Positions 1 through 64,000 of a stretch of DNA of 64,000 nucleotides are shown piece by piece (position 1 is the stretch's first letter; every line of letters begins with the position of its first letter). The DNA comes from Cordylochernes scorpioides (taxonomy: Eukaryota; Arthropoda; Arachnida; Pseudoscorpiones; Chernetidae): the NCBI GenBank assembly GCA_030710605.1, contig CP092880.1, positions 4,682,909 through 4,746,908 on the forward strand, in the 5' to 3' direction. A program made the translations under genes and the position numbers. Under the pieces are notes generated by a model that was not told the DNA's origin, ran no database searches, and was given only the letters and a program-made list of their open reading frames with translations.

Positions 1-156
1 TACCTTGCCATATGATCAAATTGAATAGGATTTTTGAATATTCACAATTAAGAAAAAATTATGATAAACCTTTATAAAAATATCTCAAAACCTTACGCAA
101 TAGGTTTCTTTATTACAAATACACCGCAAGCTTTCGAGCTCTCTTGATCTTCAAGC

Positions 157-728
157 TTTTATCATGTATATCGGGATTCAGACAATAACTCTCAAAGATA
201 CACTCTTGGACAAAACTTAAGGAAGTTGTACCTTTCAGCATGTATATCGGGATTCAGACAATAACTCTCAAAGATACACTCATGGACAAAACTTAAGGAA
301 GTTGTACCTTTCAGCATGTATATCGGGATTCAGACAATAACTCTCAAAGATACACTCATGGACAAAACTTAAGGAAGTTGTACCTTTCAGCATGTATATC
401 GGGGTTCAGACAATAACTCTCAAAGATACACTCATGGACAAAACTTAAGGAAGTTGTACCTTTCAGCATGTATATCGGGATTCAGACAATAACTCTCAAA
501 GATACACTGATGGACAAAACTTAAGGAAGTTGTACCTTTTATCATATATATCGGGATTCAGACAATAACTCTCAAAGGATCTTTAATACACAGTGACCTT
601 TATTGAAGACAGATAACCAAGCGTGAACAAAATTGCCTCTCTCTCTCTCTCTCTTTCAAAAAGACAGATGACTGGCGACATCGAGACCTTCCACTTCCTT
701 AAGTTTTGTCCATGAGTGTATATAAAGT
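157..728 (+). repeat. 76-bp tandem array derived from a Tc1-type MITE
   Basis: About 5.5 copies of a 76-bp unit occupy 157-577 (CATGTATATCGGG recurs at 163, 239, 315, 391, 467 and 543). Each copy contains ACTCATGGACAAAACTTAAG, a Tc1/mariner-like terminal sequence. The array is followed by the other end of the same element (578-728), ending in the inverted copy CCATGAGTGTATA with a TC microsatellite inside. The same family builds the arrays at 48.3-49.4 kb and 51.6-52.0 kb. Confidence 0.85.
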
Positions 729-1735
729 CTTAATACAAATGGAGCATGTTGGATACAAGCAGATATAAGCAAGCTTGTATACAACTATCGTAAAGCAAGT
801 ACTACACTATATGTTTATTTTATTATACGTATGCACATATGCAATAGTTACTATGCAAACTCTTGGTCAAAAACTGCTGGTGTGTTTGCAACAAAGGTTA
901 CAGCTGTATCAATGTTTGTTTACATTCCCCATGATGGAATTACTTCAGATAATTATGACTAGGCTTTATTAAGGTGTCTATGCCCAAATAACTAAATATT
1001 ATATAGCTAATCGGAACAGTAAAATCCTCTACAATACATATAAATAATAAACAAAACGGCTATCAAGGGTGAGTTTCATGTTTTATTGCATATTCTTCAC
1101 TAAAACAAAGAGGGTAACTCTTAGGTGATTTATCCTTGTCTCAATACGATAGTCAACAAATATATAACTGGATGAATGCAATGATGTTTGATCAAAGTCT
1201 TCTTTTTGGTTTATATAAATTCTACAAGGCTGCAGTCACCGTTCGGAGGAGATTAATTGAATCGCCGAATGTCGTGGTCCATTTGGACGAGGAGGAAAGC
1301 GTAGACTAGAACGCGGCTGATTCCACACTAGCCTGTTCAGTGATACTCTATTGATGTATGCACGAAGGAACGTGTGGCCACTGGACAGGCGTCGGACCTG
1401 GAGGCTGTTGTTAGGTGCTGCGCTGCCTGGAGTACAGGAGCTCCATCTATGATTCCTTTCTTCCTGTGGTGAATCTGTATAAGACCGGTGGTCTTAATAA
1501 ATCTTTGTGTGTGTATATTCATCTCAAGCTTTCGGGTATCACAAACCCAAAGTCCTATACTCCTATAGAAAGGTTTGTGATACTCAAAAGTTAGAGATGA
1601 ATATACAATATAACAAGAAAATCACCTTCGGAAGCTGTTTTACTTATTATTTATAATTCTATACCTTCATTTCCGGCACTAATTAATGAAATATCAAAGA
1701 ATAGGTATGTAGCGGTGGCGATATTCCACAGGATT
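729..1735. other. No gene recognised; GC-richer patch at 1220-1510
   Basis: Mostly AT-rich sequence. Motifs near 1040-1090 and 1590-1650 recur at 59040-59120 (GAAACTCACCTTCGA-type), so they belong to an unidentified dispersed repeat. The 1220-1510 patch is GC-richer and looks like degraded retroelement coding DNA, but no family motif could be read. Confidence 0.4.
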
Positions 1736-1842
1736 ATATCCTGGAAAAAGGCCACATAGTGTTTTCCCCATCCCTTGTGAACTGGCGAATCCTGTATAGG
1801 GCGAGAGGCCCTAAATAAAGGCTTTGTTGTTGTTTGTTATAT
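1736..1842 (+). mobile_element. LINE or SINE 3' tail ending in (TTG)n
   Basis: The segment GGCGAATCCTGTATAGGG, then CCCTAAATAAAGGCTTTGTTG, is shared with 30880-30935, 36840-36900 (reverse) and 40630-40705. It carries an AATAAA-like signal followed by a TTG repeat, the normal end of a non-LTR family here. No coding part is left. Confidence 0.6.
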
Positions 1843-1911
1843 TATATAGGTATGTAAACGCTTGTGTGTGATAAAAACAGAAAGGAGTGGTTATACATAA
1901 CATTGGTTATA

Positions 1912-2088
1912 TAGCAACACCTCCCTGTAAAGGATACCTAATTGCAGAGCAAAAATGTCCTTTATGAAGAGATGTCTTCTTACCGTAGAGTTTTTAAATA
2001 GTAAAAATGGTCATTTTGGCAATGAAAACTGTCCTTTGTAGAGAGGTGTCCTCTAGCCGAAGTGTCCTCTCATGGAGGTTCTACTGTA
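1912..2088. mobile_element. pogo/Tigger-like MITE (CTCCCTGTAAAGGA family), damaged
   Basis: The right end reads GGAGGTTCTACTGTA, the inverted counterpart of the left end of the copy at 40071. The left end has decayed. The interior (TGTCCTTTRTRRAGAGGTGTCC) matches copies at 32642-32822 and 40071-40241. It lies just upstream of the ESRP promoter. It has no coding capacity. Confidence 0.7.
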
Positions 2089-2189
2089 ACTGTGTGTAAG
2101 TGCTTACATTTCCCATGCTGGAACATTTGGAACGAATGGGTGGAATGGAGGATCGAATAGTAAATCCTAAACGTACTAGAACGTATTAA

Positions 2190-2366
2190 AAACGTCAATC
2201 GTATATACTTGCACGCGGCCGGCTATACGGTTTGAAAGAAAGCAGCAGCCCCCTAGCGGCCCCCACAGGCCTACCTCCCTGATTGGCTGGAGCGGAGCAG
2301 ACAAACCTGCCAGGTAGACGTAGTGCGTGACACGTCACCATTTGGACAGGTGCTAGCTGTGTTGGG
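2190..2366 (+). promoter_or_regulatory. Probable 5' UTR and proximal promoter of the ESRP/fusilli gene
   Basis: This segment directly precedes the start codon and is clearly GC-richer than the surrounding intronic and intergenic DNA. It contains GATTGGCT near 2281, an inverted CCAAT box of the kind bound by NF-Y, and ACGTCACC near 2333, which resembles a CRE half-site. No TATA box at a convincing distance is seen. The transcription start cannot be placed, and an upstream non-coding exon is possible. Confidence 0.45.
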
Positions 2367-2492
2367 ATGGCGGGACAACATTCGGTGGCGGTGTACCTCA
2401 TCACTGCAGGCTTACATGGCGATGCTTTGGGAGCAGACGAACAAGAAATTGTGCTCTTCTGCTACTCTATCGTGGATCTTCTCAGCGGCAAG
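2367..2492 (+). CDS. fusilli (ESRP ortholog): ESRP/fusilli splicing regulator, first coding exon
   Basis: This exon encodes the first 42 residues of an epithelial splicing regulatory protein. It starts at an ATG with G at -3 and G at +4 (good Kozak context) and ends at GGCAAG|GTGAGT, a near-perfect 5' splice site, in phase 0. The peptide contains LITAGLHGDALGADEQEIVL, which matches the N-terminus of vertebrate ESRP1 from memory (ITAG...G..LG.DE.E..L followed by VVDL). The family is nuclear, binds GU-rich RNA through three RRMs and controls alternative splicing in epithelia. This part belongs to the N-terminal domain, often classed as RNase H-like. The open frame runs on past the donor to a stop at 2573, but that extension has no resemblance to the family. 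The next exon is 48 kb downstream. Confidence 0.9.
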
Positions 2493-2573
2493 GTGAGTTT
2501 GAAAGCCAGACGATACCTGGTAAAGCAACACGTGGACGACGTGGCTAGATACATTCTGTTGCTGATTGCTTAG

Positions 2574-4850
2574 AACCCAATATTGAACTATGTGTGTTGC
2601 TATCTTCAATCACATCATTCTCTAACTCACAGACTTCGACGATACGCAACAATTGCATCCTTTGTTTCGACAGTACGTTTTATACGTATATCTCCAATTT
2701 TATGTTTGATTATAACGCATATCTAAGAAGCTATATTAAAAATATGTTATATATATACTTGATTAGGTAATTTAATAATATATAAACAAAGTAAATAACC
2801 AAAAAATGTAACATCAATACCTATCTATCACTGAAAATACCATAATAATATGTGGGATAGAGAAAAAGTTGGATATACAAAAATAAATATACATCTATTA
2901 AGATTTCTTTGCTGTAAAGCTATTTTTTTTAATTAGAAGTCTTTCAAATAAAAGTTTCAAAGCATAGTTTAAATAGTATATAAAATGAGAGAGGGTTAAA
3001 AAGATATGTTTATGTGTGTGAAAGTTTGGTTTGATAAAATATACATTAAAATATATCGTATGCTCTATTTTAGTATTTCCATTATCATTCCTTATCTCAA
3101 TTAGAACGAGTTTTTTCGTTAAATAAACGAGTCTAGTTAAATTAATCAGTAAAGAAGGTCACCATATGCTAGGAGTTGTAGCTAACACAGCTGGCGGCAA
3201 TTGGAAAAAATCCATGTACGTTAGAAAGAATAATACGATTAAAGCTGTTAGTCTGATTTTGAAATTTAGCATACGATAATTTTATTTTATTTAATTTTTT
3301 AGTTTCCAAATAAATAAAAACCTTTTATATTTGTTTTTGGTTTGCAATTTGAATAAATTTTAATTATATAAACATTGTTTTATTGCCTTTTAAACGCCCC
3401 AAAAGTGCTTTTGAAAATGAATATTAGTTTATTTTTATTGTACGAGCCTAAAAAGATTTTAACATATTATCAATAAATAAGAACAAAACTGAAAATTAGA
3501 CCAAAGGATTAAATTATATGTTTAGTTTTGAAGAAAATTATACCTTTTAAAAAATGTCTCCTTAAAATAAGTAATCAAAAATTTATAATACTATAATATA
3601 ACCATATTAACAAATTTCATAGGAATATATCAAAATAATCTTCAAAAATCTATACATTAGATTTAAAAAAAAAAATTTTAAATATATTTTCCTCTCTTTT
3701 TGAAAAAGAGCAATCCATAAATATATCTTTAATTAAAAAGGCATATATTGGACCGAAAAATATTTTATTTAGCAATATTTGTAAATAAATTATTTTTTGA
3801 CCCAATGTATGTATGTCTTTTAAATTAAATTTCTCTCTTTCTCTCTCAAGTGTAATAAGAAATACTCTAACTGTACATTATATATAATATTTAATCAATA
3901 AAAATGGGTACGTACATTTTCTCCTAGTGTATAATATATAAACCTAACTTTAATAAAAATGCGTTGCCATTGTACTCAAAATGTAGTTAGATATTACCAA
4001 AAGAAATAGTTCAATAAATTTTTATAAATATGGTTATATTTTGTGCAAATAAATTATAGATTTCTGAGAAGCAAAATCAAAGTTTTTCATTGATTTAAAA
4101 TAAAATAGTTTTTTTTTTTACATTCATTATTTATAAATGTAAGCAAATATAAATATATAATTTGTCTAAATAGATTTTTGTTTATATATTTTTAAGAACA
4201 AAATCCTATCGTAGATAATTTGTTAATGATTTCTCTAAGATTACTACACTAGTTAACCTAGATTATCTTCAAGAGAGGCATTTAACCCTAAAATTGAGAA
4301 AAAAAAAAGAGGCAAAAAATCAAAAGTAAAGTCTCAAGCAATTAAATGGCTATTAAACATTACATTTAGGTCACAGACAAATTGAACTCTAAGTTGCAAT
4401 TTAAATTGGCGTTCCTTTAAACGAGGAAATGACCATTTACGTTAACATCATTGGGATTACTTACTGTTTGAACAATAAGAAAAAGTTTAGCTTTTATATA
4501 TATACCAAAATATCGTATGTGTATTGGTGTGCTCAAAAGTGGAAATGATACATTTTGCTATTCAAAATATATATTTTTGATATTTAATATATATATATAT
4601 ATTTGCGATATCTATCTATTTTTGTCTATAATACTAAAAAAGAAACATTATAAATATTTTAAAAAATTATTTACGTAATTTTTTCATAAATATTTAAATG
4701 CCAAAATTATCTACGCCTTTAATCCTTACTTTAGTGAGAGAGCTTTAATAAAAGATTAGCAGATATATATAAAATACTTAGAGAATGTATAAAAATATAT
4801 TCCAACTCTATTTTTATAAACAAGGTTAAGCCTTTATTATTCAGTGTTAT
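2574..4850. other. AT-rich intronic sequence, nothing recognised
   Basis: Extremely AT-rich with short A and T runs. No open frame, tRNA, known repeat end or tandem periodicity could be supported. Confidence 0.6.
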
Positions 4851-4854
4851 TCAA

Positions 4855-4990
4855 GGGCTGGTAAACAAACTAAAAGGGTGACATTTTAAGGGTGGAGTTG
4901 AATGGGAGAGGGTAACACCCTTTTTTGACAAGGGGAAAGTGAAAGGGGATGAGGGGGTGTGATTTCCTGCCATGGGGCGAACAAAATATT
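4855..4990 (+). other. G/purine-rich patch
   Basis: A short strand-asymmetric segment with GGGG runs (AGGGGATGAGGGGGTGTG near 4935) inside very AT-rich DNA. Its origin is unknown and no coding frame is supported. Confidence 0.4.
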
Positions 4991-5548
4991 TCACTGATTA
5001 TTTGTCAAAAGATCGAAAAAATAGATGCAAGCATACGAACTATTTCGTAAACAAAAAATATATTTTTTTATTGAATTAATCAAATATTTAAATTATATAT
5101 TTAAATTGTCTGTTGCGTATATATAAATATTTAATTTTGGTGACATTTTGGAAACAATTTTATGACTTATTGTCTAATAAATATATATTTTCAATGTTGC
5201 GAACTTCTTTGTAACTAAAATTAATCGATTGATTATAGGGTATGTTAAATCTCTATAATAAAACTTTTTTTTTATAAGGAAAATTCTCTATAAGAAAAAA
5301 AAAATTAAATAGTTGTAAATATATTATTTAGGGAATTCCTCTCAGACTAAAATATAGAATGAAAACTAAAATAAATAAATAAAATTATCATTCTATTCAA
5401 TTTATTTATAAAGGATTTTCAGTGAATATCGTTTTGACCAAATTCCAAATCATATTCGAATATATTCATGTATATATATATTTATATTAAATGTTCTATT
5501 TTAAATCAAATGAATTTTAAATTTATAAATTTTATTGCCATCTATCGT

Positions 5549-5693
5549 TAATATTTTACACAAATAAATTTACTGGCAATGCGTTTCTTTTAAATATCAT
5601 CAAATATTTTCTCTACAGGAAAATAGTTGAGAAAATATTTGATGATATTTAAAAGAAACGCATTGCCAGTAAATTTATTTGTGTAAAATATTA
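5549..5693. repeat. Near-perfect hairpin element
   Basis: Two arms of about 65 bp face each other across a loop of about 14 bp (left arm begins TAATATTTTACACAAATAAA, right arm ends with its complement). A deleted relative lies at 23596-23700, where the outer ends also include CGATAGATGGCAAT. This is a MITE-like foldback unit with no coding capacity. Confidence 0.85.
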
Positions 5694-6289
5694 ACAAATG
5701 AATTTTGACTATTTAAAAATATTTTCATTTTATTTATCGTTAGTATAATTTTTAAAAGATGTTATACAATAATTTCTTTTTTTTTTGTGGATTTTAAGGA
5801 ATCATATATTGATAATTTTAGTAAAGTTTGACTAATAAGGTATTAATGATAATTATATTTTGCGCAAAACACACAAAAGATCATATTAACACTGTTGTGT
5901 TGTTTATCTTTTATAAACTACAACTTATATATTTATTATTTACAGTCAGTCTATTGTTTTTAATTCCTCTTCTTATATTCACATCACTTATATATTTCAC
6001 ACTATTCTACAAACACCTTATGTAAGCTGAAATTTCTTTAAAAACCTTTTTTTTTCAATGAATGCCGTACGTGTGTGTATGGCACACAATCGATCCATAA
6101 TTCACTGCTCTATGGATTTAGTGATTCGCTGGCTAAGCAAGGTGACATCTGCCATTGGCTTCGCAAGCTCTAACTGTGACACGATCTCGATTTCGTTACG
6201 TAGAATGAAAGTCTCAGTTGTCACATCGAGTGTCAATTTCGCTCTTTTCTCGTAATTCCCTCATTTTTTTAAAGTCATAAGTTGAGAAG
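5694..6289. other. No gene recognised
   Basis: AT-rich up to about 6050, then a GC-richer 200-bp patch (6058-6260) with an open frame that has no family resemblance. I treat the frame as chance. Confidence 0.4.
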
Positions 6290-8222
6290 GTCCTTTGACT
6301 GACTGTAATCCTCTCGATGTACTACTAAAGCCCTATCTTCCATTGTAGTATGAAATATGTCTGGAGTATGAAATATACCCATCATTTAGTATTTTCTTAG
6401 ATATTACCCTATATTATTAGTCTTTGATCATTACAAGCAATCTATAGCCATACGGGTAGTTGGCGCTCTGCGCTCCTGGAACCTGGGTTATAAATATATC
6501 TCTCTCTATAGCCATATTTTCCAAAGTCTTCTGAAATAGGAAGCAGATTCATCAGGTCAACTTTCTTTTCTTCGATATTCTTCTATATCATCATTGCTAA
6601 TCATAAGCAATATAGCCCTGCTTTCCAATGTCTTCTGGAATATATATGAAGCATATCCACCAGGTCCTTATTTCTTATTCTCCTGTATCATACGTCTTTG
6701 ATCATCACAAGTAATTGTAGTACTATAGCCCTACTTTAAATTGTCATTTTGGAGTATGAAACGACCCCATTAGGTCATTCTTTCTTTTCTTAGATATGCT
6801 TCTATATCATAAGTCTTTGATCATTACAAGCAATTTATAACCCTACTTTCCAATGTCTTCTAAAATATGAAGCACATGGACGCATCAGGTCAATCTTTAT
6901 TTATTTTCTTAGATATTCTCCTGTATCACACGTCTTTGATAATCAAAAACGATCTTAGAACTATAGCCCTTCCTTCCAATGTCTTCTTGAGTATGAAGGA
7001 CAGCCATCAGGTCATTCTTTATTAGATATTATCCTGTAATCACACGTCTTTGATAATCAAAAACGATCTTAGTACTATAGCCCTTTCCTCCAATGTCTTC
7101 TTGAGTATGAAGAACAGCCATTAAGTCATTCTTTATTAGATATTCTCCTGTAATCACACGTCTTTGATAATCACAAACGATCTTAGTACTATAGCCCTAC
7201 CTTCCAATGTCTTCTTGAGTATGAAGGACAGCCATCAGGTCATTCTTTATTAGATATTCTCCTGTAATCACATGTCTTTGATCATCACAAACGATCTTAG
7301 TACCATAGCCCTTCCCTCCAATGTCTTCTAGAGCATGAAACAGCCCTATTAGGTCATTCTTTATTAGATATTCTCCTGTAATCACACGTCTTTGATCATC
7401 ACAAACGATCTTTGTACTATAGCCCTTCCCTCCAATGTCTTCTAGAGCATGAAACAGCCCTATTAGGTCATTCTTTATTAGATATTCTCCTGTAATCACA
7501 CGTCTTTGATCATCACAAACGATCTTAGTACCATAGCCCTTCCCTCCAATGTCTTCTAGAGCATGAAACAGCCCTATTAGGTCATTCTTTATTAGATATT
7601 CTCCTGTAATCACACGTCTTTGATCATCACAAACGATCTTTGTACTATAGCCCTTCCCTCCAATGTCTTCTAGAGCATGAAACAGCCCTATTTGGTCATT
7701 CTTTATTAGATATTCTCCTGTAATCACACGTCTTTGATCATCACAAACGATCTTAGTACTATAGCCCTACCTTCCAATGTCTTCTGGAGTACTAAGCACA
7801 TTCATCAGGTCATTCTTTCTTTCTTTTCTTAGATATTCTCCTGTAATCACACGTCTTTGATCATCAAAAACGATCTTAGTACTATAGCCCTACTTTCCAA
7901 TATCTTCTTGAGTATGAAGAACATTCATTAGGTCATTCTTTATTAGATATTCTCCTGTATCACATGTCTTTGATCATCACAAACGATCTTAGTACTATAT
8001 CCAATCTTCCAATGTCTTCTAGAGCATGAAACAGCCCTATTAGGTCATTCTTTATTAGACATTCTCCTGTAATCACACGTCTTTGATCATAAAAAACGAT
8101 CTTAGTACTATATCCAATCTTCCAATGTCTTCTAGAGCATGAAACAGCCCTATTAGGTCATTCATTCTTTCTTTTTCGGATATTCCCTTGTGTCAGACCT
8201 CTTTGATTATCACAAGCAATCA
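6290..8222. repeat. 114-bp tandem array, about 16 copies
   Basis: The unit contains CACGTCTTTGATCATCACAA and TCCAATGTCTTCTAGAGCATG. Exact spacing in the core is 114 bp (for example 7384 to 7498). Copies at 7190-7780 are nearly identical, while those at both edges are diverged with small indels, as expected when unequal exchange homogenises an array centre. Because 114 is divisible by 3, the minus strand stays open for 176 residues with a 38-residue repeat. The open frame covers only the uniform core, so I do not call it a gene. Confidence 0.9.
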
Positions 8223-8343
8223 TTGAGTAAAAATATTGATATAAGGTATTATTTTATTGAATTGTCAACTCAAGATAAACCATGAATCAATCACATGAAA
8301 AGATACTTTTCCCTGGAGGCCTGATATTTTTTACTCAATATTG
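8223..8343. repeat. Small inverted-repeat element
   Basis: ATTGAGTAAAAATATTGATA at the left faces TGATATTTTTTACTCAAT at the right, about 120 bp overall. It abuts the 114-bp array and is probably a small MITE or hairpin remnant. Confidence 0.5.
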
Positions 8344-9284
8344 GTACAATGATTTATTTCATTGATTTGAACAATCATAGTACCACACAGCCCTACTTTC
8401 AGGCAGAATAACAATTAGATTATTATTTCTTCTTCGATAATCTTCCTGGGTATTTGAGAATCACGAAAATAATTTATAGCAATCACAGATGGGAGAGTGC
8501 CACGTGCCCTCCAACGCCGAGGAATTTCACTACATTGACGTTAGCATCAGCTGCCGATTGCCTCAACAACGGATATAAAGAATACCAAGTGTTCTGTTAT
8601 AATTGTGGCTCACATCCATTTCTACAGAAAAACACTTCTTCAGTGAAATAAATGTAATTCGCTGATACTATTTGAAACACAAGAACTAAAATTATAATCT
8701 TTCCTTATTTCGACCAAAGTGATTGTGAGAGGTTTCAACCCAAAAGGCTTTTTCTTCACGGCCCTAATACGATAACAAATGATTTGAAAAATCGTATTAG
8801 GGTTGGGAAGAAAATCCTTTTGGCTTGAAAATTCGTCTAGTTTGATTGAAATAAAGAAACGGATTGTTGTTATAGGGTAACTTCTCTAGTGTATTTAGAC
8901 TATTTCAGTCGAGGTCACCCTAGTAATAATAGTTTGAACCTGGGCTTATTTGAAGTGGAGATTTCCAAAATTTACAAAATTGCAAAACTTCATTGATCCG
9001 ATTCTATTGAGTGAAGAGATGAAAGAAAATCATTTTGGCTTGAAAGTTCACCCAGTTTGGTCAAATTTAAAAAACAGATTGTTGTTATAGGGTAACTTCT
9101 CTAGTGAATTCGGACTATTTCAGTTGAGGGAGAGAGAGATTGAGATTGAAACTACTTTATTTCAATGTCCATATAAGATTATATGAGTGCATAATGTAGC
9201 TGCTGTTTTGTCCGTGAGGTCAAGAGACGTACGGACCTCTGTGGTGTTGATCTCTTGGCGGAACGACTTGGAAGTCGGACTCGG

Positions 9285-9301
9285 CCCCCCCCCCCCCCCC
9301 C
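9285..9301 (+). repeat. Poly-C run
   Basis: An uninterrupted run of about 17 C residues in otherwise AT-rich DNA. A second, shorter run sits near 43582. Its length is likely unstable and prone to sequencing error. Confidence 0.9.
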
Positions 9302-9394
9302 ACTACGGCAAAGTGGATCAACTTCGGGGGGATAATAGACAGATAGATAATAGATAATAGACACACAACTAAATTCTACCTTACGAATTATAAC

Positions 9395-10060
9395 AGGGGT
9401 TTGCCAACCTACAAGAATCGACTGGCTTCCAGTTCTTGCTCACATCTCTCCACCTGAGCTACGCAGAAAGGAAGCCACCAAGAAAATGTACCAAAAACTC
9501 TTGGATTCACCCGACCTCGAAATTAACCCTATCCTACAGTCTCCCCCAAATCATAGACTAAAATCAAGGAAGCCGATATGGTCCAGAGGAAACCAACTTC
9601 TCTCCCAAAATTTTAATATCTCAGAAGCATGACAAATTCCTGGATCAGCTCCGATATCCCAAACAAGAACCTCATCACAAGCCCAAGTGTCAAGATCCCA
9701 GGTTTTTCCCTCCCTCGACGAGAATGGGTGCTCCTAAACCGCTTTAGGACAGGTCAGGGAAGGTGTGCAGAGCTGATGAAGTTATGGGGCTACACCAAAG
9801 ATCCAAATTGTGCCTGCAACGTCCCACAATCAATGTCCCATATACTAGATGACTGCCCGCTGTACAAATTCAATGGAGGAATCTCCAATCTCCATTCTGT
9901 CACCCCGGAAGCCCTGAACTGGCTGAAGGCCTTGCCTCTCAGACTTTAATGACCGATATGTCCTCACTTCTTTTTTCTAGATTTAATTCATTTTGTCTCC
10001 TCTCTAATTGTAAATACGCTGCTGTATCACCTCATAAGCATAAATAAATAAATAAATAAG
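9395..10060 (+). mobile_element. Non-LTR retrotransposon, C-terminal ORF2 remnant and tail
   Basis: The clearest frame (to a stop at 9949) reads RREWVLLNRFRTGQGRCAEL, then CACNVPQSMSHILDDCPLYKF. This is the RNase-H/zinc-knuckle end typical of LINE ORF2 proteins (C-x-C, H, C). An upstream frame from 9395 (WLPVLAHISPPELRRKEA) belongs to the same protein but is out of register, with a break near 9628. The element ends in an AAATA microsatellite near 10040-10060. It is 5'-truncated and dead. Confidence 0.85.
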
Positions 10061-10484
10061 ATTATATAAGGTTAAATATATAATAAATATAAATATGAAT
10101 AAATAAGATTATATAATGATAAATGTATATAGAGAGAGGTCGTCCTAGACAACATAGATTGAACTTGCGCTTATTTGAAGCGAATTTCCGAAATTTACAA
10201 AATTGTAAAACTTCATGGATCCGATTCTATTAAGTGAAGATGCTTTTTTCGTAAAATATTTATGATCAAAGATTGTTCAAGATTGTATTTCCTATGGATT
10301 TCTCTGGTGTTGGGTTGAACTATGGGTTAGCTGGAACTCGAGTGAACCATAGATCGCAGGGTGAGTGTAGTGGAGGAAGCGAGTAAAATGTTCCTAATGA
10401 TGAAGCTGCAGGTGCTATGCCAGGTGCGGAAGGGATTCAATTTAGTCCTTTGTCCTTGTTGGGACAGCTTGGTGACACTGTAGG

Positions 10485-11310
10485 CGCATCTTACATCTTA
10501 CTCGTTAGCTAGGAGGCGGATATCTTGGCGAAACTGTAGGCGCATCTTACTCGTTGGCTAGTAGGCGGACATCTTGGAGACACTGTAGACGCATCTTGCA
10601 TCTTACTCGTTGGCGAAAATGTAGACGCATCTTAGATTTTACTCGCTGGCTAGGAGACAGACATCTTGGCGAAACTGTAGACGCATCTTGCATCTTGCTC
10701 GTTGGCGAAACTGTAGACGCATCTTAGATTTTACGCTCTGACTAGGAGGCGGACATTTTGGCGAAACTGTAGACGCATCTTGCATCTTACTCGTTGGCGA
10801 AACTGTAGACGCATCTTAGATTTTACGCTCTGACTAGGAGGCGGACATTTTGGCGAAACTGTAGACGCATTTTGCATCTTGCTCGTTGGCGAAACTGTAG
10901 ACGCATCTTAGATTTTACGCTCTGACTAGGAGGCGGACATTTTGGCGAAACTGTAGACGCATCTTGCATCTTACTCGTTGGCGAAACTGTAGACGCATCT
11001 TAGATTTTACTCGCTGGCTAAGAGGCGGACATCTAGGATAAACTGTAGACGCATATTGCATCTTACTCGTTGGCGAAACTGTAGACGCATCTTAGATTTT
11101 ACGCTCTGACTAGGAGGCGGACATTTTGGCGAAACTGTAGACGCATCTTGCATCTTACTCGTTGGCGAAACTGTAGACGCATCTTAGATTTTACTCGCTG
11201 GCTAAGAGGCGGACATCTAGGATAAACTGTAGACGCATATTGCATCTTACTCGTTGGCGAAACTGTAGACGCATCTTAGATCTTACTTCCTACACGTTGG
11301 CTAATAGATG
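10485..11310 (+). repeat. 92-bp dimeric tandem array
   Basis: GACTAGGAGGCGGACA recurs at 10740 and 10832, a 92-bp period. Each unit holds two related halves, both carrying GCGAAACTGTAGACGCATCT, one followed by TGCATCTTACTCG and the other by TAGATTTTAC. About nine units are present, with edge copies diverged. The longer unit GC-rich start at 10300-10480 resembles no known family. Confidence 0.85.
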
Positions 11311-11323
11311 AATATTTTGGTAA

Positions 11324-11601
11324 TACACCTATCCCCCGATTTACACGGTAGATACGTTCCTGAGAAAAACGTGTAAATCGAAAATTAAAAATTTTCGCGA
11401 AATTTTTATGCGAAGAAATACAGACACAGTGTGCGTGTGCAGCAAGTCAGCACATAAGCTTGGGATTCCTCGTGAGATGTGTACACAGCGCATGTGTTCA
11501 ATCACAGTAGCATTTAGTATATGCGATAAAAACAAACAACAAAAAAACTTATTTGGAAAACCGTGTAAAACAAGTACCGTGTAAATCGGGGGATAGGTGT
11601 A
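11324..11601. mobile_element. MITE with 25-bp inverted termini and TA duplication
   Basis: Termini CACCTATCCCCCGATTTACA and the inverted copy ending GGGGGATAGGTG are flanked by TA on both sides (11324-11325, 11600-11601), as for Tc1/mariner/pogo insertions. A second copy lies at 41155-41442. It inserted at the right edge of the 92-bp array. No transposase frame is present. Confidence 0.9.
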
Positions 11602-12010
11602 CTGTAGGTTCCATCTACACGCTGGCTAAATTTACACGCCGTCCGTTTATCCAGTCTTACAGATTCTGGTCGTAAAGAATGCTACCGCACCAAAGCGTCC
11701 TTCAGGAGATCATGGTTTCGTTCTATGGCCTTCGTCAATGTGTCTTCTGGATGACTACGATTTCATAAGATCCCATAGAAAATTAGCCGAGAATAACCTA
11801 TTATAGAATGATGGTCTTTAAAGTGTGGTTACCGAAATTTGCCGAAATTTTCATATATGGTTGAAATCTTTCTTGAGATTCAAGATAAAATTGTGAAAAG
11901 CGTTTGAAAACTTTCAAAATTTCTTTCACGAGGAGTTTCTTTTTAAAAGGCAAGCTTTCAAGTGATGAACGCTCTTCCACAGTCTTAATTGACTGTTTGA
12001 CTGTTTCTTA

Positions 12011-12250
12011 TATGTAGCGATTTAATAAATTGAAAGAAGACAAGTTTCTTTAATCATTTAACGACGCAAGCTTTCGGGCAAAAACCCTTCAACAGGCAAG
12101 CTAAAGCATAAATACGACACTATGAACCTTTTTTTATTGTGTCGTATTTATGCTTTAGCTTGCCTGTTGAAGGGTTTTTGCCCGAAAGCTTGCGTCGTTA
12201 AATGATTAAAGAAACTTGTCTTCTTTCTCAATTTATTAAATCGCTACATA
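12011..12250. repeat. 240-bp palindrome carrying hammerhead-like relics in both arms
   Basis: Arms of about 110 bp (12011-12120 and 12139-12250) are separated by an 18-nt loop. Each arm contains CTGTTGAAGGG, then a loop, then CCCGAAAGCTTGCGTC in one orientation (right arm +, left arm -). That resembles a hammerhead core with A6 replaced by U and an extra base before helix II. The related string GAAGCTTTCGGACTTG... CTTCAACAGG is at 20090-20120. Confidence 0.75.
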
Positions 12251-12960
12251 TCTTACTGAGAAGAATCTTTTATATCTAATCTTATAAGAAATGTTTACAA
12301 ATAAGTTTCATGGAATATGTTTACATTTTATATCCAATTAGAATTAATAAAATTGAACTTGTATTTTAACACTTTCGACCCGAGGTACGCGATTTCACGT
12401 CCTTGCCGTTTTTGCATCAAGCCCGAGGGACGCGATTTCGCTTCTTCAATTTTCAAAATTAAATATAAAATCACATACACCAGGATCTTGTCCCTTCTTG
12501 TCTATCTATCAGTGGGTTGGGAGGATATCTGTTAACCTAATGTAAAATGTCATGTGAGACCGCATCAACCCCTATTGCCTCCTATGCAACTGTGGAATCG
12601 TCCGTCCTCAAAGTGTTAAAATGAACTCATTGTGAGAGAATTTTTGGAGTATATCTCTCTCTTTTTCTTGCCAGCATGATTCTATCTCTAGTTAGATTAC
12701 CTTTTCTTCAACCCCATCATCAGTTTTTTAAGGTCGATGTGTGTAGATGACATGCAATCTACATACAATAGAAGCATCTACAAACCCAACCTTCCATGAT
12801 TATCATTACTATGGTACCAATACTATGTAGACGATGTACCGATGTGGGCGCACTAGTATGCCTTGATACTATACTAGGAGTTCCGAATCATTTACAAAAA
12901 GTGTAAAACATATATTAATATGAAAAACATGTGAAAAAATAGTGTAAACGTGATATTGTA
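12251..12960. other. No gene recognised
   Basis: AT-rich, with two small GC-richer patches near 12380-12440 and 12560-12600. No convincing coding frame or repeat end. Confidence 0.4.
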
Positions 12961-12974
12961 CTTGGATAAGGTGC

Positions 12975-13205
12975 ATAAATTAAGAAAGAAAAAAAAGGCA
13001 TCTCCTTATTGTGCAACTGAAAGTTGCTGATGGCTTGCGCCATCTATCGGAATAAATATCGACTATTCGTTTGATTAATCAAAAATGGGTATTTTGCCAA
13101 TTCTGAAATAATTAAAAATCAACGAATAAGTGACATTTATTCCGATATATGGCGCAAGCTATCAGCAACTTTCAGTTGAACGATAAGAAGATTGCCTTTT
13201 TTTCC
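12975..13205. repeat. Short foldback copy of the AAGGCATCTCC family
   Basis: Left arm GGCATCTCCTTATTGTGCAA, then GGCTTGCGCCATCTATCGG; right arm is the complement. This is the terminal part of the hammerhead-bearing elements at 18.7-20 kb and 53-56.5 kb, here with the central ribozyme section deleted. Confidence 0.8.
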
Positions 13206-13209
13206 TTTC

Positions 13210-13510
13210 TCAATATACTAATTTGAATGTAATTCTACTGTCCTATAAGCTTATGTCCATAGTTTTCTTTAAAACCATTTCTGAGATTCCATCCTTCAGT
13301 GCTGCGTATATAAGCAGAATCGTCCAATACAGTATTAGAGCTCTGAGAAGCGGTCTGGTGGATTAAATTGGCGAAACCGCTGGTAGGGTTCACCACTGAT
13401 GAGCCAAGCCCTCCCAATACATATTTTTTCATCGCAGTAAGGGCAGTAGAAGTTTGTATTATGTATAAAAGAAACATTCGTGCTTTTAAATTCATTCATT
13501 TTATACTAAT
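13210..13510 (-). repeat. Dispersed repeat R1 (GCGATGAAAAAATATATTGG family), copy 1
   Basis: Nearly full copy of a roughly 290-bp interspersed repeat containing TCCTATAAGCTTATGTCCAT, CTTCAGTGCTGCGTATATAA and CATCGCAGTAAGG. Other copies are at 13720-13940, 14055-14275 (plus the separated end at 14620-14700), 22921-23205, 28045-28145, 32895-33200 and 61260-61400. The open frame seen in some copies is not kept in others, because the A-run length varies. Confidence 0.8.
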
Positions 13511-13567
13511 ATGTACCGAATATTATCGCAACGACCTGTAAATGTTATCTTTTTAGCCATATAAACA

Positions 13568-13610
13568 AGCAGCAAGCTTTCAGGCGGTCGCGCTTCATCA
13601 GGCAAATGGA
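13568..13610 (-). ncRNA. Hammerhead-like motif, relic
   Basis: On the minus strand the order is CUGAUGA, a short GC stem, GAAA, then GCUUGCUG. Both conserved core boxes are intact, but the residue at the cleavage site would be G, which is not cleavable, and helix II is imperfect. I read it as a decayed relative of the 12.1-kb and 20.1-kb motifs. Confidence 0.45.
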
Positions 13611-13719
13611 TATGCAAAGGCGTTCAACATCCAGGTTCAATCAGCTCTGGTTTCTCTTTACCCTCACTAGTACCTAGTTGTCGATAACTCTGGTAATTGG
13701 ATGATCACATCCTTCCACA

Positions 13720-14275
13720 CAGAATCTACTTATAAAATGAAAGGATTTAAAAGCACGAATGTTTCTTTTATACATAATACAAACTTCTACTGCCCTTACT
13801 GCGATGAAAAAATATATTGGGAGGGCTCGGATCATCAGTGGTGAATATATACGCAACACTGAAGGATGGAATCTCAGAAATGGTTTTCAAGAAAACTATG
13901 GACATAAGCTTATAGGACAGTAGAATTACATTCAAATATTTGCATCGAGCATCATTTGAAATGTACCGTATACCGTATATGTACTCGTATACTGTTGTAT
14001 GAACATCACATTGATGTAGCATGTCTCCAGGAAACCTAGCTTGGACAAGACAACACCATTTAAAATGTATAAGTAATGAAATCATTAAACCACCAATGTT
14101 TCTTTTAAACATAAAACAAACTTCTACTGTCCTTACTGCGATGAAAAAATATTGGGAGGGTTTGACTTATCAGTGGTAAATCCTCATAGCGGTTTCGTCA
14201 ATTTAATCTACCAGACTGCTTCTTAGAGCTCTAATACTGTATTGGATCATTCTGTAGTATTATAGTAAATGACCA
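13720..14275 (+). repeat. Dispersed repeat R1, copies 2 and 3
   Basis: Copy 2 (13720-13940) has an internal deletion. Copy 3 (14055-14275) keeps the left half, and its right half (CTGAAGGGTGAAATCC to TAGAATTACATT) sits at 14620-14700, split by about 345 bp of AT-rich DNA. That insert (14276-14620) shares TTTCCCTCGTGGCTTAT with 36490-36570. Confidence 0.7.
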
Positions 14276-14765
14276 CAAACACACAATTCGCCAATACATA
14301 CCTAGTTTATTAAAATATTATAGTCAAAGCACATCTTATTTTGTAATATAAGGAAGTGGAAGTTAACACAGAAAAATTAATTAAATTTTTAATTTAATTT
14401 GGATAAATTTATCCTACAATTCTACTTATATATTGCAACAAAGTGTTTATTAATTTTATTAACAGAGTGGTCATTTTTATGTTTATATTTTGCTACTCTA
14501 TAAATTTCCCTCGTGGCTTATATTTTGTTTACCATTCATAGTTTGTTCTTGCCTGAAATAAATTGTTGGCTCATCCCGAAGTTGGTCTTCCCTCCACGTG
14601 GCAGTATGTTACACTGAAGACACTGAAGGGTGAAATCCTAGTTATGGCATTCAAGTAAAACTATGGATATAAGCTTTTAGGACAGTAGAATTACATTTTG
14701 TAGCGAAATATCTATTATTTTGTAAACATATTATTAATTTTTATAACTATATCATATAGCTGTGT

Positions 14766-15360
14766 TCATAGTTTGGCCAACATTCCTCTGATATCAGACT
14801 TTATCGAATCCAGAATCATGATATCTGATCTGAGAAACTTATCCATAGATGATCAACAAATTTATGACCCATTTATTCCAGGAATTATAGATACCTTTCT
14901 CAAATTAAAAATGAATGTTCTGAAAAACGAAGCAAATAAAGCTTTCCCCCCAAGAAATTCCTAAATACTTTCGTCCAAATTTTTATAATACGCAATTTGT
15001 TACAAACCACGGAAATTTCAAAAGTTTTTTTTAAATAGAATAAAGGCAGTGGAGGATTCAAGTTGCTTTTGTGGTATTGAGGAACAAACCTCAAGACATC
15101 TACTGATCAATTGCCCAGCATTTCAAGATTATAGAATGAAGAATGAACCAGTTGTTTGTTAACTTAACGATTTGATTTCCGATAAAAAAAATCATATTTA
15201 AAGTTCAATTCATTTTGTAAATACATTCTAAACTTTCTACAAAATCTGGATCTCTAATGTTTTCATGCGTTGAATAATGTAAATAACTTATGTAAATAAA
15301 CTCCTTGTTTGGCGCAAGTATCCCTTGCGGGATATAGCGCTTTGGAAATAAAATAATTGA
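14766..15360 (+). mobile_element. Non-LTR retrotransposon C-terminus and 3' tail, broken
   Basis: Three register pieces form one protein end: SDFIESRIMISDLRNLSIDD (14790-), then FYNTQFVTNHGNFKSFF (14985-), then VEDSSCFCGIEEQTSRHLL (15050-), followed by a C at NCPAF. The C-x-C...H...C pattern is the LINE ORF2 terminal knuckle. The tail holds GGCGCAAGTATCCCTTGCGG, a stem, and ends AATAAAATAATTG. A shorter copy of the same tail lies at 60592-60865. At least two frameshifts are present. Confidence 0.8.
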
Positions 15361-15775
15361 ATAACTATATTTGGAAACTCTTCATACTTCCCTCATTGAT
15401 TCTCTTGTATTTTATAAGTTTTAGTTTATTATTGCCATAAATAAATTGCTGTGTCATTCTGAAGTTTGTCTTTCCTAATTTTCTAGTATCCCTGTAAAAT
15501 TTTTTGGGAATACCATAAGTTGAATAACCACCTGGAACAGTCTAGTATCAAAAGAATAAAATGGTGACACCGGGAGTTTCTTGTAATGAGATCTATTGTC
15601 CCGGTTTTCTTTTTTTTTTTTTACACATTTTTGATGTTCAGTTAAACGGATAATTCTTCGATGCACGTTTTTATACTTTTGATAATTAAAGAAATCAAAT
15701 GGAAGTATAGATTAGTGGCCAGACGACTGTCCAGGCCTGCCTCTGGATTCTCTTCGCTTCACGATTTTATTTATT
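15361..15775. other. No gene recognised; leads into SINE and 107-bp array
   Basis: AT-rich with partial similarity to the edges of the 107-bp array (GATAATT, AATCAAATGGAAGTATAGATT at 15680-15710), showing that the array's ancestral monomer begins upstream of the SINE at 15776. Confidence 0.5.
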
Positions 15776-15995
15776 TTTTGATTATCCCTATTGCACGTGG
15801 TACAGGCCATTATAATCATGGTAGGTAGAAGTAGGTGATTGCTTTTACTGTAAGTGCACCACATGCCTACATATGTGAAAAGCAGTTCGACTTTTGCACT
15901 TACAAATGTACCAGAGCCCTGTTTAGTTACTTGCACTTGCTTGTGGGGTTGTAATTTTTGCAAGAATTGGGGGCTATTGGAGCATTTTTATTTAT
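15776..15995 (-). mobile_element. tRNA-derived SINE (family A), truncated
   Basis: Shares TAGTACACGTGGTACAGGCC-type, TAGAAGTAGG..GACTGCTTT and AAAAGCAGTTCGACTTTTGC with six other copies in the window. The tRNA-like head (right end in this orientation) is missing. It lies within the first monomer of the 107-bp array. Confidence 0.8.
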
Positions 15996-15999
15996 CACG

Positions 16000-18190
16000 A
16001 TTTTATACAATTAATAATTTAAGGAATCCAATGGAAGTGTAGATTTGACCAATTAGGGGCCAGACTTGACGACTGAAGACAAAAACGTGAGGCAAAGAGT
16101 TCCTTGTAATGAGATCTATTTTCCCGGTTTTCTAACACATTTTTGATGTTCTATTAAATAGATACCTCTTCTCTTCAAGATTTTATACTTTTGATAATTT
16201 AAGGAATCCAATGGAAGTGTAGATTTGATCAATTAGCGGCCAGACTTGACGACTGAAGACAGGCCAGCCGCTTGATTCTCTTCAAGATTTTATAAATTTG
16301 ATAATTTTAAGAATCCAATGGAAGTGTAGATTTGACCAATTAGCGGCCAGACTCGACAACTGCTCAGGCCTGCCGCTAGATTCTCTTCACGATTTTATAC
16401 TTTTGATAATTTAAGGAATCCAATGGAAGTGTAGATTTGACCAATTAGCGGCCAGACTTGACGACTGAAGACAGGCCAGCCACTGGATTCTCTTCACGAT
16501 TTTATACTTTTGATAATTTAAGGAATCCAATGGAAGTGTAGATTTAACCAATTAGCGGCCAGACTTGACGACTGAAGACAGGCCAGCCGCTGGATTCTCT
16601 TCAAGATTTTATACTTTTGATAATTTAAGGAATCCAATGGAAGTGTAGATTTAAGCAATTAGCGGCCAGACTTGACGACTGAAGACAGGCCAGCCGCTGG
16701 ATTCTCTTCAAGATTTTATACTTTTGATAATTTAAGGAATCCAATGGAAGTGTAGATTTAAGCAATTAGCGGCCAGACTTGACGACTGAAGACAGGCCAG
16801 CCGCTGGATTCTCTTCAAGATTTTATACTTTTGATAATTTAAGGAATCCAATGGAAGTGTAGATTTAAGCAATTAGCGGCCAGACTTGACGACTGAAGAC
16901 AGGCCAGCCGCTGGATTCTCTTCAAGATTTTATACTTTTGATAATTTAAGGAATCCAATGGAAGTGTAGATTTAAGCAATTAGCGGCCAGACTTGACGAC
17001 TGAAGACAGGCCAGCCGCTGGATTCTCTTCAAGATTTTATACTTTTGATAATTTAAGGAATCCAATGGAAGTGTAGATTTAAGCAATTAGCGGCCAGACT
17101 TGACGACTGAAGACAGGCCAGCCACTGGATTCTTTTCACGATTTTATACTTTGATAATTTAAGGAATCCAATGGAAGTGTAGGTTTAACACCAATTAGCG
17201 TCCAGACTTGACGACTGAAGACAGGCCAGCCGCTGGATTCTCTTCACGATTTTATACTTTTGATAATTTAAGGAATCCAATGGAAGTGTAGATTTAAGCA
17301 ATAAGCAAGCCTGACTTGACGACTGAAGACAGGCCAGCCACTGGATTCTCTTCACGTTTTTATACTTTTGATAATTTAAGGAATCCAATGGAAGTGTAGA
17401 TTTGATCAATTAGCGGCCAGACTTGACGACTGAAGACAGGCCAGCCACTGGATTCTTTTCACGTTTTTATACTTTTGATAATTTAAGGAATCCAATGGAA
17501 GTGTAGATTTGATCAATTAGCGGCCAGACTTGACGACTGAAGACAGGCCAGCCGCTAGATTCTCTTCAAGATTTTATACTTTTGATAATTTAAGGAATCC
17601 AATGGAAGTGTAGATTTGACCAATTAGCGGCCAGACTTGACGACTGAAGACAGGCCAGCCGCTAGATTCTCTTCAAGATTTTATACTTTTGATAATTTAA
17701 GGAATCCAATGGAAGTGTAGATTTGATCAATTAGCGGCCAGACTTGACGACTGAAGACAGGCCTGTCGCTGGATTCTCTTCAAGATTTTATACTTTTGAT
17801 AATTTAAAGAATCCAATGGAAGTGTAAATTTGACCAATTAGCGGCCAGACTTGACGACTAAAGACAGGCCAGCCGCTTGATTCTCTTCAATATTTTATAC
17901 TTTTGATAATTTAAGGAATCCAATGGAAGTGTAGATTTGATCAATTAGCGCCCAGACTTGACGACTGAAGACAGGCCAGCCACTGGATTCTCTTAAAGAT
18001 TTTATCCTTTTGATAATTTAAGGAATCCAATGGAAGTGTAGATTTGATCAATTAGCGGCCAGACTTAACAACTGAAAACTGCCCAGGCCTGCCACTGGAT
18101 TCTCTTCACGATTTTATACTTTTGATAATTTAAGGAATCCAATGGAAGTGTAGATTTGATCAATTAGCGGCCAGACGACTGGCCAGGATT
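16000..18190 (+). repeat. 107-bp satellite, about 20 copies
   Basis: The unit contains TTAGCGGCCAGACTTGACGA, GAAGACAGGCCAGCCGCTGG and AAGGAATCCAATGGAAGTGT. The spacing measured in the core is 107 bp (16648 to 16755). The central copies (16640-17100) are almost identical and the ends are diverged. Because 107 is not a multiple of 3, no long frame is maintained. Confidence 0.92.
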
Positions 18191-18473
18191 AGGAGGCCAA
18201 CGGCCGACATCATTGTAGGGAGGTCATTACCTCTGACGGCCGAACCTGCTAGGCCCTACCTTACCCGGCCACTGGCCGCTTGGGTCTTCTTCTTCATCAC
18301 GTGGTGGTGGCAGGCATTCATAGCAACACCGTAGCTTAATCTCAAAACATCCTATATACAAGGTTATCCCAAAACTTCGTGTTTTTCTTTAAAATATTTC
18401 TTATTACTTGGCGAATAATATTATTACGACGAATACATAATAAGAAATTGATAAGGCACAATTTGGATTATAA
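18191..18473. other. GC-rich end of the satellite region, no gene
   Basis: A GC-rich 120-bp stretch (GGCCAACGGCCGACATC, then CCCGGCCACTGGCCGC) follows the last 107-bp monomer, then AT-rich DNA. No family was recognised. Confidence 0.4.
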
Positions 18474-18655
18474 ACACAAGGTAATAAGACCAAACCCAAA
18501 TAAATAAATAGTGTGCGACGTTTCGGTAACAGCTTTATTACCATCTTCAGACAAAAGTACTGAAAGAGGTACTTTTGTCTGAAGATGGTAATAAAGCTGT
18601 TACCGAAACGTCGCACACTATTTATTTATTTGGATTTGGTCTTATTACCTTGTGT
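18474..18655. repeat. Palindrome with a hammerhead-like motif in each arm (family 2)
   Basis: Arms run from ACACAAGGTAATAAGACC to its complement. Each arm carries CUGAAGA, an extra U, GGUAA...UUACC, GAAA, CGUC (right arm 18579-18612 +; left arm 18517-18550 -). The arm ends (AAATAAATAAATAGTGTG) also occur alone at 29800-29850, 30060-30150 and near 59920, so this is a dispersed family. A second complete pair is at 60245-60400. Confidence 0.8.
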
Positions 18656-18876
18656 ACATAATACGAAAAAAAAGGGCATCTCCTTATCGTACAAACTTAA
18701 ATTTACTGATGGCTTACGCCATCTATCGGAATAAATATCAACTATCCACTGATTTAAAAAAAATTATTCCACACAATTGGCCAAATACCCATTCTTGATT
18801 AATCAAGAAAATTAAGAAAAAAAGGCACGTGCAAATTCACTTTGGTACTATTTTTCACATTAACCAAGAAAAGCTA

Positions 18877-18918
18877 ATTACGGACGCGTTTCGAGCTGTT
18901 GGTCCTCATCAGCGTGGT
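18877..18918 (-). ncRNA. Hammerhead ribozyme motif HHR-A
   Basis: Minus-strand order: ACCACG (helix I), CUGAUGA, GGACCAACAGCUC (helix II, weakened), GAAA, CGC, GUC (cleavage triplet), CGUAAU (helix I, partly mispaired). All invariant core bases are present. Helix I has lost pairs compared with HHR-E and HHR-F, so activity is doubtful. Confidence 0.7.
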
Positions 18919-19238
18919 ACAAGCTGTACCTCAACGACCAAAAAACTGGTCATTTAAGCATCATGAAACGGATAGTTGAGGTCAGAATTGCGTGAGAACG
19001 CGAAACAATGTAAAAAAAAAATAGTACAAATTTGATATTGTAAAAACAATAGAAAAAATAAAAATTAAGTGGGTCAGGTGTTGATATTAAAAATAAAAAA
19101 GGCATATCCTGACCAGGAGCACATTTGCTTTTCAGAAGGCAGTGCGCCATCTGGTGGAACAGAAATCAACTATTCATTGATTTAACCTGTTCCCTGATAT
19201 TTGGCCAATCCAATTTCTTGATAAATCAAGAAAAGCCA

Positions 19239-19280
19239 TCCACGAACGGGTTTCGCACTGATGGCGCTCGTCAGCGTGGA
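19239..19280 (-). ncRNA. Hammerhead ribozyme motif HHR-B
   Basis: Minus-strand order: UCCACG, CUGACGA, GCGC-CAUCA-GUGC, GAAA, CCC, GUU, CGUGGA. Helix I pairs perfectly (UCCACG with CGUGGA) and helix II has four pairs. Both helices differ from HHR-E/F in a compensatory way. GUU is a permitted NUH triplet, though usually slower than GUC. Confidence 0.75.
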
Positions 19281-19803
19281 ATAGGCTGTACCACTGCGAC
19301 CAAAAAGATTTTTTGATCCCAGTGGCTTCCTGAAAAACCAAGAAATGGGTATTTAAAGGCTAAATTTGCGTAAATACGCTTAACACATGAAAAAACAATA
19401 GAAAAAATAATTAAATTTGACATTATACTGGGATAAGGTTCATAAATTAAGAAAAAGGCATCTAATAAATATTCATGAGTTCGGTAATCTATATATGTAT
19501 TAAATGGTTACATATACCATTACTTTTATATTTATTAACTGATTGTGTGTGTCTTTTTTTTTTTTAACAAAAAAGATGATCAAAGAAAAAGAGGAAACTT
19601 TGTGCTAGACATCTTATGTAGGTTTTTTTAAACAACGAAATAAAAACAAAAATTTCTCTGAGCCGAGGTGTAGATAAAAATTGCTTTATTGTGCATTATT
19701 CACAATATGTATACGTTTAAAAAATTATGACCTTAACTACCCGTTTCATGATTTTTCAGGATTTCTGAATGACCAGTTTTTTGGTCGTTGAGGTACAGCT
19801 TGT

Positions 19804-19845
19804 ACCACGCTGACGAGGGCCAACAGCCCGAAACGTGTACGTGGT
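19804..19845 (+). ncRNA. Hammerhead ribozyme motif HHR-C
   Basis: Plus-strand order: ACCACG, CUGACGA, GGGC-CAACA-GCCC, GAAA, CGU, GUA, CGUGGU. Helix I has six and helix II four perfect pairs, and the core is intact. GUA is an allowed NUH site. Helix III consists of only the A-U and C-G pairs with a two-base loop. Confidence 0.8.
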
Positions 19846-20012
19846 TAGCTTTTCTTGATTAATGAAGAATGGGTAATTGGCAAATTCTGGAATAATTAAT
19901 AATCAACAAATAGTTGATATTTATTCCGATAGATGGCGTAAGCCATCAGCATTTTTCAGCTACACGATAAAGAGATGCCTTTTTTTCTTAATTTACATGT
20001 TTAGTATAATTA

Positions 20013-20229
20013 TGTTTCAATTTTATTAGATATTCTTATAAATAAATAAAGCTTTCAGGGTTAAGTTTCTTTTGCAACTTTTTATTTTGAAGCTTTCGGA
20101 CTTGTCAGTCCTTCAACAGGATTATCACGTTAATAAATTAACGATAAATGCCATTTTTATATACAAATTATTATTTACATATTTTAAATATTTATGTGTG
20201 ACTATTTATGATTATTTGACACTGATTCT
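20013..20229. other. No gene; hammerhead-like relic at 20090-20120
   Basis: AT-rich. On the minus strand, CUGUUGAAGGAC, a loop, GUCC and GAAAGCUUC repeat the pattern of the 12.1-kb palindrome, with A6 replaced by U. Confidence 0.4.
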
Positions 20230-20475
20230 TTGGCAAAATACAAGATAATTAAACAAAAAATAGGAAAAGATCAAATATGCGAGATAAACTTTGAGAGAAT
20301 AATTACAAAAACTATAACAAGACTTAGAACAAAACACTATAAAGGAATGACAATACATCCAGATGGCACAAGAACCTATAGAACATGTAACAACTGTCCT
20401 GGTGTGGAACTAAAACCTACTCACATATTCTCATGTCCAGCAATGGCCGCAGCCTTGCAGAAATTTGACATGACC
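20230..20475 (+). mobile_element. Non-LTR retrotransposon ORF2 C-terminus
   Basis: The frame reads TRLRTKHYKGMTIHPDGTRT, then CNNCPGVELKPTHIFSCPAM, the C-x2-C...H...C terminal knuckle of a LINE ORF2, then ALQKFDM. A one-base deletion at about 20475 (other copies have an extra G before ACCCAGAG) shifts the frame. Without it the protein would continue DPEQQLYTPKIEDIATAVIE to a stop after MHGDI. The next 2 kb repeats this end. Confidence 0.85.
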
Positions 20476-22545
20476 CAGAGCAGCAGCTTTACACACCTAA
20501 GATAGAGGACATTGCGACTGCTGTGATAGAGATGCATGGAGACATCTGAGGCTCTTCATTGGACACGACAACAATAGAAAATTGACCCAGAGCAGCAGCT
20601 TTACACACCCAAGATAGAGGACATTGCGACTGCTGTGAGAGAAATATATGGAGACATCTGAGGCTCTTCATTGGACACGACAACAACAGAAAATTAACAT
20701 AGACCCAGAGCAGCAGCTTTACACACCCAATATAGAGGACATTGCTGCTGCTGTGATAGAGATGTATGGAGACATCTGAGGCTCTTCATTGGACACGACA
20801 ACAACAACAACAGAAAATTAACATAGACCCAGAGCAGCAGCTTTACACACCCAAGATAGTGGACATTGCTGCTGTTGTGATAGAGATGTATGGAGACATC
20901 TGAAGCTCTTCATTGGACACGACAATAACAGAAAATTAACATAGACCCAGAGCAGCAGCTTTACACGCCCAAGATAGAGAACATTGCGACTGCTGTGATA
21001 GAGATGTATGGAGACATCTGAAGCTATTCATTGGACACAACAACAACAGAAAATTGACATGGACCCAGAGCAGCAGCTTTACATACCCAAGATAGAGGAC
21101 ATTTGCGACTGCTGTGATAGAAATGTATGGAGACATCTGAGGCTCTTCATTGGACACAACAACAACAGAAAATTGACATGGACCCAGAACAACAGCTTTA
21201 CATACCCAAGATAGAGGACATTGCGACTGCTGTGAGAGAAATATATGGAGACATCTGAGGCTCTTCATTGGACACGACAACAACAGAAAATTAACATAGA
21301 CCCAGAGCAGCAGCTTTACACACCCAATATAGAGGACATTGCTGCTGCTGTGATAGAGATGTATGGAGACATCTGAGGCTCTTCATTGGACACGACAACA
21401 ACAACAACAGAAAATTAACATAGACCCAGAGCAGCAGCTTTACACACCCAAGATAGTGGACATTGCTGCTGTTGTGATAGAGATGTATGGAGACATCTGA
21501 AGCTCTTCATTGGACACGACAATAACAGAAAATTAACATAGACCCAGAGCAGCAGCTTTACACGCCCAAGATAGAGAACATTGCGACTGCTGTGATAGAG
21601 ATGTATGGAGACATCTGAAGCTATTCATTGGACACAACAACAACAGAAAATTGACATGGACCCAGAGCAGCAGCTTTACATACCCAAGATAGAGGACATT
21701 TGCGACTGCTGTGATAGAAATGTATGGAGACATCTGAGGCTCTTCATTGGACACAACAACAACAGAAAATTGACATGGACCCAGAACAACAGCTTTACAT
21801 ACCCAAGATAGAGGACATTTGCGACTGCTGTGATAGAAATGTATGGAGACATCTGAGGCTCTTCATTGGACACAACAACAACAGAAAATTGACATGGACC
21901 CAGAACAACAGCTTTACACACTCAAGATAGAAAACATTGCTGTGATAGAGATGTATGGAGACATATGAATCTCTTCATTGGCCACGACAACAACAGAAAA
22001 TTGACATGGACCCAGAGCAGCAGCTTTACACACTCAAGATAGAAAACATTGCTGTGATAGAGATGTATGGAGACATATGAATCTCTTCATTGGCCACGAC
22101 AACAACAGAAAATTGACATAGACCCAGAGCAGCAGCTTTACACACTCAAGATAGTGGACATTGCGACTACTGTGATAGAGATGTATGGAGACATCTGAGG
22201 CTCTTCATTGGACATGTCAATAACAACAGAAAATTGACATGGACCCAGAGCAGCAGCTTTGCACACCCAAGATAGAGGACATTGCGACTGCTGTGATAGA
22301 GATGCATGGGGACATCTGAGGTTCTTCATTGGACACGACAACAACAACAACAATACAGTATACACACCCAAGATAGAGAACATTGCGACTTTCGTGATAG
22401 AGATGTATGGGGACAACTGAGGCTCTTCATTGGACACAACAACAACAACAATACAGTACACAGTAGAGGACATTGCTGTGATAGAGATGCATGGAGACAT
22501 CTGAAGCTCTTCATTGGACACGACAACAACAATAACAAATACTTA
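20476..22545 (+). repeat. Satellite of about 18 copies made from a LINE 3' end
   Basis: Each unit of about 118 bp contains the last coding section (ACCCAGAGCAGCAGCTTTAC, then ATAGAGATGTATGGAGACAT and the stop codon) and a short 3' UTR ending in an ACAACA microsatellite. A block of about 599 bp (five monomers) is duplicated: the rare variant AATATAGAGGACATTGCTGC occurs at about 20728 and 21327. Three further monomers lie 13 kb away at 35632-35952. Confidence 0.92.
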
Positions 22546-22920
22546 TGATATTGAGATAGAAAATATATTACATTCTTTGTGTGAAAAAACAACTTTTTGA
22601 AAATAAACGTGCATGATGGATGTACGTGCTGGTTGAACAATATCTAGAGACACTCGACGCCTAGATTTTCTAACCGGAAAAAAACGCGGAGACATGCGTG
22701 TGCATCCCAATATATACCTAGATTGTCCGTTGAGTAGGTTTATAGATCTGGGTTTGTCTTGTAGAACCTCTATCAGAACAATTTGCCTTTCTTTCCTGTA
22801 TTCCGGCGGTCAACACTTTCCTCCATCGATAGCACACCGGGGAAGTGCCGTAGACATTCTAATTCCGTGCAGACACATTCCATGTTGAAATTGGATGGTT
22901 AAAACACGGGCACTACCCCC
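22546..22920. other. Degraded GC-richer sequence, probable retroelement debris
   Basis: The string CACACCGGGGAAGTGCCGTA (22829) resembles CACACCGAGGAAGTACC at 28375, within a recognised LINE fragment, so this is likely another minus-strand LINE relic. No readable frame remains. Confidence 0.4.
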
Positions 22921-23205
22921 TATATAAAATGAAAGGATTTAAAAGCACGAATGTTTCTTTTATACATAATACAAACTTCTACTGTCCTTACTGCGATGAA
23001 AAATATGTATTGGGAGGGCTTGTCTCATCAGTGGTGAACCCTCCCAGCGGTTTCGCCAATTTAATCTACCAGACTGCTTCTTTAGAGCTCTAATACTGTA
23101 CTGGACGATTCTGCTTATATACGCAGCACTGAAGGATGGAATCTCAGAAATGGTTTTCAATAAAACTATGGACATAAGCTTATAGGACAGTAGAATTACA
23201 TTTAT
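22921..23205 (+). repeat. Dispersed repeat R1, copy 4 (near full length)
   Basis: Starts AAAATGAAAGGATTTAAAAG and ends TAGGACAGTAGAATTACATT. It differs from other copies by an insertion of TG in the ATATTGG section and a missing base near 23078. Confidence 0.8.
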
Positions 23206-23235
23206 TTATGTCTAACTACCCCCTATTTTTATTTA

Positions 23236-23590
23236 TTGCACCTAGAAACTTTATTTAATAATTACCATATATTTACAACGAACCACGGATATTTTAAAGG
23301 ATTTTTAGCAACATTTGGAGCGGTTGAAGACTCTAGCTGTCATTGTGGCAAGGAAATCCAGGACTCGAGACACCTACTGCTGGAATGCCCACTCTTCTTT
23401 AGTGCTAGACAACAGACAGTAAACAATGTTGTAGATCTATATCAATTTGTAAATACTAGAGATAATTATCACAGATTTAACCATTTTTGTAAATATATTT
23501 ATGATTATCTTTCTAACCTGAGAAAGGATCAGGTTCCTAATATATATTATTGTTTCTCTTATTTATTTATTTTGTATAATATCTTTTTTT
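23236..23590 (+). mobile_element. Non-LTR retrotransposon ORF2 C-terminus
   Basis: The open frame contains FTTNHGYFKGFLATFGAVED, SSCHCGKEIQDSRHLLLECP, with the C-x-C...H...C knuckle and the HG-x-F lead-in. It is related to the copy at 14985-15160 but less damaged. The frame remains open to 23661 only because it runs into the hairpin element at 23596. Confidence 0.85.
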
Positions 23591-23595
23591 TTACA

Positions 23596-23700
23596 CAAAT
23601 ACATTTACTGGCAATGCGTTTCTTTAAAATATCATCAAATTGCCTGTATCATTGCCAGTAAATTTATTTGTGTAAAATTTTAACGATAGATGGCAATTAA
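23596..23700. repeat. Deleted copy of the 5.5-kb hairpin element
   Basis: TTACTGGCAATGCGTTTCTT and ATTGCCAGTAAATTTATTTG match both arms at 5549-5693. One arm is shortened. Confidence 0.75.
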
Positions 23701-23839
23701 ATTTAATTTACTAATATGTTTATAACTGCTTCTGTTTAAAAATGTAAATCGACGCAATTATCTCTAGCCGGTATATCGCGTTTTGTGTGTTGAAATAAAA
23801 AAATATATATCTCTTATTTCTTTAAAAAATAGAGAATTC

Positions 23840-24180
23840 GGCCAGATAAAGTTGTCTCAACGTTACAATAAAAATCTTTTGTCTTCGTCCGGAGAAATAA
23901 AAAATATATAGCATTTGGTAAGGCGTTAATAAATATTCGGAGGTTGCAAGGTATCTTCAAGAATTTTTAACGCCTGGTCAAATTGCTTTATTTCTACTGA
24001 CGGAGATAAAAGATTTTTGTTGAAAGGTTGAGAAAATAAAAATTTAACTGGCCGAGAGAGAGAAGTGTCTATTTTTATAAAGAAATATGAATACCGGCCA
24101 GGCAACTTCTATCTTCAAGACTTACCGTATAGTTAAAAGTTGATATTATAGAGTATAATTTTCGTGTTTGTATTTTCTAT
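23840..24180. repeat. Diverged CGGCCAG/hammerhead-like family 2 elements
   Basis: Sections GGCCAGATAAAGTTGTCTCA, ACGTT...TCGTCCGG, and CTGACGGAGATAAAAGATTT..GTTGAAAGGTTGAG are decayed relatives of the paired element at 51165-51400. The ribozyme core boxes are broken. Confidence 0.5.
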
Positions 24181-24189
24181 TTATTTACA

Positions 24190-27100
24190 AACACTACCCC
24201 CGACCACAAGTCCTCCTCTACGTAGGGAGAAGCAGCACAAGTAAGGGACTGCCCTGTAGTACGGTGTCGTGAGCCCCGAGCCGCTACAGTAACCGTGAAC
24301 AGGGAACTCTGAAATGTGGCTGACTAACAGGGTAATGGCACCTCCCCATTCCATGGAGGCACAAGTAAGAGACTACCCTGTAGGGTGAAGTACGGTGTCG
24401 TGAGCCCCGAGCCGCTACAGTAACCGTGAACAGGGAACTCTGAAATGTGGCTGACTAACAGGGTAATGGCACCTCCCCATTCCATGGAGGCACAAGTAAG
24501 AGACTACCCTGTAGGGTGAAGTACGGTGTCGTGAGCCCCGAGCCGCTACAGTAACCGTGAACAGGGAACTCTGAAATGTGGCTGACTAACGGGGTAATGG
24601 CACCTCCCCATTCCATGGAGGCACAAGTAAGGGACTGCCCTGTAGGGTGAAGTACGGTGTCGTGAGCCCCGAGCCGCTACGGTAACCGTGAACAGGGAAC
24701 TCTGAAATGTGGCTGACTAACGGGGTAATGGCACCTCCCCATTCCATGGAGGCACAAGTAAGGGACTACCCTGTAGGGTGAAGTACGGTGTCGTGAGCCC
24801 CGAGCCGCTACAGTAACCGTGAACAGGGAACTCTGAAATGTGGCTGACTAACAGGGTAATGGCACCTCCCCATTCCATGGAGGCACAAGTAAGAGACTAC
24901 CCTGTAGGGTGAAGTACGGTGTCGTGAGCCCCGAGCCGCTACAGTAACCGTGAACAGGGAACTCTGAAATGTGGCTGACTAACAGGGTAATGGCACCTCC
25001 CCATTCCATGGAGGCACAAGTAAGAGACTACCCTGTAGGGTGAAGTACGGTGTCGTGAGCCCCGAGCCGCTACAGTAACCGTGAACAGGGAACTCTGAAA
25101 TGTGGCTGACTAACAGGGTAATGGCACCTCCCCATTCCATGGAGGCACAAGTAAGAGACTACCCTGTAGGGTGAAGTACGGTGTCGTGAGCCCCGAGCCG
25201 CTACAGTAACCGTGAACAGGGAACTCTGAAATGTGGCTGACTAACAGGGTAATGGCACCTCCCCATTCCATGGAGGCACAAGTAAGAGACTACCCTGTAG
25301 GGTGAAGTACGGTGTCGTGAGCCCCGAGCCGCTACAGTAACCGTGAACAGGGAACTCTGAAATGTGGCTGACTAAAAGGGTAATGGCACCTCCCCATTCC
25401 ATGGAGGCACAAGTAAGAGACTACCCTGTAGGGTGAAGTACGGTGTCGTGAGCCCCGAGCCGCTACAGTAACCGTGAACAGGGAACTCTGAAATGTGGCT
25501 GACTAACAGGGTAATGGCACCTCCCCATTCCATGGAGGCACAAGTAAGAGACTACCCTGTAGGGTGAAGTACGGTGTCGTGAGCCCCGAGCCGCTACAGT
25601 AACCGTGAACAGGGAACTCTGAAATGTGGCTGACTAACAGGGTAATGGCACCTCCCCATTCCATGGAGGCACAAGTAAGAGACTACCCTGTAGGGTGAAG
25701 TACGGTGTCGTGAGCCCCGAGCCGCTACAGTAACCGTGAACAGGGAACTCTGAAATGTGGCTGACTAAAAGGGTAATGGCACCTCCCCATTCCATGGAGG
25801 CACAAGTAAGAGACTACCCTGTAGGGTGAAGTACGGTGTCGTGAGCCCCGAGCCGCTACAGTAACCGTGAACAGGGAACTCTGAAATGTGGCTGACTAAC
25901 AGGGTAATGGCACCTCCCCATTCCATGGAGGCACAAGTAAGAGACTACCCTGTAGGGTGAAGTACGGTGTCGTGAGCCCCGAGCCGCTACAGTAACCGTG
26001 AACAGGGAACTCTGAAATGTGGCTGACTAACAGGGTAATGGCACCTCCCCATTCCATGGAGGCACAAGTAAGAGACTACCCTGTAGGGTGAAGTACGGTG
26101 TCGTGAGCCCCGAGCCGCTACAGTAACCGTGAACAGGGAACTCTGAAATGTGGCTGACTAACAGGGTAATGGCACCTCCCCATTCCATGGAGGCACAAGT
26201 AAGAGACTACCCTGTAGGGTGAAGTACGGTGTCGTGAGCCCCGAGCCGCTACAGTAACCGTGAACAGGGAACTCTGAAATGTGGCTGACTAACAGGGTAA
26301 TGGCACCTCCCCATTCCATGGAGGCACAAGTAAGAGACTACCCTGTAGGGTGAAGTACGGTGTCGTGAGCCCCGAGCCGCTACAGTAACCGTGAACAGGG
26401 AACTCTGAAATGTGGCTGACTAACAGGGTAATGGCACCTCCCCATTCCATGGAGGCACAAGTAAGAGACTACCCTGTAGGGTGAAGTACGGTGTCGTGAG
26501 CCCCGAGCCGCTACAGTAACCGTGAACAGGGAACTCTGAAATGTGGCTGACTAACAGGGTAATGGCACCTCCCCATTCCATGGAGGCACAAGTAAGAGAC
26601 TACCCTGTAGGGTGAAGTACGGTGTCGTGAGCCCCGAGCCGCTACAGTAACCGTGAACAGGGAACTCTGAAATGTGGCTGACTAACAGGGTAATGGCACC
26701 TCCCCATTCCATGGAGGCACAAGTAAGAGACTACCCTGTAGGGTGAAGTACGGTGTCGTGAGCCCCGAGCCGCTACAGTAACCGTGAACAGGGAACTCTG
26801 AAATGTGGCTGACTAACAGGGTAATGGCACCTCCCCATTCCATGGAGGCACAAGTAAGAGACTACCCTGTAGGGTGAAGTACGGTGTCGTGAGCCCCGAG
26901 CCGCTACAGTAACCGTGAACAGGGAACTCTGAAATGTGGCTGACTAACAGGGTAATGGCACCTCCCCATTCCATGGAGGCACAAGTAAGAGACTACCCTG
27001 TAGGGTGAAGTACGGTGTCGTGAGCCCCGAGCCGCTACAGTAACCGTGAACAGGGAACTCTGAAATGTGGCTGACTAACAGGGTAATGGCACCTCCCCAT

Positions 27101-27760
27101 TCCATGGAGGCACAAGTAAGAGACTACCCTGTAGGGTGTGGTACGGTGTCGTGAGCCCCGAGCCGCTACAGTAACCGTGAACAGGGAACTCTGAAATGTG
27201 GCTGACTAACAGGGTAATGGCACCTCCCCATTCCATGGAGGCACAAGTAAGAGACTACCCTGTAGGGTGAAGTACGGTGTCGTGAGCCCCGAGCCGCTAC
27301 AGTAACCGTGAACAGGGAACTCTGAAATGTGGCTGACTAACAGGGTAATGGCACCTCCCCATTCCATGGAGGCACAAGTAAGAGACTACCCTGTAGGGTG
27401 AAGTACGGTGTCGTGAGCCCCGAGCCGCTACAGTAACCGTGAACAGGGAACTCTGAAATGTGGCTGACTAACAGGGTAATGGCACCTCCCCATTCCATGG
27501 AGGCACAAGTAAGAGACTACCCTGTAGGGTGAAGTACGGTGTCGTGAGCCCCGAGCCGCTACAGTAACCGTGAACAGGGAACTCTGAAATGTGGCTGACT
27601 AACAGGGTAATGGCACCTCCCCATTCCATGGAGGCACAAGTAAGAGACTACCCTGTAGGGTGTGGTACGGTGTCGTGAGCCCCGAGCCGCTACAGTAACC
27701 GTGAACAGGGAACTCTGAAATGTGGCTGACTAACAGGGTAATGGCACCTCCTCTTTCCAT
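24190..27760 (+). repeat. 131-bp GC-rich satellite, about 27 copies
   Basis: The unit contains GTACGGTGTCGTGAGCCCCG, CCGCTACAGTAACCGTGAAC and ACCTCCCCATTCCATGGAGG, the last a small hairpin. Period is exactly 131 bp (24391 to 24522). Copies are nearly identical, much more GC-rich than the intron, and lack a long open frame. The left flank (AAGTCCTCCTCTACGTAG) and a single inverted monomer recur at 32455-32640, so the array grew inside a dispersed element. Confidence 0.95.
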
Positions 27761-28284
27761 GGAGCAACAAAATCAGAAATTGACGATCCATGCTACCGCG
27801 ACATCAGGGTGCATGGACCGATCTGATCTGCTCCATGGACAAGACACTACCACCAATTGTACTATAGTTTTTGTGTATTTGTTATCTTAAAATATTTAAT
27901 AAAGTGGTTTTGATTCTTATAATGAATAAGTTGGTATACCGAAAGCTATCGTTTGGAAATTCAAACTTCAAATATATTTTATTGACACTTAGATAATTGA
28001 TTATAAGGCGATAACCTGTCATCTATATATATGAGAAATGGAAGCATTGAAACATGAATGTTTCTTTTTAAACATAAAACAAACTTCTACTATCCTTACT
28101 GCGATGAAAAAATATATTGGAAAGGCTTGGTTCATCAGTGGTGAACAGTGATTCTCATCGCAGAGAGGACAGTAGACAATTTAAGCAATTTTATTGATTC
28201 TTCTAATCAATTTTTACAAAGGTGGATAAAATATATAATAAGATAGTAAATAAAGGGTAGATAAAATGTAGGGGAATATATATA
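27761..28284. other. No gene; R1 fragment at 28045-28145 and other repeat
   Basis: Contains a truncated R1 copy and a block shared with 43756-43842 (TTACAAAGGTGGATAAAATA, then AGGGGAATATATAT). Otherwise AT-rich. Confidence 0.5.
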
Positions 28285-28490
28285 GTTGTGTTTGTGTACA
28301 AATTTCTTTAGCAAGGAAGACTTCCCCACCTTGAGAGAGTTCTCCTCCAGACAAGGTCTTCACTTCTCAGTTCCACACCGAGGAAGTACCTATAGATGTG
28401 TGTCTTGGCAGACGTCAGGATGGTGTCATCGTCTAGGCCATGCCCGAAGACCCAGCCCTGTAGGTCAGAGGGGATAATGGTAAATAGAGA
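28285..28490 (-). mobile_element. LINE coding fragment (LQGWVFG type)
   Basis: The minus strand reads DLQGWVFGHGLDDDTILTSA, KTHIYRYFLGVELRSEDLVW, then TLSRWGSL. It is homologous to minus-strand frames at 31430-31640 (LQAWLFGVGLHPEA, TIYKYHLGLE) and 42735-42960 (LQSWIFPVGLEDHA, YAIYVFFVDHE), and to the plus-strand end at 34530-34614. It is the end of a LINE protein, 5'-truncated. Confidence 0.7.
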
Positions 28491-28499
28491 GGACAGTAG

Positions 28500-30555
28500 A
28501 AGTTTGATTTATTTGTGAAAAGAAACATTCACGTCTTAATGTTTTCATTTGTTATATATAGATGGCGCGTTATTGCATATATTTGCATATATATTGCATA
28601 TATTATAATATATTGTCTTAATCCATAGTAACATCGATTATACTTATCATTTGCGAATTAAGCCTACTTTTGAGTAGCTATGCACTAAGCATATTAACAT
28701 ATATGCTAAGCATATTGCAGATATGTTAAGCATGTGGACTCCTCACAGCCTGACTTGAGTGATTGTTAAATTAGTCAACGTTGCAAATATTATTGCAAGA
28801 GATCTCGAAATACCCCATCAATTATGCAATAGACCAATGTTCTAGTTTTATCGTATTTATTCAATACAATTACGGTATAATTGCAGGAACATTTTAATTA
28901 CACCAAATACAGTAAGAGAGTTGATTCTCAACTATCCTGGCCCTAAATTACACTAATGAATTGAAAATTATAGTTTTAATTAGTTAGTATTTATTATATA
29001 TATTGTAGCGTAGAAATCAAGTCTTTGTATATCTGAAGGCGTGAAAGTATTTATTGATGACGTCACGGCGACTAGTCGACAATTATTAACAAATCAACTC
29101 AACTATCTACAGCTAGGGAATCTTGAACAACCAAGCAAAGAAATATTTTAAAGATGATTTTACAAATACAGAGTAATATATATTTTTATAATCTGTTGAA
29201 TATTTTCATTGAATAATATTAAATTGAATAATAAATTATTTCTTCGCCACAATATATATTAATTACTATGTAATTTCAGGGACATTCTAATTACATAAAA
29301 TACAGTATGAGAGTTGATTTGTACATTCTACGTTGAGGAAATATAGAAGAGATGGGGGGCCAAAATCTCCTTTCCCTCGTGGAAGTGGGCGGCCTAGGGA
29401 TCACCGCCAGTGTGACCGAGCGGTCGTCGTACTCTGTGATGACCGGTTTGGCGGGAAACTGGACGCCGTCGTCTGCTACGCATTCTTGCCCTTCGCTCAC
29501 ACGCAGCCATTACTCCCTCTTTTTTCATTCCCTTTTTTTTTTGCAAGAATCTTTTTCAAAGATTTTTGTTATCTCTTTTGAAATGAAATAAATATGAAAA
29601 CAATATTAGTGCATTATTGTTTTTAGTTCATATTTTAAAAATAAATGTTTTTGGGGGTGAATATATACATATTTAATGATGTCCTTGTTCAAAATGATAA
29701 TTTATATGGCTATAGATTACATTTCCATCTCTTGCTTATATAGTAAAATGTATAATAATTAAAAATAACATTGATAAGGCACAATTTGGATTAGAGATTA
29801 TAAACACAAGGTAATAAGACCAAATCCAAATAAATAAATAGTGTGTATAGATGTGAGAAAAAGAACTCACCCTTTTAATGCTGTGTTTTCTCAACTTCTT
29901 GAAGTAGAGGAGAGCTTCAGATCCTGAACTCTTTAAAATAGAATCTTCAAGTGATGGCTAAGCATCAACATTGATATTCACTTTGGAATTCATTTTCTTC
30001 AGCTCATAGGATGAATAACTTCTTAGGTCCATTGAAGTCAATAAAATTGATAAGGCACAATTTGGATTATAGATTATAAACACAAGGTAATAAGACCTAA
30101 TCCAAATAAATAAATAATGTGTTAGACACTATTTATTTATTTGGATTTGGTCTTATAGTCTTGTATTATAGTAATTTATTTTATTTATTTTGTCTAAGTT
30201 TACAGATGTTACATTCGAGTCACCATGTCCTGGTTATTTACATATGGTGAGTTGGTGGAGTAGAGGTGACAGACATTGCAGGAGGGCAGCTGACATACTT
30301 TCTATACAAATTTTAAATGGTGTTAAACCTGCTGAGAGAATTTTCTGCCAATTCCTATTTTCAATGAAAAGTTATTCATATTCAAGACTCTGTGGTAGTT
30401 TTTACTTCTACACAAAAAATAAATTGGTCTGCGTTTACGTAAATGAAACCAAAACAAATATTTTGTACTTTTATATAAATTTTATTAAATAATCAATTAA
30501 ATGCTTTCAAGCGGAAGCAAAAAATATATACGAATATATGATTTAAAGATATTTC
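28500..30555. other. AT-rich intron with scattered repeat ends; no gene
   Basis: Includes a block at 29030-29130 (TCTGAAGGC..GTATTTATTGATGACGTCA) that recurs inverted at 35160-35290. Family-2 palindrome ends lie at 29760-29850 and 30040-30160. A GC-richer patch at 29330-29510 has two overlapping open frames and no family resemblance. The 100-residue plus frame at 30190-30492 is unrecognised. Confidence 0.5.
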
Positions 30556-30559
30556 TATA

Positions 30560-30935
30560 AAAAAGGCCTTGAGGGACTCTCTTTGGAGCTCCTGTTGAAG
30601 GAGGTGGTGAGAAACAGAGCTGGAGCGTTTGCGTTGTTCAAATTTTGGAAGACGGCTGAAGAGAAGGGAAAGCTATATACATAATCTAATTGATGTAAAT
30701 AATTATATGTAAATAATCTTTGTCAGGATTAGAATGACGAATCCTGTATGGGACTTTGATTCTAGTAAAAGGCTTGTTGTTGCTGTTGTATATAGTCACA
30801 GTGTAGAAAATACTATACTATACCTACTACTTATAGGTTTCTCTCTGTATTCTTAGTTCTCTTAAATTACTCTGTAAACTGGTGAATCCTTTATAGGACG
30901 AAAGGTCCTCAATAAAGGCTTTTGTTGTTGTTGAT
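30560..30935 (+). mobile_element. LINE C-terminus and TTG-type tail
   Basis: Matches 36840-37280 in inverse orientation: GGAGCTCCTGTTGAAGGAGG (codes ELLLKEVV), GGAAGACGGCTGAAGAGAAG (KTAEEK), then AATCTTTGTCAGGATTAGAA and two tails of the type GGCTTGTTGTTGC and GGCTTTTGTTGTTG. The first half of the coding part is missing. Confidence 0.75.
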
Positions 30936-31429
30936 ATTGCTATAAAAAAACAAAACTGATTTTCTTTAAAAAAAAACGACATTCCCATAGTGGCTCTTAG
31001 ACCACTAAGGTCTGTAGAGATAATATTTGACGATATATGTGAAAAGAAACACATATATTGTCATAAAAGTATTATTATTACCAACTTTATTGATAGATGG
31101 TAATTGAATCTATAAATGTAAAATATTAATAGGTAATTTTTGAGTATCTTCCCACATAATCCATTATATATATTAAGGAAATTCTCCGAAACATTATCTT
31201 TACTTTGAAGCAATACAAGAATTTGATGGAGAGAGATTTTGAGGAATTGAAACTTATTTATTACATGGTTCATATATGGTTATATAAGGTTAAATACAAA
31301 TTAAATAAATAAGATTAAATAAGGATAAATAGAGATACATTTTGAAAATAGAGCAATCCATAAATAAATGTATAAAATTGATAAATATGCATATATATAT
31401 ACGTATAAATTTATACAAGGTCTTCATTG
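30936..31429. other. AT-rich, no gene
   Basis: Contains the GAGAGATT..GAATTGAAACTTATTTATTAC block near 31230, shared with 9128, 31640 and 34960, marking the end of another unidentified retroelement family. Confidence 0.4.
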
Positions 31430-31680
31430 GTAGCGCCCACCGCGGGAAAGACTCCGCCATCGATGGACTGCGAGACTTCTTTCCTACAGAGTTGGCAGGT
31501 CGATGTGATGGCTGGTGTTACCCACCTCAAGACCAAGATGGTACTTGTAGATGGTAGTCTTCGCCACACTGGTCAACTTCATTGCCTCGGGATGGAGGCC
31601 GACGCCGAACAGCCAGGCCTGCAGATAGAGAGAGAGATTGAGATTGAAATCATTTTATTACCTCGTTCATAAAATATTAT
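31430..31680 (-). mobile_element. LINE C-terminal fragment (LQAWLFG type)
   Basis: The minus strand encodes LQAWLFGVGLHPEAMKLTSV, AKTTIYKYHLGLEVGNTSHH, IDLPTL then stop, and 3' DNA GCAGTCCATCGATGGCGGAG. The same 3' DNA follows the plus-strand copy at 34270-34670, confirming a shared element end. Confidence 0.75.
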
Positions 31681-31787
31681 AATGAAAAATGAAAGCAAAA
31701 TAATAACAATAAGCAAATATGATAATAATAACAAGGATGAATATACATAATGAAATCTAAACAGGCTTCATTGGTTTAGATCAAGGG

Positions 31788-32066
31788 CTACAAGACATCC
31801 TGAATTCGGCCCTTGGTTATAAATGGGTCTTTGTTCCCAACATGTTCAATTACCATGTTGAGGAAATCTCGCAGAATGATCTTGTTTTCTGTCGAGAGTG
31901 TCTCGGAGAGTACCTCCCTCACATGGCGGTATATGACCGCGTGCACTACTTCAAACCTACAAACCTCCTCATAGAGGGGAGATAGGAATGAACCAGCGTT
32001 CATTTGTTCATAAATTCCCTCCACGCGCTCTATGAGAATCTCCTGAGATTCCTGAAGAGACTGCAT
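31788..32066 (-). CDS. Repeat-derived open frame of 92 codons, unknown protein end
   Basis: The frame is better composed than its surroundings: MQSLQESQEILIERVEGIYE, EEVCRFEVVHAVIYRHVREV, then IILRDFLNMVIEHVGNKD. A damaged homologous frame is at about 59320-59460 on the minus strand (NILADFLGSVIERARGGDQS). Two copies in one window point to a mobile element protein, not a host exon. It follows, on the same strand side, the LINE block at 31430-31680. Function is not recognised. Confidence 0.45.
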   Translation of the reverse strand: MQSLQESQEILIERVEGIYEQMNAGSFLSPLYEEVCRFEVVHAVIYRHVREVLSETLSTENKIILRDFLNMVIEHVGNKDPFITKGRIQDVL

Positions 32067-32454
32067 GGGGTTGGGAGAGAGAGACGCAAGGAAAGTTTTT
32101 ATACTTAACTACATATTAGACTTTCCCTAACTATTGTAACGTCACATACAAATTACTGATCTACAGTAGTTAAGGCGGTTTGGTAGATCAACTAGAGATA
32201 TAGCTTGGAGAGATATTACCATTCTCTCTTTCTCTAATGAGCCAAGCACTTCCAACATTTTGAATCATCTTTTTAGTGTATATAGATGTGTAGACATTTG
32301 TCTTTACAACACAATACAATACAATAGCGCCGATAATGATAGATAATTTCACTTTTTTTTTACTAAACAACAATTCTATAATGATGATAATAAAATGGTT
32401 AACAGTAATAATATATGGCAAAGAATTTTATTAAATACAAGTACAGTGATGGTG
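32067..32454. other. AT-rich, no gene
   Basis: No repeat end or coding frame could be supported. Confidence 0.4.
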
Positions 32455-32640
32455 CCTTGTCCCTTCTTGGAAAGGAAGGTGCCATTGCCACGTTAGTCAG
32501 CCACATTTCAGAGTTCCCTTGTTCACGGTTACCGTAGCGGCTCGGGGCTCACGACACTGTACTTAGCCCAACAGAGTAGTCCCCTACTTGTACTGCTTCT
32601 CCCGCTCGCTACGTAGAGGAGGACTTCTCGGCAGGTATAA
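32455..32640 (-). repeat. Single inverted monomer of the 131-bp satellite with its flanks
   Basis: Contains CCACATTTCAGAGTTCCCTT, GTTCACGGTTACCGTAGCGG and GGGGCTCACGACACTGTACT, the reverse complement of one monomer, plus CTACGTAGAGGAGGACTT, the reverse of the DNA bordering the array at 24200. The monomer therefore existed in a dispersed element before amplification. Confidence 0.9.
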
Positions 32641-32641
32641 G

Positions 32642-32822
32642 TACAGTAAAACCTCCATGAGAGGATACTCCGACTAGAGGACACCTCTCTACAAAGGATA
32701 GTTTTCATTGAAAAAATTACCATTTTAGTAAAATTAGCAACTCTCCAGTAAGAGGACACCTCTCCATAAAGGACACTTTTGCTCTGCAACTAGGTATCCT
32801 TTACCTAGTATCCTTTATTGTT
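32642..32822. mobile_element. pogo/Tigger-like MITE (CTCCCTGTAAAGGA family)
   Basis: Left end TACAGTAAAACCTCCATGAG, interior AGGACACCTCTCTACAAAGG and AGTAAGAGGACACCTCTCC. The right end is decayed. It lies directly beside the satellite monomer. Confidence 0.75.
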
Positions 32823-32894
32823 GGGAAAAAATGATAGATTCTTAGAAGAGAAAGATGGCTGTTAATTACAAAGATCCTTTATTACGTAAAGATA

Positions 32895-33200
32895 TTTATA
32901 CATATAAAATGAAAGGATTTAAAAGCACGAATGTTCCTTTTATACATAATACAAACTTCTACTGCCCTTACTGCGATGAAAAAAATATATTGGGAGGGCT
33001 TGGCTCATCAGTGGTGAACCCTCACAGCGGTTTAGCCAATTTAATCCACCAGACTGCTTCTCAGAGCTCTAATACTGTATTGGAAGATTCTGCTTATATA
33101 CGCAGCACTGAAGGATGGAATCTCAGAAATGGTTTTCAATAAAACTATGGACATAAGCTTATAGGACAGTAGAATTACATTCAAATATTTGCATCGAGCA
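32895..33200 (+). repeat. Dispersed repeat R1, copy 5 (full length)
   Basis: Full copy from TATAAAATGAAAGGATTTAA to TAGAATTACATTC. An open frame spans most of it (FYCPYCDEKNILGGLGSSVV) but depends on an A-run one base longer than in other copies. Confidence 0.8.
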
Positions 33201-33437
33201 ACGCTCTTCCGCAAACAATAAAGACAAAGCCAGTTAGGCATAAATTAACACAAAGCAATAACGCGTTTATAAACAATAATGAAGGACAAGAGATTAAAGA
33301 AATTAAACAAGATAAAATTATATAGACACTAGCAGCCCACACCTATCAGCGGCCTGCCCTATCCAAGAACCGCTAGCCAACTAACAAAGCTACGATATAT
33401 AGGTAGAGATGCAAATTATCACATATAACATTACAAC

Positions 33438-33618
33438 TACAGTTAAACCTGTCTATAGCGCCCCTTCTTGGGACTCACCAAAATAGGGTGCTATAGAGAG
33501 GGCGTACTATAGACAGGTCACTTTTAATGTAAATCGCATCGTACTACATATTTAAAATCGGGCGCTATAGAGTGGGAGGCGCTATTTAGAGGGGGCGCTA
33601 TAGACAGGTTTAACTGTA
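33438..33618. mobile_element. pogo/Tigger-like MITE (CAGTTAAACCTGTCTATAGC)
   Basis: Inverted termini of about 26 bp (CAGTTAAACCTGTCTATAGC at left, its complement ending GGTTTAACTG at right), flanked by TA at 33438-33439 and 33617-33618. No coding capacity. Confidence 0.92.
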
Positions 33619-33765
33619 TATATATATATTTTTTTTTGTTTTGAAAATAGAAAGAAATCCATAAATATGATCTTCAATTAAAAAGGGAATATATTGGATT
33701 ATATTTTGGTCCAATATATGCCTTTTTAATTGAATATATATGTATTTTATATAGATATAGTAAAA

Positions 33766-33978
33766 CCCTGTTTTGGAAGTTTTCATTTGGTTCCAAACAA
33801 AGCTTCCAAAGGTCTTGCTTTGCATAATTCGGCCACCAAATTTCAATCATTTGCATGTTTGGTCGAAACCTCTTTGTATACGTATTTTCATATAAATCTG
33901 ACAACTGCTTCTTGGTGCGTCGATTTTTTTGTTATAGAGTATAATAAAGGGGGTGCTATAGACAGGTTTAACTGTATA
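33766..33978. mobile_element. Related MITE with mismatched ends
   Basis: The right end (GGTGCTATAGACAGGTTTAACTGTA split over 33950-33977) equals that of the neighbouring MITE. The left end AGTAAAACCCTGTTTTGGAA is of a different CAGTAAAACC type. It may be a recombinant or a divergent subfamily. Confidence 0.65.
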
Positions 33979-34269
33979 TGCAAATTATAACAAGAGTATT
34001 ATATCGTAGATTTTTTTAAAATAATAAAAATTATTTTTCATATATCTAACTTGTAGTTAACACATATCACAATGGTAGATTGTGAAGGAAGACTTGAAAT
34101 TTCAGAGTTACAAGAAAATGTTTCTTGCTGTGAGAGAGATATTTATAACCCAGGTTTTCCTGGAGGGCAGAAAGCCAGCAAACCGGGCGGTCCAGATCAC
34201 CAGTATAGACTAGTGGTAAGCATTTTTAATCGTGTCCTGAGTGAATTACCCAGTTGAACCAGTTGACCA

Positions 34270-34670
34270 GGAAGTTTCATGCTGAGGTCAAGTCTAGCCA
34301 TAGATATAGGATTGAGGTGGGTCAGTCCAAGAAGGATAGCTGTCTTCATGCTATGTCTCAGGAATGCTGAAGAGGAGATGATCAACTGTCTATGGTTCTT
34401 CCAAACAGTGAGGGCTAGTTGGGTCTATCTCAGGATTTCCAAGTGCAAGTTCTATCAGGATATGACCATTGACCATGAGGATGGTGTGTTGGTGACTTCT
34501 TCCTTCTCTCTTTTTCTGAAAAGTGTGGCGAAGGCTACCATCTACAAGTACCATCTTAATCTTGAGTTAAGCAACACCAGCCATCACATCGACCTGCCCA
34601 CTCTGTGGGAATAAACTCTCGCAGTCCATCGATGGCGGAGTCTTAACCCCCGTTGGACGCCAATAATGAA
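34270..34670 (+). mobile_element. LINE ORF2 C-terminus and tail
   Basis: The frame to 34614 includes FMLCLRNAEEEMINCLWFFQ (remnant of the C...C...H...C knuckle), then SVAKATIYKYHLNLELSNTS, HHIDLPTLWE and stop. The following DNA (GCAGTCCATCGATGGCGGAG) is identical in type to the inverse copy at 31430-31500. Confidence 0.75.
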
Positions 34671-34764
34671 AACCACATATTATATATATATGTATATTTA
34701 TCAATTATTTTATATACTTACATTTATTTTTATTCATATATTAATCATTATATAATCTTTTAAT

Positions 34765-34925
34765 TCATATTCGTGGATGGCTTTTCTTGATTTATCAAGA
34801 AATTGGGTTGACCAAGTATCGGGGAACAGGCTAAATCAATGTTTAGTTGATTTCTGTTCCACTAGATGACGCTCTGCCATCTAAAAAGCACATGTGCTCC
34901 TGGTCAGGATATACTTTCTTTATTT
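34765..34925 (-). repeat. Foldback-family fragment
   Basis: Reverse complement of 19096-19245: GTGGATGGCTTTTCTTGATT, GTTCCACTAGATGACGC, GTGCTCCTGGTCAGGATAT. Only the helix-I side (CGTGGA) of the ribozyme remains. Confidence 0.75.
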
Positions 34926-35631
34926 TAAATGTATATTTTTATTCTAAATTTAACCTTATATAATCTTATATGGACATTGTAATAGGGTAGTTTTAATCTC
35001 AATCTCTCTCTCTTGCTTTCCTTTTAATCAAAACCAAACTTTTTTTTAGAAAGAAGAGCAGAAATTGATATAATTATTTTATTTTATTTAATATTATTCA
35101 AATAAAAGATTAAATAGATTATAAAAATATATATTACTCTGTATTTGTAAAATCACCATAAAAATATTTCTTTGCTTGCTTGTTCAAGATTCCCTAGCTG
35201 TAGATAGTTGTGGTTGATTTGTTAATAATTATTGACTGGTCGCCGTGACGTCATCAATAAATACTTTTACACCTTCAGATATACAAAGATACAATTATAT
35301 ACATATAGCAGAGAATAAAATATTTAAACTATATTCTGTTATAGTAATTTTATAATAAATACGTTACGCTATTTGTAAATAAAAACTGTTTTTATTGAGG
35401 TTTATATGAAAATGTCTTTATCAGTTTGTAAGCTCCATACATTACTTACAATCTCTCTGGGAAGCTCTAGGCTTTATCTCTGATATGGATTGAGTGTGTT
35501 GTCATAACTTACACAGTTACAAGAAAGCATGAAACGCTGCAAACTTTTTAGTTGTGATGATTAAAGATTTGGGGCAAGTTCTTCAGCGACCTATAAATAT
35601 CCACGTTTTAAATACGTTTATATCGTTCTTT
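34926..35631. other. AT-rich, no gene
   Basis: Contains an inverted copy of the 29030-29150 block (GGTCGCCGTGACGTCATCAA) and the reverse of the GAGAGATTGAGATT family end near 34990. Confidence 0.5.
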
Positions 35632-35952
35632 AACCAAGATAGAGGACATTGCGACTGCTGTGATAGAGATGTATGGAGATATCTGAGGCTCTTCATTGGA
35701 CACGACAACAACAACAGAAAATTGACATGGACCCAGAACAGCAGCTTTACACATCCAAGATAGAGGACATTGTGACTGCTGTGATAGAGATGCATGGGGA
35801 CATCTGAGGCTCTTCATTGTACACGACAACAACATAAAATTGACATAGACCCAGAACAGCAGCTTTACACACCCAAGATAGAGGACATTGCGACTTCTGT
35901 GATAGAGATGTATGGAAACATCTGAGGCTCTTCATTGGACACAACAACAACG
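35632..35952 (+). repeat. Three monomers of the LINE-3'-end satellite
   Basis: Same unit as 20476-22545 (ACCCAGAACAGCAGCTTTAC, GATGTATGGAGATATCTGAG, ACAACAACA). The distance to the main array is 13 kb, so this is an independent insertion or a dispersed short array. Confidence 0.9.
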
Positions 35953-36002
35953 TTCTTTAATTTTATCAATTAAAAAAGTTGCGGGGTTTTATGTTTTCTT
36001 GT

Positions 36003-36290
36003 AAGTCGGTGGACTAGTGGGTAAAACCCATGTGTATATATATAATGTATATAAACAAATACAATACAGGCATAGTTTCCTTTTCTAAAAAAAAACACCA
36101 GTAGAAGGGTCGTTTAAAACCCGAAAACTTGTAAACTCGTTAATAGTGTAATACTGAAACTTATCCTCATAGATTTATATTTGATTTATCTAATTGATAC
36201 AGAGGATTATATTTCTAAAACCTTCGATTCCCGACAGCCATGAACTGGGATCGATTCCCGCGTTGGACCCTTTATTTTAATATATTGTAA
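36003..36290 (+). mobile_element. SINE family B copy with an insertion in its tRNA-like head
   Basis: AAGTCGGTGGACTAGTGGGT (A-box side) and TTCGATTCCCGACAGCC, GGGATCGATTCCCGCG (B-box side) are separated by about 190 bp. In the copy at 53205 the two parts are contiguous, so 36034-36222 is a later insertion. Confidence 0.65.
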
Positions 36291-36332
36291 CAAAGTATTT
36301 ATTATTGTAAAGATAGAGGCTGCCTGGCCGGC

Positions 36333-36426
36333 ATTCATAGTTCTTCAAATAAAAGACACTTCGGCCAGTAAATCTTTTTAAAAAGTAAAAAGATTCACTG
36401 GCCGAAGTGTCTTTTATTTGAAGAAA
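36333..36426. repeat. Hairpin from the CGGCCAG family
   Basis: Arms TTCTTCAAATAAAAGACACT and CGGCCAGTAAATCTTTTT face their complement across a loop of about 9 bp. These are the outer ends of the element at 51165-51400 with the ribozyme-like centre deleted. Confidence 0.8.
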
Positions 36427-36427
36427 A

Positions 36428-36835
36428 AAGTATTTATTAATTTTATTATTTTTATTAACAGTGTGGTCATTTTTATGTTTATATTTTGCTACTCTGTAAA
36501 TTTCCCTCGTGGCTTATCTTTTGTTTACCATTCATAGTTTGTTTTTGTCTGAAATAAATTGTTGGCTCCTCGTGAAGTTTTTGTCTTCCCTAATTTTCAA
36601 CGTGGTAATATGAATAACCTTCACATATTATTCATTGTTGTAAATATTGCCACGTGGAGGGAACACCAACTTTGGGATGAGACAACAATTTATTTCAAGC
36701 AAGAACAAACTATGAATGGTAAACAAAAGATAAGCAATGAGGGAAATTTACAGAGTAAGCAAGATATAAACATAAAAATGACCACTCTGTTAATAAAAAT
36801 AATAAACACTTTGTTACAATATCAACAAACACAAC
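36428..36835. repeat. Inverted repeat with SINE-B body at its centre
   Basis: GTGTGGTCATTTTTATGTTT, then TTTCCCTCGTGGCTTATC on the left face the complement on the right (36690-36835). The centre (36590-36650) holds AATAACCTTCACATATTATT, part of the SINE-B body. A single arm is also present at 14430-14620. Confidence 0.7.
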
Positions 36836-37284
36836 AACAAAAGCCTTTATTGAGGACCTCTCGTCCTATAAAGGATTCGCCAATTTACAGAGTAATTGAA
36901 GAGAAGAGAACTAAGAATACAGAGATATATGTAGTAGGTATAGTATAGTATTTTCTACACTGTGACTATATACAACAGCAGCAATAAACCTTTTACTGGA
37001 ATCAAAGTCCCATACAGGATTCGTCATTCTAATCCTGACAAAGATTATTTACATATAATTATTTACATCAATTAGATTAGGTATATAGCTTCCTTTTCTC
37101 TTCAGCCGTCTTCCAAAATTTGAACAACGAAAACGCTCCAGCTCTGTTTCTCACCACCTCATTCAACAGGAGCTCCAAAGAGAGTCCCTCAAGGCCTATT
37201 TCACTGAGGAGCACTTCTCGTTCGTCTTTCAGCCCCATACATGAGAGTATATGGTGATGTAGCCCCGGCTCCATTACTTTGTTA
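36836..37284 (-). mobile_element. LINE ORF2 C-terminus and TTG-type tail
   Basis: The minus-strand frame (stop at 37077) reads HHHILSCMGLKDEREVLLSE, LEGLSLELLLNEVVRNRAGA, FKFWKTAEEKRKLYT. The tail includes AATCTTTGTCAGGATTAGAA (complement here) and ends in the TTG repeat. It is homologous to 30560-30935. A SINE-B 3' fragment follows at 37285-37345. Confidence 0.8.
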
Positions 37285-37345
37285 CAATATCATAAAGTAG
37301 GTTGCTCTTTTTGAATGGTACCTATTAAAATGATTTTGGAACACG

Positions 37346-37849
37346 AACAATGTGTTTTCTTGTAATTTGTCGGTTCCGAAATCCTATGATATTGAACATC
37401 CTCAGAGCTGAATATAAAAGAGTTTTGTTTTATAGAGAGCTTTTAGCGTCTAATTTTTACTATCTAAAATTTGTTTAGTAAATTTATTGTTTATTGAACA
37501 AAAAGGGATGAATAAATGTGACCCAGAAGAACTTATTTTGCGTCTTTTGTAGCAGAAAGATTATGACTCCAACCCTTGTACTCTGTACTCTTAGAAAGAT
37601 TGCCAGGTCAAAAGGTCATAACTACTTGTTACACCTCCTTTGCTGGATAGGAGAATATTCTTCTGTTAGAAATCTCTTCCACGGAATTGAGAATTTCTTC
37701 CTTTACACTGTATCAATCTATTCACGCAGAAAGTATTACCGTAACGCTTTCTGATTTGTACTACGGCGTTCTTAACTTTGGAGGTCGAAATATTTCCATT
37801 AAAGTAAGGGGTGGGATTATGCCTTATTCATAAATGTGGTGTATACGAA
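37346..37849. other. No gene recognised
   Basis: AT-rich. The 78-residue frame at 37518-37754 has no family resemblance. Confidence 0.4.
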
Positions 37850-38790
37850 ACCAATTCCATCCTTGTCAAGGGAAATGCTAACTGTATATGTGTTAGGTCC
37901 GAAGACCATTCCATCCTTTTCAAGGGGAGTGCTAAACTATTTGTGTTGGGTCCGAAGACCATTCCATTCTTGTCAAGGGGAGTACTAACTGCATATGTGT
38001 TAGGTCCGAAGACCATTCCATCCTTGTCAAGGGGAGTGCTAACTGTATATTTGTTGGGTCCGAAGACCATTCCATCCTTGTCAAGGGGAGTGCTAACTGT
38101 ATATTTGTTGGGTCCGAAGACCATTCCATCCTTGTCAAGGGAAATGCTAACTGTATATTTGTTGGGTCCGAAGACCATTCCATCCTTGTCAAGGGGAGTG
38201 CTAACTGTATATTTGTTGGGTCCGAAGACCATTCCATCCTTGTCAAGGGCAATGCTAACTGTATATTTGTTGGGTCCGAAGACCATTCCATCCTTGTCAA
38301 GGGAAATGCTAACTGTATATTTGTTGGGTCCGAAGACCATTCCATCCTTGTCAAGGGGAATGCTAACTGTATATGTGTTGGGTTCGAAGACCATTCCATC
38401 CTTGTCAAGGGAAGTGCTAACTGTATATGTGTTGGGTCCGAAGACCATTCCATCCTTGTCAAGGGAAATGCTAACTGTATATTTGTTGGGTCCAAAGACC
38501 ATTCCATCCTTGTCAAGGGGAGTGCTAAACTATTTGTGTTGTGTCCGAAGACCATTCCATCCTTGTCAAGGGAAATGCTAACTGTATATTTGTTGTGTCC
38601 GAAGACCATTCCATCCTTGTCAAGGGAAATGCTAACTGTATATGTGTTGGGTCCGAAGACCATTCCATCCTTGTCAAGGGAAATGCTAACTGTATATTTG
38701 TTGGGTCCAAAGACCATTCCATCCTTGTCAAGGGGAGTGCTAAACTATTTGTGTTGTGTCCGAAGACCATTCCATTCTTGTGTCACAAGC
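37850..38790 (+). repeat. 54-bp tandem array, about 17 copies
   Basis: The unit is GTCCGAAGACCATTCCATCC, TTGTCAAGGG, then AGTGCTAACTGTATATTTGT. With a period of 54 (18 codons), long frames stay open in several registers on both strands. The overlap of equally long frames in opposite strands shows that openness reflects periodicity and not selection. Confidence 0.93.
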
Positions 38791-39325
38791 AGAATGTTAA
38801 AGATAAGAGTTGGGTTAGAGATTATCCCATCCTTGTAAAGGAGAGTGCTAACCTAATACATATATATTTTTAATACACAGACTTTGAACTAACGTGTAAA
38901 AGAGAAATCTTGAGATCTGCGGTTCCTCTGTGCCACCTCGTCATAATCTCGGGGATTACCAAGTTGGTTTGATCGAAAGTTGTCGCTCTCACCACGGCCG
39001 TGTTTGTGCGACAGGTGTTTGGGCGGATGCGGTATATCGGGACACAAATATTTGCCTGGCTGGATTACCTCATCCTCAAATCAACTTAGCTATCTATGTA
39101 CAGTTCCACTTTATATCGATGGTGGGCTGGGAGATTGATTTAACAAATTGACGAATATATATGGGGAATTGTTTCAAGTTGAACATTATGCGAAGCCCGT
39201 CTTCATTTTACACACTGCGGTTGAGATTTTGTCTACAAACCGCGGTGGATATTCTGTCTACGGCAACTATTGTCTATTGAACACCTACAAAGTAATAATT
39301 ATCCTAAACATTTTATAAAAAATCA

Positions 39326-39330
<5 letters not shown>
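38791..39330. other. No gene; GC-richer patch 38890-39130
   Basis: A 73-residue frame at 38930-39151 has no recognisable family. Ends at a CA microsatellite. Confidence 0.35.

Positions 39331-39361
<31 letters not shown>
39331..39361 (+). repeat. (CA)n microsatellite
   Basis: About 15 CA dinucleotides followed by AAAAGCCTTTATTAGGGAC, the complement of a TTG-family retroelement tail. Confidence 0.95.
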
Positions 39362-39364
<3 letters not shown>

Positions 39365-39759
39365 CCTTTATTAGGGACTTTCCCCATACAGATTCTCCCA
39401 ATTGGGTAAGGTAATAATCATCTTATGTTATTTACATAGGTAGTGAAATAGATATTGAACTGGCTTTACTCTTCGTCTCAAAGTCATTCACTTGTTGACT
39501 GGTCCTTACATAATGATGATCTAAAAAATTTATAGTAAGCTATTGCCTTAGATTTGTTTGCTGATATCTTTGAAAGCAATACGTAGGGTGAAGTATTGGT
39601 ACATTTAATCTGTTGATATATGACCGTCCTCTCTGCATCAAGGGCTGTACAATTTATGAAAAAGCAATTCTATATACCAAAAATTCCTTCCACGAATAAT
39701 AAACATATCTCAATTTTGAACATATTTTGCTTCTCACCTTACAGCTAAGGGTGAAAAAG

Positions 39760-40390
39760 AATAGCCAGAAGTTTAAAAAGGCATATTATAACAACAAGAT
39801 TTCAATCCAACCCAATTTTTAAGAAGCATCTTCCGTCACCCCGACATAAAACCGATTTTTGCACAGAAGATAGAACCAACTTTATTTATAAAATACCGTG
39901 TAAATCTTGCCAGGCCATATATATAGGAGAAACAAGGAAATCTTTATCAGAAAGAATTAACCAATATAATTCAGCGATAAAATACCCTAGCCCGACATCC
40001 CTGCTCTTAGGTCACGCTTTTAAAAATACTCACACTCAAGATTTTGATAAACATCTATAATATATCAAAATACAGTAGAACTACCTCCCTGTAAAGGACA
40101 ACACCTAATTACAAAGCCAAAGTGTCCTTTAGGGAGAGGTTTCCTCTTACCGGAGAGTTGCTAAATTGTAAAAATGGTAATTTTGAAAATGAAAACTGTT
40201 CCTTTGTGGAGAGGTGTCCGCTAAAGGGAGATTCTACTGTATTAAAGAAAAGCATTGTATATTATTTTTAGAAAGCTGGAGCTCATTAGAAGATAAAATA
40301 ATATTAATAGAAAAATTGACTTACCAGATGTGTATATACTCAGTTTATAACCTCTTAGATATTTATGTTATTCATGTTTCTTTATTTCAT
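39760..40390 (+). mobile_element. Penelope-like element, GIY-YIG endonuclease remnant
   Basis: The frame to a stop at 40058-40060 reads FIYKIPCKSCQAIYIGETRK, SLSERINQYNSAIKYPSPTS, then GHAFKNTHTQDFDKHL. This is the GIY-YIG domain joined to reverse transcriptase in Penelope-like elements: the YK...YIG motif, the C-x2-C pair, and the conserved R in SERI. After the MITE at 40071-40241 the same protein appears to resume (KEKHCILFLESWSSLEDK), matching the family end ...ESW.... The RT part is absent. The element is 5'-truncated and interrupted. Confidence 0.88.
40071..40241. mobile_element. pogo/Tigger-like MITE inserted in the Penelope remnant
   Basis: Termini CAGTAGAACTACCTCCCTG and its complement GAGATTCTACTG are flanked by TA. 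The interior GTCCTTTAGGGAGAGG and AAAATGGTAATTTTGAAAAT match copies at 1912 and 32642. Removing it reconnects the two sides of the GIY-YIG protein end. Confidence 0.88.
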
Positions 40391-41150
40391 TTTGAATTTT
40401 ATATATTTTATTATTATTATTATTATTTATAAGGATATTTTCCCAGAGAGTTGTTTTTATTATCATGTTTCCACAAGTCTATATCTCAGAAGAAGGCCAA
40501 GTGACACTCACTCCTCACTTTCTTACTGCTACTCTTTTTGTGTTGTTTTTCTTGCTTCCCTCTTTCTCTTTCTTGTTTTTTTTTCTTCTGTTTATATCAT
40601 TGTTTCCTTTGTCTCACTGCTTTGTTCTTATGCATACCTCTGGTGAATCCTGTATAGGGTCAGTGACCCTAAATAAAGGCTTTTTGTTGTTGTTTTTATT
40701 ATAATTGTTGATATGATGCACTAGCGCGCCATCTGTTATCAAAATTCAAAACTATTTTAATAGTTTAAATTAAGAAAAAGGCATCTCCTTATCGTGCAAC
40801 TGAAAGTTGCTAATGGCTTGCGCCATCTATCAGAATAAATATCAACTATTCTCGTCGATTTTTTATATAAAAAACGTCGATATTTTAATAGTTGTTGATG
40901 GTTTCATTTAGTTGTTATTTATTTATTTAATTAATTCAAAAAATCTTAATTATTGATCTTAATTATCGGGCGCGCGAGTATATTAATCCATTGTTGTTGT
41001 TTTTTTTCTTTTGGCTAACTCAAATCTTTTTGTAGATATGTAAATAAATATTTTTTTATTTCTTTATTCTTCATGCCTAAAGTCAGGTATTTATTTTTCT
41101 AAATTTATTTAATCGGCGCTCAATTAAAACAGTGATTTAAAATTTGTTTT
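40391..41150. other. LINE tail and foldback fragment; no gene
   Basis: Contains a TTG-type retroelement tail at 40630-40705 (GGTGAATCCTGTATAGGG). A truncated foldback end follows at 40773-40870 (AAAGGCATCTCCTTATCGTG, GCTTGCGCCATCTATCAG). The rest is AT-rich. Confidence 0.65.
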
Positions 41151-41154
41151 ATTA

Positions 41155-41442
41155 TACACATATCCCCCGATTTACACGGTACTTGTTTTACACGTTTTCG
41201 CTTTTACACGGTTTTCCAAATAAGTTTTTTTTTTGTTTTTGCTTTTATCGCACTATACTAAATGCTACTGTGATTGAACACATGCGCTGTGTACACATCT
41301 CACGAGGAATCCCGAGCTTATGTGCTGACTACATATTTTAACCTGTCAATGCATTTTTTTTTTTATTTCTGTGTACACCTATCCCCCGATTTACACGTTT
41401 TCTCAGGAACGTATCTACCGTGTAAATCGGGGGATAGGTGTA
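41155..41442. mobile_element. CACCTATCCCCCGATT MITE, compound copy
   Basis: A left end with TATCCCCCGATTTACACGG at 41160 is followed by a body like 11400-11530 (ATGCTACTGTGATTGAACAC). A second, self-contained short palindrome of the same termini lies at 41374-41442. This suggests insertion of one copy into another or an end duplication. Confidence 0.85.
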
Positions 41443-42296
41443 TTGTGATGTGAAATTCGCGGGGCGATATGCAACAGAGGCTCAAACAATGATTAATAAT
41501 TTAATAAAAGTTAAGTAAGATGAACAAGTTAAACACAAGCTTAATAAGATTGTAACGTTTCCTATTTAGAAATAAAGGATAGTCACAATATTTTGTGTTT
41601 TAATATTTAATTTAATTACAACAATGATAATCAATATAAACAAAACAAACTTATGTGCAAAATTACAAAAGAAAAGAAAGTATAGTGTTTCCGACTGCCT
41701 AATAACTATGAAGAAAAATCAAAGAATAATTAAATATTTTACATAAATATATACAAAGATAAATAAACGATTAAATATGGCAATAGAGAGGAACCAAAAG
41801 AAAAACGTCTACTCAACACTCAAAACAAAACATTCTAACCCTCGCCGCTCAACACGCATGCGCAAGCCGATCGTCCGCACCGTGCCTCAATAAAAGCGTT
41901 ACAATATTTGACTAGATGATTGCATACCATTGTCAACAATGCTCGTGTATTCAAAACTAGCAAATAACAATTTCTCTCAGCAATTGACTATAACATGTAT
42001 ACATCCAGATGTAGAAGTGTGAGAGAGTGATAACCAGACGACAGAGAGAGAAATATTAGCGACCAGAGATAAGAGATAAGCCACCGACACTCCAGGGCAC
42101 TACCTGACATGTCTCTAGATCTCTTTGCTAGGGACTGATGCCATAGGGATAACTCCACCCCTGTAATGTTGCTACATCGTGTGAGGGTCGGACTGCCTAG
42201 TTCTATAGGGTACAGAATACTTGCAGCCATTCCACCATCTCTTTGCTCAAACAAGAGTACCTGCAAACAAATCCATCTACTATATACCTATGTACT
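41443..42296. other. No gene recognised
   Basis: AT-rich to 41820, then moderately GC-richer (41830-42280). The minus frame at 41988-42266 has no family motif. Confidence 0.4.
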
Positions 42297-42407
42297 GTAC
42301 ACGATTGTTCGGCGGTACAACCACTAAAATTGGAATGATTCAGAGAAGATTAGCATGGCCCCTGTGCAAGGATGACACGCAAAATCGTGAAGTGTCGCAT
42401 TGTGTTT
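42297..42407 (+). pseudogene. U6 snRNA pseudogene
   Basis: The central U6 sequence is unmistakable: ACTAAAATTGGAATGATTCA, GAGAAGATTAGCATGGCCCC, GCAAGGATGACACGCAAAAT, CGTGAAG. The catalytic AGC triad is intact, but the first A of the ACAGAGA box is T, the 5' stem-loop and the 3' end (GTGTCGCATTG) are altered, and no T-run terminator follows. No PSE/TATA arrangement is clear upstream. It is most likely a retroposed or decayed copy. Confidence 0.85.
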
Positions 42408-42734
42408 GGAATGTAATATGTACAGTGGGCCACAACGTTCGATCGCGAATAAAAGGATTTAACAATGCAGAATTATCACAGGCATCTATGCAGTGTTATA
42501 CATGGGTTAAGGGTAGAGGGTTGTCTAAAGACGGAATATAAAGTATTAGGGGTTAATGGTGGAATATGTGAAGGTAGATACATGCCGACATTACTTAATA
42601 TGTTACCAGACCGTGACGTTTCATTGTAATCCTGAGAGCTCTAGACAATTAGACGATTAAAATAATTTTATTGATATCTTTTCAATGTACACAGTCTTCA
42701 CTATTTTAAAAAGATAATTATATATATGGATGAT
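42408..42734. other. No gene recognised
   Basis: Directly after U6 is a moderately GC-rich stretch (to 42600) without a recognised family, then AT-rich DNA. Confidence 0.4.
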
Positions 42735-42960
42735 ACTATGTACAATGTACATGGCGCCTCAGCCAGCGCTGCAGAGTTTGGTGGAGAATCACCAGCGGGT
42801 CTTCAGCGACACCACGTATTTCGTGATCTACGAAGAATACGTAGATCGCGTACTTCGCCGCTGAGGAGATGGTGATGGCGTGGTCCTCTAGACCAACAGG
42901 AAAGATCCAGGACTGCAGGTCTAAGAGCTCTAGATGAGGTTGGTAGCATGGCCATAGAAC
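42735..42960 (-). mobile_element. LINE C-terminal fragment (LQSWIFP type)
   Basis: The minus strand reads LELLDLQSWIFPVGLEDHAI, SAAKYAIYVFFVDHEIRGVA, LHQTLQRWLRR then a stop soon after. It is homologous to the fragments at 28285-28490 and 31430-31680. The longer open frame toward 43023 runs into foldback DNA and is not one protein. Confidence 0.7.
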
Positions 42961-42999
42961 TGAATGACTTATCGCATTCATCAATTGGATGATCAGGAA

Positions 43000-43345
43000 A
43001 TACCTTTTTCTTAATTTATCCACCTGATTACAGTCACTTTTGTACTATTTTTCACATTGTTTATCGTTCTCACGCACTTCTGACTTTACTACCTGTTTCA
43101 TGATTCTTCAGGCTGCCTGAAAAACCAGTTTTTTGGTCGTTGAGGTACAGTTTGCACCACACTGACGAGATCTAACAGCTCAAAACGTGTATGTGGTTAG
43201 CTTTTCTTGATTAATCAGAAATGGGTATTTGGCCAATTCTGGAATAATTTAAAATCAATGAATAGTTGATATTTATTCCGATAGATGGCGTAAGTTATCA
43301 GAAACTTTTAGTTGTAAGATCAGGAGATGTCTTTTTTATTAATTT
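43000..43345 (+). repeat. Foldback-family single arm
   Basis: Right-hand arm type: CCTTTTTCTTAATTTATCC, TTTTTGGTCGTTGAGGTACA, TTTTCTTGATTAATCAGAAA, ATTTATTCCGATAGATGGCG. It contains the degenerate hammerhead at 43156-43197. Confidence 0.8.
43156..43197 (+). ncRNA. Degenerate hammerhead motif HHR-D
   Basis: Order: ACCACA, CUGACGA, GAUC-UAACA-GCUC, AAAA in place of GAAA, CGU, GUA, UGUGGU. Loss of G12 in the GAAA box should abolish cleavage. Helix I nevertheless pairs perfectly through a compensated A-U pair where other copies have G-C. Confidence 0.7.
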
Positions 43346-43473
43346 ATCGCATCCAAAGTTCCGCAGCGTTACAAACCAACTTCAGTTTATGGATAAGCCG
43401 ACAATACCTTACTAATTTCACCATATTACAGACCTCTACGTTTCCCCTTTTAAATGTCTTCGATTAAATTAAG

Positions 43474-43700
43474 GAATTGTGTGGTGGAGGAATTGTATAA
43501 GCCATCTATTTCTTATAGCTACGAATCAGGATCGATTCCCGCATTGGACACTTTTTTTATGAAGCAAAAATTGCTTTAATACCCCCCCCCCCCCTCGATT
43601 ATTGCAAAAGTTCAACCATACCATTGCCAGTGAGTGCAAGTAACCAAATGGAATCCTGATACATTTATAAGTGCAATAGTCGAACTGATTTCGACATCTA
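43474..43700 (+). mobile_element. SINE family A copy, head first
   Basis: A degraded tRNA-like head (GTGTGGTGGAGGAATTG, then GGATCGATTCCCGCATTGGA with a B-box) is followed by a poly-C run and body sequence (AGTGAGTGCAAGTAACCAAA, AAGTGCAATAGTCGAACTG). This is the opposite orientation to most copies. Confidence 0.75.
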
Positions 43701-43755
43701 TAGATATGTGGTTGCATTCATACAATTTACAATTCAAACAATTATATTAATTATT

Positions 43756-43847
43756 CCAATCAATTGTTACAAAGGTGGATAAAATATATAATAAAATAGT
43801 AAATAAAGGGTAGATAAAGTGTAGGGGAATATATATATTATAAAACA
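43756..43847. repeat. Dispersed block shared with 28195-28283
   Basis: TTACAAAGGTGGATAAAATA, AGGGTAGATAAAGTGTAGGG occur in the same order at both places. No coding content. Confidence 0.7.
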
Positions 43848-44090
43848 ACACTTAAAGTTTCACCGCATAAGTTTCTTTTCTGTGAAAAATCAATATTTAT
43901 TTCAAAGAGAAATATTTACTTTTTCTGGACACTTTTATTTTTCCGTTCGCCATTACTCTTCATATTTTCACCCTTTCATACTTCATCTAAAAAAGTTAGA
44001 AAAAGTAAATATTTCTCTTTGAAATAAATATTGATTTTTCACAGAAAAGAAACTTATGCGGTGAAACTTTAAGTGTTGTTTTATAATCAT
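43848..44090. repeat. Hairpin element of about 240 bp
   Basis: Arms of about 85 bp (ATTATAAAACAACACTTAAA, TTTCACCGCATAAGTTTC and complement) with a spacer at 43935-43995. No ribozyme-like core. MITE-like, with AT-rich flanks. Confidence 0.85.
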
Positions 44091-45435
44091 ACGCCGCAGT
44101 CCTTTATAATGTAATATATATATTGTTGTGTACAATGGTTACATTTATGTGGTGCTTATCTCCATGGGTAAACCAATTCCTGAAGTCCACTCCTCTCCAA
44201 TTTTGTGATGGTAGTTATAGGCCTGGAAAATAGGTCCTCTATTGTCAGTTCTGAGCATGATAAGATATGTTCTCGGAGAAGCTTCCGCACTATTACATTT
44301 CAAGCAGTTATTGAAGGGTTTTTTGTCCATTTTGAAATTTTAAGGTTTTTATAATGCTACTTCTTTGTCTTGCTAAAGCTGTTTGTTGATTTCTATTGAG
44401 TTTTTGAAGTTCTTCTAATTGTTTCAATGGTTTGTACCAGTGATGATTTGGATAAGCTGTCAGTTTTAATTTATTTTTTTATACGTATATATAGTTAAAT
44501 AGATCTATAGCTAATTAGTTAATAGTTTGTATTTATAGTTAATTTATACCCAGTGTCTTCACCAAATGTCTCAGTAGCAACAAGATTTACAAGCTGTGAG
44601 TCACAGCTCCAATAGGGAAGGAGCTATGTAGCGAAATATTGATTTTTATGAATATATTATTATTAATTTTAATATTTTTGTTATGCTACTCTGAGACTAA
44701 TTCTCATATTATATTTTATAAATTTATTTTATTATTTTTGTAAATATCAGTATAAATTTATTTATCTATACCAACATTCAAAAAGTTGTGAAGTAGAAAG
44801 AAAAAAAATTCAGAGATATATAATAATTTGATTGTTCAGTTTTTTTAGCTTGCTAATTACACCCAAAAAAATAATAACTTAATTGTTCAGTTTTTGTTTG
44901 CCAAATTGAAACTCTATTAACAATCAAAATTTTAAAATAATTTTCAATATAGTAATTAAAATTCTTCAATATATATACCATATATAATTTTGTTATATTA
45001 AAACAATTCTTAAACCGAAGCGAGAGAGCGTGCATAAATAAATAATAATGATGATAATAAAACATTTACACTATCGCAGACGACAACAAACTATTGCCAA
45101 ACAACGCCCTCTAATGAGACCAAAAGATCCATCATATTTCGGCCGGTTCAACAAACCGGTTCTGGGCGCCATTTTTGGTAACGGCTGAGTTGCCGGGTAT
45201 CACCACCTTGGTTGCTAGTATCTTCTGGCATTGCTACTTGTAGGACGGCAGACGATTGGTTGGAGTGTTAGCGCGCATCTCCTGCCATCTATGACCGCAT
45301 TGGGGAACTAAATCTATTTGGCCGTTTCATTACCTCACCAACCACATTGCAGCAATTTTCTAAACATACAATCGTTAAAACTTTAGGTCAAAGATTTTTT
45401 TTTTTTTTTAATATAACCTAACTGTACTATAGCTT
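44091..45435. other. No gene; GC-richer patch 45090-45310
   Basis: Mostly AT-rich. The patch includes CGGCCGGTTCAACAAACCGG, GGCGCCATTTTTGG and GATTGGTTGG, resembling a CpG-containing promoter or an old retroelement end, but no transcript or family can be assigned. Confidence 0.4.
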
Positions 45436-45605
45436 TCAAACTTTATTGTTCTTCTTCTTTCTTATCTCCACTCAATCATATTTAGGGTGTCAAGCTTGTA
45501 AAGATTGAGACTTTTGATGGTGTTTGGGTGAAGTAGAATGCGTCTGCCTTTGTCATTAAGACTGGGAGCACTACTCAGTGGCAGGTCGAATCGTTCTTCT
45601 TCATA
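45436..45605 (-). repeat. AAG-tailed dispersed repeat (family C), copy 1
   Basis: Shares CTTATCTCCACTCAATCATA, AAGTAGAATGCGTCTGCCTT and CACTACTCAGTGGCAGG with the inverse copy at 57890-58225, which ends in GAAGAAGAAG. SINE-like by size and tail. Confidence 0.75.
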
Positions 45606-45926
45606 TACTGGCTTATCCCTCTAAACTTCTAATGAGAAGTATAAATGCAAATCAAAAAAGTTACGACCGATTTCAAACGTATCTCTTATTTCGGAATGGC
45701 TAAATTTGGATCAAAGGATTTTCAATAGGTCAATAACTCTTCTTCATGATTTAAGGCAAAAATTGTGAAAGTTATTAAAAATTTTTTTCACAATGCGTTA
45801 TCTTTTATATTTGAAATGCAAAATTTCCAAGCAAAATTATCTCTCTTCTTTAGACATATCTCAAAATAAAATGTTAGGTCGACGTGTCTTTGAGCATGTA
45901 GAAAATATTTTTGCTTGAAAAAATTG

Positions 45927-47055
45927 CCCCATACACACGGCCATGTACCCCGACAGAACGTCCGTACATCGCCCCATACACACGGCCACGTACCCCGACA
46001 GAACGTCCGTACATCGCCCCATACACAAGGCCACGTACCCCGACAGAACGTCCGTACATCGCCCCATACACACGGCCACGTACCCCGACAGAACGTCCGT
46101 ACATCGCCCCATACACACGGCCACGTACCCCGACAGAACGTGCGTACATCGCCCCATACACACGGCCACGTACCCCGACAGAACGTCCGTACATCGCCCC
46201 ATACACACGGCCACGTACCCCGAAAGAACGTCCGTACATCGCCCCATACACACGGCCACGTACCCCGACAGAACGTCCGTACATCGCCCCATACACACGG
46301 CCACGTACCCCGACAGAACGTCCGTACATCGCCCCATACACACGGCCACATACCCCGACAGAACGTCCGTACATCGCCTCATACACACGGCCACGTACCC
46401 CGACAGAACGTCCGTACATCGCTCCATACACACGGCCACGTACCCCGACAGAACGTCCGTACATCGCCCCATACACACGGCCACGTACCCCGACAGAACG
46501 TCCGTACATCGCCCCATACACACGGCCACGTACCCCAACAGAACGTCCGTACATCGCCACATACACACGGCCACGTACCCCGACAGAACGTTCGTACATC
46601 GCCACATACACACGGCCACGTACCCCGACAGAACGTTCGTACATCGCCCCATACACACGGCCACGTACCCCGACAGAACGTCCGTACATCGCCCCATACA
46701 CACGGCCACGTACCCCGACAGTACGTCCGTACATCGCCACATACACACGGCCACGTACCCCGACAGAACGTTCGTACATCGCCACATACACACGGCCACG
46801 TACCCCGACAGTACGTCCGTACATCGCCCCATACACACGGCCACGTACCCCGACAGTACGTCCGTACATCGCCCCATACACACGGCCACGTACCCCGACA
46901 GTACGTCCGTACATCGCCCCATACATACGGCCACGTACCCCGACAGTACGTCCGTACATCGCCACATACACACGGCCACGTACCCCGACAGTACGTCCGT
47001 ACATCGCCCCATACACACGGCCACGTACCCCGACAGAACGTCCGTACATCGCACC
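45927..47055 (+). repeat. 45-bp tandem array, 25 copies
   Basis: The unit CCCCATACACACGGCCACGT, ACCCCGACAGAACGTCCGTA, CATCG repeats every 45 bp. Single-base variants are shared by neighbouring copies, such as CAGTACG in the right-hand copies. Because 45 is a multiple of 3, five registers stay open for 370-450 codons. None has a supported start, splice site or family, so none is annotated as a gene. Confidence 0.95.
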
Positions 47056-48337
47056 ATGCATACGTAAAGAGAAGGACAATGCTGTGGTGACATCAAGACC
47101 AGATGTCCTCTCACCACATGGCGACCACACGGCTCCATGCCACCTTGATGAGTTATGTGTCGACGTTCTACACCATTTGATTATTTTGCCTCTTTGAAAC
47201 GTTTTGAATTCAGGGTGGTTCAAAGAGTGTGTGAACAAATTGATGCACTAATCTAAATTGGATATTTGATCATTTCATATCCAAGGAATTTGGATGCAAC
47301 GAGACATTTCAAGTTATATGTTGAGAAAAAGGAAAAGAGAGCACAAAATAAATTTGGTAATCAACAAGGAGGATGATCACATCAGACCTATCTAGCCTCC
47401 TTCACTATCTAATGGTATGGAGGAACCATCCTCATTCATGTTCCCTTCGCATATGCACCTCTCTTTTAAAGACACATAGCTCTTGTTCGCATATTGACGA
47501 ACAAGATTCCATTCAGAGGAGAGCCAATTTACCACTGCTTCATACTTCCAGGCCAAGTTATGTTTTCAGTAGAATTAGGAGTTTTAAGAATTTCTATAAA
47601 TAAACACAAGAGAATAACACACACACAGTAGATTTACCAGGTCACGCTTTCAGTGGAATTAGAAGTTTTAAGAATTTCTATAAAATAAATACAATACAAT
47701 AACACACAGAGTAGATTTACCAGGTCACGCTTTCAATGGAATTAGAAGTTTTAAGAATTTCTATAAAATAAACACAAGACAATAACATATGCTATTCGTA
47801 TTCAAGAAATGAAACCATTAAAACACACACCAATAGAAAGATATCCCTTAATTAGCATCGGACGTGATCTCTTGATGATGGCCAGTAATGGAATTGCACA
47901 GTTCCTCAATGGCTAGCGATTACCATAGTTCCTCTATGGCTTGTCGTTTCCTAATCTCCAGTGAAGATCCATAGCAGTATTAACTACAGCTAGAAGTCTC
48001 CTGTTATGTCCTTCAAGAAGTTGTCCAATCGTAGATGCTGATATCAGAACTTCAGCCATAACGTCTCCAGCACAGCTGTACGAAGAACGCATATGTTGTA
48101 CGACGTCTTATCTCGGAGAGCTCCAGATGGCCGCAGTTCTGAACAGGGCGATAAGTTGCCTCAGATAGTCGCAAATGTCGATCTACCAAGATAGGCTTCC
48201 TATCTCACCGGCCGGTACACACCTTCACCTCTTTCTTTACTTCTTAGACTGCCTCATCACCAGCTGTTACTCGGTGAGCTATGGCCATGTGAGAATTCCT
48301 CTCACAAACTATCGTCCAACACAGACACAGAGGCAAA
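47056..48337. other. No gene; short triplicated block 47575-47790
   Basis: GGAATTAGAAGTTTTAAGAATTTC-type segments with AACACACA and TAGATTTACCAGGTCACG repeat three times at about 78-bp spacing (47570-47790). GC-richer debris at 47930-48240 has no readable family. Confidence 0.5.
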
Positions 48338-49415
48338 ATTTGTTCACATTTGATTAACTCGTGTGTTTTCACAATAAAGGTCACTGTAATATCTTCCAGA
48401 GTTATTGTTTTAATCCAGATATACATGCTGAAAGGTACAACTTCCTTAAGTTTTGTTAATGAGTGTATATTGGTTATCTCGTGTGTCTTCAATAAAGGTC
48501 ACTGTAATATCTTTCAGAGTTATTATCTGAATCTCGATATACATGCTGAAAGGTACAACTTCCTTAAGTTTTGTTAATGAGTGTATATTGGTTATCTCGT
48601 GTGTCTTCAATAAAGGTCACTGTAATATCTTTCAGAGTTATTGTCTGAATCCAGATATACACGATAAAAGGTACAGCTTCCTTAAGCTTTGTCCATGAGT
48701 GTATATTGGTTATCTCGTGTGTCTTCAATAAAGGTCACTGTATTATCTTTCAGAGTTATTGTCTGAATCCCGATATACATGCTGAAAGGTACAACTTCCT
48801 TAAGTTTTGTTAATGAATGTATATTGGTTATCTCGTATGGACAAAACTTAAGGAAGTTGTACCTTTTATCACACGTATATCGGGATTCAGACAATACCTA
48901 TGAAAGATATTACAGTGACCTTTAATGAAGGCACACGAGATAACCAATATACACTCATGGACAAAACTTAAGGAAGTTGTGCCTTTTATCATGTGTATAT
49001 CGGGATTCAGACAATAACTCTGAAAGATATTACAGTGACACCTTTATTGAAGACACACGAGATAACCAATATACACTCATGGACAAAACTTAAGGAAGTT
49101 GTGCCTTTTAGCATGTATATCGGCATTCAGACAATAACTCTGAAAGATATTACAGTGACACCTTTATTGAAGACACACGAGATAACCAATATACACTCAT
49201 GGACAAAACTTAAGGAAGTTGTGCCTTTTATCATGTGTATATCGGGATTCAGACAATAACTCTGGAAGATATTACAGTGACCTTTATTGAAGACACACGA
49301 GATAACCAAGTGTGAACAGTCTCTGTCTTCTTAAAAAAAAAAAAAAAAAAACAAGCAGCCGGTGACATCAACGACTTTCCACTCCCTAGGTTTTGTCCAT
49401 GCAAGTGTATATAGA
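48338..49415. repeat. Mirror-image array of a Tc1-type MITE
   Basis: Left of about 48836 are four units of about 118 bp in one orientation (TGTCTTCAATAAAGGTCAC at about 48484, 48602 and 48720). To the right are four in the opposite orientation (GAAGACACACGAGATAACC at 49055, 49173 and 49291). The outer flanks (TTCACATTTGATTAACTCG and its near-complement at 49299-49318) also mirror each other. The right end runs to a TIR, CCATGCAAGTGTA at 49404. Confidence 0.9.
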
Positions 49416-49777
49416 GGTACTGAAGAATAGATCGACAAAAGACAATACTTCGTTAATTAGATTTCCATCTTTAAAAAAAAAGGGCGACAGTGGGCAATTG
49501 AAATTTCAAAGATAATAAACTACTTTGAAAGATATTGATGAGTCAGAGAATTGAATAGATCAAAATCCAACCTATGGTGTATTCTCTAAGGTTAGTATCA
49601 ACTCTCAATTACTGGAACTTCCAAGACCATCAGGATCTCAACTGATACACATTGTGTTAATGGTTCTTCAAATTACTAAAGAGTAATTATTGGTTTGACA
49701 ATAGGGTAAATTTGTTCAACTGGCTAGAAAATCTTTCTTAGGTTTTTAAACTTTCTGCAGTTAATTTACTATGAATA
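49416..49777. other. AT-rich, no gene
   Basis: Nothing supported. Confidence 0.5.
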
Positions 49778-50038
49778 TACACCAATACCTCGCTTTGCGT
49801 CGTTTCGTTTTGCGTTTTTTTTTTCGAAGTTGCGTCACTGCTTAATTTTTACTGATTTTCACTGTGCGTCATTAGATTTTCGAAGTTGCGTTGTTTTGGA
49901 TTCGAGTCTTTAATTTTTTTTTCCTAAAATATGGCAACACCTTTGTTTTTGATTGCGCCATGCCATCAAAATTTTATTTTCACTTTGCGTCGTGTTTTTT
50001 TGGAACGTAACCCCGACGCAAAGCGAGGTATGGGTGTA
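49778..50038. mobile_element. MITE with CACCAATACCTCGCTTTGCG termini
   Basis: Inverted termini CACCAATACCTCGCTTTGCG and its near-complement GCAAAGCGAGGTATGGGTG are flanked by TA (49778-49779 and 50037-50038). Internal TTTGCGTCG strings repeat. No transposase. It lies about 600 bp upstream of exon 2. Confidence 0.9.
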
Positions 50039-50642
50039 TTTTAAATTTGATTAATACATAAAGTGATAAAAAGAGACATTATATATATAATTCTGCAGAC
50101 TTTTTATTATAAATAGACAGCTTCATGTAGCTTGAGGAACTACACTACTATGCGACTTGATTTACATCAATGTAAATAATTAATAAGTTACTTTAGAATA
50201 TAACTCATTGTAAATAGCTCAACTTGATCAACTTTCTCTCTCCACGATACTAATTATTACAGATAACTTCATCAACTTCCATCGTTGCTTAACATATTGT
50301 AAATAACTACCTTGCGATTTCTTCTATCAGTTTATGTTGTTGCTTATTTGTGTTTAATGTATATGTTTATTCAATGCTCTTTTTCTTAATTGTTTATTTT
50401 CTTTTTGACAATTCTGTTACCTACTCTACTACAATTATTGTAAATAGTTTCTCGCGCAATTATCCAGATCGGATATAGCGTGTCTTATTTACAACTGATA
50501 ATAAATAAAAAAATAATGGCGAATAATATTGGTATTTCAATATTTTTTTTGCAAGTGTTTACGAACTTTTGGGATAACGTTATATTTGAAAAGGAAAGTG
50601 TAGCGTTATAAAATAATTGAATATAAATGTGTGTGTGTGCAG
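50039..50642. other. Intron 1 terminal stretch
   Basis: AT-rich. The last 25 bases are a TG repeat directly joined to the CAG acceptor of exon 2. No repeat element was recognised. Confidence 0.5.
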
Positions 50643-50789
50643 GTACTGGCCGCCCAGCAGGTGCCCGTGAAGCCTTGCACTACGGGAGACATCAACGAGA
50701 ACACGCTATCCGAAGTCTGTCGCTCGGAGTTTGGCATCACAGAGGAACTGCTGAAGACAGGACAGCCGCTGGAACATGTCCTGGAGAAG
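50643..50789 (+). CDS. fusilli (ESRP ortholog): ESRP/fusilli splicing regulator, second coding exon
   Basis: This is a 147-bp exon of exactly 49 codons, phase 0 at both ends, bounded by a CAG acceptor at 50640-50642 and a GAG AAG|GTATTT donor. It starts VLAAQQVPVK, includes LSEVCRSEFGITEELLKTG, and ends PLEHVLEK. Its place in the gene comes from continuity: exon 1 ends VDLLSGK and this exon continues with a hydrophilic linker, as ESRP1 does between VVDL and the conserved TDGQLH block. Its composition is clearly coding-like (GC-rich third positions) against AT-rich flanks. The linker is poorly conserved in the family, so support is weaker than for exons 1 and 3. The acceptor AG is followed immediately by GT. 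Confidence 0.8.
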
Positions 50790-51164
50790 GTATTTACATC
50801 CCCGAAGTTCGGTTTACAAAATTCCCTTCTACTCAATTCTACTCAACCATTCATGATATCGTGAAGATAGAGGCTGATAGCATCCCCAGAGCATAAGGAA
50901 ATTACTCTGATGACGAGGTGAATTTTACAGTAGAAAGCAGCGGTCGGTGCATTGGTAAGCCAGTAAAACATGCTGGACTTGTATAAATACCTCTTTGAAC
51001 TCTTGTGTGCCTTTTGATGGGCTTAGAAAAGGAATTATAAGACACTCTAAATATACTAAGTACTGCTTTCTAAAAAATGGAGGGGTATTTAATAGAAATT
51101 TTATTGTTCTCTTCATTATGAAAACTATATGGATTGTCGTAAAGATAGAGGCTGCCTGGCCAGC

Positions 51165-51400
51165 ATTCATATTTCATGAAAATAAAGATACTTCGGCCAG
51201 TTAATCTTTTTGTTATCTCGACGTTTCGACAAAAATCTTTTATCCTCGTCAGGAGCAAATAAAAATTAAAACATTTTTAACGCCTTGCCAAATGTTTTTA
51301 ATTTTTGTTTGTTCCTAACGAGGACAGAAGCTTTTTGTCGAAACGTCGAGGTAATAAAAAAGATTTACTGGCTGAAGTATCTTTATTTTCAAGAAATCAA
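51165..51400. repeat. Inverted pair of CGGCCAG elements with hammerhead-like motifs
   Basis: Outer ends AAAATAAAGATACTTCGGCC and complement. The left arm (minus) has CUGACGA, helix, GAAA, CGUC (51220-51252). The right arm (plus) has CUAACGA, GGACA...UGUC, GAAA, CGUC (51315-51347). The left core is complete; the right has G5 changed to A. Relatives are at 23840-24180 and 36333-36426. Confidence 0.75.
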
Positions 51401-51547
51401 TGGTATGTTCGAGTGAATGGCATTCTCTTATTGGTAGGACATAATGATCGAATGAGATATCACGTTCCGGTTTCAATAATCCTTTGAAGAACTATTCTCA
51501 ACTGTGAAGAAATCAGTATGAACAAAAGAGGGCGTTTTTATTATTAT

Positions 51548-52270
51548 TATTATCCTTAGTACACGTGGTAAAGGCCATAATATTCATGGTGAGTTATCTC
51601 GTGTGTCTTCAATAAAGGTCACTGTAATATCTTTCAGAGTTATTGTCTGAATCCTAATATACATGCTAAAAGGTACAACTTCCTTAAGTTTTGTTAATGA
51701 GTGTTTATTGGTTATCTCGTGTGTCTTCAATAAAGGTCACTGTAATATCTTTCAGAGTTATTGTCTGAATCCTAATATACATGCTAAAAGGTACAACTTC
51801 CTTAAGTTTTGTTAATGAGTGTTTATTGGTTATCTCGTGTGTCTTCAATAAAGGTCGCTGTAATATCTTTAAGAGTTATTGTCTGAATCCCGTTATACAT
51901 GCTAAAAGGTACAACTTCCTTAAGTTTTGTCCATGAGTGTAATATTGTCTGAATCCCGATATACATGCTAAAAGGTACAACTTCCTTAAGTTTTGTCCAT
52001 GAGTGTAATAGTTAGTGACTGCTTTTACTATTAATGCATCACATATACACATGTGAAAAGCGTAGTTCGACTTTTGAACTTACAAGTGGACCAAATAGTC
52101 TTGTTTTGGTTACTTTCACTCGTTGGTGGGATTGAACTTTTGTATAAATCGAGGTTCATTAGAGCATTTTTTTTTAATCAGAAAAAAAAAGTGCTCAATG
52201 CGATATTTGATCACAGGTCGTAGCGGTCAAAAACCAGCGGTATAGACCACTTGTTCACTGACCCCGTAGG
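51548..52270 (-). mobile_element. SINE family A copy split by a Tc1-type MITE array
   Basis: SINE sequence stops at 51594 (CATGGTGAG) and resumes at about 52010 (GTGACTGCTTTTACTATTAA), then continues to a recognisable tRNA-like head ending near 52270. Between (51594-52008) are about four units of the GTCTTCAATAAAGGTCAC array. The MITE inserted in the SINE and then multiplied. Confidence 0.8.
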
Positions 52271-52719
52271 AGTGGTTTATTGTATTAAGCGACTCTCAGG
52301 TCTTCGTTATAACAATTACTACAAAGCTACTGAAAGAATTCTTAGTACGAGTGGCAGTGTAGGAGATATACTTCAGTAGACTCATCAAATAGTACTAAGG
52401 ACACATCCAAAGAGTATTATGGCCACCCAGACCTTTCGGTCCATAAGCCGGTCCTTTTTCAGTCACCTTGCCAAGGGAATGATACATTCTCCATGCACCG
52501 AGCGGCCATGTGGTTTGGCCCCTCGCGCCCGCTATTATGGTCTAGCTCCATGGAGTCGACCAATCAGCCCACAGGCGTCTACGAGAGTTTCATGGTACTA
52601 AGAAAACAATCCCCATATAATTATCCTATGTATTTAACTGTGGAGCTACACTACTAGGAGAATCTAATATGATTCCAACCACTTATGAACCCAGCTTTCA
52701 TCGCAATATGCAAATATAT
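52271..52719. other. No gene; GC-richer patch 52415-52600
   Basis: The patch (CGGTCCATAAGCCGGTCC, CCCCTCGCGCCCGC) has an open frame of 60 codons without family resemblance, probably repeat debris. Confidence 0.35.
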
Positions 52720-53033
52720 ATATATAGCTTATCCCTAGTACACGTAGTACAGGCCATGATAATCATGGTGGGTAGAAGTAGGCGACTGCTTTTACTGTAA
52801 GTGCACCACATATCTACACATGTGAAAAGCAGTTCGACTTTACACTTACAAATTTGCTAGAGCCCCGTTTGGTTACACTCGCTGGTGGGGTTGGACTTTT
52901 GCAAGAATCGGGGGCCATTGGAGCATTCATTTTTTTTTAATGAGACAAAACTGCCCAATGGGGGAATCGATCCCGGGTCGTAGTGGTCGAAAACCAACGG
53001 TTTAGACCATCCTTCCACCAACCCCCCATAGGC
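52720..53033 (-). mobile_element. SINE family A, full length
   Basis: From GCTTATCCCTAGTACACG to the tRNA-like head read on the minus strand (GGTGGAAGGATGGTCTAAAC as A-box region; GGGATCGATTCCCCC as B-box region). It follows an (AT)n stretch. Confidence 0.85.
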
Positions 53034-53204
53034 AAATATAGCCGAGTAGAGATGAAGCTGTTCCATTTAAGAGACATTGTGAAAATCAGTACAAAAGTGA
53101 AATTTTACTGAGATCAGATGGATAAATTAAAAAAAAAAAGGCATTTTCTGCTCGTGTAACTAATATTTGTTGATGGTTTGAGCAATCTGCCAGAATAAAT
53201 ATTT

Positions 53205-53391
53205 AAAAAAAAGTCGGTGGATGAGAGGGTAACACCCTCGATTCCCAACAGTCATGAACCGGGATTGAATCCCGCGTTAAAATTTTGTTTAATATGTGAA
53301 TAACCTTCATATATTATTCATTGTTTCAATTATCATAAACTAGGTTGTTCTTGTTGAGCGGTACCTATTAATGTGATTTGAACCAGAGAAT
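53205..53391 (+). mobile_element. SINE family B copy
   Basis: The tRNA-like head AAGTCGGTGGATGAGAGGGT, CCCTCGATTCCCAACAG, GGGATTGAATCCCGCG is followed by a body AATAACCTTCATATATTATT and AACTAGGTTGTTCTTGTTGA. Flanking AGAATAAATAT-type strings on both sides look like a target duplication inside the palindrome arm. A minus-strand copy is at 63677-63862. Confidence 0.8.
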
Positions 53392-53543
53392 AAATATCAA
53401 ATAATCGTTGATTTTCCAGAATTGGTTGTTGAAGTAGAGCTTGCACCAGACTGATGAGAACCAACAGCCTGTGGTTAACTTATCTTGATCAATCAAGAAA
53501 GTGTATTTCTCTTATTCTGGAATAAATCAAAAATCAACGAATA

Positions 53544-54830
53544 CCAGGTCTATTAGTATGAAACGCGAAAATGGCTGCCAGAGGGCGCTGTGCAACTTTA
53601 TTTGAGCCGACGGTGGCGCTGTTGAAGGCATTTTGTTTTTTGACTCACGTGGCATCAGCATGCGTGGAGTTTTAGAAAAATTCAAATCGTGGAAAATTTC
53701 TAGAGCCCGTGGAAAATGGTGATTTCAGAGCCAAAAAGTGCCCATTTTAGGGAAGTTTTGTTGTTCGTCTTCAACTGGAAGAAAAGTGCCACTGAAGCCC
53801 ACCGAATGCTCGAGGAAGTTTACAGCGACCACGCTCTGAGCAGATCACAGTGTTACAGGTGGTTTTAAAAATTCCAAAGTGGCGATTTCGAACTTGATAA
53901 TGAACCACGTGGAAAACCGCCCCAAAAGTTCGAGGATGCTGAACTGCAAGCTTTGTTGGATGACGACAGTACCCAAACGCAGGAGAAGCTCGCGAAACAG
54001 CTCCAGGTGTCTCAAGGTTCTGTTTCCCTACGTTTAAACAGCCTCAGAATGACCCAAAAGCTTTCCAGATAGGTCCCCCACGAGTTGAGCGAAAGGCAGC
54101 AAGAACGGCGTCTGGTAACCTGCGAAGGGCTGCTCGCCAGGCATGAAAAGAAGTCATTTTTGCACCGAATCGTAACTTCTGATGAGAAATGGATCCACAT
54201 CAGCAATCCTACGCGCCAAAAGTCGTGGGGCCTGCCCGGCCAATTTCCAAAACAGACGCCTAGGACCAATCGCTTCGGAAAAAAGGCAATGCTTTGCGTA
54301 TGGTGGGACCAGACCGGCGTAGTATATTTCGAGCTCCTGAAACCTGGTGAAACGGTCAATACTAGTCGCTACGAACACAAATGCACAGTTTGAGAGAGGC
54401 GTTGAATGGAAAAAGACCGGAATGGCGTGAAAAGCACAACAAGCTGATACTGCAGCATGACAACGCTACAGCCCACAACGCTACGGTGGTCAAAAAACAC
54501 CATAAAAGACTTGGGCTGGGAACTCTTACCCCACCCGCCGTACTCCCCAGACTTAGCGCCTTCGGACTAACACCTTTTCACATCTTTAGGACACGCCCTA
54601 AAAAACCAGGAATTTTCGAACTCAGACATACTCCGAAAATGGCTTGTTGATTGGTTCGACTCAAAAGGAATAGAATTTTTCAGACAAGGAATTCGAAAAT
54701 TGCCTGAAAGGTGGTCCGAGTGTATAGCTAATCAGGGCAATTACTTAGAATAAAAAAATCTTTTGTTGTATGGAATTGGTGAACTTTTGAATTCACTGAA
54801 AATTTTCGCGTTTCATACTAATAGACCTGG
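53544..54830 (+). mobile_element. mariner transposon, 1287 bp, non-autonomous
   Basis: Perfect inverted termini CCAGGTCTATTAGTATGAAA..CGCGAAAAT (about 29 bp) face each other and are flanked by the TA target duplication (53542-53543, 54831-54832). Length is normal for mariner. Removing the element plus one TA rejoins a foldback arm (AAATCAACGAATA|GTTGACATTTAATCC). Confidence 0.95.
53716..54753 (+). pseudogene. mariner transposase pseudogene
   Basis: Encodes a mariner-family cut-and-paste transposase of about 345 codons in the ancestral state. Visible parts in order: an N-terminal helix-turn-helix region (AHRMLEEVYSDHALSRSQCY), the linker (VPHELSE, where families usually have W/VPHEL), the first catalytic D in IVTSDEKWIH, the GLPGQ and VWWDQTGVVYFELL blocks, the second D in LQHDNATAH, and the third D in YSPDLAPSD, consistent with a D,D34D triad. 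It is broken by stops at about 53866 and 54070, a frameshift near 54377 and another near 54515, and a stop after APSD. Confidence 0.92.
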
Positions 54831-55469
54831 TAGTTGACATTTAATCCAAGAGATGTCGCAAGCCATCAGCAAATTTTAGTTGCCTGGTCAAGAGATGCCT
54901 TTTATTAAAGAGACAATATGATTATTACATTGAAAAAGAAATAAAATAAATTGAAGAAACACCTTGTAAATATAACACACCCTTATATATCATATAGTTT
55001 GAGAGAGAAAAATAGCATTTAAGGAAGGTTTCTTACAAAAAACTTCCTCGATTTCAAAAACCTTTCTAAGGAATTTTTCTCGCAAAAGAGCCATATTGCG
55101 AACTTTTTGATAAAAAAAAAAAGTGTTTGCTTACCGAAGTTTCATATTTCGTGAATATTCAGTCATGTTCTATTAGCATCTTCTGAATCCATAACTATGT
55201 GTACAAGGTAATATTTCAACTAATAAACCTTATATCAATTGTTATTTACTGATCAAGCCTCATTATCAAATGTGAAAAAATAGTACAAATGTGACATTGT
55301 ACTGGGATAAGGTGCATAAATTATGAGAAAGGCATCTCCTTATCGTGCAACTGAAAGTTGCTGATGGCTTGCGCCATCTATCGGAATAAATATCAACTAT
55401 TCTCGTTGATTTTTTAATTATTCCAGAATTGGCCAAATATACTCATCCTTGATTAATCAAGAAAAGCTA

Positions 55470-55511
55470 ACCACGGACGCGTTTCGGGCTGTTGGCCCTC
55501 ATCAGCGTGGT
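55470..55511 (-). ncRNA. Hammerhead ribozyme motif HHR-E
   Basis: Minus-strand order: ACCACG, CUGAUGA, GGGC-CAACA-GCCC, GAAA, CGC, GUC, CGUGGU. All invariant bases, six perfect pairs in helix I, four in helix II, and the preferred GUC site are present. Helix III is only A-U and C-G with a two-base loop, so cleavage may need a dimer. It is in the left inner arm of the palindrome. Confidence 0.85.
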
Positions 55512-55624
55512 GCAAGCTGTACCTCACGGTCGTGGTCTCACGCAATTCTGGCCTTAACTACCCGTTTCATGATTTTTCAGGATGCTTGAATGACCAGTTT
55601 TTTGGTCGTTGAGGTACAGTTTGC

Positions 55625-55666
55625 ACCACGCTGACGAGGGCCAACAGCCCGAAACGTGTCCGTGGT
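55625..55666 (+). ncRNA. Hammerhead ribozyme motif HHR-F
   Basis: Plus-strand order: ACCACG, CUGACGA, GGGC-CAACA-GCCC, GAAA, CGU, GUC, CGUGGU. Complete core, perfect helices I and II, GUC site. It is the mirror partner of HHR-E and differs from it only at N7 and in the helix III loop. Confidence 0.85.
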
Positions 55667-56639
55667 TAGCTTTTCTTGATTAATCAAGGATGGGTATTTG
55701 GCCAATTCTGGAATAATTAAAAAATCAACGAGAATAGTTGATATTTATTCCGATAAATGGCGCAAGCCATCAGCAACTTTCAGTTGCACGATAAGGAGAT
55801 GTCCTTTTTCTTAATTTATGCACCTTATCCCAGTACAACATCACATTTGTACTATTTTTTCATATTTGATAATGAGGCTTGATCGGTAAAGAACAAATGA
55901 TATGGTGATTGTTAGTTGAAATATTACCTTGTACACACAGTTATGGATTCAGAAGATGCTAATAGAACATGACTGAATATTCACGAAATATGAAACTTTG
56001 GTAAGTAATCATATTTTTGGATCTAAAAGTCAAAACGTTCGCAATATGGCTTTTTGCGAGAAAAATTCATCAAGAAGAAACGAATTTGAAACGGTGAAGA
56101 GTTTTGTAAGAAACCTTCCTTAAATGATATTTTTCTCTCTCCAAATATATGATATATAAGGGAGTGTTATTTTTACAAAGTGTTTCTCTAATTTATTTTA
56201 TTTCTTTTTCAATATAATAATCATATTGTCTCTTTAATAAAAGGCATCTCATGACCAGGCAACTAAAATTTGCTGATGGCTTGCTACATCTCTTGGATTA
56301 AATGTCAACTATTCCTTGATTTTTGATTTATTCGACAATTAGACAAATACACTTTCTTGATTGATCAAGATAAGCTTATTACAGGCTGTTGGTTCTCATC
56401 AGTCTGGTGCAAGCTGTACCTCAATAAACAATTCTGGAATAAATTTGAAAATCAACGTTTATAGTTGATATTTATTCTGATAGATGGCACAAGCCATCAG
56501 CAACTTTCAGCTGCAAGATAAGAAGATGCCTTTTTCATAACTCATTATCAAAGTTTTTTTTTTTCTAGAGTGATAAACGTACTGCCTTGTTCTAATGCAT
56601 ATTTACACTCATTTTTTAAAAATGTATTAATCAATCAGG

Positions 56640-56981
56640 CGCGATATTGATATATTTGCGTCTAATACAGAGGAAACAACAAACAAATTAGAACTTAGAA
56701 TTAAATATTTACAAATTTACTTGTATTATTCTACAGAATTCATAAAATGTATATAGACAAAGTGGCTGAGGTGAAAGAGTTAGATCATTTAAATCAGGGA
56801 ACAAACGATGTCTCACTTCTGTAAAGTTCGAACAGTCATAGATAAGGTGAAGAGCAGTTTGTTCAGTTTCTCCGCAGGAACAATTTGCTGTTTTTGATAG
56901 ACCTCTTTTATATAAGTATTTCTGACCATGTGATGTGACAAATTGAGTGACTATTTTATATATATTTACACTCATGGACAA
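56640..56981 (-). mobile_element. Non-LTR retrotransposon ORF2 C-terminus
   Basis: The minus frame reads IVTQFVTSHGQKYLYKRGLS, KTANCSCGETEQTALHLIYD, CSNFTEVRH: HG lead-in and C-x-C...H...C knuckle of LINE ORF2. It ends at 56709 and is followed by AT-rich 3' DNA. The upstream side is cut by a Tc1-type TIR (ACTCATGGACAAAACTTAAG at 56971). Confidence 0.85.
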
Positions 56982-57221
56982 AACTTAAGAAAGTGGAAAG
57001 TCTATTTAAAAAAATAATAATTGTCTAATAATTTATAAGCTTTCGCGTTGTTATAGACCTTTAGTTTTAATAAAAATTGAAAATTACTTTTTGAAATTTC
57101 TCCTATTCTTAAATCATTTCTTCACTTTCCTATTTCTTTTTCATAACTATAAAACTTTTGAGGTTGTTGACCTTTTTTCAGTGTAGGAGAGTCGGCTGAT
57201 TGTTTTATAGTTTTATTTTTA
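56982..57221. other. AT-rich with one Tc1-type MITE end
   Basis: Begins with the Tc1-type TIR at 56970-56990; the rest is unrecognised. Confidence 0.5.
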
Positions 57222-57580
57222 TCATTATCCCTAGTACACGTGGCCATTATAATCATGGTGGGTAGAAGTTGACGACTGCTTTTACTGTAAGTGCACAACA
57301 TGTCTACATATGTAAAAAAACAGTTCGACTTTTGCACTTACAAATATTTTGTAATTTTAAAAGTTTTTCACAATTCTATCATGAGTAGAGACTTAAAAAT
57401 GTGCCAGAGAATCTGTTTGGTTACTTGCACTCGCTGGTGGGGGTTGGATTTTTGCAAGAATCGGAGGCCTTTGGAGAATTTTTCTAATTAGAAAAAAGTT
57501 CCCGATGGGGAATACAATCCCGGGTCGTAGCGGTAGAAAACCAACGGTATAGAATACCCTTCCACCGACCGCCTATATAT
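57222..57580 (-). mobile_element. SINE family A with a 50-bp insertion
   Basis: The body is interrupted at 57347-57400 by AT-rich DNA, then continues GTGCCAGAG.ATCTGTTTGG to a tRNA-like head (complement of GGTGGAAGGGTATTC, GGGATTGTATTCCCC). Confidence 0.8.
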
Positions 57581-58225
57581 GTTTTATAGTGATTTATGTG
57601 TGTCTCTATCAGAAAACATGGTCCCATACACCCGTATAGAGAGTTACCATAATGTACCACCCATATTGTAGAGAGAGAAAGTGAAGTAGGTGACCCAGAT
57701 ATATGTTGACATTTTGAAAGCCCGGTCATATTACGCAATGTACCGGGATGTTACGACATCGGATAGGGATTTGAACCTAGGACCTTATGGTGTACGTCTA
57801 TGGGGTGTGGGGATTCATTTATCACATTACACTTATATTGTCTGTCCTTGGTTACATCATTGTATTTTAAAACTTCGCCTTTGCCGGTCCTAAGCCCGGA
57901 TGAAAAAGGAAGAGAGGCAGCAGTAACAAGCTCACTAAAAAACCTGGGCTCAGCTGGCTCGGCTGATAGTACCATGTAAGGGCTCCTAATCCAGGGATAC
58001 AGGATGAGCAGTGTTTGTACTCCATGTTAGGAGCGGCTGCATATGGCGTCTGTTCCTCATGTCAGAGGCGGCCATTTCTTTTGGAGATAAGTTGGCCTGC
58101 CACTGAGTAGTGTTCCCAGTCTTAATGACAAAAGCAGACGCATTCTACTTCACCCAGTCATGATGGTTGTCAAAGCTTGATACCCTAATATGATTGAGTG
58201 GAGATAAGAAAGAAGAAGAAGACTG
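57581..58225 (+). repeat. AAG-tailed dispersed repeat (family C), copy 2
   Basis: 57890-58225 is homologous to 45436-45605 in inverse orientation (GGCCTGCCACTGAGTAGTGT, GTCTTAATGACAAAAGCAGA, TGATTGAGTGGAGATAAG) and ends GAAGAAGAAG. The DNA at 57600-57890 is not assigned. Confidence 0.65.
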
Positions 58226-58407
58226 TATTTTAAGGGCTGTACGTATAATTGAATGAAAGAGAAGTAGTACTTCTGGTGTCTATGTGTTGAAGGACAAGAT
58301 AACCCGAAAGTTCGAGAAATAGAAGAAATGTGAAAAGAAACCAAACCCTTGATTCCTTAATGATTTTGTTAAAATGAAATAATTGAGTTAAAGTTTTCAG
58401 GTATATA

Positions 58408-58530
58408 TATTGCTTATCCCTAGTACACGTGGTACAGGCCATGATCATCATGGTGGGTAGAAGTAGGCGACAGCTTTTATTGTAAATGCACCACATGTCT
58501 ACACATGGGAAAAGCAGATCGACTAAGTAA
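58408..58530 (-). mobile_element. SINE family A, truncated
   Basis: GCTTATCCCTAGTACACGTG through AAAAGCAGATCGACTAAG, then stops at a TTG repeat belonging to the LINE copy at 58540. Confidence 0.8.
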
Positions 58531-58855
58531 ATATTTTGTTGTTGTTGTTGTTTATTCCTCAAGTCGTTTAAACAATCTCCATTAGGTTCCATTGTCTCAG
58601 CTTTTCTATTATAGTTCTGGTGTTTTTCCCAGAGGTCTTTTTTAGAGGATTTGATACAATTCAATAAATGTTCAGGACTGGCTGGTTGGGAATCGCATTT
58701 GGGGGCATTTCGGGAATGTTTTGATTTTTCATTCAATTTGAGCATTCTAAGATGTCCTGTTCGTAATCTTGAAATCGCCGTTTGTTCTTCCCTAGTAAGG
58801 GTGTGGAAAGAAGATTCGTTAGGAATGGGAGTGTACCAAGGGAAGATAAATATTT
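58531..58855 (-). mobile_element. Non-LTR retrotransposon C-terminus with TTG tail
   Basis: The minus frame reads FHTLTREEQTAISRLRTGHL, then NAPKCDSQPASPEHLLNCIK. REEQ..ISRLRTGHL and C...QPASPEHLL.C are the RNase-H end and knuckle common in arthropod LINEs. The tail is the TTG repeat at 58540-58552. It is 5'-truncated. The open frame extends beyond it only through fused SINE sequence. Confidence 0.85.
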
Positions 58856-58874
58856 TTTAAAAAATGTATCATGA

Positions 58875-59035
58875 TCATGAAAATAAAAGTTTCTGATAGC
58901 TTAAGCCATCTATCGGAATAAATATTAACTATTAGTTGATTTTTTATTATTCCTGAATTGGGCAAATACCCATTCTTGATTAATCAAACGTACGTGGTTA
59001 GTTGTTTATTGATTAATCCAAGAATCCAAGCTGAA
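58875..59035 (+). repeat. Foldback-family fragment
   Basis: AAGCCATCTATCGGAATAAA, CCCATTCTTGATTAATCAAA, then CGTACGTGGTTAG: a joined deletion derivative in which most of the hammerhead is lost. Confidence 0.7.
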
Positions 59036-59149
59036 ATATGACAACTTGAGAAGAATATACAATAAAACATGAAACTCACCTTCGATAGCTGTTTTGTTTA
59101 TTATTTATATGTATTTCAGAAGACTTTTCATTTCTAGAAAGTGATTCGA

Positions 59150-59815
59150 CGATTACTATTACCAATATTATTCTCCGTTATGTATTTGTATTATGTATAA
59201 AGTAATTGTAGTATGTGACAATGACAATGAAACAGACCTTATTGATTATTCAGTCAATGGTACACTCAAGTCAGTGGGGGAAAAAATTACAATTATTTAC
59301 AATTGTCTCATCAGCGGCACAAGATTGACCTAAAGTCGGACAATTGGTCGAGAGTAGATTGATCACCGCCTCGAGCACGCTCGATGACAGAGCCAAGGAA
59401 GTCCGCAAGAATGTTCCTTTATTCTGGATGTGCGTTGAGAATTGTAGTATGTGTTATTATGTATTCGCCGTTATGTATAATGTCTTTGTAGTATGTATAA
59501 AGTAATTGTATTATGTATTCGCGCCGTTATGTCTTTGTATTATGTATAAAGTAATTGTATTATGTGTTATATTATGTATTCGCCGTAATAATATTATGCA
59601 CCCTTATGTATAATGTCTTTATATTATGTATAAAGTAATTGTAGTATGTATTCGCCGTTATGTCTTTGTATTATGTATAAAGTAATTGTATTATATATTA
59701 TTATGTATTCGCCGGTAATACTATTATTCGCCGTTATGTATAATGTCTTTGTATTATGTATAGAGTAATTGTATTATGATATCGCCGTAATAATATTATT
59801 CTCAAAGTATTAAGA
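59150..59815 (+). repeat. Degenerate GTATTATGTATAAAG minisatellite split by retroelement debris
   Basis: TATTATGTATAAAGTAATTG and ATTCGCCGTTATGTATAATG alternate irregularly at about 50-60 bp from 59430 to 59800, with a few units at 59150-59220. Between lies GC-richer DNA (59230-59440) whose minus strand is homologous to the frame at 31788-32066. Confidence 0.75.
59320..59460 (-). pseudogene. Damaged copy of the 31788-32066 protein end
   Basis: The minus strand reads ILNAHPE, stop, RNILADFLGSVIERARGGDQ, STLDQLSDFRSILCR, stop. It aligns with ENKIILRDFLNMVIEHVGNK and GRIQDVL. This identifies both as a repeated mobile-element protein of unknown type. Confidence 0.55.
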
Positions 59816-60244
59816 AAAACATGAACTTTTGGGACAACCTTGTATTAAGATAGTTGGAGCGTTCTGAGCTACAGAGAGAGGAACTGGGTTATATATATTG
59901 TATATTTATAAAACTAAACACAAGGTAATAAGACCAAATCCAAACCACAATAGACCAAAATAGAGGATCGAAACCACGCTCTGCTACCATTTGTTGGATC
60001 GTTTTTGAAGACAACTCTCAGATTTATAAAATTAATTTATTGAACTTTAAACATTTTTAGATATAGAGATAGAAACGAGTTAATTACCTCGTATTTAAGG
60101 CTACAAAAGAATCATCTAATTTACATACATCGTTCTAACCAGATTCAACTTGTGCAAAACAGACGACAAAGCAAAAATAAAAAAATTAATAATAGAGGGT
60201 AAGTTCCTATTTTTTACAAGTTTTCACACTCAAAGAATATTCAA

Positions 60245-60400
60245 CTTCTTGCTTCACGTTTCGGTAACAGCGTTGTTACCATCTTCAGACAAAAGTACTG
60301 AATTAATTGTCTGAAGATGGTAACAATGCTGTTACCGAAACATCATACACTATTTATTAATTTGGATTTGGTCTTATTACCTTAGGTTTATAATCTATAA
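60245..60400. repeat. Palindrome with family-2 hammerhead-like motifs
   Basis: Left arm (minus): CUGAAGA, U, GGUAAC...GUUACC, GAAA, CGUG. Right arm (plus, 60311-60344): CUGAAGA, U, GGUAAC...GUUACC, GAAA, CAUC. Helix II has six pairs. It is the same family as 18474-18655; the right arm's outer end AATTTGGATTTGGTCTTATT also matches. Confidence 0.75.
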
Positions 60401-60591
60401 TCCAAATTGTGCGATATAATTATAAAGCTAAAATATATTTTAAAAAACTCTTATTAATAAGTGACAATATTGTCAAGTAAAAAATTAAGAGAAAGACAAA
60501 CTTCAATGATGACACGATAATTTATTTAAGACACAAATCAACATTCCTAAAACACCAGCGAGGCAATGTGGAAAATTTACAGAGAGAGTAG

Positions 60592-60865
60592 CAAACATCA
60601 AGACATTTACTGATCGATTGCCCAGCATTTCAAGATTATAGAATGAAGAATGAACTAGTTGTTTGTGAACTTAACGATTTGATTTCCGATAAAAATATTT
60701 AAAGTTCAATTCATTTTGTAAATACATTCTAAACTTTCTACAAAAGCTGGATCTCTAATGTTTTCATGAGTTGAATAATGTAAATTACTTATGTAAATAA
60801 ACTTTTCTCCTTGTTTGGCGCAAGTATCCCTTGCGGGATATAGCGCTTTGGAAATAAAATAATTG
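60592..60865 (+). mobile_element. LINE 3' end, second copy of the 14766-15360 family
   Basis: CAAGACATTTACTGATCGAT, GCCCAGCATTTCAAGATTAT, GGCGCAAGTATCCCTTGCGG and the AATAAAATAATTG end match the earlier copy. Only the last knuckle residues (RHLLID-CPAF) are left of the protein. Confidence 0.85.
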
Positions 60866-61694
60866 TAATTGTAGCAAAATATAAAAATTTCAAAATTAAT
60901 AATATATTCATAAAATAATAAATATTTTGTTACAATATCTATGCTAAATAATTTCTACCAGAATCAAATACAATTGGATAACTCTTTGTTTCCATATGGA
61001 ATTCTTAAGAAGTTCTTATGGAAATTATTTTAAATGATGCATTTTCCTTTGAAAGAATGTTTTTTGGGACACTTTTTGGCGGATGAAAGAAAAACCTAGC
61101 AGACGACCTCATTCCCAGCGGTTAACTCTCGCCTGCTTTGTTCCGCCCACATCGTTTGGTCACAAATTGTCGCCAGAGTCCGTGTCAAGCTAAGGTACAC
61201 CGCGGAGACCGATACACGATATAACAAAGCTTTTTTTACATAATCATAAAATATTATATATAACCAATCTCCAATACAATAGTAGAGCGGTCTGTAGATT
61301 AATTTGGCGAACACCGCTTAGAGAGTTCACCACTTATGAGCTAAACCTTCTCATTCAATAACTTTTTACATTGCAGTAAGATCTGTTTCGTTATTTCGTC
61401 GCCTTTAGCTTTGATTTCTTCTTCGTACTAAGGTAAAAATCGTCAAATTTTACATGTTACACCATTTGACCCTGGGAAAGGCTATAGACTAATTAACTTT
61501 ATAAATAACCTTTCGTTGCATATTTATTTTCACATATATTTATCTACGCGCCCAATTTAACTCGCAACCAGCGCCCCCCCATGGCATATGATAGAATTAT
61601 ATTCCTGTCGATGTTTTGTTCTAGCCATCAACCAGCAGATTGAAGCATTACTTTTGTCACAGAAACTTCCAATTTTTTAATACATCCTTGTTTT
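60866..61694. other. No gene; R1 fragment at 61260-61400
   Basis: A GC-richer patch (61090-61210) without family resemblance is followed by a minus-strand truncated R1 copy (CGGTCTGTAGATTAATTTGG, TTGCAGTAAGATC). Confidence 0.5.
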
Positions 61695-61997
61695 TCTTAT
61701 CCCTAGTACACGTGGTACAGGCCATGATAATCATGATGGATAGAAGTTGACGACTACTTTTACTGTAAGTGTATCACATGTCTATACATATGAAAATTAG
61801 TTAGACTTTTGCACTTACAAATCTGACAAAGCCCCATTTGGTTACTTGCACTCGCTGGTGGGGTTGAACTTTTGCATGAATCGGGGGCTATTTGAGCATT
61901 TTTTTATTTAGAAAAAGTGTCCAATGCAGGATTCGATCCTAGGTTTTAGCGGTCGAAAACCAACAGTTTAGATCACTCATCCACCAAACCTCTTAAT
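61695..61997 (-). mobile_element. SINE family A, full length
   Basis: CTTATCCCTAGTACACGTGG to the tRNA-like head complement (GGTGGATGAGTGATCTAAAC, GGATCGAATCCTGC). Short TTAATACATCCT strings at 61678 and 61993 flank it and look like a target-site duplication. Confidence 0.88.
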
Positions 61998-62495
61998 ACA
62001 TCCTGATTGTCATAATTAAAATAAAATATCTAGGTTACCTTTTCCACAGCTGAGTTCACAGACATCCTTGATGATCCTATACAATGATTTGTATTTACAA
62101 GATTATCTATTGGCACACATACATGTGAAGAAGTAAGTTGAAATCAACGGTAGGTTTGCTCAGAATTCTGGTCGATGGAATGGACACGGGAGCCGTGCGT
62201 AGCAAGACCTTGTCGTAGCTACACCTGCACATTGTGCAAGGGACACTTTAAAACGAGGGCGTACCATTGAAATATAGAGTGATGGCTATATTCAGATTAC
62301 AAACAAATGCTACAGGTTTCTTGAAATGAGTTTATTTATCTTTATTAAACCTAATATCAATCTCACACATCTCTGCCCTTCTACGGGAGTACATAAAGGA
62401 GTACATATGTTTTTATGGTTTAGAAGGCCCATAAGTCGGTAGACCTTCTTCCAGCTAAGCGAAACCTACAACCCTCTGGTAGGCAGGAGTGTAAG
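61998..62495. other. No gene recognised
   Basis: A GC-richer patch at 62150-62280 has no recognised frame; the rest is AT-rich. Confidence 0.4.
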
Positions 62496-62895
62496 TTTTA
62501 ATTCACCCTCTTGCAACCATACCAGAGGGGAACAGCACAGCCACAATGCAACCACTCCCACAACAATACCCATAGTACAATCACAGTACAACCACCCCAC
62601 AGTACAACCACATCCTAAAAGTGAATGGTCTCCCAGACCTATCGATCCATAAGTTGGATAGTACAACCACAATGTAACCATCCCCATAGTGCAGTCAGAA
62701 TGCAACCACCCCACATTACAATTATAACTCACATAGTATAGCCAGAATGCAACAAACCCCATAGTACAGCACAGTACAGCCACAGTGCAACCACAATACA
62801 ACCACAGTACAATCCCCATAGTATAACCACAGTACAAACACAATACAACCACAATACAGCCATAGAACAACCACAGTACAGCCATAGTAACCCCG
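62496..62895 (+). repeat. AC-rich degenerate minisatellite before exon 3
   Basis: Imperfect repeats of about 10-20 bp built on ACAACCACAGT and ACAGCCACA run to within 12 bp of the exon 3 acceptor. The minus-strand frames ([12 protein letters not shown] type) arise from the periodicity. Confidence 0.8.
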
Positions 62896-62906
62896 GGTGT
62901 CCGCAG

Positions 62907-63174
62907 CTCGACGCCAGCCTACGAGAGCTGCCAGGCCCCGCCGTCCTGGTGACCGACGGACAGCTCCACCTACGCCAGGTCCTCCATCCTGAGGCCTGCC
63001 GCAAGGACCTGGACCTGCCCGAGATCTTCTACTCTTTCATCGACCTGCGCAAGGCCTTCCAGGAGATCTATGGCCTCTCCGAGCCTGTGGCTTCACTGCA
63101 GGACATGCTCAACCGTATCCTTTGTCCAGTAACTATTGTACAGCCGTCCTACACGGCCCAGACCTGCGGACCCA
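62907..63174 (+). CDS. fusilli (ESRP ortholog): ESRP/fusilli splicing regulator, third coding exon
   Basis: This exon begins [10 protein letters not shown] and carries the most diagnostic block of the family: [19 protein letters not shown], then [15 protein letters not shown]. It corresponds closely to human ESRP1 (TDGQLHVRQILHPEA, then LPE.FYSFFDLRKEF). The exon is very GC-rich at third codon positions, unlike its surroundings. I placed the end at CCCA|GTAAGT (63175), giving 89 codons plus one base (phase 1). A weaker alternative donor, CCA|GTAACT at 63129, would leave 74 codons in phase 0. The region after DLRK is shorter than in vertebrates. The chosen donor lies inside the target-site duplication of a SINE. 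The RRM-coding exons lie beyond the window. Confidence 0.93.
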
Positions 63175-63504
63175 GTAAGTCCTTTTTTATTGCTTATCCC
63201 TAGTACACGTGGTACAGGCCACGATAACCATGGTAGGTAGAAGTAGGCGACTGCTTTTACTGTAAGTGCCCCACATGTCTACACATGTGAAAAGCAGTTT
63301 GACTTTCCACTTACAAATGTGCCAGAGCCCCGTTTGGTTACTTGCACTCGCTGGTGGAGTTGGAATTTTGCAAGAATCGGGGGCCATTGGGACATTTTAT
63401 TTAAATCAGAAAAAAGTTCCCAATGCGGGAATCGAATTCGGGTCTTAGCGGTCGGAAACCAACGGTTTAGACCATCCTTCCACTGACCCCCATAGTAAGT
63501 CCTT
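63174..63504 (-). mobile_element. SINE family A inserted at the exon 3 splice donor
   Basis: The 11-bp string AGTAAGTCCTT stands at 63174-63184 and again at 63494-63504, with a full SINE between (GCTTATCCCTAGTACACGTG to the tRNA-like head complement near 63420-63490). The duplicated target is the 5' splice site itself. The first copy still joins the exon, so splicing can continue. Use of the second copy would retain the SINE and meet a stop at TAG about 63201. Confidence 0.93.
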
Positions 63505-63676
63505 CTCTACAGAACTCTAGATCGGGTTAGACTCCAGTTACATCAATTTTCCCTAACCACGTACATGGCCTCTCTTACAGTTAGACATGAGTCCTCTTTT
63601 ATAGAATTGACGCTCTGAACAAGCACCTTACATTATACCTACATCCGTTTCTCAACCTAGAGAATCAATGACGGGC
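63505..63676. other. Intron 3 start, nothing recognised
   Basis: Ordinary mixed-composition intronic DNA. Confidence 0.5.
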
Positions 63677-63862
63677 TTTTTTTTGTTCCAAAATTACTTT
63701 ATTAGATACCACTCAAAAAGAACAACCTAGTTTATGATATTTACAACAATGAATAATATGTGATGGTTATTCACACATATTAAACAAAATGTTAACGTGG
63801 GATTAAATCCCGGTTCATGGCTGTCGGGAATCGAGGGTGTTACCTACTCGTCCACCGACTTC
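63677..63862 (-). mobile_element. SINE family B, minus strand
   Basis: Reverse complement of the 53205 copy: AACAACCTAGTTTATGATAT, ACAATGAATAATATGTGATG, then GGGATTAAATCCCGG and GGGAATCGAGGGTGTTA from the tRNA-like head. Confidence 0.85.
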
Positions 63863-64000
63863 GATGACAGGCTCATGACCCTCTGTAGTTCAGCAATAAA
63901 TGTAAATATGTAAATAGAATTGATCATTATTATATACGGTCTGTTGATGGCCACTTGGACTGATAACTAGCCGAGAATAATTCGCTAAAGAAACGTATCG

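Follow-up and report, generated by a model that had tools for sequence, protein, structure and literature searches.

The window analysed here, a stretch of 64,000 nucleotides from the pseudoscorpion Cordylochernes scorpioides, contains hammerhead motifs within foldback elements, which raises the question of what kind of mobile element carries them and which machinery copies it. The original prediction described six hammerheads with one shared fold and assigned them to Penelope terminal repeats or to relatives of retrozymes.

Hammerhead Motifs in the Window and the Genome

A sequence check of the 64-kb window found the motif at all six places. As the prediction had proposed, a covariance-model search was performed, using a model of the family itself that was built from 34 copies, the six window copies included. 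With this model, cmsearch recovered all six (E-values from 3.8e-19 to 2.9e-25) and two further decayed hammerheads at 53436-53480 (+) and 56373-56417 (-). In Rfam's own hammerhead models the six remain below the gathering score; two of them match HH9 (26.5 and 21.3 bits). The paired changes in helices I and II reported earlier are borne out as real covariation: comparison of the 34 distinct copies shows two-sided changes in 8 of 16 pairs, and none of 500 shuffles reaches any of five measures.

The idea of one fold common to all six holds for the motif, but two copies are damaged. At 18877..18918 (-, E 3.8e-19), helix I contains two C.A mismatches and helix II one A.C mismatch. At 43156..43197 (+, 72.4 bits), G12 is missing, such that AAAA replaces the required GAAA, and helix II is mispaired; judging by its letters, this copy is probably dead. 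Core and helices are intact in the other four, which look competent as far as sequence can tell: 55470..55511 (-, 88.5 bits, E 2.9e-25) with helix III ACGCGU, 55625..55666 (+, 86.5 bits) with ACGUGU, 19804..19845 (+, 87.4 bits), and 19239..19280 (-, E 2.8e-19) with helix I UCCACG/CGUGGA and helix II GCGC/GUGC. Helix III consists of two pairs closing a 2-nt loop, and its commonest form, ACGCGU, is self-complementary. Folded as isolated RNAs of 71-72 nt, four of the six regions do no better than shuffles.

On the scale of the 2.6-Gb genome, the exact motif with helix III CGCG has 18,279 + 18,444 = 36,723 matches, and the form with CGTG, the pattern used first, has 403 + 367 and mainly picks up decayed copies. 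The CGCG form is thus about 48 times commoner, its pattern being slightly wider. Since the reversed patterns of both forms give no match in the 2.6 Gb, the motif is far beyond chance, independently of the covariance model. With copies numbering in the tens of thousands, this genome allows the proposed mode of mobilisation to be tested directly.

The Repeat Unit and Its Identity

The underlying unit of the main family, R1, is a non-coding cyclic repeat of 338 nt. A sister family, R2, has a unit of about 340-352 nt (spacings 349-352, and 340 in one decayed copy). GC content of the units is 0.40-0.41, and they occur as truncated monomers, head-to-tail multimers, and head-to-head foldbacks. Head-to-tail repetition reaches 3.7 turns; 36 of 126 segments are longer than one unit (longest 1,244 nt), and the junction between unit positions 338 and 1 is crossed 113 times, while 4 of the 126 start at most 4 nt from it. 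Folded as circles, eight units yield minimum free energies of -100 to -115 versus about -70 after shuffling (z -6.1 to -9.6). Over six turns of one unit the longest stop-free stretch is 49 aa; the ORF with reverse transcriptase (RT) and GIY-YIG domain of a Penelope-like element is not found within the unit.

A type I hammerhead with conserved core, a tandem, low-GC unit within the range of about 170-400 nt, lack of coding capacity, target site duplications (TSDs) above 4 bp, and a highly self-paired circle are all present here and are the make-up of metazoan non-LTR retrozymes. An LTR-like layout was not seen in insertions or units. Plant LTR retrozymes, characterized by type III hammerheads, LTRs and a 4-bp TSD, do not apply because of the type I arrangement and the longer TSD. 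Hence the window elements belong to a metazoan non-LTR retrozyme and are not Penelope terminal repeats. Of the two identities first considered, kinship to retrozymes was right; terminal repeats of Penelope are contradicted by the 338-nt unit, by its stop-free stretches of at most 49 aa, and by Penelope coding that lies separately.

Insertion Anatomy

What is new here is the anatomy of the insertions. In our sample, a non-random selection of copies, inserts end at two sites about 46 nt apart, A (unit position ~157) and B (~203). Single-arm insertions (n = 39) end at A in 28 cases, at B in three, and elsewhere in eight. Foldbacks (n = 33) comprise 21 A/B, three B/B, one A/A, and eight with an unclassified end, such that A/B accounts for 21 of the 25 foldbacks in which both ends could be classified (P = 0.0005 against one half). 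Outside (TA)n tracts, 18 of 51 inserts share a word of at least 9 nt between their edges, where 2.1% is expected, and the duplications flanking foldbacks measure 9-15 nt. Inverted end repeats, a tail on one of them, and short TSDs are also Penelope-like, which denotes a common insertion anatomy rather than membership. The notion that inserts begin precisely at the point of cleavage, suggested by the Penelope copy L025, was dropped because the 126 segments show no enrichment and L025 carries a small repeat at its start.

The window holds several such insertions. The R1 foldback at 55269..55866, delimited by BLAST against the cyclic unit, carries two of the intact hammerheads; its minus arm (55269-55526) and plus arm (55536-55866) both end at site B (unit 204). 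A second R1 foldback, 12929..13201, has no ribozyme; its minus arm ends at B (203), its plus arm at A (147). The minus-strand tract 18667..19463 is a mosaic ending at site A, composed in minus-strand order of R1 (unit from ~136), R2 (19406-19035), R1 (unit 172-372), a 35-nt filler, and R1 (unit 11-150); the hammerheads at 18877 and 19239 belong to its R1 and R2 parts, respectively. Site A also terminates the single-arm R1 insertion 19723..19995 (+, unit 222-494), which holds the hammerhead at 19804, the R1 insertion exceeding one turn at 42981..43347 (+, unit 119-495), whose edges have the 9-nt word TTATCGCAT in common and which holds the damaged copy at 43156, and a 5'-truncated R1 piece at 40766..40866 (-) with a 13-nt word common to its edges. 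A 5'-truncated R2 piece (34770..34930, +) and a decayed R1 fragment (53422..53540, +), which contains the hammerhead remnant at 53436-53480, complete the set.

The Resident Penelope Family

Penelope coding was found in 5 of 20 ten-kilobase loci, with ORFs of at least 150 aa in L025 and L026 and decayed pieces in L012, L013, and L015; two Penelope fragments served as queries in place of 51 homologs, with which tblastn had mixed in other repeats. The L025 family codes for RT and GIY-YIG, and L025 is 45% identical to L026. In Pfam, RVT_1 exceeds the cut-off for L026 and GIY-YIG stays below it for both, while their homologs carry PF00078, PF26215, and PF01541. Sequence motifs that we take to be those of Penelope form part of the basis for this assignment.

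This family possesses its own minimal hammerhead and its own ends with a tail of 32 nt; of the 20 places retrieved, 8 end at A and 12 at B. All three informative foldbacks are A/B: L091/L092 and L093/L094, with shared words of 12 nt (null 1.1% for at least 9), and L025 itself. A further pair, L089/L090, is B/B and is likelier a larger palindrome, since its two flanks match each other exactly and have no duplication in common. The expected link to Penelope has to be divided: Penelope coding is separate from the retrozyme unit, yet the two are alike in where insertions end, in how foldbacks are laid out, and in the duplications at the target.

A Probable Single Template per Insertion

At nine diagnostic sites, 510 of 530 pairs of copies within one insertion agree (96%; null mean 55%, maximum 61.5% of 500), as do 242 of 253 pairs from opposite arms. 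Comparing opposite arms, 19 of 23 insertions are uniform where 2.8 are expected. Counting against a single circle, sites that differ within an arm coincide with a family-wide variant in 56%, versus 15% for random change, though the commonest of them sit at insert ends. Turns and arms sharing one variant are what a single circular template would be expected to give. The variant test thus argues for one template per event, and this template was probably circular.

The circle could be replaced by a linear, multimeric RNA transcribed from a young tandem array. Such arrays exist, with five units in a row at spacings of 338 and 350 among the first 100 places, and a homogeneous one would explain both multi-turn copies and uniform variants. 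However, many haplotypes exist in the family, yet uniformity is seen in 28 of 35 multi-copy insertions (of the seven others, L066 and L041 are strongly non-uniform), and published retrozymes accumulate as circles (PMC7229834). We consider the linear template unlikely.

Proposed Mechanism and Alternatives

The best reading as a whole, at a probability of roughly 0.76, is that Penelope-type machinery copies one retrozyme circRNA from both DNA ends. Given the intact cores, transcripts of tandem copies would be cleaved at the GUC of the hammerhead. The palindromic helix III would favour cutting between two hammerheads, and action as dimers is plausible from the sequence. Monomers would then be closed into a circle, as suggested by insertions that behave as copies of a cyclic unit. 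A Penelope-like GIY-YIG/reverse transcriptase would break AT-rich DNA; one DNA end would prime at A and the other at B of a single circle, the two sites lying some 46 nt apart. The cDNAs would each run round this circle, for up to the 3.7 turns seen in the insertions, and would be joined head to head, often at microhomology, resulting in the observed foldbacks with their 9-15-nt duplications. Use of A alone would leave the single 5'-truncated copies that are found.

One Penelope protein has been found to cut and extend both strands from two internal start sites with a preference for AT-rich DNA, and the genomic tail of Penelope lies between these sites (PMC11167929). Our A/B ends match this two-site, both-strand initiation. 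In rotifers, Penelope inserts carry pLTRs in inverted orientation, one of them with a 31-bp tail, and TSDs of 8-10 bp (PMC3846280).

Mobilisation by a LINE, with foldbacks arising from ordinary twin priming, would also fit 5' truncation and the target duplications, and the window has ORFs which we take to be LINE-like. Twin priming by a LINE leaves the 3' end at a single edge. The foldbacks described here have a start site at each outer edge, in most cases A at one and B at the other; this mirrors the resident Penelope family and makes a LINE quite improbable. Even less credible is the view that the hammerhead serves an autonomous Penelope element whose pseudo-LTRs are the foldbacks: the resident family does combine a minimal hammerhead with this foldback layout, and Penelope coding occurs in a quarter of the loci examined, but that family has a hammerhead and ends of its own, and the multi-turn, non-coding 338-nt unit speaks strongly against this view. 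Another proposal, made for rotifer Penelope (PMC3846280), is that a single cDNA snaps back and primes itself. It agrees with all 38 of 38 sampled inverted junctions being head to head and none convergent, but was rejected as next to negligible, since arm starts are unrelated (2 of 38 pairs within 10 nt; 2.4 expected by chance) and arms usually end at different sites.

Copying by Penelope-type machinery might extend to the enzyme's own element. If the native templates of Penelope reverse transcriptases were RNA circles made by hammerheads and copied from the two ends of broken DNA, Penelope elements would owe their pseudo-LTRs and tandems to synthesis running on beyond the first turn of the element's own circle, the retrozyme would be a stripped circle using the same enzyme, and the unexplained Penelope hammerhead would gain a function. 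This tentative idea appears rather doubtful, being weakened by hammerhead mutants that had no effect on insertion in vitro and by the lack of reads at the cleavage site (PMC11167929).

Relation to Known Systems

The metazoan non-LTR retrozymes of coral, mussel, and axolotl (Cervera and de la Pena 2020, PMC7229834) share the type I hammerhead, the tandem low-GC unit of ~170-400 nt, the absence of LTRs, TSDs above 4 bp, and the highly paired circular fold. What sets the present case apart is the arachnid host, its two families that together have about 37,000 exact cores, the foldbacks, and the fixed A/B ends; the main text of PMC7229834 does not use the word "inverted". Newt and salamander hammerhead repeats, active as dimers (PMC7229834, PMC7761336), also have a very short helix III, whereas here it is commonly the palindrome ACGCGU, and the inserts are dispersed and often foldback. 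EN-containing Penelope-like elements, as described in PMC3846280 and PMC11167929, resemble the retrozyme in inverted end repeats with an extra tail on one, a TSD, an AT-rich target, and two start sites with a hammerhead upstream of them. They are autonomous, with an RT and GIY-YIG ORF, while the retrozyme has neither domain.

SINEs are non-autonomous parasites of an RT, and in this respect SINE/LINE pairs are comparable; unlike these, retrozyme and Penelope share the end pattern, and the retrozyme template looks circular.

Penelope has been proposed as the mover of retrozymes on the basis of co-occurrence and type I hammerheads in both (PMC7229834, PMC7761336), the repeats holding no motif able to identify a partner (PMC7761336). 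As to which enzyme moves animal retrozymes, the insertion scars described here suggest Penelope by anatomy.

Families G and H and the Site-A Stem

Two more foldback families, known here from their hammerhead-bearing part alone, occur in the window. The family G foldback 51137..51395 has a Penelope-type minimal hammerhead, with one arm ending at G's B site and the other at A; a short one at 36308..36425 has B/A ends as well. Across 20 G foldbacks, 17 are A/B, three other, and none B/B. Seven single or nested G copies have only ~140-165 nt in common, and a tblastn-based check gave no coding match beside G copies. G is therefore named by its hammerhead only, not as a Penelope element, and may itself be non-autonomous; the Penelope comparison accordingly rests on the L025 family. 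The family H foldback (18432..18665; by eye, edges approximate) carries Penelope-type minimal hammerheads at 18550 (-) and 18579 (+), and its two ends differ in length.

No significant shared sequence, shared 3' sequence included, names the partner of the retrozyme. In R1, R2, G, and H a stem surrounds site A with B located 3' of it (combined shuffle P = 0.0018; 0.0026 with the L025 family added). Singly, those of four families are weak, being equalled in 112 (R1), 74 (R2), 489 (H), and 634 (L025 family) of 2000 shuffles. Between R1 and R2, the stem sequence shows two compensatory changes. As a separate observation made only by eye, the A sites TTTTTTCTTCCTTAAATTA and CCTTTTTCTTAATTTA look alike.

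Hammerheads of the Window and Their Distribution in the Genome

The original prediction had listed six hammerheads in the window, and all six were recovered at their predicted positions. A family model built from 34 copies assigns them 69–88 bits, scores that are not independent of them as the six window copies are included in the model. The proposed covariation of the helices was likewise borne out: among 34 distinct copies, both sides are changed in eight of 16 pairs (0 of 500 shuffles). The hammerheads at 43156 and 18877 are damaged; thus, judged by sequence, four of the six look competent.

Evidence for the motif that is independent of the family model comes from exact searches of the whole assembly (2.62 Gb, 24 contigs; the window is a piece of contig 18). 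The hammerhead core with helix III in the form CGTG has 770 matches and that with CGCG 36,723, while the reversed core pattern has none genome-wide in either form. Arrangement was studied in the first 100 CGCG places at the beginning of contig 1, which were not hand-picked. Sorted by us on helix II, 53 are of the type of retrozyme family R1 and 47 of family R2. They form 68 clusters, 52 of them single; the 16 multiple clusters comprise nine same-family divergent, four pure tandem, one same-family convergent, and two mixed-family arrangements. Identical cores in opposite orientation also occur on contig 1 at a spacing of about 70–175 kb, namely 63994531(-)/64062272(+), 88125295(-)/88300794(+), and 104772149(-)/104845649(+); they may be inverted duplications on a large scale, duplications in the assembly, or coincidences.

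The Retrozyme Unit

The cyclic unit to which R1 copies align is 338 nt long; tandem spacings of R2 are 349–352 nt, with 340 nt in one decayed copy. The families are 66% identical (216/326). The unit has a GC content of 0.40–0.41, its longest stop-free stretch is 49 aa, and its circular fold is far better than that of shuffles (z −6.1 to −9.6, eight units). In size, tandem copies, non-coding character, low GC and circular fold it matches metazoan non-LTR retrozymes as described in PMC7229834, in agreement with the predicted retrozyme relationship. A search of one literature library on hammerhead ribozymes in chelicerates found no paper, and retrozymes are the subject of none of the titles listed for the Cordylochernes scorpioides genome. 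At one locus (L016, 3078–3736), a 76-nt retrozyme piece around the hammerhead forms a local tandem, a ribozyme-only minisatellite.

Insertion Ends and Target Duplications

Insertion anatomy was studied in the window and 63 non-randomly chosen loci: 20 mostly canonical-core picks out of 100 listed CGTG-form places, 20 more from the same 100, L001–L003, and 20 surrounding the top hits among 60 obtained with a 494-nt copy as query. This gave 78 insertion rows at ≥82% identity, of which the 72 without truncation by a locus end were classified. Inserts end predominantly at two positions of the cyclic unit, site A (~157) and site B (~203). Foldbacks, consisting of two head-to-head arms, have the ends A/B (21), B/B (3, including the window foldback at 55 kb), A/A (1), A/other (5), B/other (2) and other/other (1); single arms end at A (28), B (3) or elsewhere (8).

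Outside (TA)n, the two edges have a word of at least 9 nt in common in 18 of 51 cases, vs 2.1% in mismatched pairs, and (TA)5 or longer lies near an edge in 18 of 69. As foldbacks also carry target duplications (e.g., L018, L024, L034, L038, L053), the insertion of a foldback is a single event. None of the 38 inverted junctions is convergent; an overlap of ≥2 nt is seen in 18 (expected about 17%), and the start positions of the two arms are unrelated.

The window foldback 55269–55866 is centred in larger inverted arms, 55117–55332/55803–56018 (91%) and 54831–55053/56089–56311 (93%). These nested palindromes (54831–56311) may have arisen because the element inserted into the tip of a palindrome or because it brought flanking sequence with it.

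A Probable Single Template per Insertion

In loci L029–L048, the divergence at non-CpG sites between unit copies of one insertion is 1.2% within an arm and 1.0% across opposite arms, vs 2.6% between insertions. Uniformity at nine diagnostic sites was seen in 28 of 35 insertions (5.7 expected) and, for opposite arms, in 19 of 23 (2.8 expected); the sites were picked after the data had been seen, two insert-end sites and some others being omitted, such that the figure may be slightly inflated. Non-uniform are seven insertions, in the window, L033, L041, L042, L055, L058 and L066. In the window, the tract 18667–19463 runs from R1 to R2 and back to R1. The likeliest origin of this mosaic is a change of template, from one retrozyme RNA to another, within one copying event; later recombination is a less likely alternative. 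Fillers of 58–67 nt separate two retrozyme segments in L012 (4893–4959) and L030 (342–399); the filler of L012 terminates with a run of A, as though the enzyme had switched to another RNA.

Comparison with Penelope Elements

Penelope-type minimal hammerhead patterns occur 25 times in 264 kb, some by chance given the loose pattern. A resident Penelope family, that of L025, encodes RT and GIY-YIG. A first look gave 1,327 candidates for it, and those scored (40) are 96–100% identical. The 3' ends at 20 of these 40 places lie at the family's own sites A (eight) and B (12), which are 32 nt apart; ranking by score may favour B a little. Its foldbacks L091/L092 and L093/L094 are both B/A with a 12-nt shared word in each, and L025 itself is B/A, its edges sharing at least 9 nt. 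The foldback L089/L090 is B/B without duplication; its flanks are identical, comparable to the nested palindromes at 54831–56311. Family G, recognised solely by its minimal hammerhead, shows 17 A/B, three other and no B/B foldbacks (n = 20, from 20 fetched places and local copies), A/A being unable to appear as the query includes the B end. Family H (L014; window 18.4–18.7 kb) has the same look by eye. The two arms of a family G foldback in L082 enclose a retrozyme arm, which has an apparent 14-nt duplication at its flanks (by eye) and is probably a nested insertion.

For an Anolis Penelope protein, PMC11167929 describes cutting and extension of both strands and two internal start sites, the interval between which is the genomic 'tail'; PMC3846280 describes rotifer Penelope inserts in which a tail is borne by one inverted repeat of the two. 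The retrozyme A/B foldbacks share this layout, here with a 46-nt tail. The predicted link to Penelope elements was found in insertion anatomy, A/B foldback ends being common to the retrozyme and the L025 family. From this anatomy, as read in genomic sequence, we infer that a Penelope-type enzyme moves the retrozyme, with the partner family a candidate.

The stem around site A has seven pairs in R1, R2 and G and six in H; its score is reached by 112, 74, 16 and 489 of 2000 shuffles, respectively (combined P 0.0018). The best A-site stem of the L025 family is no better than chance (634/2000); with it, the combined P is 0.0026.

Other Repeats and RNA Matches in the Window

Rfam 'microRNA precursor' matches at 12056–12202 and 60259–60340 score below gathering and are likely false positives, since they coincide with foldbacks or ends that contain minimal hammerhead motifs of Penelope type. 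A type-P1 twister match at 57866–57917 (+) is also under threshold (36.3 bits vs a gathering score of 67.2; E 3e-4). At 24258–27764, a GC-rich unit of 131 nt is repeated about 27 times with little change, mostly at 98–100% identity. The minus strand of a 54-nt tandem array at 37786–38878 matches U6atac snRNA in its conserved 5' part, with Rfam's gathering score exceeded by five units; the array looks like a satellite derived from an snRNA fragment.
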